Shown here in pieces: positions 1 to 64,000 of a DNA stretch of 64,000 nt (positions are counted from its first letter, which is position 1; each line of letters begins with the position of its first letter). The position numbers were made by a program, and so were the translations under genes. The DNA comes from Methylovulum miyakonense HT12 (GTDB taxonomy: Bacteria; Pseudomonadota; Gammaproteobacteria; Methylococcales; Methylomonadaceae): assembly GCF_000384075.1 (NCBI RefSeq), contig NZ_KB913025.1, positions 3,985,215 to 4,049,214 on the forward strand, written 5' to 3'. The notes below the pieces were generated by a model. The model saw only the letters and a program-made list of their open reading frames with translations, searched no databases and was not told the origin of the DNA.

Positions 1-942
1 AGTCGGTACGGGCGTGGGTTTTTGTGGCGGAATGGCGATACAGACACCAACCGAATAAATGTTTTTATAAGTCGGATTGCGTTGGTGTTCGTCCACCAAG
101 ACAAAGCCGCGCGGGTTGGTCAGTTTGTCAATGCCGAACAACGCGTCCACGCCTTTGAAAGCAGGCAACATCATGCTGTGTTTGAATGGCAATTCATGTT
201 GTTTCTTGACGTTGCCGCTGTCGTCCACTTCGGTGACATACATCATGCCGTTTTCGACGCGGTCAACTTTGGCGTTGCAAATCCAGTCGATGTGTTTGTT
301 GCGCATTTCGCTTTCCAACATGCCTTTGGTGTCGCCGACGCCGTCCAAGCCCAAATGACCAATATAGGGTTCTGAAGTGACGTAAGTGATTTTCACTTTG
401 TCGCGGATTTCATGTTGGCGCAGGTCGGTTTCGGCGGTGAACATGTATTCATACGCCGGGCCAAAGCAGGACGCGCCTTGTACCGCGCCAACAATGATAG
501 GGCCTGGGTTTTGCAAGAATTCTTGCCAACGCTCACCTGCCGGACCAGCATGATCGACATGACAGACAGATTCAGTGTAGCCATGAGGGCCTAAACCTTC
601 AATTTCTTCAAACGCCAGTTTCGGGCCGGTGGCGATGACCAAATAATCGTAAGCTACAGTGCTGCCGTCCGCCAATTCGACTTGGTTTTGTTCCGGTTGG
701 AAACGGGCGACTTTTTGTTGGATGAAGGTGATTTTTTTCTTTTTGAATACGGGTTCCAACGGCACTTTGATGTCTTCTGGTTTGCGCCAATTCACGCCCA
801 CCCACGGATTGGACGGCACAAAATGGAAGGTCGGCGTATCGGCGATAACCACCACTTCGTCTTCTTTACGCGCCAAGTCTTTCATTTCAAATGCCATTGG
901 GATGCCGCCAATACCAGCACCGACGATTACGATTTTAGCCAT
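1..942 (-). CDS. sqr: Sulfide:quinone oxidoreductase, C-terminus cut by window edge
   Basis: Flavoprotein expected to oxidise sulfide to polysulfur at the membrane surface and pass the electrons to quinone. The first 314 residues are visible. They start MAKIVIVGAG with an FAD-binding GxGxxG fold at residues 8-13. Cys127 (in ESVCHVDH) and Cys159 (in GASCFGPAYE) fit the first two of the three conserved redox cysteines of the SQR family; the third would lie beyond the edge. The end of the visible part (SVGVCIAIPP, then TPVP) is typical of the family. The start ATG at 942 has an AGGAA ribosome-binding site about 9 bases upstream. The gene is last in the visible cyd cluster, 117 bp after the DUF2892 gene, with a palindromic repeat in the gap. 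A flavocytochrome c sulfide dehydrogenase-like relative is the main alternative. Confidence 0.85.
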   Translation of the reverse strand, partial: MAKIVIVGAGIGGIPMAFEMKDLARKEDEVVVIADTPTFHFVPSNPWVGVNWRKPEDIKVPLEPVFKKKKITFIQQKVARFQPEQNQVELADGSTVAYDYLVIATGPKLAFEEIEGLGPHGYTESVCHVDHAGPAGERWQEFLQNPGPIIVGAVQGASCFGPAYEYMFTAETDLRQHEIRDKVKITYVTSEPYIGHLGLDGVGDTKGMLESEMRNKHIDWICNAKVDRVENGMMYVTEVDDSGNVKKQHELPFKHSMMLPAFKGVDALFGIDKLTNPRGFVLVDEHQRNPTYKNIYSVGVCIAIPPQKPTPVPT

Positions 943-966
943 GATGTTTGTTCCTCATTAATTTAT

Positions 967-1046
967 GTAGGATGGGCTGACGATAGGAAGCCCATCAACT
1001 CAATTTTTATCGTTAGCGGTGGGCTTCCTGCGTCAGACCACCCTAC
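967..1046. repeat. Palindromic GTAGG repeat, copy 1
   Basis: An 80-bp imperfect palindrome starts GTAGGATGGGCTGACG and ends CGTCAGACCACCCTAC, with GGAAGCCCATCA and its near complement inside. The same element recurs at 21216-21292, and diverged relatives lie at 16343-16422 and 19576-19651. It fills the gap between the DUF2892 gene and sqr. It could fold in RNA and act as an attenuator or mRNA-stabilising element, but that is inference. Confidence 0.75.
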
Positions 1047-1059
1047 GTTTCTTTATTTT

Positions 1060-1275
1060 TTATTGTTGACAGCTTGATTTCACACCCAGTTTTTTCAGGA
1101 TCATTTCCAGCGGACAAAATTGGGTGAAACCGCTTTGGAGCAAATTAAAACCGACGAAAGCGGTGAACCACAGCCAGTTTTGATGATGGAACAATGGGCT
1201 GCCTTCCACGCCCAGGCTTAAGGACAGCAAAATAAAAATCCCCGCGACGATGCGGACAATGCGTTCAGTGGTCAT
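1060..1275 (-). CDS. DUF2892 (YgaP-type) small inner-membrane protein
   Basis: A 71-residue protein beginning MTTERIVRIVAG with two predicted membrane helices (about residues 7-23 and 33-52). The pattern, with an N-terminal ERIVR motif, a G-rich first helix and a CP dipeptide near the C-terminus (TQFCPLEMIL), fits the DUF2892 family, also found as the membrane tail of YgaP rhodaneses. The family is often near sulfur and redox genes, which fits its place between cydX and sqr. I chose ATG 1275 because it has a GGAGGC ribosome-binding site 8 bases upstream; an in-frame extension to 1383 would run through cydX. It overlaps the cydX end by 11 bp, suggesting translational coupling. Function unknown. 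Confidence 0.75.
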   Translation of the reverse strand: MTTERIVRIVAGIFILLSLSLGVEGSPLFHHQNWLWFTAFVGFNLLQSGFTQFCPLEMILKKLGVKSSCQQ

Positions 1276-1417
1276 GGCGTTTGCCTCCAGATAAACTGTC
1301 ACAGGATTGGTCGATGCCGTGGGTGTCGATGTCGCACACCGACTCCAACCACATCGCGTTGATGATGGCGAACGCCGCCGCAAAGCCTACGCCGAGTAGC
1401 CAAGTGAAATACCACAT
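1265..1417 (-). CDS. cydX: Cytochrome bd oxidase small subunit CydX
   Basis: A 50-residue single-helix protein starting MWYFTWLLGVGFAAAFAIIN, then AMWLE, an almost textbook match to CydX/YbgT, the small subunit that stabilises the haem cofactors of cytochrome bd. The family's conserved Trp, the LG motif and the terminal N-x-x-W-x-E are all present. The C-terminal tail (after residue 26) is acidic, then basic, and ends GGKRHDH, longer than the E. coli protein. The gene starts 10 bp after the cydB stop and overlaps the DUF2892 start. The ATG at 1417 follows an AGGAGAC ribosome-binding site. Confidence 0.9.
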   Translation of the reverse strand: MWYFTWLLGVGFAAAFAIINAMWLESVCDIDTHGIDQSCDSLSGGKRHDH

Positions 1418-1427
1418 GGTCGTCTCC

Positions 1428-2567
1428 TTAATAAAGTGTATGGGTGTCTTGCAAAATGGTTTGTTCGGTGATGTCGCCCCAGATGATTTTGTAAACCCAG
1501 CGGGTATACAACAACACAATCGGCAGAAACACCACGGTGATCCAGAACGCCCACAGCAAAGTGGTGTGGCTGGAACTGGCATCGTAAAGCGTCAAGCTGG
1601 AGCGCGGGTCGGTGGTAGAAATCAGTAGGAACGGAAACAGGCCAAAACCGATGGTCAATAACAGTCCGGTCAAGCCTAAGCTGCTGCTTAACAAAGCCGC
1701 AACACGGTTGTCGCCTTTGCCAAACAGCCAAGCCATAATCAATCCGATAAAACCCACTGTTGGCGCAATAAGCATCCATGGATACGTCAAGAAATGGGTC
1801 AACCAACTTGCGCCGGCAGCAATGACCGTTTTGTTCATCGGATTGGAAGGCGCATCACCCGCAGGCATTTGCGTGATTTCTGGGCGGTCTATGCCGAATA
1901 ATGTCCATACGGTGGCTATGCCTAACAACAGCAACAAAACAGGGCCCAAGATATTCAGCACAGCGGTGCTACGTTCATAAATCACGCCTTCGCTGCGGCA
2001 TTTTAAGAACAACGCGCCATGGAAAGTGGTCAAGGCCAAACCGATGACCCCGCACAGCAAGGCGAACGGGTTCAACAAGCCCCAAAACGAGCCGTCATAA
2101 AAAGCCCGCAAATCTTGGTCGAGATGGAAGGGCAAACCGAGCAGCAAATTGCCGACCAACACGCCGAACAATACAGGTGGCAAGGTTCCGCCTAAGAACA
2201 AGCACCAATCCCAAGCGTTGCGCCAGCGTGGGTCTGGCAGTTTGCTGCGGTAATCAAACCCCGCCGGACGGAAGAACAAGGCAAACAGCACCAGCAACAT
2301 GGCGACATACAGGCCAGAAAACAGCGTCGCGTACACGGCGGGCCAGATCGCAAAAATCGCCCCGCCCAATAAAATCAACCAAACCTGATTGCCTTCCCAA
2401 GTCACACCAACCGTATTGATGATAACGCGGCGTTCGGTGTCGGTTTTGCCGACCAGCGGCAACAAGGTGCAGACACCAAAATCAAAACCCTCGGTGACGG
2501 CAAAGGCAATGGCGACAACGCCGATGAATAGCCACCAAATGACACGCATGGTTTCATAATCGAACAT
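1428..2567 (-). CDS. cydB: Cytochrome bd ubiquinol oxidase subunit II
   Basis: A 379-residue integral membrane protein, the normal CydB length, starting MFDYETMRVIWWLFIGV. The family signature TEGFDFGV is at about residues 25-32, followed by the conserved GVTWEGNQVWLIL region. Eight to nine hydrophobic helices are visible. CydB pairs with CydA in the bd-type terminal oxidase, which reduces oxygen to water with quinol electrons and binds oxygen tightly. It is followed at 10 bp by cydX. Unusually, it is separated from cydA by a gene for a small periplasmic protein and a half-copy of an intergenic repeat. An AGGAG ribosome-binding site precedes ATG 2567. Confidence 0.95.
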   Translation of the reverse strand: MFDYETMRVIWWLFIGVVAIAFAVTEGFDFGVCTLLPLVGKTDTERRVIINTVGVTWEGNQVWLILLGGAIFAIWPAVYATLFSGLYVAMLLVLFALFFRPAGFDYRSKLPDPRWRNAWDWCLFLGGTLPPVLFGVLVGNLLLGLPFHLDQDLRAFYDGSFWGLLNPFALLCGVIGLALTTFHGALFLKCRSEGVIYERSTAVLNILGPVLLLLLGIATVWTLFGIDRPEITQMPAGDAPSNPMNKTVIAAGASWLTHFLTYPWMLIAPTVGFIGLIMAWLFGKGDNRVAALLSSSLGLTGLLLTIGFGLFPFLLISTTDPRSSLTLYDASSSHTTLLWAFWITVVFLPIVLLYTRWVYKIIWGDITEQTILQDTHTLY

Positions 2568-2584
2568 GGTTTACTCCTCAAAAT

Positions 2585-2614
2585 GTAGGCTGGGGTGAGT
2601 GTGCGAACCCCAGC
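2585..2614. repeat. Half-copy of GTAGG palindromic repeat
   Basis: The 30 bases starting GTAGGCTGGGGTGAGTGTGC are nearly identical to one arm of the palindrome at 19576-19651, read on the opposite strand. Only one arm is present, so it looks like a decayed or one-armed copy. It lies just upstream of cydB and might affect cydB expression (inference). Confidence 0.6.
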
Positions 2615-2631
2615 AATCCGCATCTAGCCAA

Positions 2632-3129
2632 TTAATGGTTGTGGTGGTGCGCCCCCGACACGGCGTGGCGGGCGTGGTCGCTCAATTGGGCATCAAAATA
2701 CTGATGTATCGCCCCTATCAGTTTGGGGTCGGTGCTGACGTAGGCTATTTCGGCGCCATCAGATAATGCCCGGTAAGTGAATTGGATATGCTTGAACCCT
2801 GCCCGCAAGTCCTGCACGCCCGGCATGGTGTCGCCGTGGATACGAATGGGGCCTGAGAAATCACCTTCACTAAACCGTGCCGCCAACGCCGACAAATGCT
2901 TACGTATTAAAGCGATTTGTGGAATGTCAGTGGCATCTTTAGCAACCACTTGCTGGATACCGCCATTCTCGGTTTTGCTAAAAATATGCTGGGTTTTGTC
3001 CAAATCAAACGGCATGACATGGACACCACGCGCCACGACTTCATCCAAACGTGCCGGGTCGGCGGGTTGCGCCGCGTGAGCCGTGCCTGTCATGACTACC
3101 AGCAATAAAACCAGTTGGGTCTGTTTCAT
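2632..3129 (-). CDS. Small periplasmic protein between cydA and cydB, function unknown
   Basis: A 165-residue protein with a clear signal peptide (MKQTQLVLLLVVMTGTAHA, cleavage at about residue 19/20). The mature part contains a FDLDKTQHIFSKTENGG segment and ends in a histidine-rich tail (HARHAVSGAHHHNH) that could bind metal. I do not recognise it as a characterised enzyme; similar small proteins in methanotroph genomes have, to my recollection, sometimes been given doubtful names. It is in the same orientation between cydA (72 bp upstream) and cydB (64 bp downstream), where most cyd operons have nothing. A role in assembly, metal delivery or sulfide/nitrite tolerance of the oxidase is possible but unproven. 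Confidence 0.75.
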   Translation of the reverse strand: MKQTQLVLLLVVMTGTAHAAQPADPARLDEVVARGVHVMPFDLDKTQHIFSKTENGGIQQVVAKDATDIPQIALIRKHLSALAARFSEGDFSGPIRIHGDTMPGVQDLRAGFKHIQFTYRALSDGAEIAYVSTDPKLIGAIHQYFDAQLSDHARHAVSGAHHHNH

Positions 3130-3201
3130 AGTATTGTTCCTATGGTGTTGATCGGCTTGCTGTCATCAACTTTTATGCCCTTTGGGCGCATCCTAGTTTT
3201 G

Positions 3202-4761
3202 TTAATGGCCTGCCTGTGGCTCAAAAAAGTACCGCCCAGTATGCAAACTGCTGGGTCCCAAGCGCACATATTTGAGCATCAGATACATTTCGATAATCAG
3301 CAACACCGTGTAAAACAAGGCGAATCCGGCGATGCTGAACCACAATTGCCCAGTGCTGATGCTGGATACGCTCAGATGGGTCGGCAATACGCCGGAAATT
3401 GTCCACGGTTGCCTGCCCACTTCGGCGACAAACCAGCCCGTTTCCGCAGCTATCCAAGGTAATGGGATGCACCAAACCGCCATGCGCAGCAACCAACGTT
3501 TTTGATCGGCGACACGGGTCGCGCAATAATAAAAAGTCATCGCAAACACAAACAGCATGGTAAAACCACAAGCCACCATCACGCGGAACGTCCAGAACAG
3601 CGGCGCGACTTTGGGGATGGTGTCATTGGCGGCTTTTTCGATGGTCGCCGTATCGGCATCGACGACGTTTTCGGTGTATTTTTTCAGCAGCAAGCCATAG
3701 CCTAAATCGGCTTTGTGGGCATCGAACGCTTGCAAAGTGGCATCGCTATGGTCGCCACTACGCAATTTTTGCAATTCCCCATAAGCCACCATGCCGTTTT
3801 TGACCCGCACCAAACTGTCTTCACGCAACTCTTTCAAGCCTTTGACAGGTTCGTCTATCGAGCGGGTGGCGATCAGCCCCAAAACATACGGGATTTTGAT
3901 CGCGTAATCGGTATGTTGCGTGGCTTGGTTCGGGAAACCAAAAGCCGTGAAACTGGCGGGGGCAGCTTCAGTTTCCCATTCCGCTTCAATCGCGGCGAGC
4001 TTGATTTTTTGCGTCTCGCCTTGGGTGTAACCACTTTCGTCGCCCAAAACGATCACCGACAAAACCGAAGCCAAACCAAATGCCGAGGCTATTGAAAATG
4101 AACGGCGGGCAAAGCCGATGTCGCGTTTGTTCAGCAAATACCAGGAACTGATGCCCAACACGAACATGGAACCCGTGACATACCCCGCCGCGACCGTGTG
4201 GACGAACTTGACTTGGGCGACCGGATTCAAGATCACATCGGCGAAACTGGTCATTTCCATACGTAAGGTTTCGTAATTGAACTCGGCACCGACCGGATAC
4301 TGCATCCAGCCATTGGCGATTAATATCCACAAGGCCGACAAACTGGTGCCAACCGCGAGCAGCCAGGTCACCACCAAATGCTGGACTTTGGTTAGTTTGT
4401 CCCAACCGAAGAAAAAAAGGCCAACGAAAGTGGATTCTAAAAAGAATGCCATCCAGCCTTCGCTGGCAAGGAGAGGGCCGAAAATATCGCCGACATAATG
4501 TGAGTAATACGCCCAATTGGTGCCGAACTGGAATTCCAAAGTAATGCCCGTGGTAACGCCCATTGCAAAGTTAATCCCGAACAGCTTGCCCCAAAACTTG
4601 GTCATGTCCTTATAAACTTCCTTGCCGGTCATCACATACACGGATTCCATGATGCCGAGGATAAAGGTCATGCCCAGCGTCAGCGGCACGAATAAAAAAT
4701 GGTACAGCGCGGTCAGGCCGAATTGCAGCCTGGACAACATGACAATATCGTCACCGATCAT
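3202..4761 (-). CDS. cydA: Cytochrome bd ubiquinol oxidase subunit I
   Basis: A 519-residue membrane protein, the length of the long-Q-loop CydA type. Visible family landmarks: the haem b595 ligand His21 in LTALYHFLFVPLTLG, the Glu-rich GITLEFQFGTNW helix, the haem b558 ligand His in QVKFVHTVAAGY, the quinone loop GDESGYTQGETQKIK and AEWET, and the b558 Met in FRVMVACGF. It carries the three haems and the quinol oxidation site of the bd oxidase. The ATG at 4761 has a GGAG ribosome-binding site and overlaps the end of cydP by 11 bp. A small periplasmic gene separates it from cydB. Confidence 0.95.
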   Translation of the reverse strand: MIGDDIVMLSRLQFGLTALYHFLFVPLTLGMTFILGIMESVYVMTGKEVYKDMTKFWGKLFGINFAMGVTTGITLEFQFGTNWAYYSHYVGDIFGPLLASEGWMAFFLESTFVGLFFFGWDKLTKVQHLVVTWLLAVGTSLSALWILIANGWMQYPVGAEFNYETLRMEMTSFADVILNPVAQVKFVHTVAAGYVTGSMFVLGISSWYLLNKRDIGFARRSFSIASAFGLASVLSVIVLGDESGYTQGETQKIKLAAIEAEWETEAAPASFTAFGFPNQATQHTDYAIKIPYVLGLIATRSIDEPVKGLKELREDSLVRVKNGMVAYGELQKLRSGDHSDATLQAFDAHKADLGYGLLLKKYTENVVDADTATIEKAANDTIPKVAPLFWTFRVMVACGFTMLFVFAMTFYYCATRVADQKRWLLRMAVWCIPLPWIAAETGWFVAEVGRQPWTISGVLPTHLSVSSISTGQLWFSIAGFALFYTVLLIIEMYLMLKYVRLGPSSLHTGRYFFEPQAGH

Positions 4762-4978
4762 GGCGGGGCTCCTTTATAGCGTGTGAAGAAAAATCGGGGT
4801 GTTGCCCGGTGGGCAACACAAAATGTTCGGCAATATCTGGTTTGTTGGCCGGCTTGTCCTGCCAGCGGAAAATCAGGAACCAAAGCCCAACCAACAAAAT
4901 GACTTTCAGCAAGAGGGCTGCACCTATCTCCCGGCGGAATACGCCGGGTTTAGGTGGGATTTGGGTTAGGTCCGGCAT
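4751..4978 (-). CDS. cydP: Putative cytochrome oxidase small subunit CydP
   Basis: A 75-residue protein beginning MPDLTQIPPKPGVFRREIGA with one membrane helix (about residues 20-39, ALLLKVILLVGLWFLIF), followed by RWQDKP and a polar tail. This architecture (basic residues, one helix, W-x-x-x-F and the short P-rich ends) and its place directly before cydA fit the CydP family, a predicted accessory subunit of cytochrome bd. It overlaps the cydA start by 11 bp, so the two are probably translationally coupled. It appears to be the first gene of the cyd operon, about 40 bp after the next upstream gene. Confidence 0.75.
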   Translation of the reverse strand: MPDLTQIPPKPGVFRREIGAALLLKVILLVGLWFLIFRWQDKPANKPDIAEHFVLPTGQHPDFSSHAIKEPRHDR

Positions 4979-5019
4979 ATTTCTCTCCTGTCAATCATTG
5001 CGCTGTTCCCATCATAGCC

Positions 5020-6048
5020 TCAACGGGGTTGCTGCATATGTGGGGCCATCGTGGAAGGGGCCTGGATGGGTTCCAGCATTTTCAAACCGCGGCCCGCCAT
5101 CATCAACCCCATTGCTATCACTAATATCCCCGAAACCCGCACCAGTTGCCGCATGACTGCTGACGACAATAGGCTTGCGAATAAACCGAAACCCAGCAAT
5201 GGCAATAACGTCCCCAAACTGAACATCAATAAAATAGTTGCACCTTCTAACGGATCACCGCTACCGGCCGCCATCACATACATGGCTTGCAAAGGGCCGC
5301 ACCCCAGCAACAGGCCAGTCAATAATCCCGTCAGCAATGGGCTACGATGTTTGTGTAAATGACTCGTTATACTCCGGTTCACCGCCTTTGGTAAGCGCAA
5401 AGTGAAATGCCTTAAGACGGAAAACACATTGAGCATCTTCAAACCATAAAGCAGCAGGAAAACACTAGCCGCCAATGCCGCGCCGCCACGCATCTGGGGG
5501 GTTATGGCAATGGCCGAACCCAACAAACCAAAACCGGCGCCCAGTGCCGCATAAGACAGGGTTTTGCCAAAACCGTAACTCAAATGCGCCAACACTTGGC
5601 GGGCTTTAGAGCGGCTGGCATCGGTATAGCCAACCACAAAGCCGCCGCACATGCCGATGCAATGGAACCCCGTCAAAAAACCGATACTGAACAGCACGGC
5701 AAAGCCCATGTGTGGCTGGATTTGCTGCATCACGCCGGGCATCTGGCTTTTGCCCCAAAATGCCACTCCGCCAACCAATAACAGTAACAGCAGGAAGGTA
5801 AAAGCATGGCGAACATTAGCCAATGTTGAAGGCCCTATCACCACGCCATAACCCTTGGCCTCTATGGCTTGGCGGATACGCGCCTCATCGACCAACAGGT
5901 TGTCATATTCGACATCGACAGTTTGCTGGCGGTAGCTGGTTTTCGTTTTCCGGATGCCGGGCAGCCCGCTAACGGCCGCAGTTATGATGTCCTCACAACC
6001 TGAACAGTGCATCCCGTCGATTTTTAGCTTTCCAGTCTTAATGCCCAT
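5020..6048 (-). CDS. HMA domain fused to TauE/SafE-like membrane transporter
   Basis: A 342-residue fusion. Residues 1-72 are a heavy-metal-associated (HMA) fold with the metal-binding motif MHCSGC at residues 13-18. Residues about 85-330 form six or so membrane helices with the GFHCIGMCGGFVVGYT motif that marks the DsbD/UreH-like TauE/SafE branch. Proteins of this layout are linked to copper or other soft-metal handling and to cytochrome oxidase maturation; the paired cysteines in the helix motif could relay metal or electrons. It is 41 bp upstream of cydP on the same strand, so a role in oxidase metal supply is reasonable, although cytochrome bd itself has no copper. Substrate and direction of transport are unknown. 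Confidence 0.75.
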   Translation of the reverse strand: MGIKTGKLKIDGMHCSGCEDIITAAVSGLPGIRKTKTSYRQQTVDVEYDNLLVDEARIRQAIEAKGYGVVIGPSTLANVRHAFTFLLLLLLVGGVAFWGKSQMPGVMQQIQPHMGFAVLFSIGFLTGFHCIGMCGGFVVGYTDASRSKARQVLAHLSYGFGKTLSYAALGAGFGLLGSAIAITPQMRGGAALAASVFLLLYGLKMLNVFSVLRHFTLRLPKAVNRSITSHLHKHRSPLLTGLLTGLLLGCGPLQAMYVMAAGSGDPLEGATILLMFSLGTLLPLLGFGLFASLLSSAVMRQLVRVSGILVIAMGLMMAGRGLKMLEPIQAPSTMAPHMQQPR

Positions 6049-6169
6049 AAACTAACCCGCCCACTTGCAAACTTTGACAAGATTGACCCTTCGCCTAAAA
6101 CCCACAGCTCCAGTAGGCAAGGCGTTAATATATGCCCAACATTATTGGGTTTCAAAAATGCGGCAAGCC

Positions 6170-6628
6170 TCATGGCTTGTCCGCAAACTTGCCTATCACC
6201 AAGGTCGATAAGCCCAATAATAATATTGACACGGATATCAACAAAATCCCCATGCCTGCAGTGTGATGCGCTTGGACATCGGCGATCAGCAACCGCGATA
6301 AAGCCGTGATGGCGATAAAAATCAAGCAGCGCACCGGCATGACATTGGTCTGAAAATAAATGCCGACCATCGCACCCAATTCCAGATAAATGAACAGCAA
6401 CAAAATGTCCCCTATTGTCGCGTGGCCTTGGGCGACCATACCTGCATAGGCTACGACCGCTGACCAAACGATACTTGCGCCGATGACAAAAAGCGCCAAA
6501 TAATGAAAGGCCTCAATCAGCAACAAACCCAGTCCGTCCATCCGGGCCTTATAACTTGCACGAAGCTCATTTAGCGGTTGCTGTTTCATAGCGCCATCAA
6601 TCCAATGCTGTCTTATGCGGTTAATCAT
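6170..6628 (-). CDS. PsiE-like membrane protein
   Basis: A protein of about 152 residues with four predicted membrane helices. The order (a loop with YKARMDGLGLLLIEAFHY, a helix, then ILLLFIYLELGAMVGIYF and a VRCLIFIAITALSRLLI helix) matches the PsiE family, named for phosphate-starvation-inducible PsiE, whose function is not known. ATG 6628 (MINRIRQHW) is chosen; an in-frame TTG at 6658 and ATG 6589 (MKQQPLNEL) are also possible, and none has a strong ribosome-binding site. It lies 121 bp from the HMA-TauE gene on the same strand, and no phosphate gene is next to it. Confidence 0.75.
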   Translation of the reverse strand: MINRIRQHWIDGAMKQQPLNELRASYKARMDGLGLLLIEAFHYLALFVIGASIVWSAVVAYAGMVAQGHATIGDILLLFIYLELGAMVGIYFQTNVMPVRCLIFIAITALSRLLIADVQAHHTAGMGILLISVSILLLGLSTLVIGKFADKP

Positions 6629-7232
6629 AAAAAAGGGATACAGACCTGCCGTTGACAAAGTTAGCTATTGCAAACCCATTGATAATCATCTGGTATATTA
6701 TCGCCAATTGTTGCGGAGGAATATAATAAAATGCTAATGCAATTGTTAGGCCAGTCCATACTGGACGGTTAACCTATTCAAATGCCAAGCATTAGCGGAA
6801 ATATGAACTCATTTTTTTAATTACCTGCTTCATAGATAAACAATAATGAACCATTAATATTTCATATTGAGACAATTATGAAACGTTTTTATAAGCCAGA
6901 CCGATGTCATAGCTTATCCATAAGCCGGCTATTGGCGGGCGCCGATCCCCTATCAGCGCAAAATTTTTATCCGGCAACCATTGCCATTGGCTTAGATCAA
7001 AGGCGGTAAGGGAAATGGGCACGAAATAAGCTTAGCGATTGTAGCTGCGGATCTATTCGCGCTACACGGACATACCTACAGAATGCGCTTGCATAAGTTT
7101 TCGTATTCCTCCCTAAGCGAAAAATCCTGCTGTGCCATTAATTAATAGCTACCCAACGTTTGTGGGAATAAAATTCTTTGCTTGCCCATAAACAGTTATC
7201 AAATGATTGTGTATGAAAAAAAGGATTGTCAA
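6629..7232. other. Divergent intergenic region, PsiE / SLC13
   Basis: About 600 bp without an obvious gene. It separates the minus-strand psiE-like gene from the plus-strand SLC13 gene and should hold both promoters. AT-rich stretches at 6679-6735 and 6780-6890 could contain promoters. A possible 13-codon leader ORF is at 6731-6772 (described separately). A small palindrome, GCTTATCCATAAGC, lies near 6911. I see no riboswitch class I can name. Confidence 0.5.
6731..6772 (+). other. Possible 13-codon leader ORF
   Basis: Reads MLMQLLGQSILDG then stop, with GCGGAGGA 11 to 18 bases before the ATG and an AT-rich region (TATATTAT) further upstream. The last codons contain the palindrome CCAGTCCATACTGG. 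It could be a regulatory leader peptide for the downstream SLC13 gene, but the gap of about 460 bp is long and chance cannot be excluded. Confidence 0.2.
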
Positions 7233-9002
7233 ATGATGTTAGTTGAAATGTGGATAGTTTCAGGGCTGGTGTTGGTTACCTTGGGCATGTTGGCCAGTAA
7301 CCGTTTTCCGGCAGATGCCGTGCTGATTTTTGTGCTCGCTTTTATCTTGGTCACGGGCATTTTGTCACCTGCTGAAGCATTGGCAGGCTTTTCGGATAAG
7401 GGGATGGCCACTATTGCCGTACTTTATGCCGTTGTTGCCGGCTTGCGGGAAACCGGTGCGGTGGACTGGATGAGCCGCGTGTTGCTGGGAAAACCCAAAA
7501 GCCCGACAGAAGCGTTAATACGGCTGGTTTTTCCGGCCACCGCCATGAGCGCTTTCATCAATAACAGCCCCATTGTGGCAATGTTTACCGTCGCGATTCA
7601 GGACTGGTGCAAGCGTTCCGGTTTTAAACCTTCAACATTCTTAATGCCACTGAGTTTTGCGGCAATATTGGGGGGCACCTGCACCTTAATCGGCACCAGC
7701 ACTAATCTGGTCGTTGACGGCCTGATGCAGAAAGCGCATGTGCGTGGCCTGGGTTTGTTTGAACTCGGCTATGTAGGTTTGCCGGTCGCATTGATAGGTT
7801 GTATTTACCTAGTGACACTGGGGCAAAAGCTGCTGCCTGAACGGACCGGCTCCATAGAACAGTTTGATGATGTCCGCGAGTACCTTCTGGAGATGCAGGT
7901 TGAGGAGGGTTGCGAATTGGCAGGACAGTCCGTGGAACAAGCCGGGCTCCGGCATTTACCCGGATTGTATTTAATAGAAATTGTCCGGGACGACCAGATA
8001 TTCTCCGTGGTGTCACCTGACACGTTAATATTGCCCGGGGACCATCTCGTTTTTGCTGGCGCCGTCGAGTCCGTGGTCGAATTGCGGCGTATCCGTGGCC
8101 TAGTGGTTGCCACCAAGCAAACGTTCAAATTGGACAGCCGCCAAAACGAACGGCGTTTGTTTGAGGCCGTCATCTCGGCGGAAAGCCCGATAGCCAATAC
8201 CAATCTGCGCGAAGCCCGTTTTCGCCATCGCTACAATGCGGTCGTGCTGGCGATTTCCCGGAACGGACAGCGCATAAAAGGCAAGCTGGGGGACATTACC
8301 CTGCATCCGGGAGACACCCTGTTAATCGAAGCTGAAAAAGGGTTTTTATTTAAATACCGCAATAGCCGTGATTTTTTATTAATCGGTAAACTGGAAAACT
8401 CAGGGCATGTCCGCCATGAACGCGCGCCTTGGGCATTGTCGATCATGGTCATGATGCTGATGCTAACGGTCTTTGATGTCATGCCGATTTTACAGGCCTC
8501 GATCCTCGCGGTTGCCGCCATGTTACTGACGGGGTGTTTGACGTTGGAAGGTGCGCAAAGGGACATCGACTTTAACGTGCTTTTGGTGATCGCGTGCGCA
8601 TTTGCGTTGGGGGCGTCGGTCGAAAAGGTCGGGCTGGCCGATATGATTGCCAAGGAGGCGTTATCCGTGGCCGCCAATGACCCTTGGGTGTTGTTGGTGA
8701 TCATTTATGTAACGACCGTATTGGTGACCGAAGTTATTACCAATAATGCGGCCGCCATCCTGATGTTCCCCATCGCGCTCAGTAGCGCCCATGCGTTGGA
8801 GGTGAGCGCACTGCCGTTTTCAGTGGCGATCATGATTGCCGCTTCCGCCAGTTTTATGACGCCGATTGGTTATCAGACAAATTTGATGGTCTATGGGCCG
8901 GGGGGTTATCGTTTCGGTGATTATTTCAGGCTTGGGATACCATTGACTTTACTGGAAGGGGTGGTGGCATTATGGATCATTCCGATTGTCTGGCCGTTCT
9001 AA
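7233..9002 (+). CDS. SLC13-family permease with RCK_C domains
   Basis: A membrane transporter of about 589 residues in the SLC13/DASS (divalent anion:sodium symporter) group, likely moving sulfate, a dicarboxylate or a similar anion into the cell. Two membrane halves flank two cytoplasmic TrkA-C (RCK_C) regulatory domains at about residues 195-375. Each half has the family's signature: NNSPIVAMF and GTSTNLVVDG in the first, NNAAAILMFP and GYQTNLMVYGPGGY in the second. ATG 7233 follows AAGGA at 7 bases; in-frame upstream starts at 7203 (ATG) and 7182 (TTG) are weaker. It is the only large plus-strand gene and is convergent with the TPR-glycosyltransferase gene. Substrate cannot be told from sequence; sulfate would fit the sulfur genes nearby. 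Confidence 0.85.
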   Translation: MMLVEMWIVSGLVLVTLGMLASNRFPADAVLIFVLAFILVTGILSPAEALAGFSDKGMATIAVLYAVVAGLRETGAVDWMSRVLLGKPKSPTEALIRLVFPATAMSAFINNSPIVAMFTVAIQDWCKRSGFKPSTFLMPLSFAAILGGTCTLIGTSTNLVVDGLMQKAHVRGLGLFELGYVGLPVALIGCIYLVTLGQKLLPERTGSIEQFDDVREYLLEMQVEEGCELAGQSVEQAGLRHLPGLYLIEIVRDDQIFSVVSPDTLILPGDHLVFAGAVESVVELRRIRGLVVATKQTFKLDSRQNERRLFEAVISAESPIANTNLREARFRHRYNAVVLAISRNGQRIKGKLGDITLHPGDTLLIEAEKGFLFKYRNSRDFLLIGKLENSGHVRHERAPWALSIMVMMLMLTVFDVMPILQASILAVAAMLLTGCLTLEGAQRDIDFNVLLVIACAFALGASVEKVGLADMIAKEALSVAANDPWVLLVIIYVTTVLVTEVITNNAAAILMFPIALSSAHALEVSALPFSVAIMIAASASFMTPIGYQTNLMVYGPGGYRFGDYFRLGIPLTLLEGVVALWIIPIVWPF

Positions 9003-9121
9003 GATAGTGATCCGGCATATATTTTGTGGTTCATACCAATCATAGGGTTCGCAATACATTGTTTTAATTGCATTAAATTCTTAACTTAATGGCAATGACC
9101 CTTTGCTGGCATACGCCATAC

Positions 9122-11491
9122 TTATGTTTGATCAAGAATATCTTGCTTTAAGGCCTCAACGAGACTCTCCGCCACGTCCTGATCCAGATTGCCTAAATCT
9201 TGGTTGATCGCCTGAAGGATGTCTTCGGCCTTAAGGCTGGTGTTTATAAAATCCCCCAATTTCAACGGAATGTCCCTGGCCGCATAGCCACCTAAAAATA
9301 AGCCATGGCCTAACATTGATTGGGAGCGTTGCCCTACCCTCTCGAAATACGCCAGCCCTTGGTCAAGGAAAGTCTCTTGGAAGGTCGGGACACGGGCATA
9401 AAAATTCATCGTGCTTTGGGATCCGATCGCCACAATGTCGCCCAAATGGTAAGCGCCACCCTCATAGAAATTGCTAAGGCCTGTAAAGCAGTTGATGTAA
9501 ATGGCTTTTCCGCTATTGCAAACTTCCGCAACTTGGCTCCAATCGGTATGCGCCAGGCCATGCAATTCCTTGTCAGGGCGTAAACGGATGACCAAATCAT
9601 AAGACCTGCCGCTGGCTTTCAGCAATTCATTGCACGCATCAATCTTATAGAACATTTTTTGCTGGTTGTTCAATGCCGCATAGGGCGGCAGGCCATCATC
9701 CTCAACCACCACAAAATCGGTTTGGTAAAATTCTTTCAGTTGCTCCGGGGTAACCGAAGCGTTTTTGTTGAACAGCGCAAAAACCGTCGGCAACTTCCTC
9801 TTGATTTCCGGATAGGAATAGTTTTTTAGGAATGCCAAATTGAGGTAGGCGGTCAGGAAATGGCCTTGAAAAACCCGGCTGCTGGCCATTTTGTTTGGGA
9901 AAGGCTCTTTAAAGCCAACATCTTTCCAGGTGTGGACAAAAATATCCGGCTGCAAAGGGTCAACCAGCGTTTTTTTGATGGTGTCATAAGCTTTTTGGTA
10001 ACCGCGCAATTGCCCTGAAATGCACAGGGCGACCTTCAATTTTTTAGCTTGAACCAACTGTTGGTGATTGGCCTGGAAGACGGGTTTTAAGGCGTCATCA
10101 ACGGCCTTAACGGACTCCAGCAATGGGGTTTCGGGATAAAGCCTTCTAACGTCGTCTATGGTCAGCTTTTCCTTTTGCAACAGGTGCGTGAAAATGTTTT
10201 TAAGGACGGCCGCGTTGTCAGGCACACAAAATGACGGCAATAAACCCAACAGCGATGCCTTATCATCAAACACCTCCAAACAAGGCTCATCAGGATAATA
10301 GCCACGCATGACCAAACAGGCCAACAGGCAGGTTATGGAATGCCGCCCGATTGCGCCTTCGGCAAGCCAGGACAAAACCTGCTGCGGGGAGGTCAAGGCC
10401 ACTAACGAGGCGCTCACCCGGCATAAATCGCTGAACGGATAGCGGGCGATGTATTGCCCGGCATGCGCGATGACATAAGGCTTCACCACGCCGTTTCTTT
10501 TATACCAAGAACAAATAATCAACAGTAGGAACAACCTATCATTCATTAATGCCTGGTGTTGATCCCCGATGAGCTCCACCAGCACTGGCTCAAAATAAGA
10601 CAATAGGGCGATAAAGGAATCATAACGCCCTGTCCTAAGGTTCATCATCCTCATGGCGAACTGCTCTTGGCTAAACAAAGCCACCACCAAGTTTTTGGGG
10701 AAGGTGGTTATGTCGGCCTTATCTGCAGGGCCAGTAAGCGCATAATTGGAAAAATGCTGGATTAAAACATCGGAAATAGGATAGTAAGCCGCATGCAAAA
10801 ATAACTGGTGGACGGCTTTCCCGCCATCCAGCTCAAACAACAGCACCAGATATTTCTCCAGCAAGGCTTTATCCTGGACTTGCACAAAAGCGCGTTGTAA
10901 TTTTTCCAAGGCCTCCTGTTGCCTCCCTAACGCCTGCAACTCGGTGGACGCTTCAAGATAAGCCGGGATATGCGTGGGATGGTGCCGGGTGATGGTTTCA
11001 AACTGGGCCAGGGCCAACTCCCTTTTCCCCAACATCCTGGCCACCAACCCATATTCCGACAAAATATGGATGTTGGTCGGCGACTCGGCCAATGCCCTTA
11101 AGAACCATTGCCCCGCCTCTTCCAAGCGGCCTAGCTCTTTTAGGGAAGTGCCTAATTCCTTGCAGAGATGCCCATTCTTGATATTTTTTTCGGCCACCGC
11201 CATCAATTGCTGCAAGCACAGTTCATGCTTGCCTTGGCGGCGGCTACAGATGGCCTGGTGGATCACGGTCGCCAGATCGCCAGGCCTACGTGCAAGCGCC
11301 TGCTGGAAAAAACCTTCCGCTTCGCTAAACAAACCTAGCTCCCGGCACTCAACGCCCGCTTCACGGTAAGCGGGCAATTGCCCGGGGTCACAAGCGACCG
11401 CGTCTTTAAACAGCGCCAGCGCCTGTTGCCTATGATTGGCCTGCCTGGCTTGCAGGCCTTTTTGGAGTATCTGCTCATAAATACTGGTCAT
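9122..11491 (-). CDS. TPR protein with C-terminal glycosyltransferase-like domain
   Basis: A protein of about 789 residues. Residues 1-235 are tetratricopeptide-like repeats (EAGVECRELGLFSEAEGFFQ, then ELGTSLKELGRLEEAGQWFL and similar). A helical middle links to a domain from about residue 485 beginning KVALCISGQLRGYQ, with DIFVHTWKD and the later IRLRPDKEL motif, the pattern of a family of predicted glycosyltransferases seen in surface-polysaccharide loci. It probably acts in the cytosol and may glycosylate a protein or lipid. ATG 11491 (MTSIYEQIL) follows AGGTG at 7 bases and is preferred over an in-frame ATG 60 bp upstream. The neighbours are efflux genes, so the target is not obvious; the GT2-TPR-GT2 protein at 42884 could be a functional relative. 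Confidence 0.7.
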   Translation of the reverse strand: MTSIYEQILQKGLQARQANHRQQALALFKDAVACDPGQLPAYREAGVECRELGLFSEAEGFFQQALARRPGDLATVIHQAICSRRQGKHELCLQQLMAVAEKNIKNGHLCKELGTSLKELGRLEEAGQWFLRALAESPTNIHILSEYGLVARMLGKRELALAQFETITRHHPTHIPAYLEASTELQALGRQQEALEKLQRAFVQVQDKALLEKYLVLLFELDGGKAVHQLFLHAAYYPISDVLIQHFSNYALTGPADKADITTFPKNLVVALFSQEQFAMRMMNLRTGRYDSFIALLSYFEPVLVELIGDQHQALMNDRLFLLLIICSWYKRNGVVKPYVIAHAGQYIARYPFSDLCRVSASLVALTSPQQVLSWLAEGAIGRHSITCLLACLVMRGYYPDEPCLEVFDDKASLLGLLPSFCVPDNAAVLKNIFTHLLQKEKLTIDDVRRLYPETPLLESVKAVDDALKPVFQANHQQLVQAKKLKVALCISGQLRGYQKAYDTIKKTLVDPLQPDIFVHTWKDVGFKEPFPNKMASSRVFQGHFLTAYLNLAFLKNYSYPEIKRKLPTVFALFNKNASVTPEQLKEFYQTDFVVVEDDGLPPYAALNNQQKMFYKIDACNELLKASGRSYDLVIRLRPDKELHGLAHTDWSQVAEVCNSGKAIYINCFTGLSNFYEGGAYHLGDIVAIGSQSTMNFYARVPTFQETFLDQGLAYFERVGQRSQSMLGHGLFLGGYAARDIPLKLGDFINTSLKAEDILQAINQDLGNLDQDVAESLVEALKQDILDQT

Positions 11492-11555
11492 CTTATAGCA
11501 CCTGGTTGTTACCCATTTCACAGGGTTTAAAATTAATTTAACCCATTTCATTGTT

Positions 11556-13037
11556 TCACCGCACTGGAACCGGCAAAAACCGCGACCATTTCATGTCACC
11601 GCCCGCTTTATCCTTAGCGGGCAAATCCTTCGCCTCCCAGCCGCCGCCCAACGCCTTGATGAGCTGGACAGCGGCGGTCAGGCGTTGCCCTTGCAACACC
11701 ACGGCGTTTTGTTCATTGGCCAGCGCCGTGGTTTGGGCGGTCATGACATTAAGGTAGCTGACCGTACCGGCTTGGTATTGGTTAGTGTTCAGCTCCACGG
11801 ATTTGCGTGCGGAAATGACCGCCTTATCCAGCACCCCGGTTTCCTGCTCCAATAGTCGCAGCGCCGCCAGATAATCTTCCACTTCCTGGAACCCGGTCAA
11901 AACCGTTTGCCGATAGGCGGCGACAGTGGCGTCAAAATTGTCCCTGGCCGCCGCCAACTGGGCATTGCGTGAGCCGCCATCAAACAACGGCAAGGCCAAA
12001 GCCGCCGGCCCCAAGGCCCAATAATTGGCGGCGGTCGTGAACAGGTTCGCCAAGTTGTTGGCTTGGGTGCCATCGCTGGCGGCAAGATTCAGGCGCGGGT
12101 AAAAAGCCGCTTGGGCCACGCCGATTTGCGCATTGGCGGCGGCGGCCAAGCGCTCGGCGGCGGCGATATCCGGCCTGCGTTCCAGCAATTGCGACGGGAT
12201 GTCAAGCGGGATGGCAGGCACCCAGGCGTTCAATGCCGTAACGCTTATATTGAGCTGGGCGGGGGTCTTGCCGACCAGCAGGGCAATGGCGTGTTCCAGT
12301 TGCGCCCGTTGTACGCCGAGGTTGATCGCTTGGGCGCGGGTGGCTTCCAGTTGCGCTTGGGCTTGCACGACATCCGCCTTACCGGTCACGCCTGCGTTGT
12401 AGCGGTTTTGGATAATCTTCAAGGTCTTTTCGTAGGCCGTGACGGTGTCGTCCAACAACTTGATTTGCGCATCGGTCGCCCGCAATTGGAAATAATCTTG
12501 CGCAAGCGTCGCTTGGGTGGATAGCTTCAAGGCTTGCAAAGTCGCGGCATTGGCTTGTGCGGTGCTGGTGCTGGCTTCGGTTTGCCTGCGCACCCTGCCC
12601 CACAAATCCGGCTCCCAAGCGACGCTGAGCGCACCGCCGAACAAATTCCTGACCCCCGAGACAACCAGGTTCTGCCCGCTGGCGGCTTTGAAACGGTTTG
12701 CGCTGGCACTGGCATTGACCGTGGGCAAGTAAGCGGCACTGGCGTTTTGGGCTAAAGCTTGGGCTTGACGGTATTGCGCTTCGGCTTGGGCTATGGCTTG
12801 GTTGGAAACCGTGACTTGCTGCTCCAGGCCGTTTAAAAAAGGGTCGTCAAACAGCCGCCACCATTGGTCGGGAATTTCATGGTCACGGGGCTGCGCTTGC
12901 GCCCAACCCTTCGCTTCTTTAAATCCGCTAGGGACAATACTCGCCGGACGGTGGTAATCAGGCCCGACGGTACAGGCGGCCAGCAGCAAAGTGGCGGTAA
13001 TGGCCAACAGGCGGCAATCGGTAATAGTTTTTGTCAC
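11556..13037 (-). CDS. RND efflux outer membrane lipoprotein (NodT/OprM type)
   Basis: A 493-residue outer-membrane factor that forms the exit duct of the tripartite efflux pump. It begins MTKTITDCRLLAITATLLLA with the lipobox LLAAC (Cys about 22) and TVGPDYHRP, the usual start of the NodT family. The two long helical repeats, each with an ALAQNASAAYLP- or QVGVAQAAFYPRL-like hairpin, are visible. The start codon is GTG at 13037 and overlaps the stop of the upstream RND permease by 4 bp (GTGA), so translation is coupled. It is the last gene of the mdt-like operon. Confidence 0.9.
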   Translation of the reverse strand: MTKTITDCRLLAITATLLLAACTVGPDYHRPASIVPSGFKEAKGWAQAQPRDHEIPDQWWRLFDDPFLNGLEQQVTVSNQAIAQAEAQYRQAQALAQNASAAYLPTVNASASANRFKAASGQNLVVSGVRNLFGGALSVAWEPDLWGRVRRQTEASTSTAQANAATLQALKLSTQATLAQDYFQLRATDAQIKLLDDTVTAYEKTLKIIQNRYNAGVTGKADVVQAQAQLEATRAQAINLGVQRAQLEHAIALLVGKTPAQLNISVTALNAWVPAIPLDIPSQLLERRPDIAAAERLAAAANAQIGVAQAAFYPRLNLAASDGTQANNLANLFTTAANYWALGPAALALPLFDGGSRNAQLAAARDNFDATVAAYRQTVLTGFQEVEDYLAALRLLEQETGVLDKAVISARKSVELNTNQYQAGTVSYLNVMTAQTTALANEQNAVVLQGQRLTAAVQLIKALGGGWEAKDLPAKDKAGGDMKWSRFLPVPVR

Positions 13038-16000
13038 TGTGATTCTAATGGGTTAGGTTCAAGATGTTTGGCGTTGCGGCTTAAACACTTGCCGCACCAA
13101 GTTTGAAAACAGTCCAGATAAAGGTAGATGACTGGCGTGGTGTATAGGGTCAGCAATTGGCTAAAAACTAAGCCACCGATAATGGTTATGCCTAAAGGCT
13201 GCAACAATTCCGAGCCGTAACCGCTACCGAAAGCCAGCGGCACGGCGGCCAGCAAGGCGCCGAAGGTGGTCATCAAAATAGGCCGGAAACGCAGATGGCA
13301 AGCCTTGCGGATCGCTTCTTCGGGGCTTAAGCCTCCCGTGCGTTCGGCATTGATGGCGAAATCTATCATCATGATGGCGTTCTTTTTGACGATGCCGATC
13401 AGCAGGATAACGCCAATCAGCGCGATGATGCTGAACTCGGTGTCAAACGCCAATAAGGCCAAAATCGCCCCGACCCCCGCCGACGGCAACGTGGACAGTA
13501 TCGTCAAGGGGTGGATGTAACTTTCATAAAGTATGCCCAGCACGATGTAAATCGCCACCAACGCCGACAATATCAACCACGGCTGGTTCTTCACGGTCTT
13601 CTCAAATTCTTTCGCCGAGCCTTGGAAACTGCCATGTATCGACGTCGGCACCGCCAAATCATCCAATGCTTGGTCAATCGCCAGCTTTGCGTCGGACAAT
13701 GACACACCCGCCGCCAGGTTGAACGAAATCGTGGATGTCGGGAACTGGTCCTGATGGTTGACCGACAAGGCCCGGCCAGTTTGCTGGTAACTGCTGAACG
13801 CGGCTAACGGCACTTTTGCGCCATCCGGCAAGCTGTCGCTGGGCGGCACGCTGACATATATGCTTTTCAAGGCTTCGACGCTTTGCGCGTATTCCGGTGC
13901 AACCTCCATCACGACGTGGTATTGGTTCAGCGGCGCGTAAATCACCGACACTTGCCGCTGCCCGAAAGCGTCGTTCAAGGTCGAATCAATCAAGGCTTGG
14001 CTAACGCCTAACCTAGAAGCGGCGGTGCGGTCGATTTGCAAGGAAATCTGCTGGCCTTTGTCCTGATGGTCGGCACTGACATCGGTCAGCTCAGGCACTT
14101 CCCGCAAGGCCGCGACTATGCGCGGCGTCCAGGTTTTCAGCTCGTCAAGCTGGTCGGCTTGCAGGGCATATTCATAAGTTGCCGGGGACGGCCTAGCCCC
14201 CAGACGCAGTTCTTGGGCAGGCCTTAAGAACACGCTGGCCCCCACCAGCCCGGTAAATTGCTGGCGGAATTTGTCCATCAGCTCGTCAGCCTTTATCTCG
14301 CGCTCCCCGATGTCTTTGAGCATCACAAACAAACGCCCGTTGTTGGCGCTGTCGCCTTCCGTCATGCCCGCGACCGTATCGACATTCGGCTCTGCTTTTA
14401 AGACTTTGACCACCGCCGCCAGTTTTTCCCGCATCGCCTGCGAGGAAATCGACTGCTCGCCGATAATGCCACCCAGCAAACGCCCGGTGTCTTGCAGCGG
14501 AAAAAAGCCTTTAGGAATAATCGTGTACAAATAAAAATTCAGGCCGACAATCAGCGCCAACAACAAAACCACCATGCCGCCATGCCGCAACACCCAAGAC
14601 AAGGTTTGGTCATAAGCTTTCAGCAGATTGTTAAAGCCATTTTCACTGAGCTGGTAAAAACGCCCATGTTTGCCAGTGCCTGCGGATTTTAGCCAGGACG
14701 CGCACAGCATCGGCGTGGTGGTGAACGACAACAACAAAGACACCACCACGGCGGCGGACAAGGTCACGCCGAATTCCAGAAACAAACGCCCGACCACGCC
14801 ATCCATCAGCAAAATCGGGATAAACACGGCGATCAGCGACAGGCTCATGGTCAGCACGGTGAAACCGACTTCCTTGATCGCCAGCATAGCCGCCTGCTTG
14901 GGCGGTACGCCGTCTTCAATATGGCGGTTGGCGTTTTCTATCACGACGATGGCGTCATCGACGACAAAGCCCGTCGAGACCGTCAAGGCCATCAACGACA
15001 AGATGTTCAGGCTAAAATGGCATAAGTGCATGATGCCGAAAGTACCGATCAGCGCGACCGGGACGGTGATGACCGGCACCATCGCCGCCCGTAAATCCCG
15101 CAAGAACGCAAACACCACCAAGATGACCAGCACCACGGCGATCACCAATGTCAGCTCGACTTCATGCAGCGACGCGCGTATGTACACCGAGCGGTCCATC
15201 GCCACCGACAAATCCACCGAAGGGGGGACGGACGCTTGCAACTGCGGCAGCATGGCTTTGACCTTATCCACGGTCTTGATGACATTGCCCCGGTCTTGTT
15301 TGTATAAAGCCAGCATCACCGCCGGTTTACCGTTCAGGAACCCGGAATTGCCCAAGTTCTCGGCGGAATCGACGGCAGTGCCGATGTCGGCAAGCCGCAC
15401 GGGGGCACCGTTGCGGTAATTGACGATCAGCGGCAAATAATCGCTGGCTTTTTTGGCCTGGTCGTTGACGGCGATCTGCCAGTGGCGCACGTCATCTTCG
15501 ATTGCCCCTTTGGGCCGGTTGACATTGGTCGCCGTGATGGCCGCGCGGACATCGGCAAAGCTCACGCCATACTTGGCCAACGCGGCGGGGTTCAGCTCTA
15601 TCCTGACTGCAGGCAAGGAGCTGCCGCGTATCGCCACCTGCCCCATGCCTTCCACTTGCGAGACTTTTTGCGCGACGATGGTTGACGCGACATCATAGAG
15701 TTGGTCACGCGGCAACACATCCGAAGTCAAGGCCAGGATCATCAGCGGCGTGTCGCTGGGGTTATTGCGGCGGTAATTGGGTTTTGACGGCATATTAGGC
15801 AACAAGCTGCTGGCGGCATTGATCGCGGCTTGCACATCCCGCGCCGCGCCGTCGAAATCGCGGTCTAACTCAAATTGCATATTGATCTGGGTATTGCCGA
15901 AACCGCTGGACGAGGTCATTTCGGTGATGCCCGCGATATGCCCCAGGGTGCGTTCCAAAGGCGTGGCGACGCTCGCCGCCATGGTTTCCGGGCTGGCTCC

Positions 16001-16156
16001 GGGCATAGACGCACGCACCGAAATCGACGGGAAATCCACCTGCGGCAAAGCCGCTATCGGCAACTGGAAATACGCCATGATGCCCGCCAAGGCGATGGCT
16101 ACCGTCAATAACGTGGTGGCGACGGGACGGGTGATGAAATAGCCGGAGAGTGACAT
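13034..16156 (-). CDS. mdtC: RND efflux permease, MdtC-like
   Basis: A 1040-residue inner-membrane proton-driven efflux pump of the HAE1 RND family. It starts MSLSGYFITRPVATTLLTVA and has the usual 12 helices with two large periplasmic loops. The proton-relay aspartate pair is in [19 protein letters not shown] and the relay lysine in [15 protein letters not shown]. The order mdtA-mdtB-mdtC and the LSGYFITRP start fit MdtC, which works as a heteromultimer with MdtB. ATG 16156 is preferred; an in-frame extension of 22 residues to 16222 runs through a repeat and has no family similarity. The 286-bp gap to mdtB is full of repeats. Substrates (bile salts, novobiocin and similar in E. coli) cannot be deduced here. 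Confidence 0.9.
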   Translation of the reverse strand: MSLSGYFITRPVATTLLTVAIALAGIMAYFQLPIAALPQVDFPSISVRASMPGASPETMAASVATPLERTLGHIAGITEMTSSSGFGNTQINMQFELDRDFDGAARDVQAAINAASSLLPNMPSKPNYRRNNPSDTPLMILALTSDVLPRDQLYDVASTIVAQKVSQVEGMGQVAIRGSSLPAVRIELNPAALAKYGVSFADVRAAITATNVNRPKGAIEDDVRHWQIAVNDQAKKASDYLPLIVNYRNGAPVRLADIGTAVDSAENLGNSGFLNGKPAVMLALYKQDRGNVIKTVDKVKAMLPQLQASVPPSVDLSVAMDRSVYIRASLHEVELTLVIAVVLVILVVFAFLRDLRAAMVPVITVPVALIGTFGIMHLCHFSLNILSLMALTVSTGFVVDDAIVVIENANRHIEDGVPPKQAAMLAIKEVGFTVLTMSLSLIAVFIPILLMDGVVGRLFLEFGVTLSAAVVVSLLLSFTTTPMLCASWLKSAGTGKHGRFYQLSENGFNNLLKAYDQTLSWVLRHGGMVVLLLALIVGLNFYLYTIIPKGFFPLQDTGRLLGGIIGEQSISSQAMREKLAAVVKVLKAEPNVDTVAGMTEGDSANNGRLFVMLKDIGEREIKADELMDKFRQQFTGLVGASVFLRPAQELRLGARPSPATYEYALQADQLDELKTWTPRIVAALREVPELTDVSADHQDKGQQISLQIDRTAASRLGVSQALIDSTLNDAFGQRQVSVIYAPLNQYHVVMEVAPEYAQSVEALKSIYVSVPPSDSLPDGAKVPLAAFSSYQQTGRALSVNHQDQFPTSTISFNLAAGVSLSDAKLAIDQALDDLAVPTSIHGSFQGSAKEFEKTVKNQPWLILSALVAIYIVLGILYESYIHPLTILSTLPSAGVGAILALLAFDTEFSIIALIGVILLIGIVKKNAIMMIDFAINAERTGGLSPEEAIRKACHLRFRPILMTTFGALLAAVPLAFGSGYGSELLQPLGITIIGGLVFSQLLTLYTTPVIYLYLDCFQTWCGKCLSRNAKHLEPNPLESQ

Positions 16157-16442
16157 CGTTAATCTCTTTGTCCACGAAATGCACGAAAAGCACGAAAAAA
16201 GTAGCTTTGCGCTGGTTCCCAAGCTACCGCTGGAACGGGTTTGTAACCCGTTCCATAACGTTTTGAATACTTATAGGTTTGGTAAAACATTAAGGACGGG
16301 GTTTCAAACCCCGTCCCGCACAAGGCGTGAACGGTGGGCATTGTAGGGTGGGCAACGCTTTTTTTGCCCACCTTTTGCGCGGTAACCGGTGGGCAAACGA
16401 TAAAGCTGTTTGCCCACCCTACGGAGCCAGGGAATGACATGG
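16157..16442. repeat. Repeat island between mdtB and mdtC
   Basis: This gap holds several stacked palindromes. The palindrome GGAACGGGTTTGTAACCCG (plus TTCC) is at 16232-16254, and GGACGGGGTTTCAAACCCCG (plus TCC) is at 16294-16316. An 80-bp GTAGGGTGGGCAA palindrome lies at 16343-16422. A CACGAAA-rich segment at 16169-16195 matches one arm of the inverted repeat at 60364-60470. The island does not break the operon's gene order but could terminate or process the mRNA between the two pump subunits. Confidence 0.75.
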
Positions 16443-19400
16443 TTAATCCTTACCCGAATCCACAGCGACTATCGAAGGCGCATTGTTGCTTTTAAACCTC
16501 CGTCCCAAACGGTCAAACGCCAGATAAATGACCGGCGTCGTGAACAATGTCAACAGCTGGCTGACCAGCAAACCGCCCACCATCGTGATACCCAAAGGAT
16601 GGCGCAATTCGGAACCGACACCGCTGCCCAGCATCAACGGCAAGGCGCTGAGCAAGGCCGCCATGGTCGTCATCATGATCGGCCTAAAACGCAGCAAACA
16701 GGCTTGGTAGATGGCTTCAAACGCGGGCTTGCCTTCTTTGCGCTCGGCTTCCAAGGCAAAATCTATCATCATGATGGCGTTTTTCTTGACGATGCCGATC
16801 AATAAAATGATGCCGATGATGCCGATGATGCCCAAATCATTGCCGGACAGCATTAAGGCCAGCAACGCGCCGACACCCGCCGACGGCAAGGTGGACAATA
16901 TCGTCACCGGATGGATATAGCTTTCGTACAACACGCCCAAGACGATGTACACCGTCACTATCGCCGCGACAATCAGCCACACGGTGTTGGATAAGGACGC
17001 ACTGAACGCCAAAGTCGCGCCTTGGAATTCGGTTTGTACGCTAATCGGCAGGTTGATGTCTTGTTTAGCTTTTGTGATCGCCTTAACCGCATCGCTGAGG
17101 AAGGCACCGGAAGCCAAGTTGAAGGAAATGGTGGCGGACGGGAATTGCGCCAGATGGTTGACAACCAAGGGCGCGAACCGCTCGGAAACCGTCGCCACCG
17201 CCGATAACGGCACTTGCGTGCCGCTGGCCGATTGCACCCTAAGCCCGCTGAGCGCGGCGACGCTATTGCGGAATTCCGGCTGCACTTCCAGCACGACGCG
17301 GTACTGGTTCGATTGCGTGAACAGCGTCGACACTTGGCGCTGGCCGAAAGCGTTGTACAGCGTATTGTCTATCGCGGCAATGGAAACGCCCAAGCGGCTG
17401 GCATTGCTGCGGTCCACCGCGACAAACACCTGCAAACCTTGGTCTTGCACATCGCTGGCGACCTCGGCAAACACCGGCGATGGCGCCAGTTGGTCAACCA
17501 GCAAGCCCGTCCAACGGTTGAGTTCCTGCTGGTCGACAGCTTGCACGGTAAATTGGTATTGGCTGCGGCTGATGCGGTTTTCTATGGTCAAATCCTGCAC
17601 GGGTTGCAGGTATAAATTGATGCCCTGCACTGGCGCGGCTTGGGCTTGCAGGCGTTGGATAACTTGGCTTGCAGTGTCGCGTTCGGCCAAAGGTTTCAGG
17701 TTAACCTGCAAACGTCCGGTGTTCAGGGTCGGGTTCGTGCCATCGACACCGATTAACGACGTGACGCTGGCGACCGCCGGATCCTGCAAAACCGCCTCAA
17801 TCACGGCTTGCTGCCGCTCCGCCATCGCACTGAAAGAAATGCTTTGCGGGGCTTCGGTGATGCCTTGGATAACGCCGGTGTCCTGGCTAGGGAAAAAACC
17901 TTTGGGGATGAAGATATACAGGATGACGGTCAACAGCAAAGTCGCGACGGCAACGATCAAGGTGATGGTCTGGTGCCGCAACACCACGCGCAACAAGCCG
18001 CCGTAACCCGCCGTCATGCCATCCAAAAAACGGCCGCTGGCGCTATAAAACCATCCCGCCTTTTTTTCATTAATAGGGCGCAGCATTTTCGCGCACATCA
18101 TCGGCGTCAGCGTCAGCGAAATCACTGCCGAAATCAGGATAGCGACCGCCAAGGTGACGGCGAACTCGCGGAACAAACGCCCGACCACATCGCCCATAAA
18201 CAACAACGGGATCAGCACCGCCACCAAGGAAAACGTCAGCGAGATGATGGTGAAGCCGATTTGCGCCGAACCTTTCAAGGCCGCCTGCAACGGCGTTTCG
18301 CCTTCTTCGAGGTAGCGGCTTATGTTTTCGATGACCACGATGGCGTCATCAACGACGAACCCGGCGGCAATGGTCAAGGCCATCAAGGTCAAATTGTTGA
18401 CGCTGAAACCCGCCAGATACATGAACGCAAACGTGCCGATCAACGACAGCGGCACGACCACGCTGGGGATGGCGGTCGCCGACAGGTTACGCAAAAACAG
18501 GAAAATCACCAGGATCACCAAGGCCAAGGCCAGCAGCAATTCGGTTTGCACATCCGCCACCGACGCGCGGATGGTCGTGGTGCGGTCGCTCATGACCGCG
18601 ACATCCAGGCCATTGGGGAGCGAATCTTGCAGTTGCGGCAACAAGTCCTTGATCCTATCGACCACTTCAATCACGTTGCTACCGGGCTGGCGGTGGATGT
18701 TAACGATCACCGCCGCCGTTTTGTTGGCCCAAGCCGCCAAGCGCACGTTTTCGGCATCGTCCTTAACCGTGGCGACATCCGACAACAACACGGGGCGGCC
18801 TTCGCGGTAAGCGATAACCAGAGCCTGGTAATCGGCGACCGATTTTAACTGGTCGTTGGCATCTATGGTCGCCGAGCGGGTCAGGCCATCAAACATGCCT
18901 TTGGGTTGGTTGACGTTGGCGGCAACGATGGCCTGCCGCAGGTTCTCAAGGCTCAAGCCATAAGACGACAAGGCCGCCGGATTGGCCTGGATACGCACCG
19001 CCGGACGCTGCCCGCCGCTGATGTTGACCAAACCGACGCCGGACAATTGCGAGAGTTTTTGCGCCAAACGGGTATCGACCAAATCTTCCACTTTAGTCAA
19101 GGGCAAGGTTTTGGAGCTGATGGCCAAGGTCATGATCGGCGCGTCGGCGGGGTTGACCTTGCTGTAAATCGGCGGCATCGGCAAATCATCGGGCAAAAAA
19201 TTCGACGCCTCGTTAATCGCCGCCTGCACTTGCTGCTCGGCGATGTCGATGTCCAGGTTCAAGGTGAATTGCAGCACGACCACCGACGCGCCGGACGAAC
19301 TGGTGGACGACATCTGCGTCAATCCCGGCAATTGCCCTAACTGGCGTTCCAGCGGCGCGGTGATCAGCGAGGACATCACGTCTTGGCTGGCGCCGGGATA

Positions 19401-19550
19401 CAGCGTGACGACTTGGATGGTGGGGTATTCGACTTGCGGCAGCGCGGAAATCGGCAGTTCACGGTACGCGAGGGTGCCGACCAGCAGCAAGGCCAGCATC
19501 AGCAAGGACGTGGCGACCGGGCGTAAGATGAACAGGCGGGAGGGGTTCAT
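16443..19550 (-). CDS. mdtB: RND efflux permease, MdtB-like
   Basis: A 1035-residue RND pump starting [20 protein letters not shown]. Helix 4 has [18 protein letters not shown] with the Asp pair, and helix 10 has [16 protein letters not shown] with the Lys. The N-terminal [26 protein letters not shown] and [17 protein letters not shown] segments are close to MdtB. It is followed by mdtC and preceded by the adaptor gene at a 124-bp gap holding a GTAGG palindrome. It would form the inner-membrane pump with MdtC. Its substrate is unknown. The ATG at 19550 has a GGAGGGG ribosome-binding site. Confidence 0.9.
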
Positions 19551-19575
19551 AATTTAACCGTCCCTGACAGCCTTT

Positions 19576-19651
19576 GTAGGTTGGGGTGACGCCAGGAACC
19601 CCAACGATGGCGGACATAAACGTTGGGGTTCGCACACTCACCCCAACCTAC
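19576..19651. repeat. Palindromic GTAGG repeat between mdtA and mdtB
   Basis: A 76-bp palindrome from GTAGGTTGGGGTGACGCC to CACTCACCCCAACCTAC. One arm recurs as the half-copy at 2585-2614. It takes up most of the 124-bp gap between the adaptor and MdtB genes. Confidence 0.75.
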
Positions 19652-19674
19652 GGACTTGACCAGCATCGAAAAAA

Positions 19675-20937
19675 TCACCGCGTATCCTTAGGCCTTTCCG
19701 GCTTGTTTTGCACTGGCGTCGCCGCTTCCGCATCGCGCCCTATCAGCTTGACCTTGGCATCCTCACGCAATTTATCAGCCCCCTCAACAACGACCCGTTC
19801 ATTAGCCTGCACACCTTCCAGTACGGCGACTTGGTCTTGATAAACCGCGCCCAGCCGCACATTACGCACACTGACCGTCTGATCGTCTTTGACCACATAG
19901 ACAAAGGTACCGGCATTGCCCGTCTGCACCGCCGCGCTTGGGATAATGACGGCGTCGTGCAAAGTGTCCACCTGCATTTTGATATTGACGAACTGGTTGG
20001 CGAACAAGGCGGTGTCATCGTTGGCGAATTGGCCTTTCAATTTCACCGTGCCCGTGTTCAAGTCAATTTGGTTGTCAACCGCCAGTAGCGTCCCTTGCGC
20101 GAGCTGGTTTTTACCGCTACGGTCGAATGCTTCAAGCGCCAAGGTTTTACCGGCATGCAATTGTTTCATCACCGCCGGGACTTGGTCTTCCGGCAAGGTA
20201 AACACCACCGCTATCGGTTGTGTCTGGGTAATCACGACGATACCGTTGGTGTCGGAGGCCTTGACGATATTGCCCTGGTCAACCATGCGAAGGCCTAAAC
20301 GCCCGCTAATCGGCGCGGTGATTTTGGCATAATCCAATTGCAGTTTGGCGTTGGCGACCAAAGCCTTATCGGTGGCGACGATACCTTGATATTGCTTGAC
20401 CATCGCCGCTTGGGTGGCGGCTTGTTGCGCGGCTATCGAATCTTGTTCCAGCAAGGTCTGGTAACGCTGAAAATCAAGCTCGGCATTTTTTAGCAACGCT
20501 TCATCGCGCATCAATTGGCCTTCGGCCTGCATGAGCTGGACTTGATACGGGCGCGGGTCAATTTCGGCGATCACTTCGCCTGCTTTTACCAGCCCGCCTT
20601 CTTTGAAACTGACTTTTACCAGCTCACCATCGACACGGGATTTTACGGTGACCGTCCGCAGGCCAGTGACCGTCCCCAAGCCGTTGAGGTAAACCGGCAA
20701 ATCACCTTGCACAGCCGCCTTGGCGATCACTGAGGTGATATTCCGGCTAGGCTTGCCGGCGTTTACCATGGGTGCTGGCGGCCCGGAATCCACAATGAAA
20801 GGCCTGGCGATCAAAAATGCCGCTCCGATGGCAAGGATCGCTAGCATCCAGATTAACCAATGCGAAGGTTTTTTGGGTTCCGTTTTTTCGGTACGCCCAA
20901 TACTATTTTCAGGCTTCATGACTAATTTTTCTGACAC
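19675..20937 (-). CDS. mdtA: RND efflux periplasmic adaptor, MdtA-like
   Basis: A membrane-fusion protein of about 420 residues linking the RND pump to the outer-membrane duct. It has an N-terminal membrane anchor (HWLIWMLAILAIGAAFLI, about residues 26-43), a lipoyl-like hairpin with VTVKSRVDGELVKVSFKEG, a helical hairpin, and the beta-barrel and membrane-proximal regions (APISGRLGLRMVDQGN). The start is uncertain: GTG 20937 (MSEKLV) or ATG 20919 (MKPENS), neither with a strong ribosome-binding site. It is the first gene of the mdtABC-outer-membrane-factor operon; no regulator gene is adjacent. Confidence 0.88.
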   Translation of the reverse strand: MSEKLVMKPENSIGRTEKTEPKKPSHWLIWMLAILAIGAAFLIARPFIVDSGPPAPMVNAGKPSRNITSVIAKAAVQGDLPVYLNGLGTVTGLRTVTVKSRVDGELVKVSFKEGGLVKAGEVIAEIDPRPYQVQLMQAEGQLMRDEALLKNAELDFQRYQTLLEQDSIAAQQAATQAAMVKQYQGIVATDKALVANAKLQLDYAKITAPISGRLGLRMVDQGNIVKASDTNGIVVITQTQPIAVVFTLPEDQVPAVMKQLHAGKTLALEAFDRSGKNQLAQGTLLAVDNQIDLNTGTVKLKGQFANDDTALFANQFVNIKMQVDTLHDAVIIPSAAVQTGNAGTFVYVVKDDQTVSVRNVRLGAVYQDQVAVLEGVQANERVVVEGADKLREDAKVKLIGRDAEAATPVQNKPERPKDTR

Positions 20938-21411
20938 GTTTTGTTTGATGTATTGAATTTAAAGGTATTTTACCCATTGTCCACTTTAGCCACTAAAGCC
21001 ACGAAAAAAAGCGGATAGGAAGTGATATTTACCGACACTCCAGCCACCATTAACCAGATGCCTCGGATGGCATGGCTAGCTTAACTTAGGAATGTGCAGG
21101 AAATATGTTTTCCTGATGAGTTGATGCCCGTTCCCAAGCCGGAGCTTCACTGCCATTAATTTAAGATTAGCATTTTAAAATCAATGTGTTGTGTTTAATA
21201 TTACAACAACTAAAAGTAGGATGGGCTGACGCTAGGAAGCCCATCATGGGGTTGCCTACTTTGATGGGCTTCCTAGCGTCAGTCCATCCTACATTGATAT
21301 TACATTGGGAAACACTTTAATTTATTGATTTTAATGTTTATTTGTTAACTTAATGGCAGTGAGGCCGGAGCTTGGGAACCAGCGCAAACGGTCACAATAA
21401 AAATTTCAGTC
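20938..21411. other. Gene-free region upstream of mdtA
   Basis: About 470 bp without a gene between mdtA and the PepSY gene, both on the minus strand. Its main content is the 251-bp palindromic element at 21130-21380 (described separately). The segment 20938-21129 is AT-rich next to mdtA and is where the mdt promoter should lie; I see no operator that I can name. Confidence 0.5.
21130..21380. mobile_element. Long palindromic element, MITE-like, GTAGG core (copy 2)
   Basis: The outer arms are GTTCCCAAGCCGGAGCTTCA (21130 onward) and, at 21360-21380, the reverse complement TGAGGCCGGAGCTTGGGAAC with small differences. Both arms continue inwards as imperfect complements (CTGCCATTAA, then AT-rich) to the GTAGG palindrome at 21216-21292, whose arms are nearly identical. 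The whole 251 bp is thus one nested palindrome without an ORF, as expected of a miniature inverted-repeat element or a REP-like unit. I could not confirm a target-site duplication. Confidence 0.6.
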
Positions 21412-23061
21412 TCACCCCTGCAAGCTATCGGTACCAAACTGAGGTTCTTCCAAGGTTTGCCCGACAGGGTATCTGCTTTTATGAGGCGCTTTTTTGCGGC
21501 TGGACGTGCTTTTAAACCCAAAAGTTTGTTTAAGCCGTCTCCAACCGATGATTAAGGAACTGACACTTAACACCAAACCAAACGACACCCATGCCAGCAT
21601 CCAAACATCCCAGAGCGGCCGGTACCTGAGCCAACCAAAATCCCAGTGGTGCAAAGCCGAATAAACCCAGCGCAACACCCGCGCGCTTCTGTCCACTTTG
21701 CTAAGCAATTTGCCGTCTTGCGGGTCGATATACAAACGTGTGCCTGCGTCATCGGCTAAGGTCACCAGCAGCACGGGCAAGGGCTTTTCCACCAAACTTT
21801 GGTCTTGTCTGGCATAGTAATAGCTGTCATAGCCATTTAAAAGCACTTGGCTTGCCACGGCAGATTTAGCGGCAATCCGGCCTACCGCCGCCAACAACGA
21901 CGGTCCGTCAAAACGCGCTTTACCACCCTCGACCGCTTGTGGCAGACGTTGCCCGTCACGCGTGTTGGCCAGCAACACGGCTTCATTTTCCAAGCGTTTC
22001 CAGCTGAGTTCGACGACATCCGCACCCTCAACGGCGGCCGCCAGTTCCAAGGGCAACACGGGCCGCCAATCGCGCATTGCAGACGGTAAACCGTCACCTA
22101 AGTAGCGGTTGATTTCTTGGCGGTTCGGATTGGTTTGCGAGAAGACTTTTCCGGGGTTGGTGTCCAAAAAACCACTCAACGCCCAGAACAGCATCATCGT
22201 CCCGCCCAGCAAGCCGCTCCAAAAATGCCATTTGAACCAAAATTCGCGGTAGGGCTGGGTACGGCCTTGCGAATAAGTCGGCCTGCCGCCAAAACCGGGA
22301 CGCCAGCGCAGCCAGCCAATAATCAGCCCGGTCAAAACCGCAACCGTTGCGGCCAAGCCTGAATACATTTGCACGTCCCCACGGGCTTTCCCCAAACCGA
22401 TGGCCTCCAAAGGCTTGAACAAATGCAGCCAATTGCCCGCCCAGTAAAAGGCGCGGCCTACCTGGGTGGAGGCGTGCAGGACTTCGCCGGTCTTAGACGA
22501 AATCAATAACTGCTGGCCATGACCACCTACGGCAACCTGATGGAAAGGCGCCAACGCGTCCTGGTTACGCAGCATAATGGTTTTGTCCAAGGTCGCCAGA
22601 TGCTTGGCCTGGGCTATGTCGCCGGAATCAAGCCCATACCAATGTTCGGCAATTTTTAAGGCCTGTCCGGCCGAGGTTTTATGAAGGGAGCCGTCAAGTG
22701 CGGACAGGGCCCAGCGTTGGCCTTTGCTGTCTTCCACCAGCCACAGCGGCTCATCCGCGCTACGGACTAAACGGGCGTCAGCAATGCTGGCGGCCACCTC
22801 ATCGCCTTTGGCCTCTTTTGGCTTGGTTTTGTCCAATGCCTTGCGTTGCCCGGCACTGCGCTCCCACGCTTCGCCCACACTCAACCAACCGACTTCGGGA
22901 GCCAAGGTCTCGGCATGGGCCAGTTGTTCGCTGCGCGTTTGCGTAATGGTCGGTGAATACATAATCACCAAACCGGAAAAAAACCACATCAACATAAAAG
23001 CCGCCAAGGCTATCCCGACCCAGCGGTGGATTTCATATAACAGACGGTTTAATCTTTTCAT
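21412..23061 (-). CDS. PepSY-domain membrane protein (PepSY_TM)
   Basis: A 549-residue membrane protein starting MKRLNRLLYEIHRWVGIALA, a typical PepSY-associated TM start with His in the first helix (EIHRWVG). Helices lie at about residues 15-35, 200-250 (YSGLAATVAVLTGLIIGWL), 265-285 (FKWHFWSGLLGGTMMLFWAL) and near the end (SALHHWDFGWLRY, then WVSFGLVLSVSSLIIGW). Periplasmic PepSY loops lie between. Such proteins are often near siderophore receptors and are thought to be reductases for ferric siderophores, possibly haem-bound through conserved His residues; this is not proven. It stands alone, 354 bp from the cytochrome c gene. Confidence 0.8.
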   Translation of the reverse strand: MKRLNRLLYEIHRWVGIALAAFMLMWFFSGLVIMYSPTITQTRSEQLAHAETLAPEVGWLSVGEAWERSAGQRKALDKTKPKEAKGDEVAASIADARLVRSADEPLWLVEDSKGQRWALSALDGSLHKTSAGQALKIAEHWYGLDSGDIAQAKHLATLDKTIMLRNQDALAPFHQVAVGGHGQQLLISSKTGEVLHASTQVGRAFYWAGNWLHLFKPLEAIGLGKARGDVQMYSGLAATVAVLTGLIIGWLRWRPGFGGRPTYSQGRTQPYREFWFKWHFWSGLLGGTMMLFWALSGFLDTNPGKVFSQTNPNRQEINRYLGDGLPSAMRDWRPVLPLELAAAVEGADVVELSWKRLENEAVLLANTRDGQRLPQAVEGGKARFDGPSLLAAVGRIAAKSAVASQVLLNGYDSYYYARQDQSLVEKPLPVLLVTLADDAGTRLYIDPQDGKLLSKVDRSARVLRWVYSALHHWDFGWLRYRPLWDVWMLAWVSFGLVLSVSSLIIGWRRLKQTFGFKSTSSRKKAPHKSRYPVGQTLEEPQFGTDSLQG

Positions 23062-23415
23062 TTTATGCCCTTCTTTATCAGAAATTTGCCTATAACACTC
23101 CTTCCCGGCGCAGGACTGCCGCCGTCCTTAACGTTTTAAAATACCCTAAGGCATTAAAAACATGACCGGACAGGCTACAAACCCGTTCCGGCTTTGGACT
23201 TGGGTACGTACCTTACCCAGAGTCCACGCCCTTTTCCCATATCTTCTCGGGCAGGACGGGGTTTGAAACCCCGTCCTTAACGTTTCAAAATACCTATAGG
23301 CACTGTAAACGTTACGGAACGGGTCGCTTAATGCGCCTACTGTTGGTACAAACCCGTTCCGGCTGTCGGATGGGTTCTACAAAAATTTAATGTTAAAAAA
23401 CTTTTACACACCTAC
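23062..23415. repeat. Repeat-rich gap (GACGGGGTTT family)
   Basis: This 354-bp gap contains the palindrome GGACGGGGTTTGAAACCCCG (plus TCC) at 23254-23276 and a second, decayed unit at about 23121-23210. Both are followed by TTAACGTTT and ATACC-like motifs, as is the copy near 16255-16294. AACGGGT and ACCCGTTCC arms also occur at 23307-23314 and 23352-23360. No ORF is supported. It separates the PepSY gene from the cytochrome c4-like gene. Confidence 0.65.
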
Positions 23416-24228
23416 TTACAACCCGGAAATGTAATTGGCCAACGCTTCAATTTCATCATCACTCAACAACTTTGCAGTCTTGTTCATCACCCCATCGGGG
23501 CCATTGGTGCGTTCACTCAATTTCCAACTGACCAGTTGCGCCCGCAGGTAATTTTTGTTTTGCCCGCCAATCACAGGATAAGCAACCTCCCCGGTACGGT
23601 TGCCTTTGCCTGTGTCGCCATGGCAACTGCTGCAAGGCGCAATCGCCCTACCCTTATCGCCCTCAAAAAATAATTTTGTGGCTATCGGGAAATCCCGCAT
23701 GGGCAGGCCTTGCATCGTTGGTTGGCTGGCGAAATAGGCGGCGATATCCGCGATATTGGCATCGGTCAAATCCTCCGCCATCACGGTCATCACTTCATGC
23801 TGCCGTGCGCCGGATTGGAAATCGCGTAATTGCTTGATGAGATAATTGGCGTATTGCCCTGCATGTTTAGGGATACGGTTATCGGTGCTATTGCCGTCTT
23901 CACCATGGCATTCTTGGCAGCGTTCTGATGCGGAAAGGGTTTTTCCTACCACCGGATCACCCTTGCCGATACGCTGGCCAATATCTTCCATCCCATCGGC
24001 AGCCGCCACCGTTTGGATGGGCACGGCCATGACCAACAGGCTAAAAAACAAGCGGCACCTACGCCGCCATGAAACATGGCAGCGCCGGAGCCGCAGTGTG
24101 AATGCAAATTGCCTGAACTTGCTTGATTGGCATTGGGCCTTTGCAGAACCCTGCGCGGCCAATTGGCTTCGACGTGGGCGGTTAATGTTTAACCGTAAGA
24201 TGCTGGACAACTTCAAGTGCCTTATCAA
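23416..24228 (-). CDS. Diheme cytochrome c4-like protein, start uncertain
   Basis: A periplasmic electron carrier with two c-type haem sites: CQECH at about residue 104 and CSSCH at about residue 199. Each is followed by a Met-containing segment (AEDLTDANIADIAAYF, then SDDEIEALANYISGL at the end), the two-domain pattern of cytochrome c4. A secretion signal (LFFSLLVMAVPIQTVAA) ends at about residue 76. The 70 residues before it are arginine-rich, overlap the peroxiredoxin gene by 47 bp and look non-coding. The true start is probably near 24043 (possibly a TTG in CRLFFSLLV), or there is a sequence error, since I see no good in-frame ATG. It probably carries electrons to a terminal oxidase or peroxidase. 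Confidence 0.8.
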   Translation of the reverse strand: MIRHLKLSSILRLNINRPRRSQLAAQGSAKAQCQSSKFRQFAFTLRLRRCHVSWRRRCRLFFSLLVMAVPIQTVAAADGMEDIGQRIGKGDPVVGKTLSASERCQECHGEDGNSTDNRIPKHAGQYANYLIKQLRDFQSGARQHEVMTVMAEDLTDANIADIAAYFASQPTMQGLPMRDFPIATKLFFEGDKGRAIAPCSSCHGDTGKGNRTGEVAYPVIGGQNKNYLRAQLVSWKLSERTNGPDGVMNKTAKLLSDDEIEALANYISGL

Positions 24229-24757
24229 CGTTTTCCTTGGCTTTTAGGCCACCGATACTGGCGGCGATTTTGCCGTCCGGGGTGACAATGAAGGTAGTGC
24301 GCTCGGCAAAGCCATGGGTGATGTCATTGCCACGGGTGTCTTTTTTTCCTGGCGCCGCTTCGCGTACATCCAATTCAAAGGACTTGCTGATTTTGCCGTC
24401 TTCATCCGAAGCCACCGGGAATTTACCGGCGCAAAATTCAGGGTCGGCCGAAAACTCGTTCAGCCTGGCGATATTGTCCAGGGACACACCGACAATGCCC
24501 GCGCCCGCAGCGGCAAACTTGTCGAAGTTCACGGCGAAGCTATGCGCCTGCAAATTGCAGCCTTTGGTGAAAGCGGAAGGGTAAAAATAAACCACCACCG
24601 GGCCTTTTTTCAAAGCCTCCTTGAGCGAATAGCTGGATGCCTTGCCCGCTTGCGAAGCTTGGGCGGTAAAATCGGGTGCGGTGTCGCCTTCTTTCAAAGC
24701 GGCATTGGCAGATAGCATTGCACTGCCCAATAGGCACGCCAGTAAAAATCGTTTCAT
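24182..24757 (-). CDS. Periplasmic peroxiredoxin (AhpC/TSA, Bcp-like)
   Basis: A 191-residue thiol peroxidase with a signal peptide (MKRFLLACLLGSAMLSANA). The mature fold begins LKEGDTAPDFTAQ, and the peroxidatic Cys67 is in FYPSAFTKGCNLQAHSF, the thioredoxin-fold Prx site. A second cysteine at 109 (DPEFCAGKFP) could be the resolving residue. The later SFELDVREAAPG and RTTFIVTPDGKIAA parts match the Bcp/PrxQ family. It would detoxify peroxides in the periplasm. It is 11 bp downstream of the CX3CH protein on the same strand, with a weak GGAAGC ribosome-binding site, and may be co-transcribed with that gene and the cytochrome. Confidence 0.88.
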   Translation of the reverse strand: MKRFLLACLLGSAMLSANAALKEGDTAPDFTAQASQAGKASSYSLKEALKKGPVVVYFYPSAFTKGCNLQAHSFAVNFDKFAAAGAGIVGVSLDNIARLNEFSADPEFCAGKFPVASDEDGKISKSFELDVREAAPGKKDTRGNDITHGFAERTTFIVTPDGKIAASIGGLKAKENVDKALEVVQHLTVKH

Positions 24758-24768
24758 GTGTGCTTCCT

Positions 24769-25155
24769 TTAAAGCGGTTTATAAGTGTCATGGCAAGCGG
24801 TGTCGCAAGCCTTGGAAATTTCTATGGCCTTGTTGGAGGCGGCTTCAAAATCGTTGGTTTCGACGAATTTGACTATTTCGGCGGCCATGTCCTCGTAGCG
24901 TTTGGCATCGGTCACGGCATCGGCGGCATCGCCCCGTTTCTCAAAGTAACCTTCGACCAATTTGAATGAGTTTTGCATCTCTTTGGCAAGCGCGATTGAG
25001 CCGTTGGCATCTTTGTTGGTGATGTTGTCCTGAAGATTATGGGCGTTGGTGTCTATTGTTTCCATCAACTCTTCAAAATCGAATTCCGCTTCAGCATAAG
25101 CCATACCAGCCACCAGCACGAGCAGTATCCCGAAGGGCTTAATCATTTTACGCAT
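24769..25155 (-). CDS. Small helical periplasmic protein with a CX3CH motif
   Basis: A 128-residue protein with a signal peptide (MRKMIKPFGILLVLVAGMAYA), followed by a helical, acidic mature part. The C-terminus reads KACDTACHDTYKPL. The codons TGC-GAC-ACC-GCT-TGC-CAT give Cys117-x-x-x-Cys121-His122, one residue longer between the cysteines than the CXXCH of normal c-type cytochromes. The helical pattern and a C-terminal site followed by D-x-Y-K resemble the cytochrome c' and c556 four-helix family. Whether haem is attached is open. It is the first gene before the peroxiredoxin and cytochrome c4 genes, suggesting a periplasmic redox role. Confidence 0.7.
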   Translation of the reverse strand: MRKMIKPFGILLVLVAGMAYAEAEFDFEELMETIDTNAHNLQDNITNKDANGSIALAKEMQNSFKLVEGYFEKRGDAADAVTDAKRYEDMAAEIVKFVETNDFEAASNKAIEISKACDTACHDTYKPL

Positions 25156-25335
25156 GTGTTGTATTCCTTAAAAAGACGGTTTCCAAGCCGCCAATAATGC
25201 TGTGCCCTACCAGTCCCCCAGATTGGGAGCCCTTGTTGGAAGGCCTCAGTTTCCGATTCTGTTACGCAGTAACTTAGTTACTATCCCGTTTGCCGCGTCG
25301 AGCACCGCAGTATTGGTCGGGACTAGCCCGAAGGG

Positions 25336-25497
25336 GTGCGGCATGGATGCCGCACGGAGGCAGATGGGCAGGAAGCCCATTCTGCCTCCCTCCGGCCAAT
25401 GCGAGGAGCGCAAGACATCAGCGGCAACCGGGCCGCCTTTTCTTTGGATACTTTCTTTTGGCGGCGCAAAAGAAAGTATCTCGCCTTCGGGTGCGAG
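25336..25497. repeat. Four consecutive hairpins
   Basis: 1) GTGCGGCATGGATGCCGCAC at 25336-25355 is a perfect palindrome with a 2-base loop. 2) GGAGGCAGATGGGC (25356-25369) pairs with GCCCATTCTGCCTCC (25375-25389), with one bulge. 3) ATACTTTCTTTTG (25448-25460), then GCGGCG, then CAAAAGAAAGTAT (25467-25479) is a perfect 13-bp stem. 4) CTCGC and GCGAG at 25480-25497 flank a TTCG-containing loop. It may be a terminator cluster, a REP-like unit or a structured RNA. Confidence 0.65.
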
Positions 25498-25598
25498 AAC
25501 CCGATTTAAAAAACATCGCGATAGCGACTCTACTTTATTTATTTTTAAGTCGCAGAAAATGTCTGAGTAACATCAGTCAATAACATGATGAAGGTGGA

Positions 25599-25681
25599 GA
25601 TAAAACCACAAAGGGCACGATCTTAAACAAGGAAAATAGGTAAGAAAAACCTGCCTAAATTTTGCCCTTCATGGTTTCATC
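25599..25681. repeat. Imperfect inverted repeat, ACCACAAAGGGCA family
   Basis: GATAAAACCACAAAGGGCA at 25599-25617 is an imperfect complement of TGCCCTTCATGGTTTCATC at 25663-25681, with a 45-bp AT-rich spacer. It lies just downstream of the DUF1501 gene stop (minus strand) and could form the 3' hairpin of that transcript. Confidence 0.45.
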
Positions 25682-25722
25682 ATCAATACCCAAAGGGTTG
25701 GTTGCCGGGTAAACAGCCCCAA

Positions 25723-27168
25723 CTATGCGATGAGTTCTTTAATGACCTTTCCGTAAACCACCGTGGGGCGTTCGGAACGGCCTTGATATTTATAGACCAG
25801 CTTCAAGTGGTCCAAGCCCATTTGGTTGAGGATAGTGGCGTGTAAGTCGTAGGTGTCGACGGCAAGCGATTTGTCCGCCACTTGCAGGCCGATTTCGTCA
25901 GTCGCGCCATAAGTTGTCCCGGCTTTGACACCGCCACCCGCCAACCATTGGGTGTAACCCCAAGGGTTATGGTCACGGCCAGTGCCGCTTTCGCCCCAGG
26001 AAGTACGACCAAATTCTGAAGTCCACACCACCAAAGTCGAATCCAACAAACCTAAGGCTTTCAAATCGGTGAGCAAGCCGGCAATCGGTTTATCGACGAT
26101 TTTGGCATGTTTGCCGTGGTTTTCTTCCAGTTTGGTATGGGCATCCCAAGTCCGCTCGTCACCGTCCACATCGACAGGGCCGCTGACGACTTGGATGAAA
26201 CGTACGCCACGTTCGACCAAACGGCGCGCCCGCAGCAAGTTGGTGCCATATTCTTTGGTGGTTTCATCGTCCAAACCATACAGGGCTTTGGTCGCATCCG
26301 ACTCCTTGCTCAAGTCAACGGCTTCGGGCGCTGACGTTTGCATGCGTTCCGCCAAATCATAAGAACGGACACGGGCTTGCAACTCAGTGTCTTGGGGATA
26401 GGCCTGGTCTTTTAAATCGTTCAATTGCTTTAACAGACCTAAATTGTCATGTTGCTGCGATGCGGCAACCAATTCAGGACGTTCCAAATGCAGGATGGGT
26501 GATTTGCCTGAACGGAAAGCCGTCCCCTGGTACACCGCAGGCAGGAAGCCTGAGCTCCAGTTGATGGAACCGCCAGTCGGTTCTTTTTTGCCGTTGTAAA
26601 GGACGACATAAGCAGGCAAATCGGGGTTTGCCGAACCTAAAGCATACTGGATCCATGCACCTAGCGTCGGGCGGCCCGGGTTCAAACCACCCGAGTTCAG
26701 CTTGAGTATGGAAATGTCATGGGTCGCGCCAATCGTCACGCTGGATTTGATGAAAGTCAGGTCATCGGCATGTTGCGCCAAATTGGGCAACAAGTCCGAA
26801 AACCAAGCTCCGCTTTGGCCATGTTGCTTCCATGTGCGGTTGGACGCGTACAATTTACCCAAGCCCCCTTGGGTGCTGGTTTTGATGCCTTTTAAGAAAG
26901 AAGCCGGGACATCTTGTCCCGCCAACTTGACCAGTTCCGGTTTGTAATCGTACAAATCCAGCGTGCTGGGTGCGCCGTTTTGGTGTAACCAAATGATGGA
27001 TTTCACTTTGCCGGCAAAGTGCGGCTGTTTAGGTGTCAGCGGATCCGCCAGCTCGGATGCCAAGGCACTGGAAAGGAAACCGCCACCAGGCAACATCCCG
27101 CCCAATGCCATTCCGCCTAAGCCATAGCCTGTTTTCAGTAAAAAATCCCTGCGTGATTGGTTGTTCAT
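25723..27168 (-). CDS. DUF1501 protein with Tat signal
   Basis: A 481-residue protein of the DUF1501 family, part of the alkaline phosphatase/sulfatase superfamily, function unknown. It starts MNNQSRRDFLLKTGYGLGG, a clear twin-arginine (Tat) signal, so it is exported folded. Typical family parts are KVKSIIWLHQNGAPSTLDLYD, then SVTIGATHDISILKLNSGG, then TEFGRTSWGESGTGRDHNP. The last includes metal-site residues (D, H) seen in sulfatase-like folds. It is 31 bp downstream of the DUF1549/DUF1553 gene, the same order as in many planctomycete gene pairs. The pair may be co-transcribed and the proteins work together in the periplasm (inference). The substrate is unknown. Confidence 0.85.
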   Translation of the reverse strand: MNNQSRRDFLLKTGYGLGGMALGGMLPGGGFLSSALASELADPLTPKQPHFAGKVKSIIWLHQNGAPSTLDLYDYKPELVKLAGQDVPASFLKGIKTSTQGGLGKLYASNRTWKQHGQSGAWFSDLLPNLAQHADDLTFIKSSVTIGATHDISILKLNSGGLNPGRPTLGAWIQYALGSANPDLPAYVVLYNGKKEPTGGSINWSSGFLPAVYQGTAFRSGKSPILHLERPELVAASQQHDNLGLLKQLNDLKDQAYPQDTELQARVRSYDLAERMQTSAPEAVDLSKESDATKALYGLDDETTKEYGTNLLRARRLVERGVRFIQVVSGPVDVDGDERTWDAHTKLEENHGKHAKIVDKPIAGLLTDLKALGLLDSTLVVWTSEFGRTSWGESGTGRDHNPWGYTQWLAGGGVKAGTTYGATDEIGLQVADKSLAVDTYDLHATILNQMGLDHLKLVYKYQGRSERPTVVYGKVIKELIA

Positions 27169-27199
27169 GTCTTTATCCCCTTAGAAAATAATAGTTGCG

Positions 27200-29650
27200 T
27201 TAGAAGCGGTAGATGAATTCGTTGGAATTCGCCACGGTATGTACCAAATCAACAAATGCGGCGGCACGGATAGGATCCAGCTTTTGGTTATCTTTCAGCC
27301 CGGTCGGTATGCTGACCGCAAACTTACCTTCCGAGGTTTTTTCCCTGACCGTCTTTTCATGGTTGTCCAAAAATTTCTGCAACAACACTTTTTCGGAATC
27401 GCTCGCTTTGCGGGCAAACAAGATTTGATACAACCTATCCAATTGCGCGGCTTCATCTTTACCCGCTTCATTAATGACCCGTCCGGCCAACGCCTGGGAC
27501 CAGCCAAACACCACGTCACTATTGAACAAGGCCAATGACTGCAAAGGCGAGGTGGTCACTTCACGCTTGCTGTGCGCCTCTTGCGCGGAAGCCATGTTGA
27601 AGGTTTCCAGCAAGGGGTACGGCACACTGCGGCGCGTGAAGATATACAAGCTGCGGCGGTTCTGGTCTTGAGGGTCTTTAGACACTTGCCATTGGTTGCC
27701 CGCACCTAGGTTGGCAGGGACTGGCGGGAACACACTGGGGCCGCCGACCTTGTCTTCCAGCTTGCCTGACGCGACCAGCAAGGAATCGCGGATTTGCTCG
27801 GCTTCCAAACGTTTTCTTGGGAAAACCCCTAACAATTTGTTGTCAGGGTCGGCTTTGGCGATGTCTTCACGGTAATCCGAGGCTTGACGGTAAACGCTGG
27901 ACAACAGGATGTCGCGGTGCAGTTTTTTGATGCTCCAGCCTTGCTTGATGAAATTGTCAGCCAAGTAGTCCAGCAATTCAGGGTTAGTCGGTTTTTGTCC
28001 GGCCTTACCGAAATCACTGACGGTTTCGACAATGCCATGGCCGAAATATTCTTCCCAAACCCGGTTGACGAACACCCGTGCCGTCAAAGGGTTTTTATCG
28101 CTGGCGATCCAATTTGCCAGCGCGGCGCGTCTGCCTGATGAAAAGGGCGTCGCCTTAATATCAGGTTTCTCGTCGGTGATCGCTTCAGGGAACGCAGGTT
28201 GCACTTGTTCCAAAGGTTTCTCATGGTCACCCCCAAAAAACACATAACTGGGCGGCGCATCGGAGTGGCCCAGTTCGGTCATGGCGGAGATTTCAGTCGA
28301 ACCGGATTTGGGTTTTAAGTCGTTAAACTTTTTCAGGTCTTCGGCCAGCTTGTCGTACTCCGTCCATTTGTCAGCAATTTCTTTGGTGTAGTTTTTGTCC
28401 TTACCTTTGCTTTCTGCGGTGTCCCGCAAAAAAGCCGCCAAACTTTGCTGGTCGGTGATGTACGCCAAACGGTGGTTCACCCAGCGGTCTTGGGCGTTCC
28501 ATTCGCTTTGGGGCTTAAAGATCGCCTCGCGGCTATCCGTCAAATAACGCTCCTTATGATGCTTGACGGCTTGGTCCCTAACCGAATCGATAATCGCTTT
28601 TTGCTTGTCGCGGATATCTTTCGTAGCGGCTTCCCACTTGGCCAGAGCCGCTTCGTAGTTATGTTCGACTTCGCTTTTTTTCGCAACAGGGATATTGTCA
28701 ACCGCGCTGACGTTGGCAAAAAACGATTGCAAGGAGAAATAGTCTTTTTGGCTGATCTTGTCGAATTTGTGGTTATGGCAGCGTGCGCACTCGACGGTCT
28801 GCGCCAAAAACACTTTGCCGACCGTATCGGTGATGTCGGTGGTGATCTGGTATTTCCGTTGCACCAAATCCCGCGAGTTGTGGTTGTCGGGGAAATTCGC
28901 CATGTACCCCGTGGCGATCAAGGCATCCTGGTTGTCAGGCCATATCTCGTCACCCGCCAATTGCTCCTGGATAAAGCGCGAATACGGTTTGTCCTGGTTG
29001 AAGGAATTGATCACATAATCGCGGTAGCGCCATAAATTAGGCCGCGTCTCATCGTTTTGAAAGCCCGTGCTATCGGCATAGCGTGCCAAATCCAGCCAAC
29101 GCCTAGCCTGGCGCTCACCGTATTTGGGCGACGACAACAAACGGTCAGCCAATTTTTCATAAGCATTAGGCGCCGTGTCTTCCACAAAGGCTTGGACTTG
29201 CTCAGGCGTGGGGATCACGCCCCAAGCGTCTAACGTCGCGCGGCGGATGAACGCGGCACGGTCCGCTTCAGGTGAAGGCTTGATCCCCTTGGCTTCCAAT
29301 TTTGCCAAAACGAACGCGTCAATAGGGTTACGCACCCAGCTTTTATCAGTGACCGCTGGTTCTGACGGACGGCTCACTGGCTTATATGCCCAATGGTTGG
29401 ATTTGGCCGTTTGGGCGGGTTTTGCTTCGGCGGCGGCAGACTTGTCGGGCGCCGCTTTTTCGGTTGCGGGCACGGCTTGGGCTTTATCGGTGCCTATCGC
29501 ACCGACCGGGTTATTGAACAGGTCCGGCTGGTTGCTTTTGGCTCCTATCGCCCCGACCGGATTGTTGAACAAATCCACCGATGCGGAGGCTTCTAACGCT
29601 ACCGCGCCGGAAAGCCCCCACAGGATGGCAAGATATAATTTCGTCTTCAT
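27200..29650 (-). CDS. DUF1549/DUF1553 (PSD1-type) protein
   Basis: An 816-residue exported protein: signal peptide at residues 1-23, a low-complexity linker to about residue 100, DUF1549 (about 105-310) and DUF1553 (about 515-780). Known landmarks are RRATLDAWGVIPTPEQVQAF, then RWLDLARYADSTGFQND, then QTVECARCHNHKFDKISQ (Cys287-Cys290 region), then NRVWEEYFGHGIVET. The CARCH motif may bind haem c. The linker begins with two direct copies of DLFNNPVGAIG 17 residues apart. This family is best known from planctomycetes, with unproven roles in carbohydrate or sulfur chemistry; here it pairs with the DUF1501 gene. The length and the motifs look intact. Horizontal transfer is plausible but untested. 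Confidence 0.85.
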   Translation of the reverse strand: MKTKLYLAILWGLSGAVALEASASVDLFNNPVGAIGAKSNQPDLFNNPVGAIGTDKAQAVPATEKAAPDKSAAAEAKPAQTAKSNHWAYKPVSRPSEPAVTDKSWVRNPIDAFVLAKLEAKGIKPSPEADRAAFIRRATLDAWGVIPTPEQVQAFVEDTAPNAYEKLADRLLSSPKYGERQARRWLDLARYADSTGFQNDETRPNLWRYRDYVINSFNQDKPYSRFIQEQLAGDEIWPDNQDALIATGYMANFPDNHNSRDLVQRKYQITTDITDTVGKVFLAQTVECARCHNHKFDKISQKDYFSLQSFFANVSAVDNIPVAKKSEVEHNYEAALAKWEAATKDIRDKQKAIIDSVRDQAVKHHKERYLTDSREAIFKPQSEWNAQDRWVNHRLAYITDQQSLAAFLRDTAESKGKDKNYTKEIADKWTEYDKLAEDLKKFNDLKPKSGSTEISAMTELGHSDAPPSYVFFGGDHEKPLEQVQPAFPEAITDEKPDIKATPFSSGRRAALANWIASDKNPLTARVFVNRVWEEYFGHGIVETVSDFGKAGQKPTNPELLDYLADNFIKQGWSIKKLHRDILLSSVYRQASDYREDIAKADPDNKLLGVFPRKRLEAEQIRDSLLVASGKLEDKVGGPSVFPPVPANLGAGNQWQVSKDPQDQNRRSLYIFTRRSVPYPLLETFNMASAQEAHSKREVTTSPLQSLALFNSDVVFGWSQALAGRVINEAGKDEAAQLDRLYQILFARKASDSEKVLLQKFLDNHEKTVREKTSEGKFAVSIPTGLKDNQKLDPIRAAAFVDLVHTVANSNEFIYRF

Positions 29651-29697
29651 GGCTATGCTCCAAATATAAAAGCGTCAGCGGCCTATGCCTGGCTTTA

Positions 29698-30192
29698 TCA
29701 AAGTTTCTTTTTATGGTCTGTGGCTTTAGGCGCAACCGGGGCGATTTTGGTTATCACTCCCCCTTCTTCTTCGTAATTTTGCGAACCGACCGCCCCGGCG
29801 ACATGGAAACCTTTTTCCGCCAACAGGTCAGCCGCTTTGCCAGCGCGTCCGGCGTGGTTGGACACCGTGACAATCGTCCGGTCTTTAGGGATAAACGCTA
29901 AACTTTGTTCTAGGGCATTGAGCTGGATGCTCAGATAAACAGGAAACCCGCCAATTGCCGAAACTTCGTCAGGGCGGCGGACATCAATGATGGTGAGCTG
30001 CTCAGGCTTGGCAAGCAACGCGTCCAACTGGGCACGGTTGAGCTTTGGGGATTTGGCAGTGTAAGGGCGGGCATCGCCGGTGTGGGCTTCTTTGCTTTGG
30101 CTGGCATGGCCTGCGTCATGGTTGGCGGCAAAGGTGACTGGCGCCGCAAGGATCAATAATGTCGTCAACAGCAGTTTTGGTGAGTTTTTCAT
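29698..30192 (-). CDS. Exported rhodanese-like protein without catalytic cysteine
   Basis: A 164-residue protein with a signal peptide (MKNSPKLLLTTLLILAAPVTFA), a histidine-containing linker and a single rhodanese fold (about residues 50-140): LNRAQLDALLAKPEQLTIID, then VRRPDEV. The fold's active-site loop reads VSNHAGRAGKAADLL, so Ser-Asn stands where the sulfur-carrying Cys of the CxxGxR loop is expected. It is therefore probably not an active sulfurtransferase and may bind or scaffold instead. It lies 47 bp upstream of the DUF1549/DUF1553 gene and is likely in the same transcript. Confidence 0.8.
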   Translation of the reverse strand: MKNSPKLLLTTLLILAAPVTFAANHDAGHASQSKEAHTGDARPYTAKSPKLNRAQLDALLAKPEQLTIIDVRRPDEVSAIGGFPVYLSIQLNALEQSLAFIPKDRTIVTVSNHAGRAGKAADLLAEKGFHVAGAVGSQNYEEEGGVITKIAPVAPKATDHKKKL

Positions 30193-30574
30193 GGTTATTA
30201 GGGGTTCCTTGATGTATGGCTAGAATGTTCGGGATGCCCGTACCGAATGGGCATCGTCGCTCTCGTATGTACTAGAGCAGCTATCGTGCCAGTATCACAA
30301 ACCAGAAAAATTTAATTTAAATTAACTATAAGCCATTGTTTAACTAAGAATTATTAATTAAATGCCATTGATGCCCACGGCCATGTTTTCGTCCAACAGG
30401 CAAAATCATTTTTACCCTGTTGATATTCATATAGGCCAGCAACAGTGATGTTAAAAAATAAGCATATAGCCGGATCGGGGCTAGCACCAGCAAACAGCAC
30501 TCCCCCCAAACCAAGCATTTAAATCCTGCGCCACGAAGCCATCAATGGGGATGGTGACAAAAATGCCATGGCAG
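30193..30574. other. Gene-free region upstream of the rhodanese-like gene
   Basis: About 380 bp without a supported gene. It probably holds the promoter of the minus-strand rhodanese/DUF1553/DUF1501 unit. The stretch AATTAACTATAAGCCATTG at about 30322-30341 resembles AATTAACTATAAGTCCTTG at about 39856-39874 upstream of the MBL-fold gene, which hints at a shared promoter element (TATAGTTAATT on the minus strand). I see no strong terminator after the PiuC-like gene. Confidence 0.35.
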
Positions 30575-31258
30575 TCAAACCTCCGCCCACATCCGCAGTA
30601 AATTATGGTAGCAGCCCGTCAAATTGATGGCCGGGGGGCAATCGCCTTGGGTGCTGCGCAGTTCCACTATCGCCATGTCCATCTCAAATAACAAACGGCG
30701 GCGTTCGGTTTCCCGCACCAGGCTTTCGATCCAGAAAAACGCCGCCATCCGCACGCCGCTAGTGACGGGTTCCACCCGATGCAAACTGGAACCCGGATAC
30801 AACACCATATCGCCCGCCGCCAATTTGACCGCATGTTGCCCGTAAGTGTCTTCAATGACCAGTTCGCCGCCTTCGTAACTGTCGGGATCGCTTAAAAACA
30901 CGGTTGCCGACAAGTCCGTGCGGATGCGCTGTCCGGTGACCGGACAATAGCGGATGGCGTTGTCGATATGGTTGCCAAAAGTGTTGTGCGCACCTTCGTA
31001 GCGGTTGAACAAAGGCGGAAAAATGCGTTTTGGCAGGGCGGCGGATAAGAACAGGGGGTTCTGGTTTAAGGCATCGGCGATGACCGGGCGCAAGGCTTGG
31101 CATTGCGGGCTTTGTTCCGGCAATTGCCAATTGTTTTTGACTTGCGCCGATTGGGTTCCGGCGGTGACGCGCCCGTCTGTCCACGGCGCACCGGCGAGCA
31201 TATCGCGGCATTGTTGCAGGGCTTGCGGGCTGAGGAGTCCGGGGATTTGAACCAGCAT
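30575..31258 (-). CDS. piuC: PKHD-type Fe(II)/2-oxoglutarate hydroxylase (PiuC/YbiX-like)
   Basis: A 227-residue dioxygenase starting [20 protein letters not shown], the normal length of PiuC/YbiX. The metal triad is visible: HxD in [11 protein letters not shown] and the distal His in [20 protein letters not shown], with the 2-oxoglutarate-binding Arg following. This family usually sits next to TonB-dependent siderophore receptors such as Fiu, and here it is in the same iron cluster, 6 bp downstream of a PepSY protein gene. Its substrate is not known. It is the last gene of the iron cluster. Confidence 0.9.
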
Positions 31259-31264
31259 TTTTGT

Positions 31265-31960
31265 CTATTCCCCGATGGCTTGTAAGGTAAAAAACATGGC
31301 CAGGCCGAATGAACCCAAGCCCAAACCAGCCGCCGCCAAACGTTTGCCATGCAGACCCGTCCACAGCAGCGTGCCCGTCAAACTCAGCACCACCAAACCA
31401 CCCGCCAGCGTGTCCGCCAACAACACCCAACCGATGCCCATGCCCGAACCTTTGTGCAGGTTGGTCAGTAGCGCGAAGAAATTAGCTTCGCCTTGTTTGA
31501 CGCTGACGAAAGCGTTGCCTTCCCAATAGTCGGCTTGCAGCACACGCTTGGGGTTGCGGACGGAGATTTGCCACAGCGGCGGCTGTTGGATTGTGGTGTT
31601 GTTCCAGACCACGGCCTTGCCCGCTTCGCGGCGGATTCTGGCATGTTGGGTGTCGATGCCTAAAGTTTGCCCCAACCATACCGCCAAGGCCTTAGGGTCA
31701 CTGGGATGCAGTCCAGGCAGCGGCAATTGCAGTTCATGCTGGGCCATTTTGGCGGCGGGGATTTTCAGGATGTCGCGGTGGTTGAGCAAGATGCCGGACA
31801 CCCCAAACAGCAAACCCAAGGCCGCACCCCACAAGCCTAACCAGGCATGGGTGCGGCGCAGCCATTTTAAAAATGTGCCACGGGCAAGGGGTTTGGGTAA
31901 GAAGAGATAACCGCCTTGGCTTTTGGGCGGGCGGGTTGTGGTGGCTTGGGTGGTGTTCAT
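31265..31960 (-). CDS. Short PepSY-associated membrane protein
   Basis: A 231-residue protein with a helix after RRTHAWLGLWGAALGLLFGV (about residues 36-60), a periplasmic loop, and helices near the C-terminus (GWVLLADTLAGGLVVLSLTG, then LAAAGLGLGSFGLAMFF). The conserved His in the first helix and in NLHKGSGMG could bind haem. It belongs to the smaller PepSY-TM group found beside PiuC and TonB-dependent receptors, and a ferric-siderophore reductase role is the usual guess. It precedes the piuC-like gene by 6 bp and probably shares its mRNA. The 575-bp gap to the receptor gene holds a plus-strand ORF and palindromes. Confidence 0.8.
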   Translation of the reverse strand: MNTTQATTTRPPKSQGGYLFLPKPLARGTFLKWLRRTHAWLGLWGAALGLLFGVSGILLNHRDILKIPAAKMAQHELQLPLPGLHPSDPKALAVWLGQTLGIDTQHARIRREAGKAVVWNNTTIQQPPLWQISVRNPKRVLQADYWEGNAFVSVKQGEANFFALLTNLHKGSGMGIGWVLLADTLAGGLVVLSLTGTLLWTGLHGKRLAAAGLGLGSFGLAMFFTLQAIGE

Positions 31961-32114
31961 TTTGGTAATTAGATAAGTATTTGAATCGTAGGTCGGATTA
32001 CGCTATCGCAAACAACACCAACAATCTATGAAATAAAATAAATCTAAGGTATTTACTTAATGCAATCTTATTGCTAATATAACGTAACTTTTAATTCATT
32101 TATATGGTAATTTT

Positions 32115-32354
32115 ATGTCAAGAAACCGTCTTACCGAACAAGCTATAGCAAATATTAAAGCCGCCGATAAAGCAAAACTCGAAAAAATTCCAGGTAGCGG
32201 ATATAAAGTTACCCTAGTTAAAGACAAGAGTTCTATTGAGTTAACCGATAAGACCCAACAACGTCCTGTGATTTTTTCATCTAAAGATAATGCAAAAAGG
32301 TCTCTGATAAGACATAATGAAAATATAGATATTTCACTTAAGCCTCAGATTTAA
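32115..32354 (+). CDS. Small AT-rich hypothetical protein on the plus strand
   Basis: A 79-residue ORF, MSRNRLTEQAIANIKAADKA, continuing with a Lys-rich body (KLEKIPGSGYKVTLVKDKSS). It is more AT-rich than its neighbours and is the only ORF of note on this strand between 9 and 64 kb. I do not recognise it. It contains no helix-turn-helix that I can name. The start lacks a strong ribosome-binding site. It lies between two iron-uptake genes, and palindromes follow its end. It could be a transferred gene or an orphan. Confidence 0.4.
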   Translation: MSRNRLTEQAIANIKAADKAKLEKIPGSGYKVTLVKDKSSIELTDKTQQRPVIFSSKDNAKRSLIRHNENIDISLKPQI

Positions 32355-32387
32355 AAATGCTTTTATCTTCATGCTAGAATTTCTGCT

Positions 32388-32482
32388 GGTTACCAAACTC
32401 CGGCTTTGGTAACCCAAGACTAAGAAGTTCTAGCTTCGAAAATGACTGGAAGCTAAAGCTTCCCAAGCCGCAGCTTGGGAAC
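32388..32482. repeat. Pair of palindromes at the end of the plus-strand ORF
   Basis: GGTTACCAAACTC/CGGCTTTGGTAACC (32388-32414) and GCTTCCCAAGCCGCAGCTTG/GGAAC (32458-32482). The outer GCTAGAATTTC and GAAGTTCTAGC also pair. The CCCAAGC/GCTTGGG core is shared with the element at 21130-21380 and with 16215-16230. They may serve as terminators for both strands. Confidence 0.55.
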
Positions 32483-32535
32483 AAGCGTAAATTCTATAAC
32501 TTCAAAGTTGTTGGGCTTCGTACCACCCATCCTAA

Positions 32536-34698
32536 TTAATATTTCACATTCAACGTCACTTGCGCCGACAACGGCACGCCCGGCAAGGCCGAACGGGTTT
32601 GCCCCGATTCGTAATACACGGTGTCGGCGAGGTTAAACACGTTCATCTGCACATCGTAATGCTTTTGGTGATAAGCCACGACGGCATCCAAACGCGCGTA
32701 AGCCGGCAAGGTCACTTCATTGACGTTGTCGGCGTAGCGGTCGGAAGCGTAAAACACGCCGCCGCCCACTTCCCACTCCGGCGTGATGTGGAAACTGTTC
32801 CAGACCACGCCGCTATGTTCAGGGACATTGGTGGCGTTCATGCCCTGTAGGGATTTGCTCAAACCGCTGACCGTACCCGTCGCCATCGTATTGGATTTGC
32901 TGATCTCGGCATCCAAATAGGCATAGGTCATCGACATGTCCCATCGCGGCAGCACTTCGCCCGCCAAACCGAATTCAAAACCATCGGTGCGCTGCTCACC
33001 CGCCAAAATAGTCAAATTGGAGTCATTAGGGTCGGCGGTGCGGGCATTGGTTTTTTCCAAACGGAACACCGCCGCCGTCGCCGATAAACGTCCGCCGAAC
33101 AAATCGTATTTCGCACCGATTTCAAAATTGCGGTTCTGTTCCGGCGGCAAATTGGCGGTGGACTCGCTCAGCGACAAACTCTCCGCCGACGGGTTGAAGG
33201 ACGTGCCGTAACTGAAATAATAGGACTGCACCTTATCCGGTTGCCAGACCAAACCGCTGCGCGGGCTCCACTGGCTATCGCTACGGCTGAAGCTGTCAGT
33301 GGCGACACGGTCTAGCTGCTGGGCGTCGAATTGGTCATAGCGCGTCCCCACCAACACTTTCCACTCCGGTGAAATTTCAAACTGATCCAAGACATAGCCC
33401 GCATAGGTTTGCGCCTTGGTGTAACGGTCAGTCGTCAAGATGCCGCTAAAATCAGTCGCCAAGCCTGTGCTGCTGGCGGTCAACACCGGATTGAAGATAG
33501 AAATGCTACTGACCCCTGTCGAGTTTTTGGATTTGAAATCGTAATTTTCCCAACCGAATTCGCTACCGAACATCAAGGTGTTGTTGAAGCCCAATAACGG
33601 TTTTTTGTAGACAAAATCCGTCTGGTTATAGACATTGTCCTGCACGTTGCGGCGTAAGGCTTGGCTACGCGCCACCGTCGACGCCGCGCCTTTGTCCGTG
33701 ACCGCACCAAACAAATGGGTGAGGTAATTGCGTTCATACGCCCCGACCCGCACGGTGTTCTTGACCGAAAAATCGGCGTTGAAACGATGGCTGAGCGCGA
33801 CCGTGGCGACATTGGTGTCGGTGTCCATCAACCTGTTATCAGTAAAGCCATAATAGGTGTTGACCGGCACATCGGCGGGTTTGCCGCGATACATCGGCAC
33901 ACCGTAGTCGAACACGCCCTGCTCTTCCTGATGCAGCAAACTCAAATCCACGTTGGTGCCGTCATCGACTTTCACGCGGAAGGACGGCGCCAAACCCAGC
34001 CGTTGGGTGTCGTTGTAATCGCGGAACGACCCGTTGTCTTGGAACAGGAAGTTCAGCCGCGCCGACAAGTTTTGGTAAGCCGATTCGGCATCCATCGTGG
34101 TGCGTTTGAAATCGTAAGAACCATAAGTGAACCCGCCCGTCACGCCCGTTTTGCCCGTGGGTTTTTTGGCGGTTTGATTGATCACGCCGCCCGTTGCACC
34201 GCGCCCGAATAGGATGGAGGACGCGCCTTTCAGCACTTCGGTTTTTTCGATAAAGAACGTGTCGCGGTTGTACTGCCCGTTTTCCTTCACGCCATCGAGA
34301 TAATTGTCGGAATTGGCGGAAAAGCCGCGCAAGGTGATCGAATCGCCCGTGCGCGCCCCTTCCCCGGCGGCGATGGTCAAGCCGCTGACGTTTTTCAAAG
34401 CATCCCGCAAATTAAAGGCATTTTGCGATTGGATCAGCTCTTTTTTGACGACACTCACCGATTGCGGGATGTCACGGATCGCCATCTCGGTCTTGCCGCC
34501 AGTCGTGGACGTTTCGGCCTTGAAGCGGTTGGGTTTTTGCGAGGGCGCGGCCTTGACCTTGACATCTTCAAGGACGGTTTCCGTCCCGTCAGGATAAGCC
34601 GCTACGGGTTCCGCCGCCATGGCCATCCCGCTCAACGCCGCACCTAACGGCAATAAAGCCCCTAACGGCCATTTGTTTGTGGTTTTTGGATTGGGCAT
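32536..34698 (-). CDS. TonB-dependent siderophore receptor (Fiu-like)
   Basis: A 720-residue outer-membrane receptor, starting MPNPKTTNKWPLGALLPLGA with a signal peptide ending at about AMA-AEP (residue 28/29). The plug domain holds TGGKTEMAIRDIPQSVSVVK, then FNLRDALKNVSGLTIAAGEG, then KGASSILFGRGATGGVIN. The 22-strand barrel ends with the aromatic terminus LNVKY. The plug and barrel resemble the catecholate receptor group (Fiu/PiuA), which fits the PiuC-type neighbour. It would bring a ferric siderophore in with TonB-ExbBD energy supplied by the genes just upstream. A Fur-dependent response is likely from the cluster's Fur box. Confidence 0.9.
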   Translation of the reverse strand: MPNPKTTNKWPLGALLPLGAALSGMAMAAEPVAAYPDGTETVLEDVKVKAAPSQKPNRFKAETSTTGGKTEMAIRDIPQSVSVVKKELIQSQNAFNLRDALKNVSGLTIAAGEGARTGDSITLRGFSANSDNYLDGVKENGQYNRDTFFIEKTEVLKGASSILFGRGATGGVINQTAKKPTGKTGVTGGFTYGSYDFKRTTMDAESAYQNLSARLNFLFQDNGSFRDYNDTQRLGLAPSFRVKVDDGTNVDLSLLHQEEQGVFDYGVPMYRGKPADVPVNTYYGFTDNRLMDTDTNVATVALSHRFNADFSVKNTVRVGAYERNYLTHLFGAVTDKGAASTVARSQALRRNVQDNVYNQTDFVYKKPLLGFNNTLMFGSEFGWENYDFKSKNSTGVSSISIFNPVLTASSTGLATDFSGILTTDRYTKAQTYAGYVLDQFEISPEWKVLVGTRYDQFDAQQLDRVATDSFSRSDSQWSPRSGLVWQPDKVQSYYFSYGTSFNPSAESLSLSESTANLPPEQNRNFEIGAKYDLFGGRLSATAAVFRLEKTNARTADPNDSNLTILAGEQRTDGFEFGLAGEVLPRWDMSMTYAYLDAEISKSNTMATGTVSGLSKSLQGMNATNVPEHSGVVWNSFHITPEWEVGGGVFYASDRYADNVNEVTLPAYARLDAVVAYHQKHYDVQMNVFNLADTVYYESGQTRSALPGVPLSAQVTLNVKY

Positions 34699-34822
34699 AC
34701 AGTTCCCCTGTCAATATTGCATAGTTTTAAAGGATGGCTGCCTGACTGGAAACGCTGGGTGGCTGGTGGGTTTACAAATAAAAGTTTTATCATCTTTTTT
34801 CATGCCTTTCGTGGACAGACCA

Positions 34823-35251
34823 TCATTGGCCACCCTGATCCGGCTCGGCGACAAAACCGATGCGGGTCACTCCGGCTTGCGCGGCATCGGACAAAGTTTC
34901 GGCAATCAGCCGGTACGGTACGGCCTGGTCGGCGCGGACGTGCACTTCCGGTTGCGGCGTTTGGATTGAGATTTGCCGCAAGCGTTGCTGAAGTTCCTGG
35001 CGTGATAGCGGCGTTCCGTTCCAGAACAGCTGCTGGTCAAGATTGATGGATAACGCGATGGCATCGGGCGGTTCGGGCTGCGCCTGGCCGCCGGTTTTCG
35101 GCAAGTCAATTTTGATGGTGTGTGTCATCAACGGTGCGGTGATCATGAAAATAATCAGCAGCACCAGCATCACGTCTATCAGCGGCACCATGTTAATTTC
35201 TGAAACCGGATGCGTATTTTTGTTTTGGTCGAAACCGCCGAAGGCCATCAC
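34823..35251 (-). CDS. exbD: ExbD biopolymer transport protein
   Basis: A 142-residue ExbD/TolR protein with one membrane helix near the N-terminus (INMVPLIDVMLVLLIIFMIT). The essential Asp is in PLIDVML. The periplasmic part ends in VHVRADQAVPYRLIAETLSD, then AGVTRIGFVAEP, the ExbD C-terminal fold. It forms the proton-driven motor with ExbB that energises TonB. The ATG at 35251 overlaps the exbB stop by 4 bp, so translation is coupled. Confidence 0.9.
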   Translation of the reverse strand: MMAFGGFDQNKNTHPVSEINMVPLIDVMLVLLIIFMITAPLMTHTIKIDLPKTGGQAQPEPPDAIALSINLDQQLFWNGTPLSRQELQQRLRQISIQTPQPEVHVRADQAVPYRLIAETLSDAAQAGVTRIGFVAEPDQGGQ

Positions 35252-35937
35252 TGCCCTCCTGTCTGGGTTGGCACAGTGCCGCCCGTGGTCAAAAAGGCGA
35301 ATAAATCATGGGCGAAGGCATCGAGCTTTGCCAGCGTCAGGCGGTTCGAGCGTGAGCAATCGTTGTACGCCAACACGGCGGGGATGGCGACCGCCAAGCC
35401 CAATCCGGTCATAATCAAGGCTTCGCCGACCGGGCCGGCGATTTGGTCCAGCGTGCCTAGCCCGCCTTTGCCGATGCCGACCAGCGCGTGGTAACCCCCC
35501 CATACCGTGCCGAACAGGCCGACAAACGGCGCGGTGCTGGCAATCGAAGCCAAGGCCGTAAGCCCCCATTCCAGCTTGGCGGTCTCTTCATCAATGACGC
35601 GGCGCATGGCACGGGTCAGAAATTCCGGCGCAGAACCGGCCTCATGCAAGCGGTGTGCACCATGTTCGGCATGGTGCCGGACTGAACTGATGGCGTGGTA
35701 GGCCAAATGGGCGAAAGGTTCGCTGGCCGGATGCCGGACCAACGATTGCGCGACATCATCCAACGAAGCCGCGTCCCAGAAACTGTTTAAAAATTGTGTG
35801 CTACGGCGATGCGCCAACCTGCCTTGCCAAGCTTTGACGATAATAAAATACCAACTCGCCATCGACATGCAGGCCAGCAAGCCGAACAAGACCGTACCCA
35901 GGGTATCGCTTTGCGCCAAAAAATGTTTGAAATCCAT
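35248..35937 (-). CDS. exbB: ExbB/TolQ/MotA-type proton channel
   Basis: A protein of about 229 residues with three membrane helices: FGLLACMSMASWYFIIV near residue 20, then WGLTALASIASTAPFVGLFG, then GPVGEALIMTGLGLAVAIPA. The helix-2/3 Thr/Gly/Ala motifs match the ExbB family. It is the channel part of the TonB motor with ExbD. ATG 35937 (MDFKHFLAQSDTLG) fits the family start and is preferred over an in-frame extension of 27 residues to 36018, which overlaps tonB. It lies 4 bp after tonB and overlaps exbD by 4 bp. Confidence 0.9.
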   Translation of the reverse strand: MDFKHFLAQSDTLGTVLFGLLACMSMASWYFIIVKAWQGRLAHRRSTQFLNSFWDAASLDDVAQSLVRHPASEPFAHLAYHAISSVRHHAEHGAHRLHEAGSAPEFLTRAMRRVIDEETAKLEWGLTALASIASTAPFVGLFGTVWGGYHALVGIGKGGLGTLDQIAGPVGEALIMTGLGLAVAIPAVLAYNDCSRSNRLTLAKLDAFAHDLFAFLTTGGTVPTQTGGQ

Positions 35938-35941
35938 CTGG

Positions 35942-36817
35942 CTATCCTTCAAGAGTAAAGGCAACGGGAACAACAACCCAAGCCGACACGGGCTGCTCGC
36001 CGCGCCGGGCCGGGACAAAACGCCAATTTCTCACGCTATCCAGCGCGGCCTGGTCCAGCCGGCTAAAACCGCTGCTTTTACGCAACAGCACTTGCTTGAC
36101 ATGGCCGTCGGCATTCACCATGGCCCGCACCAACACCCGGCCTTGTTCGCTGAGTTCGCGTGAAACGGGCGGATAATCCAGTGCCGGGTTGTCCAGGTAA
36201 TTGGCATTAAGGTGCGGTAGCGTGACGGGCATAGTCTCGGCGGCGCGGGGTTCCGCTTCGGCTTGCGCCATGGGCATCGGGTTTGCTGATGCGGCCACCG
36301 CTGGCTTGGCCGTGGGGGCTGGCGACGGCGCGATTGCTGGCCCGGCTGCCGTGCCGGGGGCGGCAATAAGGGGCTTTGAAGGGTTGGCCTCCATTTTCCG
36401 TGGTTTCGCCTTAGGCTTTTCAACGGGCTTTGCCTGTTTGGGCTTGGCGGGTAGTTGCTGCGGGATCGCTTTAGCGGGTTCTGCATGGGGTTGCGGGTTG
36501 CCCAGCCATTCCACCCTAATCGGTTTCGGTGCTTGGATAGTTTCCTGGGGTTCGGCGACCGGCACGGCGAAAAGCCCTAACCAATGCAAGGCTAGGGTCA
36601 CCGGAATGGCGATTAAATATTCGCCGCGTTTACCCAGATGGCCAACGCCTTGCCTGGCAGGACGCATAGGGGACGCACTGGCATTGCCAGGATTATTGCC
36701 GCTAACGACAGTAAGCATCCCGGCTTTGGATAAGCTGTTGTTTCGGGCCTGATGTGGATTTTTAGCGGTGGGGACTGGAAAATCCAATACCTTAAAAGAA
36801 TGTTTTGACATAGCCAT
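35942..36817 (-). CDS. tonB: Energy-transducing protein TonB
   Basis: A 291-residue TonB: an N-terminal cytosolic extension (about 65 residues, longer than usual), a membrane helix (YLIAIPVTLALHWLGLFAV), a Pro/Lys/Ala-rich periplasmic spacer (KPKQAKPVEKPKAKPRK and AKPAVAASANPMP) and a C-terminal TonB domain (EQGRVLVRAMVNADGHVKQV, then RLDQAALDSVRNWRFVPARR). It transfers energy from ExbBD to outer-membrane receptors. It is first in the tonB-exbB-exbD set, about 190 bp downstream of hemP. The ATG at 36817 reads MAMSKHSF. Confidence 0.9.
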   Translation of the reverse strand: MAMSKHSFKVLDFPVPTAKNPHQARNNSLSKAGMLTVVSGNNPGNASASPMRPARQGVGHLGKRGEYLIAIPVTLALHWLGLFAVPVAEPQETIQAPKPIRVEWLGNPQPHAEPAKAIPQQLPAKPKQAKPVEKPKAKPRKMEANPSKPLIAAPGTAAGPAIAPSPAPTAKPAVAASANPMPMAQAEAEPRAAETMPVTLPHLNANYLDNPALDYPPVSRELSEQGRVLVRAMVNADGHVKQVLLRKSSGFSRLDQAALDSVRNWRFVPARRGEQPVSAWVVVPVAFTLEG

Positions 36818-37006
36818 ACCTTATATACCAATGAAAGTTGGCTGGCTTCCTGGCTAACGCTCTAGGTGGCTGGCTACGCCGCTGCTGAGGGCGGTTTATT
36901 GACTGCTGAAATCTCGAAAATAGTTCCGTTTATTTGAACGCTTGGCGGGCTGCCTAGTCCGGCGGGGCTGGGTGGCTAGCTGGGTAATGCAAGTTTACAA
37001 GCCCAT

Positions 37007-37198
37007 CTATTTGGTCAAAATCAGTTTGTTGTTGCTGGTGATGCGGAGGCGGTACTCCTCATTATTGTGTTCAATAACGACTTCATGCTGCATCCCAAAC
37101 AACTCGGCACTACTGACCCGCCGCCGCTCAGGAACCGATTCCTGTTCCACAATCACGACGCTCTGGCGGTGGATGTGCAGGTTATTGATATTTTTCAT
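37007..37198 (-). CDS. hemP: Hemin uptake protein HemP
   Basis: A 63-residue protein with the HemP signature at its C-terminus: RRRVSSAELFGMQHEVVIEH, then NNEEYRLRITSNNKLILTK. HemP is a small Fur-regulated protein linked to haem or siderophore receptor expression; the exact mechanism differs among species. It lies 26 bp after the upstream small ORF and before tonB, with a Fur box 380 bp upstream that probably controls the whole cluster. The length is normal for the family. No haem receptor of the HmuR type is seen in the window. Confidence 0.88.
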   Translation of the reverse strand: MKNINNLHIHRQSVVIVEQESVPERRRVSSAELFGMQHEVVIEHNNEEYRLRITSNNKLILTK

Positions 37199-37224
37199 CT
37201 CGAATCCAAAGTCCGTAAACGTGT

Positions 37225-37473
37225 TTAGTGAAACTTGGAAGGATGCCCATGTACAGCCCTTTGCCAGTGTTCGAGCAATTGTTGGTACATATCCCGGCTG
37301 TTGGAAACCTGTTCCAAATCGGGATGCGCGATCAATAAACTGAGTTGCTGCACGATCAAATGGGATAGTTTTGGGCAGTGGTGACCATTGATGAATTGTG
37401 TCATCGAAAGGCAGGTTGCCGAATGTAGCCGTATCAATTCGGTTTTATCAGAAATGGACTGTCGCTGGAGCAT
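37225..37473 (-). CDS. Small protein of unknown function at head of iron operon
   Basis: An ORF of about 82 residues (MLQRQSISDKTELIRLHSAT, then CLSMTQFINGHHCPKLSHLI, ending HGHPSKFH) with two Cys and several His. I do not recognise it. An in-frame extension to ATG 37560 would give 111 residues, but that codon lies only 15 bp from the Fur box and would leave almost no leader, so ATG 37473 (preceded by GTGAGG at 3 bases) is preferred. It is followed by hemP at 26 bp, so it is probably the first gene of the Fur-controlled unit. It may be a small regulator or assembly protein. Confidence 0.55.
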   Translation of the reverse strand: MLQRQSISDKTELIRLHSATCLSMTQFINGHHCPKLSHLIVQQLSLLIAHPDLEQVSNSRDMYQQLLEHWQRAVHGHPSKFH

Positions 37474-37813
37474 AAACCTCACCCGTCTGTGTGGTAATCG
37501 GAAAAAATGTTTAACGCAAGATGCAATATCCGGCGTTAAACGAAAGAAGCGAGAGGTCATTCATCGCTTAAAACAAATGATAATGATTATCGTTTAATAT
37601 ATCAAGGAATTTTTGGGCATTGGCCTATGCGCTGCCGTAAACGGCTAACTCAGGGTAATGCCTTATCCACAAGGATTTGCCGATACTAAATGGTGTTTTT
37701 ACATTGGACAGTCGGCGTGGTCATGCTTGCACAGGGCCACGCCGAAGTTTTATTGGACGTAATGCTTAAAATTGGGGCTATCGCTTACGATATCGACGAT
37801 AAATGACGCGGCA
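37474..37813. other. Gene-free region upstream of the iron operon
   Basis: About 340 bp without a gene. It holds the Fur box at 37576-37594, the promoter of the iron operon and a hairpin with 9-bp arms, TCGGCGTGG (37712-37720) and CCACGCCGA (37737-37745), followed on the plus strand by AGTTTTATT. The hairpin lies about 70 bp after the cupin stop and may end that transcript, although its T-rich side is on the other strand. Confidence 0.5.
37576..37594 (-). promoter_or_regulatory. Fur box upstream of the iron cluster
   Basis: The 19 bases AATGATAATGATTATCGTT are a close match to the Fur consensus with the GATAATGATAATC core, and the palindrome is centred at about 37585. The box lies upstream of the small ORF, hemP and tonB genes on the minus strand. 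It predicts repression by Fur when iron is plentiful. Confidence 0.8.
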
Positions 37814-38272
37814 TCAATGTTTCTCTGCCGGTATGCAAGACGCAGGGCCGATGCCGGACACCTGGATAATAGTTTCTTCGTTTTTTGCCCCGTCATAATG
37901 GATCTTACCCGCATGGTGGATCACATAACTGCCGGCAGGGACAGGGATGGTATCTTCAGGGTCATATTTTTCGCCTGTCCCCACCCACCAAGTCCCTAAG
38001 ATGACAGAAAAAAAACGGTCATTAGGATGGAAGTGCGGGCGGCTCATATTGCCGGGTAGCCATTTGATACGCACGACATAAGGCCCAGGTTTGTTGGGGT
38101 CTCCGAACAAAACTGCCTGTTCGTTAGTTCCGGCGGCATTCCTGACCCATTGTATTTGTCCTGGCGTTTGGAATTCGACCGAAGCGGGATCGATTCCGGC
38201 GGCTAGAGCGGACTGTGCCAGCACCAACCCTCCGGCCATTGCCAAAGCAAATATTTGCCAGTTTTTCAGCAT
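37814..38272 (-). CDS. Secreted cupin-domain protein
   Basis: A 152-residue protein with a signal peptide (MLKNWQIFALAMAGGLVLAQ, cut near residue 24). The cupin fold shows SRPHFHPNDRFFSVILGTWW (His pair of motif 1) and AGSYVIHHAGKIHYDGAK (motif 2). It could bind a metal and act as a small periplasmic dioxygenase or isomerase, but the substrate is unknown. It follows the MBL-fold gene by 29 bp on the same strand, so the two are probably co-transcribed. Confidence 0.85.
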   Translation of the reverse strand: MLKNWQIFALAMAGGLVLAQSALAAGIDPASVEFQTPGQIQWVRNAAGTNEQAVLFGDPNKPGPYVVRIKWLPGNMSRPHFHPNDRFFSVILGTWWVGTGEKYDPEDTIPVPAGSYVIHHAGKIHYDGAKNEETIIQVSGIGPASCIPAEKH

Positions 38273-38301
38273 GCCTTATCTCCGCAGAATGTTTGGCTTC
38301 C

Positions 38302-39768
38302 TCAACGGGAAGCCCTAGCCAGACCAATCACCGCGCGAAGGTCAGCCAATGTCACCACCCGTGACCCATGCAAGGCGGCGATTTTGTCCACATCCAACCC
38401 TAACTTTTGGATGTTTTCATAAAGGTTCACAGAATATGGATTAGGGGAAGCAGGTGGCGGCACGTTAGCGGCGGCCGGGGTATAAGCGTCCGCTTCGATC
38501 AGGACTTTCTCGGCAGGAAGGTAAACCAACGCGAAGGCATCGTTGTGGCCATTGCCGGCAATGGAATGGATTTCAATCACACGTTTGCCATCAGATAAAA
38601 CGTGTTTGTCGGAAAAAGTTTCAAAGCTGGCGGTCCGGTTTGAATTCGCCAAACGGTCAGCATTAAGCGTTCTGGGTGCCGCCCAAACTTGCCCGTAATA
38701 GGGTTGGTTTTGTTGCGCCGTCACGATGGTCGCGCCTTCATCGACGTAAGTGCGCAAACCACCGGAATGGTCGAAATGCGCGTGGGTGTTCACCAAATAC
38801 TTGATAGGCTTGTTGGGGATAATTTCCTTGACCTTGGCGATGACCGCCAAAGAACGGTCTTCGTTCAGCGGTGCCTCGACCACAACAACATGGTCTTGCT
38901 GCTCAATGGCGACACTGTGGTGCGTACCGCCCGTCAGATAAAACACGCCATCGGCAAGACGGCTAACCTTAACGGGTGGTAGTTTAAAACTGGCGACCTC
39001 ACGGGGTACAGGAAGATTGACCGCCGGATTTAACTTGACCTCGGCCACCTTCAAATCCAATACCGGATAACCGCCTTGGCTACGCTCGATATGGGCAGGG
39101 AATTGCACGCCGCCAAAATCCTTATAATCTGAAAACTTGGTTTCCACCAGCGTATCGCCCAAAATCGGATTGTCTATCCATGTTTTCACGCCCTCGACTT
39201 GGTGATTGGCATTGATCCTGCCAATATAGCGGTATTTGCCGCCTACCGTGAAGGACACCTCCGTCCCGTCATCGGCGGCTTGGGAAGTGGCTTGATGGGC
39301 AATAGCCGCTTTCAAAAAACCTTGCGGGGTCGCCCAAATTTCGGCGGCACGCTCTTCAACGGCGGCAGGTTGGGCAGTTGCGACTGGCGCACCTTGCGGC
39401 GCATTGGCTGGCGGTGCAAGGTTCCAAGCATACTGCCCGCTGACATATTGGTCAGGTTTTTGCTCAACCGGAGCCGGACGCAAGCGCCCGGCTTCTATGG
39501 TTTGCTTACGGGTGATCTGGACACGCGCACCGGGCGTTTCATAATTGATATCGGCGGTATAGCGGCTGACATCAAACTGCGGCCAAGGCAGGTTGGGGTT
39601 CGGTGCCTGCCCGAACTGGAACCAACGTCCAGTCCCTGAAAATTCAATGGATTTCAGCTTGGCAACGTCCAGCGCATCAGCGGCTGATTGCAAAGGCTGT
39701 GGTTGTAAGCTGGCGCAACCCGTCAACGCGACAGTCAAGCCAAAAACGGGAAACAATAATTTACGCAT
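38302..39768 (-). CDS. MBL-fold metallo-hydrolase lipoprotein
   Basis: A 488-residue lipoprotein: signal with lipobox (FGLTVALTGCASLQ, Cys18), an N-terminal beta-rich half of about 270 residues, and a C-terminal metallo-beta-lactamase fold from about residue 275 (LADGVFYLTGGTHHSVAIEQ). The metal motif is THAHFDHSGG (about residues 325-334), followed by the distal His in IAGNGHNDA and Asp in IEADAYTP. The function may be a hydrolase of a lactone, a thioester or a similar bond; the substrate is unknown. It lies upstream of the cupin gene (29 bp) on the same strand. The N-terminal half resembles domains seen in other large MBL proteins but has no named function. Confidence 0.85.
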   Translation of the reverse strand: MRKLLFPVFGLTVALTGCASLQPQPLQSAADALDVAKLKSIEFSGTGRWFQFGQAPNPNLPWPQFDVSRYTADINYETPGARVQITRKQTIEAGRLRPAPVEQKPDQYVSGQYAWNLAPPANAPQGAPVATAQPAAVEERAAEIWATPQGFLKAAIAHQATSQAADDGTEVSFTVGGKYRYIGRINANHQVEGVKTWIDNPILGDTLVETKFSDYKDFGGVQFPAHIERSQGGYPVLDLKVAEVKLNPAVNLPVPREVASFKLPPVKVSRLADGVFYLTGGTHHSVAIEQQDHVVVVEAPLNEDRSLAVIAKVKEIIPNKPIKYLVNTHAHFDHSGGLRTYVDEGATIVTAQQNQPYYGQVWAAPRTLNADRLANSNRTASFETFSDKHVLSDGKRVIEIHSIAGNGHNDAFALVYLPAEKVLIEADAYTPAAANVPPPASPNPYSVNLYENIQKLGLDVDKIAALHGSRVVTLADLRAVIGLARASR

Positions 39769-40291
39769 GTAAAACCTCTAGGCGATATGAATTCGGAATT
39801 ATAAAAATAAGGAAATAACGGATTCGCTAACGCAAGAGCTGTACCATTAAGCTTAATTAACTATAAGTCCTTGGCTAATTAGCCAAAACCTATTGCTGCC
39901 AGCTTATACGGAGTGACGGGGAAATTTAAACCTAGTGATTTTTAATTCGGAAATGCTGAATGGCCAACAACCTTTGCTGTTGTGCTGTGTGTATTGATGC
40001 AGGGTGAATCTGTACCAACAAAATGTGAAATATGGCTGGATACATTGAAGCACCGGAACCATACGTGCCTTAGGGGATATTATTTGGTTATTTATATGGG
40101 AATATTCCGGTGTTTTGTAGCGGTGTCCCAAAGGTTGCTATCAATAGTCTGGAACTAATCCCCAGCCCACTAGGCACATCCCGCCAAACTAAAGTGCCTG
40201 CACCCAATTGCGTTAGCCTACAATTTTTTGCAATATCCATGGCTTACGGAAACAACTGGAAGCCATGGACAAAAGCAGCAATGTTTTTCTG
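39769..40291. other. Gene-free region between MBL-fold gene and the polyglycine gene
   Basis: About 520 bp with no supported gene. It separates the 11-gene operon (ending at 40292) from the MBL-fold gene. It contains the palindrome CCATGGCTT/AAGCCATGG at 40237-40268, which lies 23 bp after the last operon gene and could be its terminator hairpin, although no strong T-run follows. An AT-rich promoter-like area is at 39800-39890. Confidence 0.5.
40237..40268 (-). terminator. Possible terminator hairpin of the 11-gene operon
   Basis: Perfect 9-bp arms CCATGGCTT and AAGCCATGG with a 14-base loop, just downstream of the last gene. On the minus strand it is followed by ATATTGCAAAAAATTG, so there is no clean U-tract. 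It is weak as an intrinsic terminator but is the only candidate near the operon's end. Confidence 0.3.
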
Positions 40292-41497
40292 TTAAATAGG
40301 CTTAGGGATAATAGTCGCGGGTGCCCCTGTTTGCGTCCCTTGGACGCCTTTAGCACCATTAGTCCCGTTACCGCCCGTGCTGCCGCCACTGCCGTTACCA
40401 TTGTGTTTACCACCGGAACCGCCACCGCCGCCAGCACCGCCGACCCCGCCTGTACCACCAGCACCACCAACGCCTGGTGAAGCCGGCCCGCTTATCCCGT
40501 TAATATCATTTAAATAAGTGGCGGGTACATTGACAATGACATTGCCGGAGGCATTAACGCCATTGCCGCCTTGGCCACCTGTGCCACCATTGCCGCCCGC
40601 CCCGCCATTTACGCCATTGCCCGCACCTGATCCCGTACATCCGCAGGTCGCACCATTCCCGCCATTCCCGCCTATGCCGCCTGTCCCACCTTGACCGCCA
40701 ACACCACCCGTACCACCACCGCCAGATGCTGTAAACACAATGATAGAATTGGTGTTTTGTATAGATTGGTTAATGGTAATGGTGGCGGGCATGCTGGGTA
40801 AACCGTCAAAACCGGCCACACCTACACCGCCTGTCCCTCCGGTATTGCCTACGGTTCCATTTTGCCCCGAGTCTCCAGCAATGCCTGCACTGGAGCAGTT
40901 ACCGGCCTTACCCGTACTGCCATTACCACCCGTAGCCCCCGTAGCCCCTGCAGGGCCAGTCCCGCCCGTTACACCTAGGATATTAAAATCCCCCATTCCT
41001 GCTGGTGGGGTGCCATTTCTTACCAAGGTATCCATCGTATAATTCAAGGTGGAATTGTAAACTGAAACACAGGCTTGGTCGTTGATGGTCACCGTCCCGT
41101 AATTTAAAGTGATCATTAATTGCGAAGTGCCCAAATTGGTTGGGACATCGTAAGTCACGTTAGCTGCGGATTCGGCAAAAACATCCAAAGGGAAAGCTTG
41201 GTCAATAATTTCCCGGTCAGAATCGGCCAACACCCCATTGCCATAAACATAAGAATGCACCCGTCTTAACAGTCCGGCATCCGAGGTATCTGTTTCAGGC
41301 GAAGTCAACGGAATATGCCCAAACAATGCCTCTTCCCTTTTAGCCCGGTCTTCGTCAGAAGAGCCGTCATCCAATAGTTTTCTTAATTCTTCGATATTGG
41401 GGATGCTGATCACTGAAGCTATTTTATGGCCTGCCTTGAGCCCTTCAGCCGAATGCCCCAGCTTTTCCGCCCGTTCATAAAAACTTAATTTTTTCAT
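40292..41497 (-). CDS. Polyglycine/collagen-like protein, shared N-terminal module
   Basis: A 401-residue protein, the last gene of the 11-gene operon. Residues 1-65 form a helical module (KKLSFYERAEKLGHSAEGLK, then AGHKIASVISIPNIEELRKL) that recurs in the next gene as FYEKAALLGHDTDKLAAG. Residues 65-180 are beta-like, and about 180-395 is dominated by Gly in GG-x-GG triplets (TGGTGPAGATGATGGNGSTG, GGVGGQGGTGGIGGNGG). The triplet pattern suggests a polyglycine II or collagen-like rod. There is no signal peptide or lipobox. ATG 41497 has an AGGAAACC ribosome-binding site. A structural or adhesive surface role is inferred; the function is unknown. Confidence 0.75.
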   Translation of the reverse strand: MKKLSFYERAEKLGHSAEGLKAGHKIASVISIPNIEELRKLLDDGSSDEDRAKREEALFGHIPLTSPETDTSDAGLLRRVHSYVYGNGVLADSDREIIDQAFPLDVFAESAANVTYDVPTNLGTSQLMITLNYGTVTINDQACVSVYNSTLNYTMDTLVRNGTPPAGMGDFNILGVTGGTGPAGATGATGGNGSTGKAGNCSSAGIAGDSGQNGTVGNTGGTGGVGVAGFDGLPSMPATITINQSIQNTNSIIVFTASGGGGTGGVGGQGGTGGIGGNGGNGATCGCTGSGAGNGVNGGAGGNGGTGGQGGNGVNASGNVIVNVPATYLNDINGISGPASPGVGGAGGTGGVGGAGGGGGSGGKHNGNGSGGSTGGNGTNGAKGVQGTQTGAPATIIPKPI

Positions 41498-41545
41498 AGT
41501 GGTTTCCTATATTAAAAATAATGGGTTATAAAATGTAGATAAAAC

Positions 41546-42865
41546 TCACTGATATGAGGCCGCCATTTGCGGCGCTTCCACCAAAACGGTTTCACCTGTC
41601 CTTCTCTGTTCATTCACAAACATCCACGGAGCAGGCCGCGAACGCCCGTCCATACCATCTTTACCATCCGTCCCCGCTTCGCTGGCTAAACCATCGGCGC
41701 CAGGGATCACACCCTTTCCGCCTAAGCCAGCATGGCCCGCTACGCCTGCCTTGCCACCTCGGCCACCATAGCCCCCTTGAGATGCCAGGGTCATACAGCT
41801 GACTTGGGATTGTTGTCCGGTTGGCAGATTGATATATATATTAGAAGCCAACCCACCATTACCGCCCATGCCACCCTTACCCCCACTTCCTGCATTGCCC
41901 CCCTTGCCGCCGGTGCCGGCGTTTAACGTTTTTCGTATTAACTTATAACCCTGAGCCCCGTGGCCGCCGTGGCCACCATCACCGCCATCGCCGCCCCGAC
42001 CGCCATTGCCGCCCTGACCTGCCTGTGCAAAAACAGCCAGCCGTCCTTCCAGATTACGTACTGTGATTTCTGCCAACTTGCACATTCCCCCATTGCGTCC
42101 ATGGATGCCCGGTGCCCCATCTTTACCGTCACCGCCATCACTGCCACACATGGCTTCTTCAGTAATGTCATGGGTCAAGGTGTATCCCAAGATACTACTG
42201 CTGACGTGGGCTTGCTTACCGTCAACGCCTTGTCCGCCGTGCAGGCCATCCGCACCGCCGCCGCCATCCATATCGCCGTTTTTATTGTCAACTGAAAAAG
42301 GTGTCGGCAATATGCCCAATTGGTAATCGTCAGTGCCGTCCCCTGTTGGGGGTAAGCAAACCAGCCGTTGGCAAAGCAAAGAAAACACATTGCCCCTGAC
42401 GATTAATTTAGCTCCCGGCCCTATGATGAGTTCACCCACGTTGACAGCGGTATACAGCTCTTCCATATCATCTATGCCCCATGCTTCGCCCCTGACACTG
42501 ACATCCCAAACCTCCCCGGCGGGGATAGTTTTTTGTAGGACGCTGATGGCCTTGATATGGGCGGGCATGTGGTTGCCTATGCCTTGGTGGTCGCCATCCA
42601 ACAAAACACCGTCGGCAAACACCAGGGCTTCACCACGGTCATGTATGCCCTGCCCCAGACGCTGCCTTGCCTGCAAAGGCGGGTTGAAAAAGCTTTGTTG
42701 CCTAGCCACCCGCTGTGCGTCCGTAGCCATCGAAAGCAACCGCCTTCCCTCAAGCAACGAGGCAAAAGTGCCATAGGAAATAACGGTTTCCCCTGCGGCA
42801 AGTTTGTCCGTGTCATGCCCCAGCAAGGCCGCTTTTTCGTAAAATTCGTTCAAAGACCCATTCAT
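41546..42865 (-). CDS. Second polyglycine protein with the shared N-terminal module
   Basis: A 439-residue protein with the same N-terminal pattern as the previous gene: NEFYEKAALLGHDTDKLAAG near residues 6-25. A beta-like part (about 100-200) holds AGEVWDVSVRGEAWGIDDME and GELIIGPGAKLIVRGNVFSL. The Gly-rich part (about 200-410) is GG-x-GG and G-x-G repeats (AGQGGNGGRGGDGGDGGHGG, then GGKGGNAGSGGKGGMGGNGG), with Asp, Asn and His that could bind metal. No signal peptide. It is 48 bp upstream of the 401-residue gene and 18 bp after the glycosyltransferase gene. The paired modules make it likely that the two proteins assemble with, or are sorted by, the same partner. Function unknown. Confidence 0.75.
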   Translation of the reverse strand: MNGSLNEFYEKAALLGHDTDKLAAGETVISYGTFASLLEGRRLLSMATDAQRVARQQSFFNPPLQARQRLGQGIHDRGEALVFADGVLLDGDHQGIGNHMPAHIKAISVLQKTIPAGEVWDVSVRGEAWGIDDMEELYTAVNVGELIIGPGAKLIVRGNVFSLLCQRLVCLPPTGDGTDDYQLGILPTPFSVDNKNGDMDGGGGADGLHGGQGVDGKQAHVSSSILGYTLTHDITEEAMCGSDGGDGKDGAPGIHGRNGGMCKLAEITVRNLEGRLAVFAQAGQGGNGGRGGDGGDGGHGGHGAQGYKLIRKTLNAGTGGKGGNAGSGGKGGMGGNGGLASNIYINLPTGQQSQVSCMTLASQGGYGGRGGKAGVAGHAGLGGKGVIPGADGLASEAGTDGKDGMDGRSRPAPWMFVNEQRRTGETVLVEAPQMAASYQ

Positions 42866-42883
42866 TGTCCAATCACTTTTAAG

Positions 42884-44785
42884 TTAAATCCGCTTTTCAA
42901 GGCCTGCCATACCATCAATTCCATACCGGTAACTGGGGAGCGGTATGAAAGGGCGTTTAGCGGCTATGGTTTTCAGGTTATTTTTCATTAAGTTGGCTTG
43001 TAGCCAATTGTCAGGATGACGGATATTTTTTGTACAGGTACCTAGCACCGCATCGAGATAGCGGATCCGGTCAAACCCGGCCAATTCCATGAGCGCCACC
43101 ATCATGGCGGTTTCCGGGGCGGCAGTCAGCCATTGCCCTTTTTCATTTTTAAGGCACTCGTATGATGGATCCACCATGGCGATGCTCTGGTAGAGCCCCG
43201 CCCGAAAACTATTTAACCGGCTGACGCGGGGCTGTTGACGATGTTGTTGCAATTCCTGAACGGAAGCAAAGGGTTGGCTATCGCCTTTTTGCCCGGTGCT
43301 GTAGTTAAATTGGCCATACATGACCCAGCAATCCTGCTGTTGGTAAAATGCATTCACTTGGCTTAACGCATCGGCCCCTGCCAACCAATCCTCCCCGTTG
43401 ACTATCACCACAATGTCATCGGCATCGCAATGTCCGGTTATGGCCTCATGCAAACTGGCGGCATAACCCTGGCGAGCCGCATGATGGATTAGGGTTATTT
43501 GCCCATTTGCTTGGGGTAAATATCGGGGGCTTTCGTCAGTCGAAGCATCATTGATGAACAGGGTTTTGGTGTCCGGATAATTTTGCGCCAACAGCTGCTG
43601 CACATTAGTGTTGAGCGCATCTCCAGGATTGTTAAAGATGGTGACCACCATAATCCTATTGTCGGGACCGGCGATATTTTCTTTAGGGGGGAACAACTGT
43701 GCCAAGCACAATTTCCGCCCACGGATAGCGGAATTTTCGACATCGGCGGGCAAACCCTCCATGCCCAAGATGCTATTGAAGGCGCTGAGGGCCATAGCAA
43801 AGTATGCATTGGCATAAGCACAAACGGCATACTCCAATTGTAATAAGTAGCGGTAAACCGGGGTGTCGATAAACAAAATATCGCGGGTTGGCAAAGGCAT
43901 GCCATTGGCGGCAAAAGCGCACAATTGCCAAGCCAATTGGTATGAACCCTGTTCCCGCAGATACCTGACTACGGTATAAATGGGTTCGGCTCTGGAAGGC
44001 CTCATGGCATAGGCTTTCAACAAAGCTTGCACGGCTTCATCCCAGGGATAACCGCAAAGCAACTTCATCCTTCCCGCCTGCATTTGGGCAAACCACCGCT
44101 CTTCGTCCCAGCTATTTTCCATAGCGGCCCGCTGCTCATACCAATAAAGCGCGTCCTTGTATTTGCCCAAGTCCTTGTAGGATTGGGCAAGATAAAAAAG
44201 GCTACGGGCATTGCCCGGGTCTTTCTGCAAATCTTCCGTCAGTAGGCGGATGTCCCTTTCAAATTTGTCGCTACGCATCCCCCCATCGGCAAAATGCGTC
44301 AGGGTCAGCTCATCCATCCAGTCGATGTATTGCTTGGTTGGGGCATCTATATATTCATGGGTGACACCGACATAATGCCAGTTGTGGCGGGCGGCGACCA
44401 ACATGTGCTGTGTGTAAGACTCATCGCCTTCGTACCTGATTTCATAAGCATCAGCGGTCAGTTTGTGTTTGAATGGGGCATACACATTAACGGCCATATC
44501 CGCATCCAGGATAAGCAGGTAAGCGGCTTTGTTGCGGGCCAAGCGTACCACTTCGGTACGGTTGTGGCCAAAGTCCACCCATTTTGAATGATGCAGTTCA
44601 CCGGGTATATCAAGAAGGGTTTGTTGGATGATTTCCTCCGTATTGTCTGTTGAGCCCGTATCAACAATGACCCAATAATCAATATGCGGTTTGGCGGATT
44701 CCAATGCCCTTTTTATGACATGGCTTTCGTTGCGCACCATCATGCAAAGGCAAATGGTCTTGTTATTTTCCATAATATCAGACAC
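42884..44785 (-). CDS. Glycosyltransferase with GT2-TPR-GT2 architecture
   Basis: A 633-residue protein. Residues about 5-185 are a family-2 glycosyltransferase domain: TICLCMMVRNESHVIKRALE, then WVIVDTGSTDNTEEII, with a DAD metal site in ILDADMAVNV. Residues about 190-340 are TPR-like helices (SLFYLAQSYKDLGKYKDALY). A second GT2-like domain starts at about 375 (NRIMVVTIFNNPGDALNTNV, then TLFINDASTDESPRYL), but its acidic motif reads NGEDWLAGAD instead of D-x-D, so it may be degenerate. It would add sugars to an unknown acceptor, perhaps the beta-rich or polyglycine proteins of the operon. GTG 44785 directly follows the previous stop; ATG 44773 is the alternative. Confidence 0.8.
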   Translation of the reverse strand: MSDIMENNKTICLCMMVRNESHVIKRALESAKPHIDYWVIVDTGSTDNTEEIIQQTLLDIPGELHHSKWVDFGHNRTEVVRLARNKAAYLLILDADMAVNVYAPFKHKLTADAYEIRYEGDESYTQHMLVAARHNWHYVGVTHEYIDAPTKQYIDWMDELTLTHFADGGMRSDKFERDIRLLTEDLQKDPGNARSLFYLAQSYKDLGKYKDALYWYEQRAAMENSWDEERWFAQMQAGRMKLLCGYPWDEAVQALLKAYAMRPSRAEPIYTVVRYLREQGSYQLAWQLCAFAANGMPLPTRDILFIDTPVYRYLLQLEYAVCAYANAYFAMALSAFNSILGMEGLPADVENSAIRGRKLCLAQLFPPKENIAGPDNRIMVVTIFNNPGDALNTNVQQLLAQNYPDTKTLFINDASTDESPRYLPQANGQITLIHHAARQGYAASLHEAITGHCDADDIVVIVNGEDWLAGADALSQVNAFYQQQDCWVMYGQFNYSTGQKGDSQPFASVQELQQHRQQPRVSRLNSFRAGLYQSIAMVDPSYECLKNEKGQWLTAAPETAMMVALMELAGFDRIRYLDAVLGTCTKNIRHPDNWLQANLMKNNLKTIAAKRPFIPLPSYRYGIDGMAGLEKRI

Positions 44786-46579
44786 TTAACTTACGTCTTT
44801 CACATATCTTACGGACAGCGAGGATGCGGCAGGCAGGGCGTAAGCGCCCTCCAAGTAAGTTACCGAATTGCTTTTGCTACTGAAAGACAAATAATCCACC
44901 TTGCCGCCATTATTTACCCCTGTCCAATAATAACCGTAGACACTAAAGTTGGAGGGGACGCCATTAACGTCCATAGACCCGTTAAGTAGGGCGTCAAAAC
45001 CACTGTCGCCGCCCGCTATTAACTGGGCATAAGTAAAAGTGGTGATGAGGTTTTCCCAATCGTCTTTATTCGGCAATCTCCATCCAGACATATTTTGCGG
45101 CTGGGCGGCGGCATTAAATTGATACAAGCGTCCATATTGGGCTTCAGGGCCATACACTGACGAACCGGCAGGCGCCACATAGTCTAAGTTGGCCGACATC
45201 CATAGCCTGTTATTGGCCTTAACGACCGGATAGACCTTGCCGTCACGCGGGTCCACAAACATGTTGGCTTGTATGTAGACCGTGAACTGCATGCTGTTCA
45301 AAAAACCGCCCGTGCCATTGTAGGCTTGTAAGGTGATGGTCACCGCCGTGCTTTGGGTAGTGCCCGGTATGGTCACTACCGCATTGTCATAAGCGATGGT
45401 CGTCGGGTTCGGATAAGGCACATCAATAGGGCTAATGCCCGGAAAACTGGCGATGACGGTGACACTGGCGACATCAAACATAGCCCACCGCAAGGGGATC
45501 GCTATCGGTGTGTTAGGTTGGTTTACCGTATACAGGGGGGTCGGGCTAAAAAAGTTGATGAGCCCGCGGGTAGCAGGTGCATTCTGCTTCACCATGTCCA
45601 GGACAAATACCGCATCGTCGTAAGGCGTATTTTCATCTTTCATAAAACCGCTGAACTGCACAATCATTTGTGTATGTCCGGGCGGAGTGAAGGAAATAAT
45701 CTCGCTAAAACTAAAGGTGATATTCGCATTATCGCCCGTGCCGATAATGCCTTGGTTCAGCGCCGAGGGCTTGAGGAACCAGCGTGGATGGGCATCGGAT
45801 GAACCGGAAGACGGGTTCGTGGTGCCCCAGATATTTTGGGGCGGATTGTAAGGGATGGTGGCGGCAATGTTCCAAGCCGAACCACTGCCTGGCCCGACAT
45901 TGGTTTTGTTATCAGGGGCCAAACTCCCCGTTGAGGTGCCATAAACAAACACAACGGTGACCGTGGGGTTGCCCTGCCACATGGCGTCCCCAGAATACAA
46001 CGGGGCGCCGCCTATGTTTTTGATATTGAGGAAGACAGTGTTCTGTAAAGGGTCGCCCGAAGGGGAAACAATGACGCCGCCTTGGTTATCCAAAGAGACC
46101 TGTAACACTTTAGTCAGGTCGGCATTGCCCGGGACAGGCGGGTTGGAGACGCTTAAAGGTGCGGTGACCTGTGAAGGCACGCCATCGGAAAAATTGATGA
46201 AGGTCACTTGTGCCGTGTCCGTATTAGGCTGGGCAGTGGTTTGCACCCCTGTGACGTCAAAGCTGAACACGGCACCGTCATTCCACACTGGTGCGCCTCC
46301 CCCGCTGTACACCAACATCAAAGACGTGTCTTGGCTGTTCACACTAAATGCCCAGCCTTCAAGGAGGATGTGCATGTTGTCCAGATCCGAGAGGGCAAAG
46401 CATACCGGCAGGAAAATTTCGAAGGTGTTGGCATCCGTGCCGTTCCCAAACGTGATATTCGCGCCCGTTAAATTAGTTAATGAAAAAGTCAGTGTGGTGG
46501 CAGGTGAACCCGTGTAAACAACAGGCTTGCCTTCAGGGTTTGCCACAACCAAATTGATGCCATTATTTTCGTTTGCCAT
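44786..46579 (-). CDS. Beta-rich protein with C-terminal FISUMP domain
   Basis: A 597-residue protein without a signal peptide, starting MANENNGINLVVANPEGKPV. The first 430 residues are beta-strand-rich repeats of low similarity. From about 440 onwards is a Fibrobacter succinogenes major-paralogous (FISUMP) domain: DGKVYPVVKANNRLWMSANL, then YGRLYQFNAA, then SGWRLPNKDDWENLITTF, and VYGYYWTGVNNGG near the end. FISUMP domains are best known from Bacteroidetes and Fibrobacteres extracellular proteins. The gene is 62 bp downstream of the 1433-residue gene, the largest gap in the operon, and abuts the glycosyltransferase start. Probably structural or adhesive; function unknown. Confidence 0.7.
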   Translation of the reverse strand: MANENNGINLVVANPEGKPVVYTGSPATTLTFSLTNLTGANITFGNGTDANTFEIFLPVCFALSDLDNMHILLEGWAFSVNSQDTSLMLVYSGGGAPVWNDGAVFSFDVTGVQTTAQPNTDTAQVTFINFSDGVPSQVTAPLSVSNPPVPGNADLTKVLQVSLDNQGGVIVSPSGDPLQNTVFLNIKNIGGAPLYSGDAMWQGNPTVTVVFVYGTSTGSLAPDNKTNVGPGSGSAWNIAATIPYNPPQNIWGTTNPSSGSSDAHPRWFLKPSALNQGIIGTGDNANITFSFSEIISFTPPGHTQMIVQFSGFMKDENTPYDDAVFVLDMVKQNAPATRGLINFFSPTPLYTVNQPNTPIAIPLRWAMFDVASVTVIASFPGISPIDVPYPNPTTIAYDNAVVTIPGTTQSTAVTITLQAYNGTGGFLNSMQFTVYIQANMFVDPRDGKVYPVVKANNRLWMSANLDYVAPAGSSVYGPEAQYGRLYQFNAAAQPQNMSGWRLPNKDDWENLITTFTYAQLIAGGDSGFDALLNGSMDVNGVPSNFSVYGYYWTGVNNGGKVDYLSFSSKSNSVTYLEGAYALPAASSLSVRYVKDVS

Positions 46580-46641
46580 ACTTATGAATAATTTTTAGTG
46601 GTAACAGGAATGCTTAGGTGTTTTCAGCAACAACTCGTTTT

Positions 46642-49600
46642 TTAGTTCGTGTTGTCCGGTGCCGGGTTGGGGTCTGGGGTAAGGGCCAACCATCCTTCCA
46701 ATAAAGTTTGTGGCGTGTAATCCCAAGAAGAATTGCTATTGGACGCATTGGCGGCCAAAGGAACCTGGGGCTGGTCACCCGGATCCAGCCAACTCCACAC
46801 ATAGCCGCTCTGTGCTGGCAGGGGCACAATAAGCCCCTGCCTTTTTTGCAAGACTGGCGTGGTGAAGAAGGTCATTTGCAGGTTTTTAAGCGTATTGGAA
46901 TACTGGTCGGCAGGTATGCCCAGCTCCTCAACAGGCAGCACACCCGCAGTGGCATGAACTGCGGCCCTGGGGTCCATCAATAGCGTCAATACGATAGGGG
47001 ACGCATTCAACGTTAACTGGATATTGGTTGCCGACGGCACACTCACTCCGTGGGAACCGGAAGGGTTGGCCGCAGGCGCATAGAAAGTGCCATTGCCGTA
47101 GGGGTCAGTGGCATTTTGCTCGATGAGATAACCCACCAAGCCGTCATCAATATTGCTCAAATCCCCTAACCTCAGCGGAAACTGCACTTGATCCAGGTTG
47201 GCCGTGCTGTGGGCTATCCTATCCGTGTATTCATAACGTCCGGCATTGACATCCAGAGGCCAAGGGTCAGTGGCCTGGGTATCCGCCTGATTAAGCGGTA
47301 GCAGGTTACCGGATGTTTCCATACTGATTATGGACCGGCTAATGACCAGTGGCCGCCCTATCAGCACAGACAGGGAAGCGTCTTGGGCAAAATTGGCCGG
47401 GTTGATGTAGCGGTCAGAATTGAGTATCGCCTGCATCAGGTCGGTCAGAAAATCGCCGCTGCCTCCGGCACCGCCACTTTTATTATTGATGTACCACATA
47501 AAATTGGCTAAATGCACATTGACGGGAGGGTCGGTGTCGCCATAAGGGCCGATGTCTATCGACAACATGTCCGATGGGTTGTTGATATTTCCGGCGCGTG
47601 TCCGGTACCGTAAGTTTCCATGTTCCACACCAAATGAGCCCACGGCCGCCCCTTCTGCATCATAAAAGAAGAGGCTATTGTCCAAATGGTTGGGCAGCAC
47701 CCAACCGCACACGGGTGACGTGGCGGGATGGGTGTTCATTTCGACAAAATCGCTGCTGATACCACTGACCGCATTATTGTGCGCCGCACTCAACCAGTGG
47801 AACCACAACCGGGTGGGCGCAAGTATGCGGGGCGGCAAGAAAATTTTTCCGGCATTCGCGGTATCGCCAGGCAATGGCGCCATAGTCATGGCGGGGATGA
47901 CCTGCAGCGAGCCGTCCGGATTTTTTACGGGAGTGCCCAAGACCATCCTTTGCCCAAAGACATCCACCACCTCAAGGCCATTGACGCTAAAGAAACCACC
48001 CCGCAGCGGGCCAAAATTGGCTAACGCCTGTGGCCCGGTCGGGATGGGCGCCTGTGAGTTAAAGGCATAGTCATACCAGTTATCACCAACATTGGCCGTG
48101 AGCGCGGCATTTTTTATCGCGGTGGTGACTGAATCCCTAGAGCCCATGGTGAGGTCTTCCACGGATATCTGGGGTATGTAGTAACACAGCAATTGCTCCA
48201 CATTTAACCCGCTCATGGTTTGCGACAATATTTTCCGGCTTTTGTAGTCGTTGGATATTTGCGAAAGGGTGGGGTCAGCTGGATCGTTAGGATAATTGGC
48301 TTCGAAACTGTCGATTTGGTAAGTGAGGCTAAAGGTCGCTTTTTTGGACATCACCACGGAACTGTCGTAACTGACCTCATCGCCAGTTGTGATAGGCAAG
48401 TTGTTGACGCTGTACTGGTAATCAATGGCGTCAGGGTTTAGCTGGAAGAAATCGGTCAGGTTGGTGTTGCTGTAATCCAGCTTGTCCAATTTCTTTTGCA
48501 GCGGGTCGAGGCTAAGGTTCCAGATCAAACTGACTGGCAAAAACGGGTCATAACGGTTCTCGGAAAATTCCGGGTACTGCATTTGGGTGTTCCATTGCAC
48601 GGCATCAGGAACCCAACCGTTGGCGGCTGTGTTAGTGAACGTGACATTTATGGGCAAAGGCACCGTCACTGTCTGTACCGGGTTTGCAACCGGAACATAA
48701 TCCGGCTGACGGACGGCATTGTACAAACCGATTAGCGGAGTACCCTTTTCAAGCCCACTCACCCCGCCTTGGGTGTTGCTCAGGGCAGTGACAAATCCGG
48801 AATAGTCGGCCACCGCCGGATTAGTGCCGCCACCGCCTAAACCTTGTAAGGCAGTGGCCACATTGGGGGCTAAAGAAGGTATTAACAAACACGCTTCGCC
48901 GATGACTGCGGAAAAATCATCCTGATAAGGGATGCTGGTGTTAAGCGTTGCTTGCCCGGGAACAGTTGCCGCATTGATGCTGAAACCATTCCCGTTATAG
49001 CTGATGCCAAGCTGGCCCAGCAACTCCGGGGTAAGCCTCACCTGGATATCGCTGGTGGCCCCATTCCGGCGGGCGGGTTCCATACGGCTTCCTTCCATAA
49101 CCGCGACCGGGTCGGTAGGCAACCAAAATGAGGGGGCCGGCACGGCAATAATTTGCCAGTCAGGATATTCGTCCATTTCCTGTTTGAACTGGTTGAGTTT
49201 GTCCCACACGGCATAAGCGGCCGAGTTGTCGCCACCCGCAGGCTGCTGCACATCAATGACTGAACCTGAATTGTCAGGCGAGCTGATATAAACAAGCACC
49301 CCCACCGCGTTGCCTTTGTTGACCACGGCATCCAGTTCGCTTTTCCCCTTGGTGGTTAAAAAATTCGTGAGGGCATTGACACTGACGTTTGGGGAAACAA
49401 TATTGCCGGCATACATTTTTATATAGCGATACCAGTCCATATACAGTTGCCGGCGCATGAGCTTCAATGCACCACGCCCCATGTCATAATTTTTTTGTGC
49501 TTGGTTCAGGAGATTCAGTTCTTCGGCCAAAGTTAACGGCAAACTGATCTCCGTATCAGGATCAACCGGTGCGGGCGGTTTTGAAGGGTCCGAGGGCTTT

Positions 49601-50943
49601 TGTTGCACTATCCACTGTAAACCGCCCTGTTCGCGGGCAAATCCACTTGAATGCAACGCCTCTTCCAGCGCGATGACATTGTTCCCCTGGGCTTCCAAGT
49701 TGTTCAAAAGGCCTAACTGCAAGGCGTCCAACAAATATTCGTAGTTACCCAGCAAATCGGGGTCGTTGTCGGTATTGCCGTTATCATATTTCAGCAAAGC
49801 CGACAAGGCTTCTATCGACGTGTTGCCTATCGCCACTTTTAAATCATTATCCGTCCAGACACCGGGTTGGGTTGGGGTTTCTGGATCCCCTAAAAAACTG
49901 GATGTGCCCGGGCTTACCAGCATATCCCATACAATCTCTTGGGCAATGCCCGTACAAATGGTTTTGTCGGGAATATCAAGTGTCTCAATATTTTTGTTGG
50001 CATCTAAGGTATAAGTGATGTCCGCCTTATTAAACAGCCACCTAAAATTTTGCTGGGCAATATTGGTAAAAAAATCGGCGGGGGTTTTTGTTATTTCAGT
50101 GTCCTGTTGGTTGCAGTTGGTAACGTAATTTTGGTATTGCCCGACCACTTGGGTGGCAATCCCATCCAAGGGGTCATTGCCATCACTAATCCAACCCATG
50201 ACTTGGTAGCTGGCCTTAAACTGGATAGGGGTGCCATTTTTAAGCGCGTTGTAAATAACGGGGTTATCCAAAAAACGATCCAAGAAACCAAAAACACTAC
50301 AGCAATCAGGATAGTAAGAGGAAAAGCCCGGGCCTAGGAAACCGATCGAATTGAGATAACAGGGGTTCCCATCCTCATCGTTAAAATCACTGAGATACTG
50401 GTCACCCACCGCTGTTTTCGGCCATTCCGAGGCATTGACCACACGCCCCATAAAACGGTAAGGCTGTTCACCAAAAGCAGGGTTGACCGGCAAGGGTACA
50501 GGGACGGAAGGTCGGGTGACACCATCCGTATCCTTCAATTGCGACATGGAAATATAATCGCTTTCCACCACCCAACTAAAGTTGCTGACCGCCCCCCAGG
50601 TATTGTCGCCAGGGTTGTAAACGCTGAGGTAACGCACAACCAGCCAACGGTTGGGCGCTTGGGGAAAAATGACATTGCTGCCCCCCACGGGTTGCACGCC
50701 TTTGCGGAAGTAATCGGGCAGTTCCCAGTGCAAATGGATGCCTGTGTACAATGGGGCTTGCGGGCTGTCATTGCTTTCCAGCAATTGCACGACGGCATCA
50801 CCGGTACTGGTTAGCGACGACTTTTGCCCATAGGGCAGATTGTCAAAATTGGCCACACGCCCCTTAAATTGGGTGACCACATTGGAATTGTCGGTAGGGC
50901 TTACCCTAATGGCGGCTATATTTAACGGAACGATTGCTTTCAT
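46642..50943 (-). CDS. 1433-residue protein, family not recognised
   Basis: The largest gene in the window. It starts MKAIVPLNIAAIRVSPTDNS and has near the N-terminus YTGIHLHWELPDYFRKGVQP and NVIFPQAPNRWLVVRYLSVY, a segment that looks conserved and may define a family. The rest is mostly beta-strand-rich with long extended loops, and a middle helical region (EEALHSSGFAREQGGLQW, then LTLAEELNLLNQAQKNYD). No signal peptide, no transmembrane helix and no cysteine-rich domain are visible. I do not recognise a known domain. It is 3 bp downstream of the 310-residue gene and begins the second half of the operon. It may be a scaffold or a shell component (inference only). Confidence 0.65.
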   Translation of the reverse strand: MKAIVPLNIAAIRVSPTDNSNVVTQFKGRVANFDNLPYGQKSSLTSTGDAVVQLLESNDSPQAPLYTGIHLHWELPDYFRKGVQPVGGSNVIFPQAPNRWLVVRYLSVYNPGDNTWGAVSNFSWVVESDYISMSQLKDTDGVTRPSVPVPLPVNPAFGEQPYRFMGRVVNASEWPKTAVGDQYLSDFNDEDGNPCYLNSIGFLGPGFSSYYPDCCSVFGFLDRFLDNPVIYNALKNGTPIQFKASYQVMGWISDGNDPLDGIATQVVGQYQNYVTNCNQQDTEITKTPADFFTNIAQQNFRWLFNKADITYTLDANKNIETLDIPDKTICTGIAQEIVWDMLVSPGTSSFLGDPETPTQPGVWTDNDLKVAIGNTSIEALSALLKYDNGNTDNDPDLLGNYEYLLDALQLGLLNNLEAQGNNVIALEEALHSSGFAREQGGLQWIVQQKPSDPSKPPAPVDPDTEISLPLTLAEELNLLNQAQKNYDMGRGALKLMRRQLYMDWYRYIKMYAGNIVSPNVSVNALTNFLTTKGKSELDAVVNKGNAVGVLVYISSPDNSGSVIDVQQPAGGDNSAAYAVWDKLNQFKQEMDEYPDWQIIAVPAPSFWLPTDPVAVMEGSRMEPARRNGATSDIQVRLTPELLGQLGISYNGNGFSINAATVPGQATLNTSIPYQDDFSAVIGEACLLIPSLAPNVATALQGLGGGGTNPAVADYSGFVTALSNTQGGVSGLEKGTPLIGLYNAVRQPDYVPVANPVQTVTVPLPINVTFTNTAANGWVPDAVQWNTQMQYPEFSENRYDPFLPVSLIWNLSLDPLQKKLDKLDYSNTNLTDFFQLNPDAIDYQYSVNNLPITTGDEVSYDSSVVMSKKATFSLTYQIDSFEANYPNDPADPTLSQISNDYKSRKILSQTMSGLNVEQLLCYYIPQISVEDLTMGSRDSVTTAIKNAALTANVGDNWYDYAFNSQAPIPTGPQALANFGPLRGGFFSVNGLEVVDVFGQRMVLGTPVKNPDGSLQVIPAMTMAPLPGDTANAGKIFLPPRILAPTRLWFHWLSAAHNNAVSGISSDFVEMNTHPATSPVCGWVLPNHLDNSLFFYDAEGAAVGSFGVEHGNLRYRTRAGNINNPSDMLSIDIGPYGDTDPPVNVHLANFMWYINNKSGGAGGSGDFLTDLMQAILNSDRYINPANFAQDASLSVLIGRPLVISRSIISMETSGNLLPLNQADTQATDPWPLDVNAGRYEYTDRIAHSTANLDQVQFPLRLGDLSNIDDGLVGYLIEQNATDPYGNGTFYAPAANPSGSHGVSVPSATNIQLTLNASPIVLTLLMDPRAAVHATAGVLPVEELGIPADQYSNTLKNLQMTFFTTPVLQKRQGLIVPLPAQSGYVWSWLDPGDQPQVPLAANASNSNSSWDYTPQTLLEGWLALTPDPNPAPDNTN

Positions 50944-50946
50944 AAA

Positions 50947-51879
50947 TTATGATTTTTTATTGTAGAAACTAACCATACCCACGCCTTCCACCATTTCAAA
51001 CCCCATTTCGGACGAATCAATGGCAGGTAATGGCACCACTTGGTTTTGCGCAATAAGGTTTGCCAAGGTTTGCATTTTTACAGTGCGTTTATCGTTTGTG
51101 GCACGGAAACAATTGTTAGCCGCCAAATCAAGATGTTTAGGGTTTGCCAAATCCATGGTCACCGAAGCGTCACCGGGGGAACCACTTTTAGTGAAGGTAT
51201 AAATGGTCTTTTCACTGGTGATGGCATCACCAGCGGTTTCGAAGCTGTCCAGGCCATAGTGCAAGGCTTCTGGCGCTTCGTGTATATCAACCCGATACAT
51301 ATCACCCTCCACTAGGCAAATCAGGGTATCCGAATCTGGCCCTAAACGTTCCATACGCAAGATGGTGAGCAGGTTTGGGGTCGGATCCAACGGCGTGCCG
51401 CCTAGGGGATAAGGGTTGACGCCCATGCCCGGATAATCCTGGACCAAGGATGAGCGCAGCATAAAACCGGAAATGGTTGCGAAGGAAACCACTGGCGACT
51501 CCACGCCCAAAGCCGCTGCACGGATCGAGGCTGACGCGCCCGATGTGCCATCCTTCATGATGGGCATGGTGGCTTTGTCCAAAGCCAAGCTGACGGTGTC
51601 TTCATTGGTTGTGAGGTTACGCCCTATGCTGTAGGCACCATCCACCAAAGCATCCACCCAATTGCTATCAAGATAAAAAAAGCGGATTGATTCAGGCGGC
51701 AACATCGCTTCATCAGGCACCAAATAGTTAATGGGCACGCCATACAAAAGCTTAAGCCTACCCAACCAAGCCGTGATGTTATCTGGGCAGCTAACGGTGT
51801 CTTCTACCTGCTGCGATAAGGCGGCAGGATTGGCATACAAGGCCGAGAGTTTTTGCTGGACAAGCGTACGTGATAGCAT
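50947..51879 (-). CDS. 310-residue protein, family not recognised
   Basis: A 310-residue protein starting MLSRTLVQQKLSALYANPAA. The segment YGVPINYLVPDEAMLPPESI, then RFFYLDSNWVDALVDGAYSI, reads like a conserved motif in similar unnamed proteins I have seen, but I cannot name the family. A later part contains RMERLGPDSDTLICLVEGDM. No signal peptide or membrane helix. It is 3 bp from the 1433-residue gene and 5 bp after the 543-residue gene, so the three are probably translated together and may form one complex. Function unknown. Confidence 0.65.
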   Translation of the reverse strand: MLSRTLVQQKLSALYANPAALSQQVEDTVSCPDNITAWLGRLKLLYGVPINYLVPDEAMLPPESIRFFYLDSNWVDALVDGAYSIGRNLTTNEDTVSLALDKATMPIMKDGTSGASASIRAAALGVESPVVSFATISGFMLRSSLVQDYPGMGVNPYPLGGTPLDPTPNLLTILRMERLGPDSDTLICLVEGDMYRVDIHEAPEALHYGLDSFETAGDAITSEKTIYTFTKSGSPGDASVTMDLANPKHLDLAANNCFRATNDKRTVKMQTLANLIAQNQVVPLPAIDSSEMGFEMVEGVGMVSFYNKKS

Positions 51880-51884
51880 GGCTG

Positions 51885-53516
51885 TTAGTTTTTTGGCTGT
51901 TTTAAAGAAAGGATGGCATTGCGTAAGAAACTGCCTGCGGGCGGTTTCTGTTGCAGTGGCCTTCTTACGTGGACATCCGCTGCCAAGGTGTCACCTTGCG
52001 TGGTTTCGCCCGTTTTTAACTTTAGGGATGCTGATTGTGCGGGTATGCTTGCGAACACTGCACTGAAGCTTTCTGAAAGGACGCTATTCTCCACACTGTC
52101 AAGCACATCTTGTGACACCCCTTTTTTCCAGTTGTAAAGTGCGGTGGAAAAACTGGTGTCCTGCAACGCCATTTGCCTGCCCAAAGTCCAGGCGGCGGCA
52201 TACGAGACATCCAACATTCCCGTAGTGGGGTCAAAAATGGTCGCTTTGTCTGGCGATGGTATGGGTAAGTTAATGGCGGCTTTGTCTATTTGGTAAGGTG
52301 CTAACGGGCCGCGATACCAAGACACGGTCCTATCAATAGTGAATACGCCACTGGTGTATTCGGCGGCCCGCAAGTTATGGTTGAGCGGTACATAGCCCAT
52401 GCCCAAAGCGGCCTTTACAATCGGTATCGCCGCTTCCGGGCAAGTGAGCCGTAAGTTGGTGTTGGCAGCCAGATCCGCATTGGTCTCATGGTTTACTGGC
52501 GGTGCGGCATTGTTTAAGGCATTTAATTGGTCCACAAACGTCGCGCTTTCACCAGTGGAGTAAAAATTCCAACTTTTTAAAACCGCCAAACGCAACAATT
52601 TTGAAATGTCAGGCGTGAACCCATCCTGATTGTCAGGTGCACCACCGTCTTCACTGGTAGGTAGAAAATCTTCCATTTCTTCCAAAGAGACCAAATAGGC
52701 ATAAGTCTTTTTCATGGGGTTGGGCAAACGGTTGCCAAACACAATCGAGAAACTGCCCTCAGGCTCCCCGACATCCGATATGCCGGGCATGGTGGGCTTA
52801 TTGATCAGGCTGACTTTGCGGACGTGCGCCATTAGGCTGAGGTCGTTGATGGTAGGGGCGATTTTAAAAAACAATTCCAGCGGGATGTCCAATATTTGTA
52901 TGGTATCCGTCAGCTGGTCACCTGGATCAAGGTACGTGCTTAACGGCTTGCTTTGGTCAGTCACACCGTAAAAATAAGAATAGTTCGTACCTAATGTGCT
53001 TTGCGGGTTGGCGCTGCTTAAAAACAGGTCGCCGATGGCCGCATCTGCTGGTGTTAACTTAAAACTGGGGTATTGCCCTGCATAATTGGCAACATCATCC
53101 TCATCCAACAAAATAACCGTAAGCCATGTGCTCATATCCACATCCGTATCCTGGCCGGGAGACGGGGGGGCATTATCGAATTCTTCGTTAAGGGTTTTGG
53201 TCGGATAGCGTGACCAAGGGAAAGTGGTTTTGGTAAAGACCACATTGGGCAGTACGGTGTTGTATTCCCCTGAAGCATTTTCAGCGGGAAAAACCGAATA
53301 CACCAATTCCGTGGGCTTGCTCAACCGGAAACGGTCCCCGGTAACAGCAAAGCGGTAAGAGACCGAAAGCGAGTCGTCAGAAACGATATGCCCTTTGGCA
53401 TCGGTCACCTGCTGCGAAACATTTAATTGGTACTTGCCGTCTTCCAGCCCAGGAATGTCATGCTGGATAAACGAGACCAGTTGGTTCAGTTGCGGGTTGT
53501 TGGAATTGTCGCTCAT
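51885..53516 (-). CDS. 543-residue protein, family not recognised
   Basis: A 543-residue protein, MSDNSNNPQLNQLVSFIQHD, with a beta-rich N-terminal half (KYQLNVSQQVTDAKGHIVSD, then DRFRLSKPTELVYSVFP) and a mixed C-terminal half (AAYAAAWTLGRQMALQDTSF-like: DVSYAAAWTLGRQMALQDTS). No signal peptide or transmembrane segment. Lies 20 bp after the DUF6603-like gene and 5 bp before the 310-residue gene. It has no domain that I recognise. The three-gene block 543-310-1433 is probably a unit of the operon, perhaps a surface or injection-like assembly, which is inference. Confidence 0.65.
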   Translation of the reverse strand: MSDNSNNPQLNQLVSFIQHDIPGLEDGKYQLNVSQQVTDAKGHIVSDDSLSVSYRFAVTGDRFRLSKPTELVYSVFPAENASGEYNTVLPNVVFTKTTFPWSRYPTKTLNEEFDNAPPSPGQDTDVDMSTWLTVILLDEDDVANYAGQYPSFKLTPADAAIGDLFLSSANPQSTLGTNYSYFYGVTDQSKPLSTYLDPGDQLTDTIQILDIPLELFFKIAPTINDLSLMAHVRKVSLINKPTMPGISDVGEPEGSFSIVFGNRLPNPMKKTYAYLVSLEEMEDFLPTSEDGGAPDNQDGFTPDISKLLRLAVLKSWNFYSTGESATFVDQLNALNNAAPPVNHETNADLAANTNLRLTCPEAAIPIVKAALGMGYVPLNHNLRAAEYTSGVFTIDRTVSWYRGPLAPYQIDKAAINLPIPSPDKATIFDPTTGMLDVSYAAAWTLGRQMALQDTSFSTALYNWKKGVSQDVLDSVENSVLSESFSAVFASIPAQSASLKLKTGETTQGDTLAADVHVRRPLQQKPPAGSFLRNAILSLKQPKN

Positions 53517-53536
53517 GGTGTGTTTTTCCGTTTCCG

Positions 53537-56500
53537 TTAAGCTTCTAGGCTCTCACCTAGCATCATCACTTCAGGCCAATCGGTCAGGGCCGTTTGCGAT
53601 GCGAATGTGGTGAGGTTGGCAGTGCTGTATGTTGAAAATCCCAGCAGGTTAAGATTTTCGAAGATGGCCATCCTCTGGCTGCTCACCCAGGTGTCTGCCA
53701 ATGAACTGAGCACGTAGCCGGTATTCTTAAGTTCAGCCGTATGCTGGCCCGAAACCGTAACCGTCAAGGTATCTGAGCCTTCCCCTGTGCTGCTAACTTC
53801 ATAATCGTCATCAATGACTTGTGCTTGGTAAGAAAAATAATAGTTGTTGCCTTGCTGGTACAGCAGCTGTATCAGCAACACCCCGTTCACCCGATTCGGC
53901 AGCCGCGGTAAAGGCGTGATGTTAAAACCGGTTAGGCAAGCCTTCAAAAATGACGGGTCGGTGACCTTAGGTTTTTCTCCCGTGGAAGACTCCCATAATG
54001 CGGCGGATGAATCCAAAACCACCGGGGCCAATGACACGGCGGTGATGTATCCATAATTGCCTTGGTCATCCATCTTCAATAGGCTGATGGCCATGCTGGA
54101 AGTGACCCCGTTAAGGGCCATGGGCTTGATATTGACCGTAGGGTTCCAGATATGGGTGCCGTCCATCTGGTTGGCTGTATCGCCAAACGTCAGGTACGGC
54201 CATTGCGCCGCATCCACGGGCGGTGGGGAAACGTTATAATCGCCAGGGTCATTGGAAACCGGTTGGCTTGTGCGATCCCCGGTGCCCCATAACGGGGTAT
54301 TGGCCGGTAGGGTGCTACTCACCAGAATGCTGAAATGGTCGGGATCCAATATCCAGTCAAAGCCGTTCACATCGCTACCCAATAAACCAGCCGCCACAGT
54401 GGACTTAAGGATATTGGTGGATGCCGCGGCTTCGCCCGCCGTTGCCGCCATCGCCATTAAGGCCTTGTGGGGGGCGGGCTGTGCAGGTGTGTCCCCTGGC
54501 AAGAACATGGTTTTAAAATTCTGCCAACCAATAGGTTCCGGTTGTTCTTGTGCCGCCCCGAAAGAGATAGTGAAAGAAACGACATCCAAATCCACTTCCG
54601 CAACCCCGCCAAACGGAGGCCCCCACAATTGCAGGTCGGCCCCAACCGACACGTTCAGCGTGACCAAACCCAGATTGACCGAACACCCCACATTGACATA
54701 GACGTCCGCTTCATAATGGAAAGGGGCCCAGGCAATTAAAAAGTCGGCCCCAATAGTAAACCACGCTTTGATGACATCTAAATCCCATGTGGCATTCATC
54801 GAACCACCCGCCATAAACATGCCGGGGGTCAGTGCGAAATAACAACCGCCCGTGACATGGAACGGCCCTAAGTTAAAGTTGATCCCCAACCTAGGCACTT
54901 TGGGATAATAAGCAGGCGGTGTAAATGCCGGATGATAACCGCCGAGCGTCACAACAAAATCGCCAGTTTTAGGCCCATTGGCGATCACTGGCGGGTTGAA
55001 CCAGATATAAAAAGCAAAACCGCCAGTGATCTGGCAGAAACTGCCAAAGATATACGAAGCTGGGGAAATGATGCCCTCCACCGCCAACAAACCTGTCGAT
55101 GGGGAAAAGGATGCCAAAATGTCTATTTCCACATAAGCAATCGGGGTAGGCGCACCCGTAGGGAAATTCATGGAACAGCTGCCAAGCAAAGCCACTTGGA
55201 AATCCACCCCAAAGGAAACCGTCACCAAGGCAAAGGCGTTGATCATTTGGAACGATGAAAAAGTAACGCCTGCGGCCACCCAATATTGCCCCGGATCGGG
55301 AATAAAGTATTCCTGCATTTGCGGCAGCACAGTATTGATCGTGTCCGCAGCGGAGCCCCCTTGTGGAGGGGCTTTAGAATTCGGGCCTGGCAATAGGATA
55401 TAACCAGGCAAATTCTCGAGGGTGGGCAGCTTGAGCAAATCGTTTACACCAAAACCTCCGGCAAAACCATTCAGATAAAGATAAGGCGGCCCGCCGAGCG
55501 GTACATTGATATTGGCATAAATGAAAAAGGAAGCAGGGATCTGGATTTTTTGGCCCGCATGGTTAGGGTCATTGGCTGTATGTGCGGGTGTGTAACCACC
55601 CAATGCCTTAAACCCGATACTACCTACTTGGACAATAACTTGCCCATAATAAGCAGTGCCCCCGTCTTCTGCGGTGCTTTTCAAAAAGGCGCCGCCAATT
55701 TCAAGCCCACCCGTTTTGATGTCCATGGTCAGGCCATGCAAATCAAAACTAACCGTATCACCTGCGGGCATACCGGGCAAAGGCATAGGGAAAGTGATGG
55801 ACATCTCTTCTAGCCCTAAGGAAAAGCCGCCTAACGAAAAACCCGCCGAAAACCCAAATGAAGCTTCCCCTTTGCTGTAGTTAAGGCCAATTTTTTGCAA
55901 GTCCACCGGGCCGAATTTTTTATTGATGTTTATCCAATGCACTGAAGTGGCGGGCGGGCTGGTTTTGCCGCTACCAAAAGGTGGCGGCGGTGTCTGGCTA
56001 CTGGGTTTGGGGGTTGCCAGCAATGCCATAGGCAAGGCAAAATTACTGCTGGCATTGCCGCTTTTTGACAAACCCGCCGTTAATGAAAAACCTTTCTTGT
56101 TAAGGGCGAAACTCTGTTTGTTGCCATCTGTTTTAATGCTGTACGTGTTTTTGTTCCTGGCCTCAGGGTCATTACGGGTGTATAGCAGGTTGGCTGAAGA
56201 ACCCACTTGCGGGATATTGAAAGCGACTGTCTTATCGGACACGTTGGTGTAAGAAAAGCCAATGTTGGTGAGGGACAACTCGTTAAAACCCGGCACATCC
56301 CCCACTAACGGCAAACTGGCAAACGCCAAGTTTACATTGACCGATGCCCCCACCACATAAGCGTTACCCGTCGTATTGCCGCTAAGGATCGTGTCAGCAT
56401 AAAAATTAAAGACGTAATGGTTAGCGTTGATGATTAAGTCGAAACTTCCTGCGGCGCCCAATTCAGTGGTCGTGTCCCCCTGCGTAGGTTTGGTGTAAAT

Positions 56501-56746
56501 TACTTGGCATACCAAATAATCAATCCAGGCTTCAATATCCAATTCAGGCGGCAATTGCACATCTACCCCAAACTGTTTGCCCACATAGCCAATAAAATTG
56601 GACAACGGTATTTCCGCGTCTTGTACGCATCCGTTAAAGGTATAAATTGTCTTACCTTCCGGCGTTTGATAACCGACACCCAAAGAAACCGGCACCGAGC
56701 CGATTTCCAGATTAAGCCCTGCAATTAATTCAACTTCTGTGGACAT
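53537..56746 (-). CDS. 1069-residue beta-rich protein, DUF6603-like
   Basis: A 1069-residue protein starting MSTEVELIAGLNLEIGSVPV. N-terminal residues 1-120 form a beta module that resembles the 167-residue product of the next gene upstream (FNGCVQDAEIPLSNFIGYVG compared with RQPEDPPVTVYLGDVIAFIE). The centre is long extended beta-strands with Gly/Pro turns (PPPFGSGKTSPPATSVHW, IPFG-like motifs). Near residues 700-712 the segment LQLWGPPFGGVAEVDLDVVS resembles the LWGPPFGG motif of DUF6603 proteins. No signal peptide. The function of the DUF6603 family is unknown. It is 12 bp after the 167-residue gene and 20 bp before the 543-residue gene. Confidence 0.65.
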   Translation of the reverse strand: MSTEVELIAGLNLEIGSVPVSLGVGYQTPEGKTIYTFNGCVQDAEIPLSNFIGYVGKQFGVDVQLPPELDIEAWIDYLVCQVIYTKPTQGDTTTELGAAGSFDLIINANHYVFNFYADTILSGNTTGNAYVVGASVNVNLAFASLPLVGDVPGFNELSLTNIGFSYTNVSDKTVAFNIPQVGSSANLLYTRNDPEARNKNTYSIKTDGNKQSFALNKKGFSLTAGLSKSGNASSNFALPMALLATPKPSSQTPPPPFGSGKTSPPATSVHWININKKFGPVDLQKIGLNYSKGEASFGFSAGFSLGGFSLGLEEMSITFPMPLPGMPAGDTVSFDLHGLTMDIKTGGLEIGGAFLKSTAEDGGTAYYGQVIVQVGSIGFKALGGYTPAHTANDPNHAGQKIQIPASFFIYANINVPLGGPPYLYLNGFAGGFGVNDLLKLPTLENLPGYILLPGPNSKAPPQGGSAADTINTVLPQMQEYFIPDPGQYWVAAGVTFSSFQMINAFALVTVSFGVDFQVALLGSCSMNFPTGAPTPIAYVEIDILASFSPSTGLLAVEGIISPASYIFGSFCQITGGFAFYIWFNPPVIANGPKTGDFVVTLGGYHPAFTPPAYYPKVPRLGINFNLGPFHVTGGCYFALTPGMFMAGGSMNATWDLDVIKAWFTIGADFLIAWAPFHYEADVYVNVGCSVNLGLVTLNVSVGADLQLWGPPFGGVAEVDLDVVSFTISFGAAQEQPEPIGWQNFKTMFLPGDTPAQPAPHKALMAMAATAGEAAASTNILKSTVAAGLLGSDVNGFDWILDPDHFSILVSSTLPANTPLWGTGDRTSQPVSNDPGDYNVSPPPVDAAQWPYLTFGDTANQMDGTHIWNPTVNIKPMALNGVTSSMAISLLKMDDQGNYGYITAVSLAPVVLDSSAALWESSTGEKPKVTDPSFLKACLTGFNITPLPRLPNRVNGVLLIQLLYQQGNNYYFSYQAQVIDDDYEVSSTGEGSDTLTVTVSGQHTAELKNTGYVLSSLADTWVSSQRMAIFENLNLLGFSTYSTANLTTFASQTALTDWPEVMMLGESLEA

Positions 56747-56758
56747 GGCAATGTTTCT

Positions 56759-57262
56759 TTATGAAGGAGATTTTGAGGTGGCGCTGAAGGAAATTCCCAG
56801 GCTGTTGATTTTCACCCAATTGTTAAGCTCGCCAGGTAGGGCGATAATACCTTTCGTGGGGTCAGCCCCTTCAACATCAATGTTGATGGAAAACAAGAAC
56901 TCTTTATCGGTTGAGTTAATGGTAAATTCGTAAATATTCACCAGCAATTGGTTGGATGAATTGAAACTTTCAGGGGTAATATTTGCATCCGGTTGTTTAA
57001 ACAGCACCGAAAGCGCGTCCATCCCAGGGTTGCTTGCCAAACCACCGGCCCCCACCCCCAATTGGTCTTCAATAAAGGCGATAACATCCCCTAAATAAAC
57101 GGTTACAGGCGGATCTTCAGGCTGACGGTTCAGCTTAAACAGAAAACCATTACTGACCCCGTCCTGCGAATTGCTGTCACCAAAAACAATTTCTGAAAGC
57201 AGGGGTACGGTTTCCTCCCCCACTTTTAAAACTGCGCTGAAAGATATTTGTGTTGTGCTCAT
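56759..57262 (-). CDS. Small beta-rich protein, paralogue of the DUF6603-like N-terminus
   Basis: A 167-residue protein, MSTTQISFSAVLKVGEETVP, all beta-like with a LNRQPEDPPVTVYLGDVIAF segment that resembles the corresponding part of the 1069-residue neighbour. It has no signal peptide, no cysteine and a short polar C-terminus (SFSATSKSPS). It looks like a single-domain version of the neighbour's N-terminal module, perhaps a chaperone or capping subunit. It lies 23 bp downstream of the 389-residue gene. Function unknown. Confidence 0.6.
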   Translation of the reverse strand: MSTTQISFSAVLKVGEETVPLLSEIVFGDSNSQDGVSNGFLFKLNRQPEDPPVTVYLGDVIAFIEDQLGVGAGGLASNPGMDALSVLFKQPDANITPESFNSSNQLLVNIYEFTINSTDKEFLFSINIDVEGADPTKGIIALPGELNNWVKINSLGISFSATSKSPS

Positions 57263-57285
57263 TGGTTTGTCTTGTGTGTTTTTAT

Positions 57286-58455
57286 TCAGCTTGCGCTGTA
57301 CGCTACCGATATGGACAGTTGCTCCACCGATAGGGGAATTTTTTCAAACAGGCCAAAACCACCCGACATGACAATCGAAGTGGAAAACTCATTGATAGTG
57401 CCCGTGGACACATCCGCACTGGTATCAAACTCAAAACTGTTTACCGTGATGTTGTCGCCTATGCCTACGTTAGTCCCCTGCCCCATCAAATCCTGCAACA
57501 TGACATTCACTGACTTGCCGGCAGGATTTTCCAGATAGGCGGCGATGCCGAACGTGTTGTCCGTTGAGCTAGGAAACGTCATGGTGAAATCGAAGGTAAA
57601 ATCCGGGTCACTTAACCCCACCGGCCCCGGATTGGCATAATTGCAAAGCTTTACCGACCCAAGCAACCCCCACGTCACCGCAGCATCCGATGTGGGATTG
57701 GTGACCGTCACCCAAACGCCTAAGGGATCCAAATAAAGGGCGTTGCCCATCAGCGGCAACTTTGAAATGCCGACTTCAACGTTGACAGAATTGATTGAGA
57801 TGCTGAAAGACGGTGCGAGGGTCACATAGCAAAGTAGCGACATGCTCAGTAACCCGAAAGACGTTTGCCCGGCAGAATAAGGCCCCAACTCCGTTGAAGG
57901 GAACCAGGCATTGCCTTCGGCCAACGGGCCCATCAAGAAATTCAGGTCATTAAGGCTGATGCCCACCCCGGTAAATTCGCCGGAAAGGTAAAAGAACCCG
58001 CCATTCATAGGCACCTGGGTATTAATGTCCACACTGGCTGAACCGATGGCGATGGTGACACCGAGGCTAAACACATCGGTCGGTGGTGAATCGCCTTCAG
58101 GGTCGGTCTGGGATGAAACGGTGTTGATATCCAACCAGGCATTTTTGGTGATGCTCCCGCCAATCAAGGGGATACAATTGGCAATCGCTTGGGTAAAATC
58201 CTGGTCATTGGTGGAACGCAGGGTAACCGTAAGGGAAGCACCGGTAGCGTCCACGGTGCCGCTTAACGGGATGCTGCCCATCCCTAGCATGGTTCCTATT
58301 GTGCTAAGAGCCGTGCCGGTAGCGTCCACATCCAATGTGCCGGTAAAATTATTACCGTTTAACGAGTGCTCGGAGAACACTAACAGGCTGAGTATGGAAT
58401 ACTGCAACGATGGATAAGTGCTGCCGTATTGGTCGGTGAATTTCCAGTTAGCCAT
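57286..58455 (-). CDS. 389-residue beta-rich protein, DUF6603-like composition
   Basis: A 389-residue protein starting MANWKFTDQYGSTYPSLQYS with a beta-rich fold and regularly spaced extended strands (SLGVTIAIGSASVDINTQVP, then GGFFYLSGEFTGVGISLNDL, then GLLSMSLLCYVTLAPSFSIS). The strand pattern and the V-D-I/T-G turns are similar to those of the 1069-residue protein, so they are probably related. No signal peptide or membrane helix. It lies 12 bp downstream of the EEP gene. Function unknown. Confidence 0.6.
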   Translation of the reverse strand: MANWKFTDQYGSTYPSLQYSILSLLVFSEHSLNGNNFTGTLDVDATGTALSTIGTMLGMGSIPLSGTVDATGASLTVTLRSTNDQDFTQAIANCIPLIGGSITKNAWLDINTVSSQTDPEGDSPPTDVFSLGVTIAIGSASVDINTQVPMNGGFFYLSGEFTGVGISLNDLNFLMGPLAEGNAWFPSTELGPYSAGQTSFGLLSMSLLCYVTLAPSFSISINSVNVEVGISKLPLMGNALYLDPLGVWVTVTNPTSDAAVTWGLLGSVKLCNYANPGPVGLSDPDFTFDFTMTFPSSTDNTFGIAAYLENPAGKSVNVMLQDLMGQGTNVGIGDNITVNSFEFDTSADVSTGTINEFSTSIVMSGGFGLFEKIPLSVEQLSISVAYSAS

Positions 58456-58467
58456 TTCAACAAGTCC

Positions 58468-59484
58468 TTAATATTCGATTATCATCGGTAGATGGTCGCT
58501 TACTTTGTTGTAATTGTTCAAAACCGCCACCAGATTGTTGGGATACAGCGCCACCGGATTAAGCGGTTGGGAAACATTCCTGGCATTGCCTATGAGATCA
58601 AGCACATACTCGGAAATGCCCCCAGGAGCGACACTAAAGTTATACAACAAATTGTCATACGCCTCTGAAAGGTAATTGCTAGGCTGGGGATTGACATTGG
58701 CAACCCTTGTCCTGACGCTGCTAAGTGTGCCATTGGGAATAAGCGAATTGTAGTTCCATGCCAGTAACTGGTTAAAACCGGTAACGGCCACCCCAAAGCC
58801 GTTGGTGTAACTAGAACCCGGGTTACAGTTAAAATCCCCCATAATAAAATAATCCGTCGGGCTTACAGCCGCAGTGGGGTCCAGCTCACCCACAATGCCC
58901 AACTTTCTAACATAATCTATTGGCGGCCTATACCTTACATTGGCACCACCTTTTACTGGCGGCGCATGGATCCCGACAATTTTCGTGGTGGTCGTGCCTT
59001 CCACTAATGACGCCATAAATGGTGTCCGCGGGTTGATGTAGGCATTATTGTTATCACGAAGGGAGATTGTGGCGGGGTTGGCATTAAAAACCAAGTTGTT
59101 GAAGATTACGCCTACCGTTTCATGGTTACCGGTTATCTTTGGGGTGGCGAAAGAATACTGGTAGTTGTTGTTGATATTTCGGGTTACAGCCACTTGGTTC
59201 ATAGCATTGGTGATTGCCGTGATTGTCGGGAGGCAAGTCCCGCTGACCGCCTGATTTTTATTATGCCCGCCCGTTTTCAACTCAATGATTACGAAAATAT
59301 CCGCCGGATTGTTCGATAGGCCCGCCAACCCCCATAAGTTGCTCCATGCCGCATCGCCCATCACTAATTTCATCATATAATCCAACACATTATTGCCTAG
59401 GCCATAGGGGGTGAATGTGTTGGTAAAAGCATTGCCTAATTTGGTTTGGCCGATGTTTTTTAAGTTCCAGCAAACTATTTTCAT
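58468..59484 (-). CDS. Endonuclease/exonuclease/phosphatase-fold protein, first gene of operon
   Basis: A protein of about 338 residues with the EEP fold (DNase I / AP endonuclease / sphingomyelinase superfamily). It starts MKIVCWNLKNIGQTKLGNAF (the VCWNLKN motif is the first core strand), and has DIFVIIELKTGGH (Glu metal site), VGIHAPPV, a DYFIMGDFNCNPGS motif (Asp/Asn) and the terminal VSDHLPMIIEY (catalytic Asp-His). So the catalytic residues are intact. No signal peptide is visible at ATG 59484; ATG 59514 (MNFNLTT) is an alternative start. Substrate could be DNA, a phospholipid or a nucleotide. It is the first gene of the 11-gene operon, which makes it a possible effector. Confidence 0.8.
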   Translation of the reverse strand: MKIVCWNLKNIGQTKLGNAFTNTFTPYGLGNNVLDYMMKLVMGDAAWSNLWGLAGLSNNPADIFVIIELKTGGHNKNQAVSGTCLPTITAITNAMNQVAVTRNINNNYQYSFATPKITGNHETVGVIFNNLVFNANPATISLRDNNNAYINPRTPFMASLVEGTTTTKIVGIHAPPVKGGANVRYRPPIDYVRKLGIVGELDPTAAVSPTDYFIMGDFNCNPGSSYTNGFGVAVTGFNQLLAWNYNSLIPNGTLSSVRTRVANVNPQPSNYLSEAYDNLLYNFSVAPGGISEYVLDLIGNARNVSQPLNPVALYPNNLVAVLNNYNKVSDHLPMIIEY

Positions 59485-59928
59485 ACTCTTAATTGTCGTT
59501 AAGTTGAAATTCATAATTTCTGATATAGAAACTTGCGGGCGCAATTTAACAAAGCATCGGCATTAAAAAAAATGACTATTACCTAAAAAAAAGTGAAAAA
59601 TCCACACTGACTGCTTTGGGTAACCCCAATCAACTGATTATTAATAATTTAGTTCTTTTATTTTTTCTTTCGTTTTTATATAAAAATGGAAAAAAAACCG
59701 AAATATGGATAGCTGTTCACAAAATAACCGGTAGTTCCTGACCGCCTTGCTAGGGAATCATGATCCGTTTCCCCAAGATACCCTAAGCACGCAAAGGAAT
59801 TTGTACGGTTCTTGAAACGAATTTTTTGGGAAAACCGCCTTCTTGTAGACCGGGTTTCGATGACCCTTACCCGAATAACTCGCACAACCGGGGGTGTTCG
59901 GCAAGCATCATCAAAATTGGCTTAGAAC

Positions 59929-60053
59929 GTGTTTTAAAAGCGTCGTGGGCGGTTCCGCACGGAGCGCAAAAACCGGAGTGTACTGGGACATACATGCGGA
60001 AAGCGGGCACTGCGCAACGCCGCAATCAGACCGCGTAGCAACTTTTAAAACAC
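59929..60053. repeat. Element bounded by a 12-bp inverted repeat
   Basis: GTGTTTTAAAAG at 59929-59940 is the exact reverse complement of CTTTTAAAACAC at 60042-60053, enclosing 101 bp with GGAGTGTACTGG- and GCGCAACGCCGCAA-like stretches. It could be a structured repeat or a small transposon relic. No second copy was found in this window. Confidence 0.45.
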
Positions 60054-60363
60054 CTTCTTAAACCAGGGCGTTACTGCTAGCCCAAAGGATGGAAACGTAT
60101 GGGAAAACCTGTGCCATCCAATCAACAATTGCGTTGGCGGGTGGCTAGTTTTGACAATGAAGGGATTTTGACCCGCAGTTTGCTTCTAGCGGGACGGCGG
60201 GCAACAAAAACCGAATCCAATGGAAATAGCCCGGACACCAGAACTGTTGGGGCAGTTCGGGCAGGTTGCCAAAACCATGGGCTTATGGAAGGGCGGTTGG
60301 CTTGGTAATCATACAGGGGAAATAGTGGCACGACGCCAACGAGACTGTGAAAGAATTATTTTA

Positions 60364-60470
60364 TGTCCACGAAAAACACGAAAAAACACGAAAGTGTAAA
60401 ACCAGATCAAATATAACTTATTGAAAGTTATTATTTAATTGTTTCGTGTTTTTCGTGTTTTTTGTGGACA
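60364..60470. repeat. Inverted repeat with CACGAAA units
   Basis: The left arm TGTCCACGAAAAACACGAAA (60364 onward) and the right arm (reverse complement TGTCCACAAAAAACACGAAA, ending 60470) flank a 46-bp AT-rich centre. A single similar arm occurs at 16169-16195. It may act as a terminator after the kinase gene or be a REP-type element. Confidence 0.6.
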
Positions 60471-60539
60471 ATCATTAATTCCTAGAGCATTTTGCAATAC
60501 TTTCACAGTCTCCAACGCTTATTGGCGAAGATCAAGGCC

Positions 60540-60559
60540 TGCCAATTTGTTAATTGGCA
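60540..60559 (-). terminator. Hairpin downstream of the kinase gene
   Basis: A perfect 8-bp stem, TGCCAATT/AATTGGCA, with a 4-base loop, 28 bp past the kinase stop codon. There is no T-run after it on the minus strand, so it is only a weak intrinsic terminator candidate. Confidence 0.3.
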
Positions 60560-60587
60560 ACCGGGTTTCAAATAGGAGGATTGCCGC

Positions 60588-63500
60588 TTATGGGCCAAGC
60601 GTAGAAGAAACCCATGCTTCCAGGCTATGCAGCGTGTCCAAAGCCTGCTCGTAATCAAAATTTTCAATTTGCTTTTGGAGGGTGGCCGCCTGCTCCCCTA
60701 AGGCTGAATGTAACAATGGTGCGGCCATGCGCATCACCGCACTGGCATCAACATCACTAACCGCCAATAAGGCTTCAAGCTTATCCAGCGCCATACGCAC
60801 ATCATCCCAATTGACCGCCATAGGCACGCTCCCGGCGGCAATAGGTAGGGCCCTGATACCATCCAAGAATTGCTCTTGTTCCACCTCGAGCGAGGCAAGG
60901 CAATGATCGGTTTCATCACGGCCGAGGCTTTCGCGGACGGCTTGTTCCAACTGGGCGGCGGCATGCTGCACCCGATGTGCGCCCAGCGTCGCTGCCGCCC
61001 CTTTAACCGTGTGCGCCAGCAAATTTGCCTGCTGCATATCGCCTGCATCCAAACTTTGGCGCAACCGCTTAACGTCATCGGCATGATGCCCTAAATACAT
61101 CTGCAATAAGGCGATATATTTTTCCTCGTTCCAGCGCATCAGCTGCAACCCTGACTCAATATCCAGCCCAGGGATAGCGCTTAGCAAGCGGCGCAAATGG
61201 GTATCCGCCACGGTAATGCCCTTATTTACTTGGGGACGCACCAACGCCAAATAGGGCAACCATTTCAGCAAGGCCGCAAACAAGGCTTCAGGGTTAACTG
61301 GCTTGGCGATGTGGTCATTCATGCCGGCATCCAGACAACGTTGCCGGTCTTCACTGAACACATTGGCGGTCATCGCCAAGATAGGCACTGATTCACGTCC
61401 TGGTATCCCCCGGATAAGACGGGTGGCCTCCAGGCCATCCATAAGCGGCATCTGCACGTCCATCAAAATTAGGTCGTAAGCGGTCTGCCTGGCCTTTTCC
61501 ACCGCTACGGCCCCGTTTTCAGCCAGGTCGGCCACAAAACCGGCTTCCTGCAACAAGGCCAAGGCCACTTCCTGGTTAATCGGGTTATCTTCACACAGCA
61601 ATAGCCGCGTGCCAGCATAATCCTGAATCAAGACCGCTTCGGCATCCGATACGGCCTGTACCGACGCGGGCCCGACGGGCGGGCATATGATGCGGGTGAT
61701 CGTGTCATACAGGATAGACGGCGTGACCGGCTTGACCAGAATGGCATGGAATCCGGCGTTCCTGGCAATTTCCACCAGGGAAGGTTCGTCATAAGCGGTC
61801 ACCAGCAGCCGTTTGGGCTGACGGGATAGGGGCATATCGTGGATTTGCCGCGCCGTCTCAATACCATCCATGCCTGGCATGCGCCAATCCAGCACCACCA
61901 AATCGAACGGTTCGCCTGCGCCATCCGCATCCTTAATAGCCGCCAATGCCTCAACACCCGAATCGGCGGTAGTGACCCGTAGCTGTAAAGCTTCGAACAT
62001 ATACGCCAAAATCATGCGTGCATCGGGACTATCGTCAGCCACCAATACCCGTTGGTTTTCCAAGTGCAATGACGGTTTCCGGACGACTGTCTGTAGGGAT
62101 TTCCTGAACCGCGCAGTCAACCAGAAGGTGCTGCCGCATTGTGGCTGGCTACTCACGCCAACCTCCCCGCCCATCAGTTTGGCCAGGCTTTTGGTGATGC
62201 TCAAACCCAAACCCGTACCGCCATAACGGCGGGTTGTCGAGCTATCCGCCTGCTCAAAAGTCCCAAACAAGCGGGGGACAGCTTCAGGGTCTATGCCGAT
62301 ACCCGTATCCTGGACTTCAAAACGTATCAGCACTTCATGGGGGCTTTCTTCAAGGACACGGGTGCGTAAAATAATGCTGCCATGCCGGGTAAATTTCACG
62401 GCATTGCTGAGATAATTCAGCAATGCCTGGGTCAGGCGGGTCTGGTCGCCATTTAATTGGGCTACCGGCATCGGCCCGGTGTCCACGACCAACTCCAAGC
62501 CCTTCCCTTTTATCTTCTCCATGACCAAACCGGCAACATTCTGGAGGATGGTTTCCAGATCAAAATTGATGGCTTCCAAGGTCAGTTTGCCAGATTCAAT
62601 TTTGGCTATGTCGAGGATGTCGTTGATGATCGCCAACAAGTGTTGTGCGGAATCGGTTATCTTTTGCAGTTTATCCTGTTGCCCGGCATCGTGGGCGCCA
62701 CGTTGGAGCAAATGGGCCAGACCGACTATGGCGTTCATCGGCGTCCTGATTTCATGGCTCATATTCGCCAGAAACGCGCTCTTGGCCTGATTGGCCTGCT
62801 CGGCCTCCTGTTTGGCCCATTCCAGTTGCCGTGTCCGCTGTTCGACCAACTCCTCCAGGTGTTCACGGTAACTGTCAAGTTCCTCGCTTAAGCGTTTTTT
62901 CTCGGTAATGTCTTCCTTGATCGCCAGATAATGGCTGATGCTGCCGTCCGGTTGGTGTATCGGGGCAATACGGGCAAACTCAAAATAGATTTCGCCATTT
63001 TTACGTTTATTGCACAGTTCTCCGCTCCATAGCTCCCCCCGCTTTAAAGTCGCCCACAACTCGTCGTAGGTTTCCTTCGATGTTAAGCCGGATTGCAGGA
63101 TACGCGGATTTTGGTAGGCCGCTTCGGCTAAGGAATACCCGGTCACCTTCGTAAATGCCTGGTTGACATATTCAATTTGGGCGTCGAGGTTGGTGATCAC
63201 AATGCTTTCCGGGCTTTGCTCCACGGCCTGGGACAATTTGCGCAACTGTGCTTCATTGCGTTTCCGTTCGGTAATGTCACGGGCGGCGGCGAACACGCCG
63301 GCCACGTTGTTTTCGGCATCCCGGTAAACGCTGGCGTTATACAGCACGTCAGTGATTTGCCCCGAGACATGCCGGATGGCCAAGGGATAATCCGTCACAA
63401 AGCCTTGCCCTAACACTTGGCTAAAGCCTACATGCGCTTGTTCGGGTTCCGTGAAATAAACGGAAAAGTCACTGCCTATCAATTGGTCGCGGGACAATCC

Positions 63501-64000
63501 CGTCACCTGCTCGGTCGCCTTATTGACATCGGTGACTTTACCCGCCTCATTGATGGTGGCCAAAGGATCCAGGCTGGCTTCGATCAGGCTGCGGGCATAC
63601 AACGAGGCCGCACGTAACTGCTGCACGGCCTGTTCGCGCCCGGCCTCGTTCTGTTCCAGCGTGGCGACCATGTGATTGAAATGCTCCGCCAGGCGGCCAA
63701 TTTCATCGTTGTACTTGAATGCCAGCCGGAACTCGCGCCGCCCTTCCGCCACCCGTGTCACCCCCTCCAATAGCCGATTTAAACCGCGGGTCATCGCGGT
63801 TACGACAACATCAACCGTGGCTAAGATCAGGATAATGGCCAACAGCATAAACAAGACCACTTCATAGATCATCTGATGGATGACAGTGATCAAATGACCA
63901 CGGCCCATGCTAATCCGTGCCCAACCCAACAGACGTTTTCCGGTCATGACCGGAGCCGCCACATCGACGGCTAACTTATTTTCGGTCAGGACGACAGATT
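60588..64000 (-). CDS. Hybrid sensor histidine kinase, N-terminus cut by window edge
   Basis: At least 1137 residues are visible. The reading frame stays open through the right edge at 64000, so the sensor is truncated; a GTG at 63962 is probably not the true start. Order: end of a periplasmic sensor, membrane helix ([20 protein letters not shown]), HAMP ([20 protein letters not shown]), PAS 1 and PAS 2 (each ending in DITERKR or DITEKKR), HisKA with phospho-acceptor His in [13 protein letters not shown], HATPase with N box (YLSNAVKF) and GGTGLGLS, then receiver 1 ([10 protein letters not shown]), receiver 2 ([11 protein letters not shown]) and an Hpt domain ([16 protein letters not shown]). 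It acts in a multi-step phosphorelay. No response regulator is next to it. It lies upstream of, and in the same orientation as, the 11-gene operon, so a regulatory link is possible but unproven. Confidence 0.9.

What the first reader, a model, noticed from the sequence alone, without database searches (positions are those of the whole stretch)
40292..59544. 19-kb, 11-gene operon with no known counterpart
Eleven minus-strand genes are packed with gaps of 0-62 bp, so they are very probably one transcription unit. Order: EEP-fold protein, three beta-rich proteins (one DUF6603-like), three unrecognised proteins (543, 310, 1433 residues), FISUMP protein, GT2-TPR-GT2 transferase, and two polyglycine proteins. 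None shows a signal peptide, yet the composition (polyglycine rods, FISUMP, beta-rich repeats, glycosyltransferase) suggests an extracellular or cell-surface assembly. No secretion machinery is encoded in it. I know of no characterised system with this set.
Basis: partly seen in the sequence, partly recalled or inferred. Interest (0 to 1): 0.88.

Follow-up and report, generated by a model that had tools for sequence, protein, structure and literature searches.

The report
Mobile operon with swappable enzyme cargo
Five of these eleven genes form a module that has moved between distant bacterial groups, with an exchangeable enzyme gene beside one core gene and an exchangeable binding end on another, the layout expected of an undescribed protein-delivery machine.

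Summary
In detail: eleven minus-strand genes with gaps of 0-62 bp. "No known counterpart" needs qualifying. The whole 11-gene operon occurs in the same order in three other genomes (Flexibacter sp. ATCC 35208, a Lewinella MAG, Algoriphagus resistens), and nearly so in an Acidobacteria MAG. A five-gene core, D (DUF6603), E, F, G (1433 aa) and H (FISUMP protein), recurs in twelve named phyla. Of 299 genomes of the phylum, 9 have DUF6603 and the same 9 have G.

Two positions vary. The gene just upstream of D encodes enzymes of different kinds: EEP, metallo-beta-lactamase, lipase, patatin, deaminase, M91 peptidase. H keeps a ~400-residue region but its C-terminus is FISUMP, phage tail collar, Kelch, lactonase propeller or Jacalin. 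Polymorphic-toxin and injection-system fibre genes are built this way, yet the module is not tied to sheath genes, and the core has no significant sequence match to solved structures. G is modelled confidently (pLDDT 91) without a PDB relative.

Best reading: a mobile, leaderless effector-delivery complex of a new type. Function is inferred, not shown.

The parts
58468..59484 (-). Gene A: EEP-type (DNase I/phosphoesterase superfamily) enzyme, 338 aa from the ATG at 59484; occupant of the variable enzyme slot
   Evidence: motifs WNLKN, IIELK, GIHAP, GDFN, SDHLPM; Pfam 0.05, below cut-off; no PDB sequence match up to E 1
57286..58455 (-). Gene B, 389 aa: corresponds to the N-terminal part of long DUF6603 proteins
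   Evidence: hhalign probability 98, E 2.4e-13 against 43 long D N-termini; 7 of 88 loci
56759..57262 (-). Gene C, 167 aa: aligns directly after B on long D (weak); fused to D in L042
   Evidence: hhalign probability 58, E 1e-4; one ORF with D in L042
53537..56746 (-). Gene D, DUF6603 protein, 1069 aa; core gene; long amphipathic beta-meander (about residues 270-730)
   Evidence: Pfam PF20248 8.6e-130; model pLDDT 71.8, pTM 0.52; strand alternation; 75 of 88 loci
51885..53516 (-). Gene E, 543 aa, core gene, no known domain
   Evidence: no match; 69 of 88 loci; one ORF with F in 27 of 63 loci that have both
50947..51879 (-). Gene F, 310 aa, core gene, no known domain
   Evidence: no match; PDB best E 0.51; 63 of 88 loci
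46642..50943 (-). Gene G, 1433 aa, core gene; no PDB relative found for the confident model of a homologue
44786..46579 (-). Gene H, 597 aa: conserved region (about residues 8-440) plus C-terminal FISUMP domain (453-594); presumed receptor-binding tip
   Evidence: PF09603 1.1e-12, TIGR02145 3.6e-19; family in 68 of 88 loci; variable C-terminus
42884..44785 (-). Gene I, 633 aa GT2-TPR-GT2 glycosyltransferase, accessory in part of the J/K subtype
   Evidence: PF00535 2e-20, two stretches; full length in 5 loci
41546..42865 (-). Gene J, 439 aa: N-terminal part plus five glycine-rich segments (41-58% Gly)
   Evidence: 8 of 88 loci; no significant PDB match
40292..41497 (-). Gene K, 401 aa: related to J, six glycine-rich segments (40-67% Gly)
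   Evidence: J-type relatives also hit K and the reverse; 8 of 88 loci; not scanned against Pfam

Best explanation
The operon encodes a leaderless, multi-subunit particle that carries one enzyme effector to target cells. D (with B and C) is a giant amphipathic beta-protein that holds or conducts the effector, presumably by inserting into the target membrane. E, F and G are the scaffold that joins D to the tip. H is the receptor-binding tip: a constant region with an exchangeable binding end (here FISUMP). A, an EEP-type enzyme, is the cargo in this genome; relatives carry other enzymes in the same slot. J and K are extra polyglycine adhesins or stalk parts, and I glycosylates them or H. Shown: the conserved core, the varied enzyme genes in front of D, change of slot enzyme and of the H end between close relatives, spread across phyla, no evident signal peptides, no phage or viral relatives found. 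Inferred: that the products form one complex (supported by B/C-D correspondence and E-F fusions), that it acts outside the cell, that D is a channel, and how it leaves the cell (no export or lysis gene recognised).
For: Core: D, E, F, H in 75, 69, 63, 68 of 88 G-anchored loci. D and G in the same 9 of 299 genomes (a tenth G hit is flagellin low complexity). Slot: of 63 loci with at least 1 kb upstream of D, 36 show one of seven motif classes (EEP 14, MBL 12, an unnamed HCNTEQ family 5, M91-like 2, lipase, patatin, deaminase 1 each), 27 none (the EEP of L036 and L078 were missed by the patterns). Pfam at or over cut-off: deaminase 9e-13, Lipase_3 2.4e-15, M91 2.4e-6 (L060), patatin 3.6e-6, EEP 5.3e-8 (L085), MBL 7.2e-5 (L037) and 1.2e-10 (L111). 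The motifs occur in 32 of 62 slot ORFs and 3 of 279 other ORFs of these loci. With permuted gene order (GHDE, GHD, GHDEF, EFGHD: 21 loci) 13 still have a recognised enzyme before D. On the G tree the class needs 16 changes for 35 labelled loci; shuffled mean 17.8, 25 of 200 as low. Window and its sister L037 share 62-64% in D, E, F, G and both parts of H but have EEP and MBL; L078/L110 share 52-66% in D, E, G and the conserved part of H, with unrelated slot and H end; L056/L060 share 61-65% with EEP-motif and M91 enzymes. H ends: Collar, Kelch, lactonase propeller, Jacalin, FISUMP and S74 in 7 of 51; S74, lactonase, collar and propeller ends are also reported for eCIS fibres (passages of PMC12923769). 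D strands alternate in hydrophobicity (mean difference 2.6 vs 1.4 in random windows).
Against: No export, lysis or immunity gene was recognised in the operon. 27 of 63 slots hold nothing my patterns recognise. The patterns were written after seeing the sequences, so 32/62 vs 3/279 is post hoc. Many EEP and MBL members, window A among them, are below Pfam cut-offs, L058 has no Pfam match, and the HCNTEQ family has no known function. D matches beta-barrels only at about 12 A rmsd and single strands are not exceptional (95th percentile of random windows 3.8), so a channel is a guess. The L037 MBL resembles effectors of intracellular defence systems. Kelch and FISUMP ends do not appear in the eCIS fibre paper (0 occurrences). 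No experiment is available.
Confidence: 0.5

Rival explanations
1. An intracellular conflict or anti-phage system: D-H form a sensor complex and the slot enzyme is an abortive-infection effector.
For: The MBL of L037 matches the PADLOC models LmuA (3.7e-15), Avs1a and RTasMBL; patatin, lipase and nuclease effectors are common in defence (recalled); leaderless proteins; patchy distribution, also on plasmids; a Streptomyces plasmid copy lies near CATRA and CHAT genes.
Against: Window A, D, E, F, G and H match none of 5027 PADLOC models. H ends such as Collar, S74 and Jacalin suggest binding outside the cell. None of the Pfam matches of the ten scanned window proteins is an ATPase or nucleotide switch. 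M91 is named Effector protein in Pfam and is known from injected effectors (recalled).
Confidence: 0.2
2. A cell-surface adhesion and degradation complex: H, J and K bind polysaccharide or matrix and the enzyme works on extracellular nucleic acid, phosphate or lipid for nutrition.
For: Lectin-like H ends, polyglycine proteins, a glycosyltransferase, hydrolytic enzymes.
Against: No strongly hydrophobic N-terminus in D, E, F or H relatives (lipoboxes and sorting signals were not tested); a deaminase or M91-type peptidase fits scavenging poorly.
Confidence: 0.13
3. A satellite of the extracellular contractile injection system (eCIS): the operon supplies effector and fibres to an eCIS elsewhere in the same genome.
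For: The same chromosome has a sheath-bearing cluster about 0.7 Mb away; some H ends resemble eCIS fibre ends.
Against: Only 2 of 9 module-bearing genomes have a sheath match, against 52 of 299 overall; profiles of D, E, F, G and H match no ORF of that region.
Confidence: 0.05
4. An ordinary string of unrelated genes brought together by chance.
For: None beyond the lack of recognised domains.
Against: Same order in distant genomes, fusions, strict D-G co-occurrence.
Confidence: 0.02

Closest known systems
Extracellular contractile injection systems (eCIS / PVC / Afp)
   Same: Varied effectors on one apparatus; fibres with varied binding ends, among them S74, lactonase, collar and propeller ends (passages of PMC12923769); many effectors without immunity genes (passage of PMC3482391).
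   Different: No sheath, tube or baseplate family among the ten scanned proteins; no tie to sheath genes across genomes; core unrelated in sequence to the eCIS-like region of the same genome.
Tc toxin complexes
   Different: No SpvB match in the genome; the enzyme is a separate gene.
Polymorphic toxin systems
   Same: Conserved partner with interchangeable enzymes, several from classes used as toxin domains.
   Different: Free-standing effector gene, not a C-terminal fusion; no adjacent immunity gene recognised in the window.
Phage S16 gp38 tail-fibre adhesin (polyglycine sandwich)
   Same: J and K have runs of glycine-rich segments, as described for gp38 (passages of PMC6851490).
   Different: No significant sequence match for J; structure of J and K not predicted.
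Large outer-membrane beta-barrels and ushers; ApoB
   Different: rmsd about 12 A (25 A for ApoB), no evident signal peptide, also in Actinomycetota and Bacillota.

Membership tests
DUF6603 (PF20248) | Pfam profile over its gathering score | tested here: met
   Gene D 434.1 bits against cut-off 27
FISUMP / Fib_succ_major | Profile over cut-off | tested here: met
   H residues 453-594, 49.1 bits against 33.9; TIGR02145 70.1 against 41.65
EEP superfamily | Profile over cut-off | tested here: not met
   Window A 13.8 bits against 24.5; one slot relative passes (L085, 33.3 bits), L043, L038, L051 and L054 do not
EEP superfamily | Motifs WN, E, GDFN, SDH | tested here: met
   Present in window A, L040, L041, L042; L062 lacks the GDFN pattern
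eCIS / PVC | Tail sheath encoded with the system | tested here: not met
   None of the ten operon proteins scanned matches one (K not scanned); sheath match in 2 of 9 module genomes vs 52 of 299
eCIS / PVC | Fibre-like protein with constant region and variable binding end | tested here: met
   H family, 51 proteins scanned: Collar 9, Lactonase 9, S74 7, Kelch_1 4, FISUMP 3; Laminin_G_3 10, but in L079 it lies before the conserved region
Tc toxin | SpvB/TcB component | tested here: not met
   0 matches in the whole genome
Polymorphic toxin system | Interchangeable toxin-type enzymes with a conserved partner | tested here: met
   motif definitions post hoc
Polymorphic toxin system | Adjacent immunity gene | tested here: not met
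   No further non-overlapping ORF of 100 aa or more in the operon; ORFs of at most 71 aa in the upstream gap; very small immunity genes not excluded
Anti-phage defence systems in PADLOC | Core protein matches a model | tested here: inconclusive
   Window A, D, E, F, G, H no match; MBL of L037 matches LmuA 3.7e-15
Outer-membrane beta-barrel / usher | Signal peptide | tested here: not met
   0 of 75 D proteins by a simple hydrophobicity rule
Outer-membrane beta-barrel / usher | Same fold | tested here: inconclusive
gp38-type polyglycine adhesin | Polyglycine II sandwich fold | not tested
   Only glycine-run composition

The most novel reading that the evidence does not exclude
A new class of effector-delivery machine, unrelated to phage tails, Tc toxins or known secretion systems: a giant leaderless beta-meander protein (DUF6603) carries an interchangeable enzyme, and a scaffold of new folds (E, F, G) links it to an interchangeable receptor-binding tip (H). 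It has spread through at least twelve named phyla, on chromosomes and plasmids.
Probability: 0.4. Interest if true: 0.94.

Novelty: categorically new. Interest (0 to 1): 0.83.

Why it matters
If right, a whole type of protein-delivery or biological-conflict machine has been overlooked in bacteria of many phyla, because its core proteins are annotated hypothetical or DUF6603. It gives DUF6603 a first testable role, adds a large protein (G) whose confident model has no relative found in the PDB, and supplies a marker (the gene upstream of DUF6603) for finding effector enzymes. Even if the delivery reading fails, a mobile five-gene module with two exchangeable ends is unexpected.

Tried and rejected
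Chance operon: contradicted by conserved order and D-G co-occurrence. Phage or prophage origin: G had no tblastn match in 50,697 phage records; pattern scans of viral contigs with G and D profiles gave 6 and 57 candidate stretches, none confirmed. eCIS satellite: disfavoured. Tc toxin: no SpvB. PDB sequence searches: nothing significant for D, E, F, G, H profiles or for A and J. PHROGs: for the core only a weak hit in H (0.032). Foldseek of D against viral proteins: three matches at E up to 0.001, none informative. OTU domain at the end of the EEP proteins of L038/L043: suspected from a remembered motif, not supported by Pfam or PDB search, dropped. The HCNTEQ slot family looks like a nuclease to me by memory only; four of its six proteins were scanned without a convincing Pfam match. 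PDB search with the L085 EEP protein: none. Rows dropped: L035 (G200), a flagellin low-complexity match, left out of the 88 loci; L026, L033 and L109 left out of slot and order counts as same or near-same as L055, L079, L095. In one search the rows for H-K are a script fault and were not used; one search repeats them. In one search the slot column took the longest ORF; for L051/L056 it wrongly said no hit (43% identity), and L052/L055 was not rechecked; window/L037, L056/L060, L078/L110 and L058/L063 were rechecked with named ORFs and have no hit. Promoter/terminator scans: not above shuffles.
Full report
1. Observation. One search confirms eleven minus-strand genes between 59544 and 40292, with gaps of 12, 23, 12, 20, 5, 3, 62, 0, 18 and 48 bp in the order of transcription. 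Relatives of the first gene start at MKIV/MKII, so the start is probably the ATG at 59484. Upstream lies 1.1 kb with ORFs of at most 71 aa, then a sensor-kinase-like gene on the same strand; 523 bp downstream is a lipoprotein-like gene with an MBL-type half. G+C is 46-53% along the operon, within the range of the window (46-58%). Promoter and terminator matches do not exceed shuffles. I name the genes A (EEP), B, C, D (DUF6603), E, F, G, H (FISUMP), I (GT), J and K (polyglycine).

2. Where it lies. The genome is one contig of 4.69 Mb, 99.97% complete, with one match each for E, D and the H profile. The same-genus genome G008 has its module on a contig of 27,926 bp, the length of the Methylovulum sp. 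STB_151 contig; from this I infer a methanotroph of that genus.

3. It is a module. Among 299 genomes of the phylum DUF6603 was found in 9 and G in 10. Nine are the same; the tenth G hit is a flagellin. One scan of a collection of 84,980 species with a G profile gave 267 relatives; the best 80 gave 77 loci. In 88 loci examined (window, 10 from whole genomes, 77 from the scan; L026/L055 and L033/L079 are the same contigs), D is found in 75, E in 69, F in 63, H in 68; A in 9, B 7, C 7, I 6 (one a fragment), J 8, K 8. Several misses are on short or cut contigs. The order A-K on one strand is present in L040 (Flexibacter sp. ATCC 35208), L041 (Lewinella MAG, H doubled) and L062 (Algoriphagus resistens); L036 (Acidobacteria MAG) has all eleven with B inverted and A in two ORFs. 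The set therefore co-occurs in distant bacteria.

4. Subunit relations. B aligns with the N-terminal part of 43 long DUF6603 proteins (hhalign probability 98, E 2.4e-13), and C directly after it (58, 1e-4; weak); C is fused to D in L042. E and F are one ORF in 27 of 63 loci that have both. Such fusions favour a physical complex.

5. The enzyme slot. The gene in front of D varies in kind. Of 63 loci with at least 1 kb upstream, 36 show one of seven motif classes (EEP 14, MBL 12, HCNTEQ 5, M91-like 2, lipase, patatin, deaminase 1 each), 27 none. Pfam at or over cut-off: Bd3614-deam 9e-13, Lipase_3 2.4e-15, patatin 3.6e-6, Peptidase_M91 2.4e-6 in L060, Exo_endo_phos 5.3e-8 in L085, Lactamase_B 7.2e-5 in L037 and 1.2e-10 in L111, and DUF4135 1.3e-21 in L063. 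Other EEP and MBL members are below cut-off, window A among them (0.05), L058 has no match. The motifs occur in 32 of 62 slot ORFs and 3 of 279 other ORFs of these loci, one of the three a tandem copy of a slot gene. The patterns were defined after looking, so the contrast is descriptive.

6. Coupling and exchange. Of 72 loci with D and G, 42 have the order D-E-F-G(-H), 22 of them with a recognised enzyme before D; 21 have a cyclic permutation (GHDE, GHD, GHDEF, EFGHD), 13 of them with a recognised enzyme before D. On a tree of 70 G proteins the enzyme class needs 16 changes for 35 labelled loci; the shuffled mean is 17.8 and 25 of 200 shuffles are as low, so the class hardly follows the core. 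Of 16 pairs compared, window and sister L037 share 62% (D) and 64% (E, F, G, both parts of H) but carry EEP and MBL. L056/L060 share 61-65% in D, E, F, G and the conserved part of H but carry an EEP-motif protein and an M91 peptidase. L078/L110 share 66, 60, 55 and 52% in D, E, G and the conserved part of H, while slot and H end give no hit. The slot mismatches of these three pairs were rechecked with named ORFs. Other pairs keep the slot enzyme (L045/L068, L038/L043, L054/L057, L067/L072, L040/L041, window/L042, window/L062; L051/L056).

7. The tip. H has a conserved region of about 400 residues; in 12 ORFs it starts beyond residue 200. Of 51 H-family proteins scanned (those I aligned, not all), Laminin_G_3 matches 10, Collar 9, Lactonase 9, S74 7, Kelch_1 4, Gp10_C 4, FISUMP 3 (families overlap, 25 of 47 shown). 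Single scans place Collar (L079, L088, L091), Kelch (L047), propellers (L058, L060, L067) and Jacalin (L103) after the conserved region and LamG before it (L079); L064 and L085 have no match. S74, lactonase, collar and propeller-lectin ends are also reported for eCIS fibres (PMC12923769, passages seen), where Kelch and Fib_succ do not occur. J and K have five and six glycine-rich segments, reminiscent of the gp38 adhesin with its polyglycine sandwich (PMC6851490, passages seen); no sequence match supports kinship (J only).

9. Spread. The 70 G proteins come from twelve named phyla plus four unplaced rows. The tree (quick method) needs 35 phylum changes; least possible 12, shuffled mean 44.1, 0 of 200 as low: partly inherited, often transferred. 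The window is sister of Taibaiella chishuiensis (support 100) inside a largely Bacteroidota set, far from the Methylovulum copy L079. E also matches 8 of 72,556 plasmid records (Streptomyces 4, Embleya 2, Paenibacillus 2); in the two with annotation that I opened the genes are DUF6603 and hypothetical proteins (a third had none).

10. Reading. Conserved core, varied enzymes partly of polymorphic-toxin classes, varied binding tip, no recognised immunity gene or signal peptide, spread across phyla: together these resemble eCIS and Tc logic without their parts. PMC3482391 notes that a notable share of PVC systems lack immunity genes and suggests distant targets (passage seen). The defence rival stays open because the L037 MBL resembles LmuA and Avs1a. 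A sheath match is present in 2 of 9 module genomes and 52 of 299 overall, so the module is not an eCIS appendix, although this genome has an eCIS-like cluster.

11. Print. Preprints and most subscription papers are not held, so a description under another name is possible.

Noticed in passing
L126 from 16155 and L127 (own genome C1 about 3.338-3.361 Mb): A separate cluster that looks like an extracellular contractile injection system (names by inspection of the ORFs; only the sheath was tested).
   Followed up: partly
38302-39768 (-): Lipoprotein-like protein with a metallo-beta-lactamase-type C-terminal half just downstream of the operon; it seems to have its own signal peptide and is probably unrelated.
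   Followed up: no
9122-19550 (-): Efflux cluster (AcrB-type, outer membrane factor) with an 809-aa TPR protein; cytochrome bd oxidase at 1428-4761.
   Followed up: no
25723-29650 (-): DUF1501 protein beside a PSD1/PSCyt2 (DUF1553/DUF1549) protein, a pair I recall from planctomycetes.
   Followed up: no
L063:996-3044: Slot protein with DUF4135 (1.3e-21), a domain I recall from lanthipeptide dehydratases.
   Followed up: partly
L045:18046-18954, L047:586-1617, L051:17594-18610, L058:17483-18511, L065:14293-15372, L068:586-1548: A recurring unnamed family with an SPDII-like motif beside the module; no Pfam match for the L047 member.
   Followed up: partly
L028:12731-16210, L029:11742-15566, L030:12901-16269: A shared protein of 1122-1274 aa follows G in a proteobacterial subtype; no Pfam match for L030.
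   Followed up: no
L036:1-1032: Two phage-tail-collar-like proteins just upstream of the operon of the Acidobacteria MAG (by inspection).
   Followed up: no
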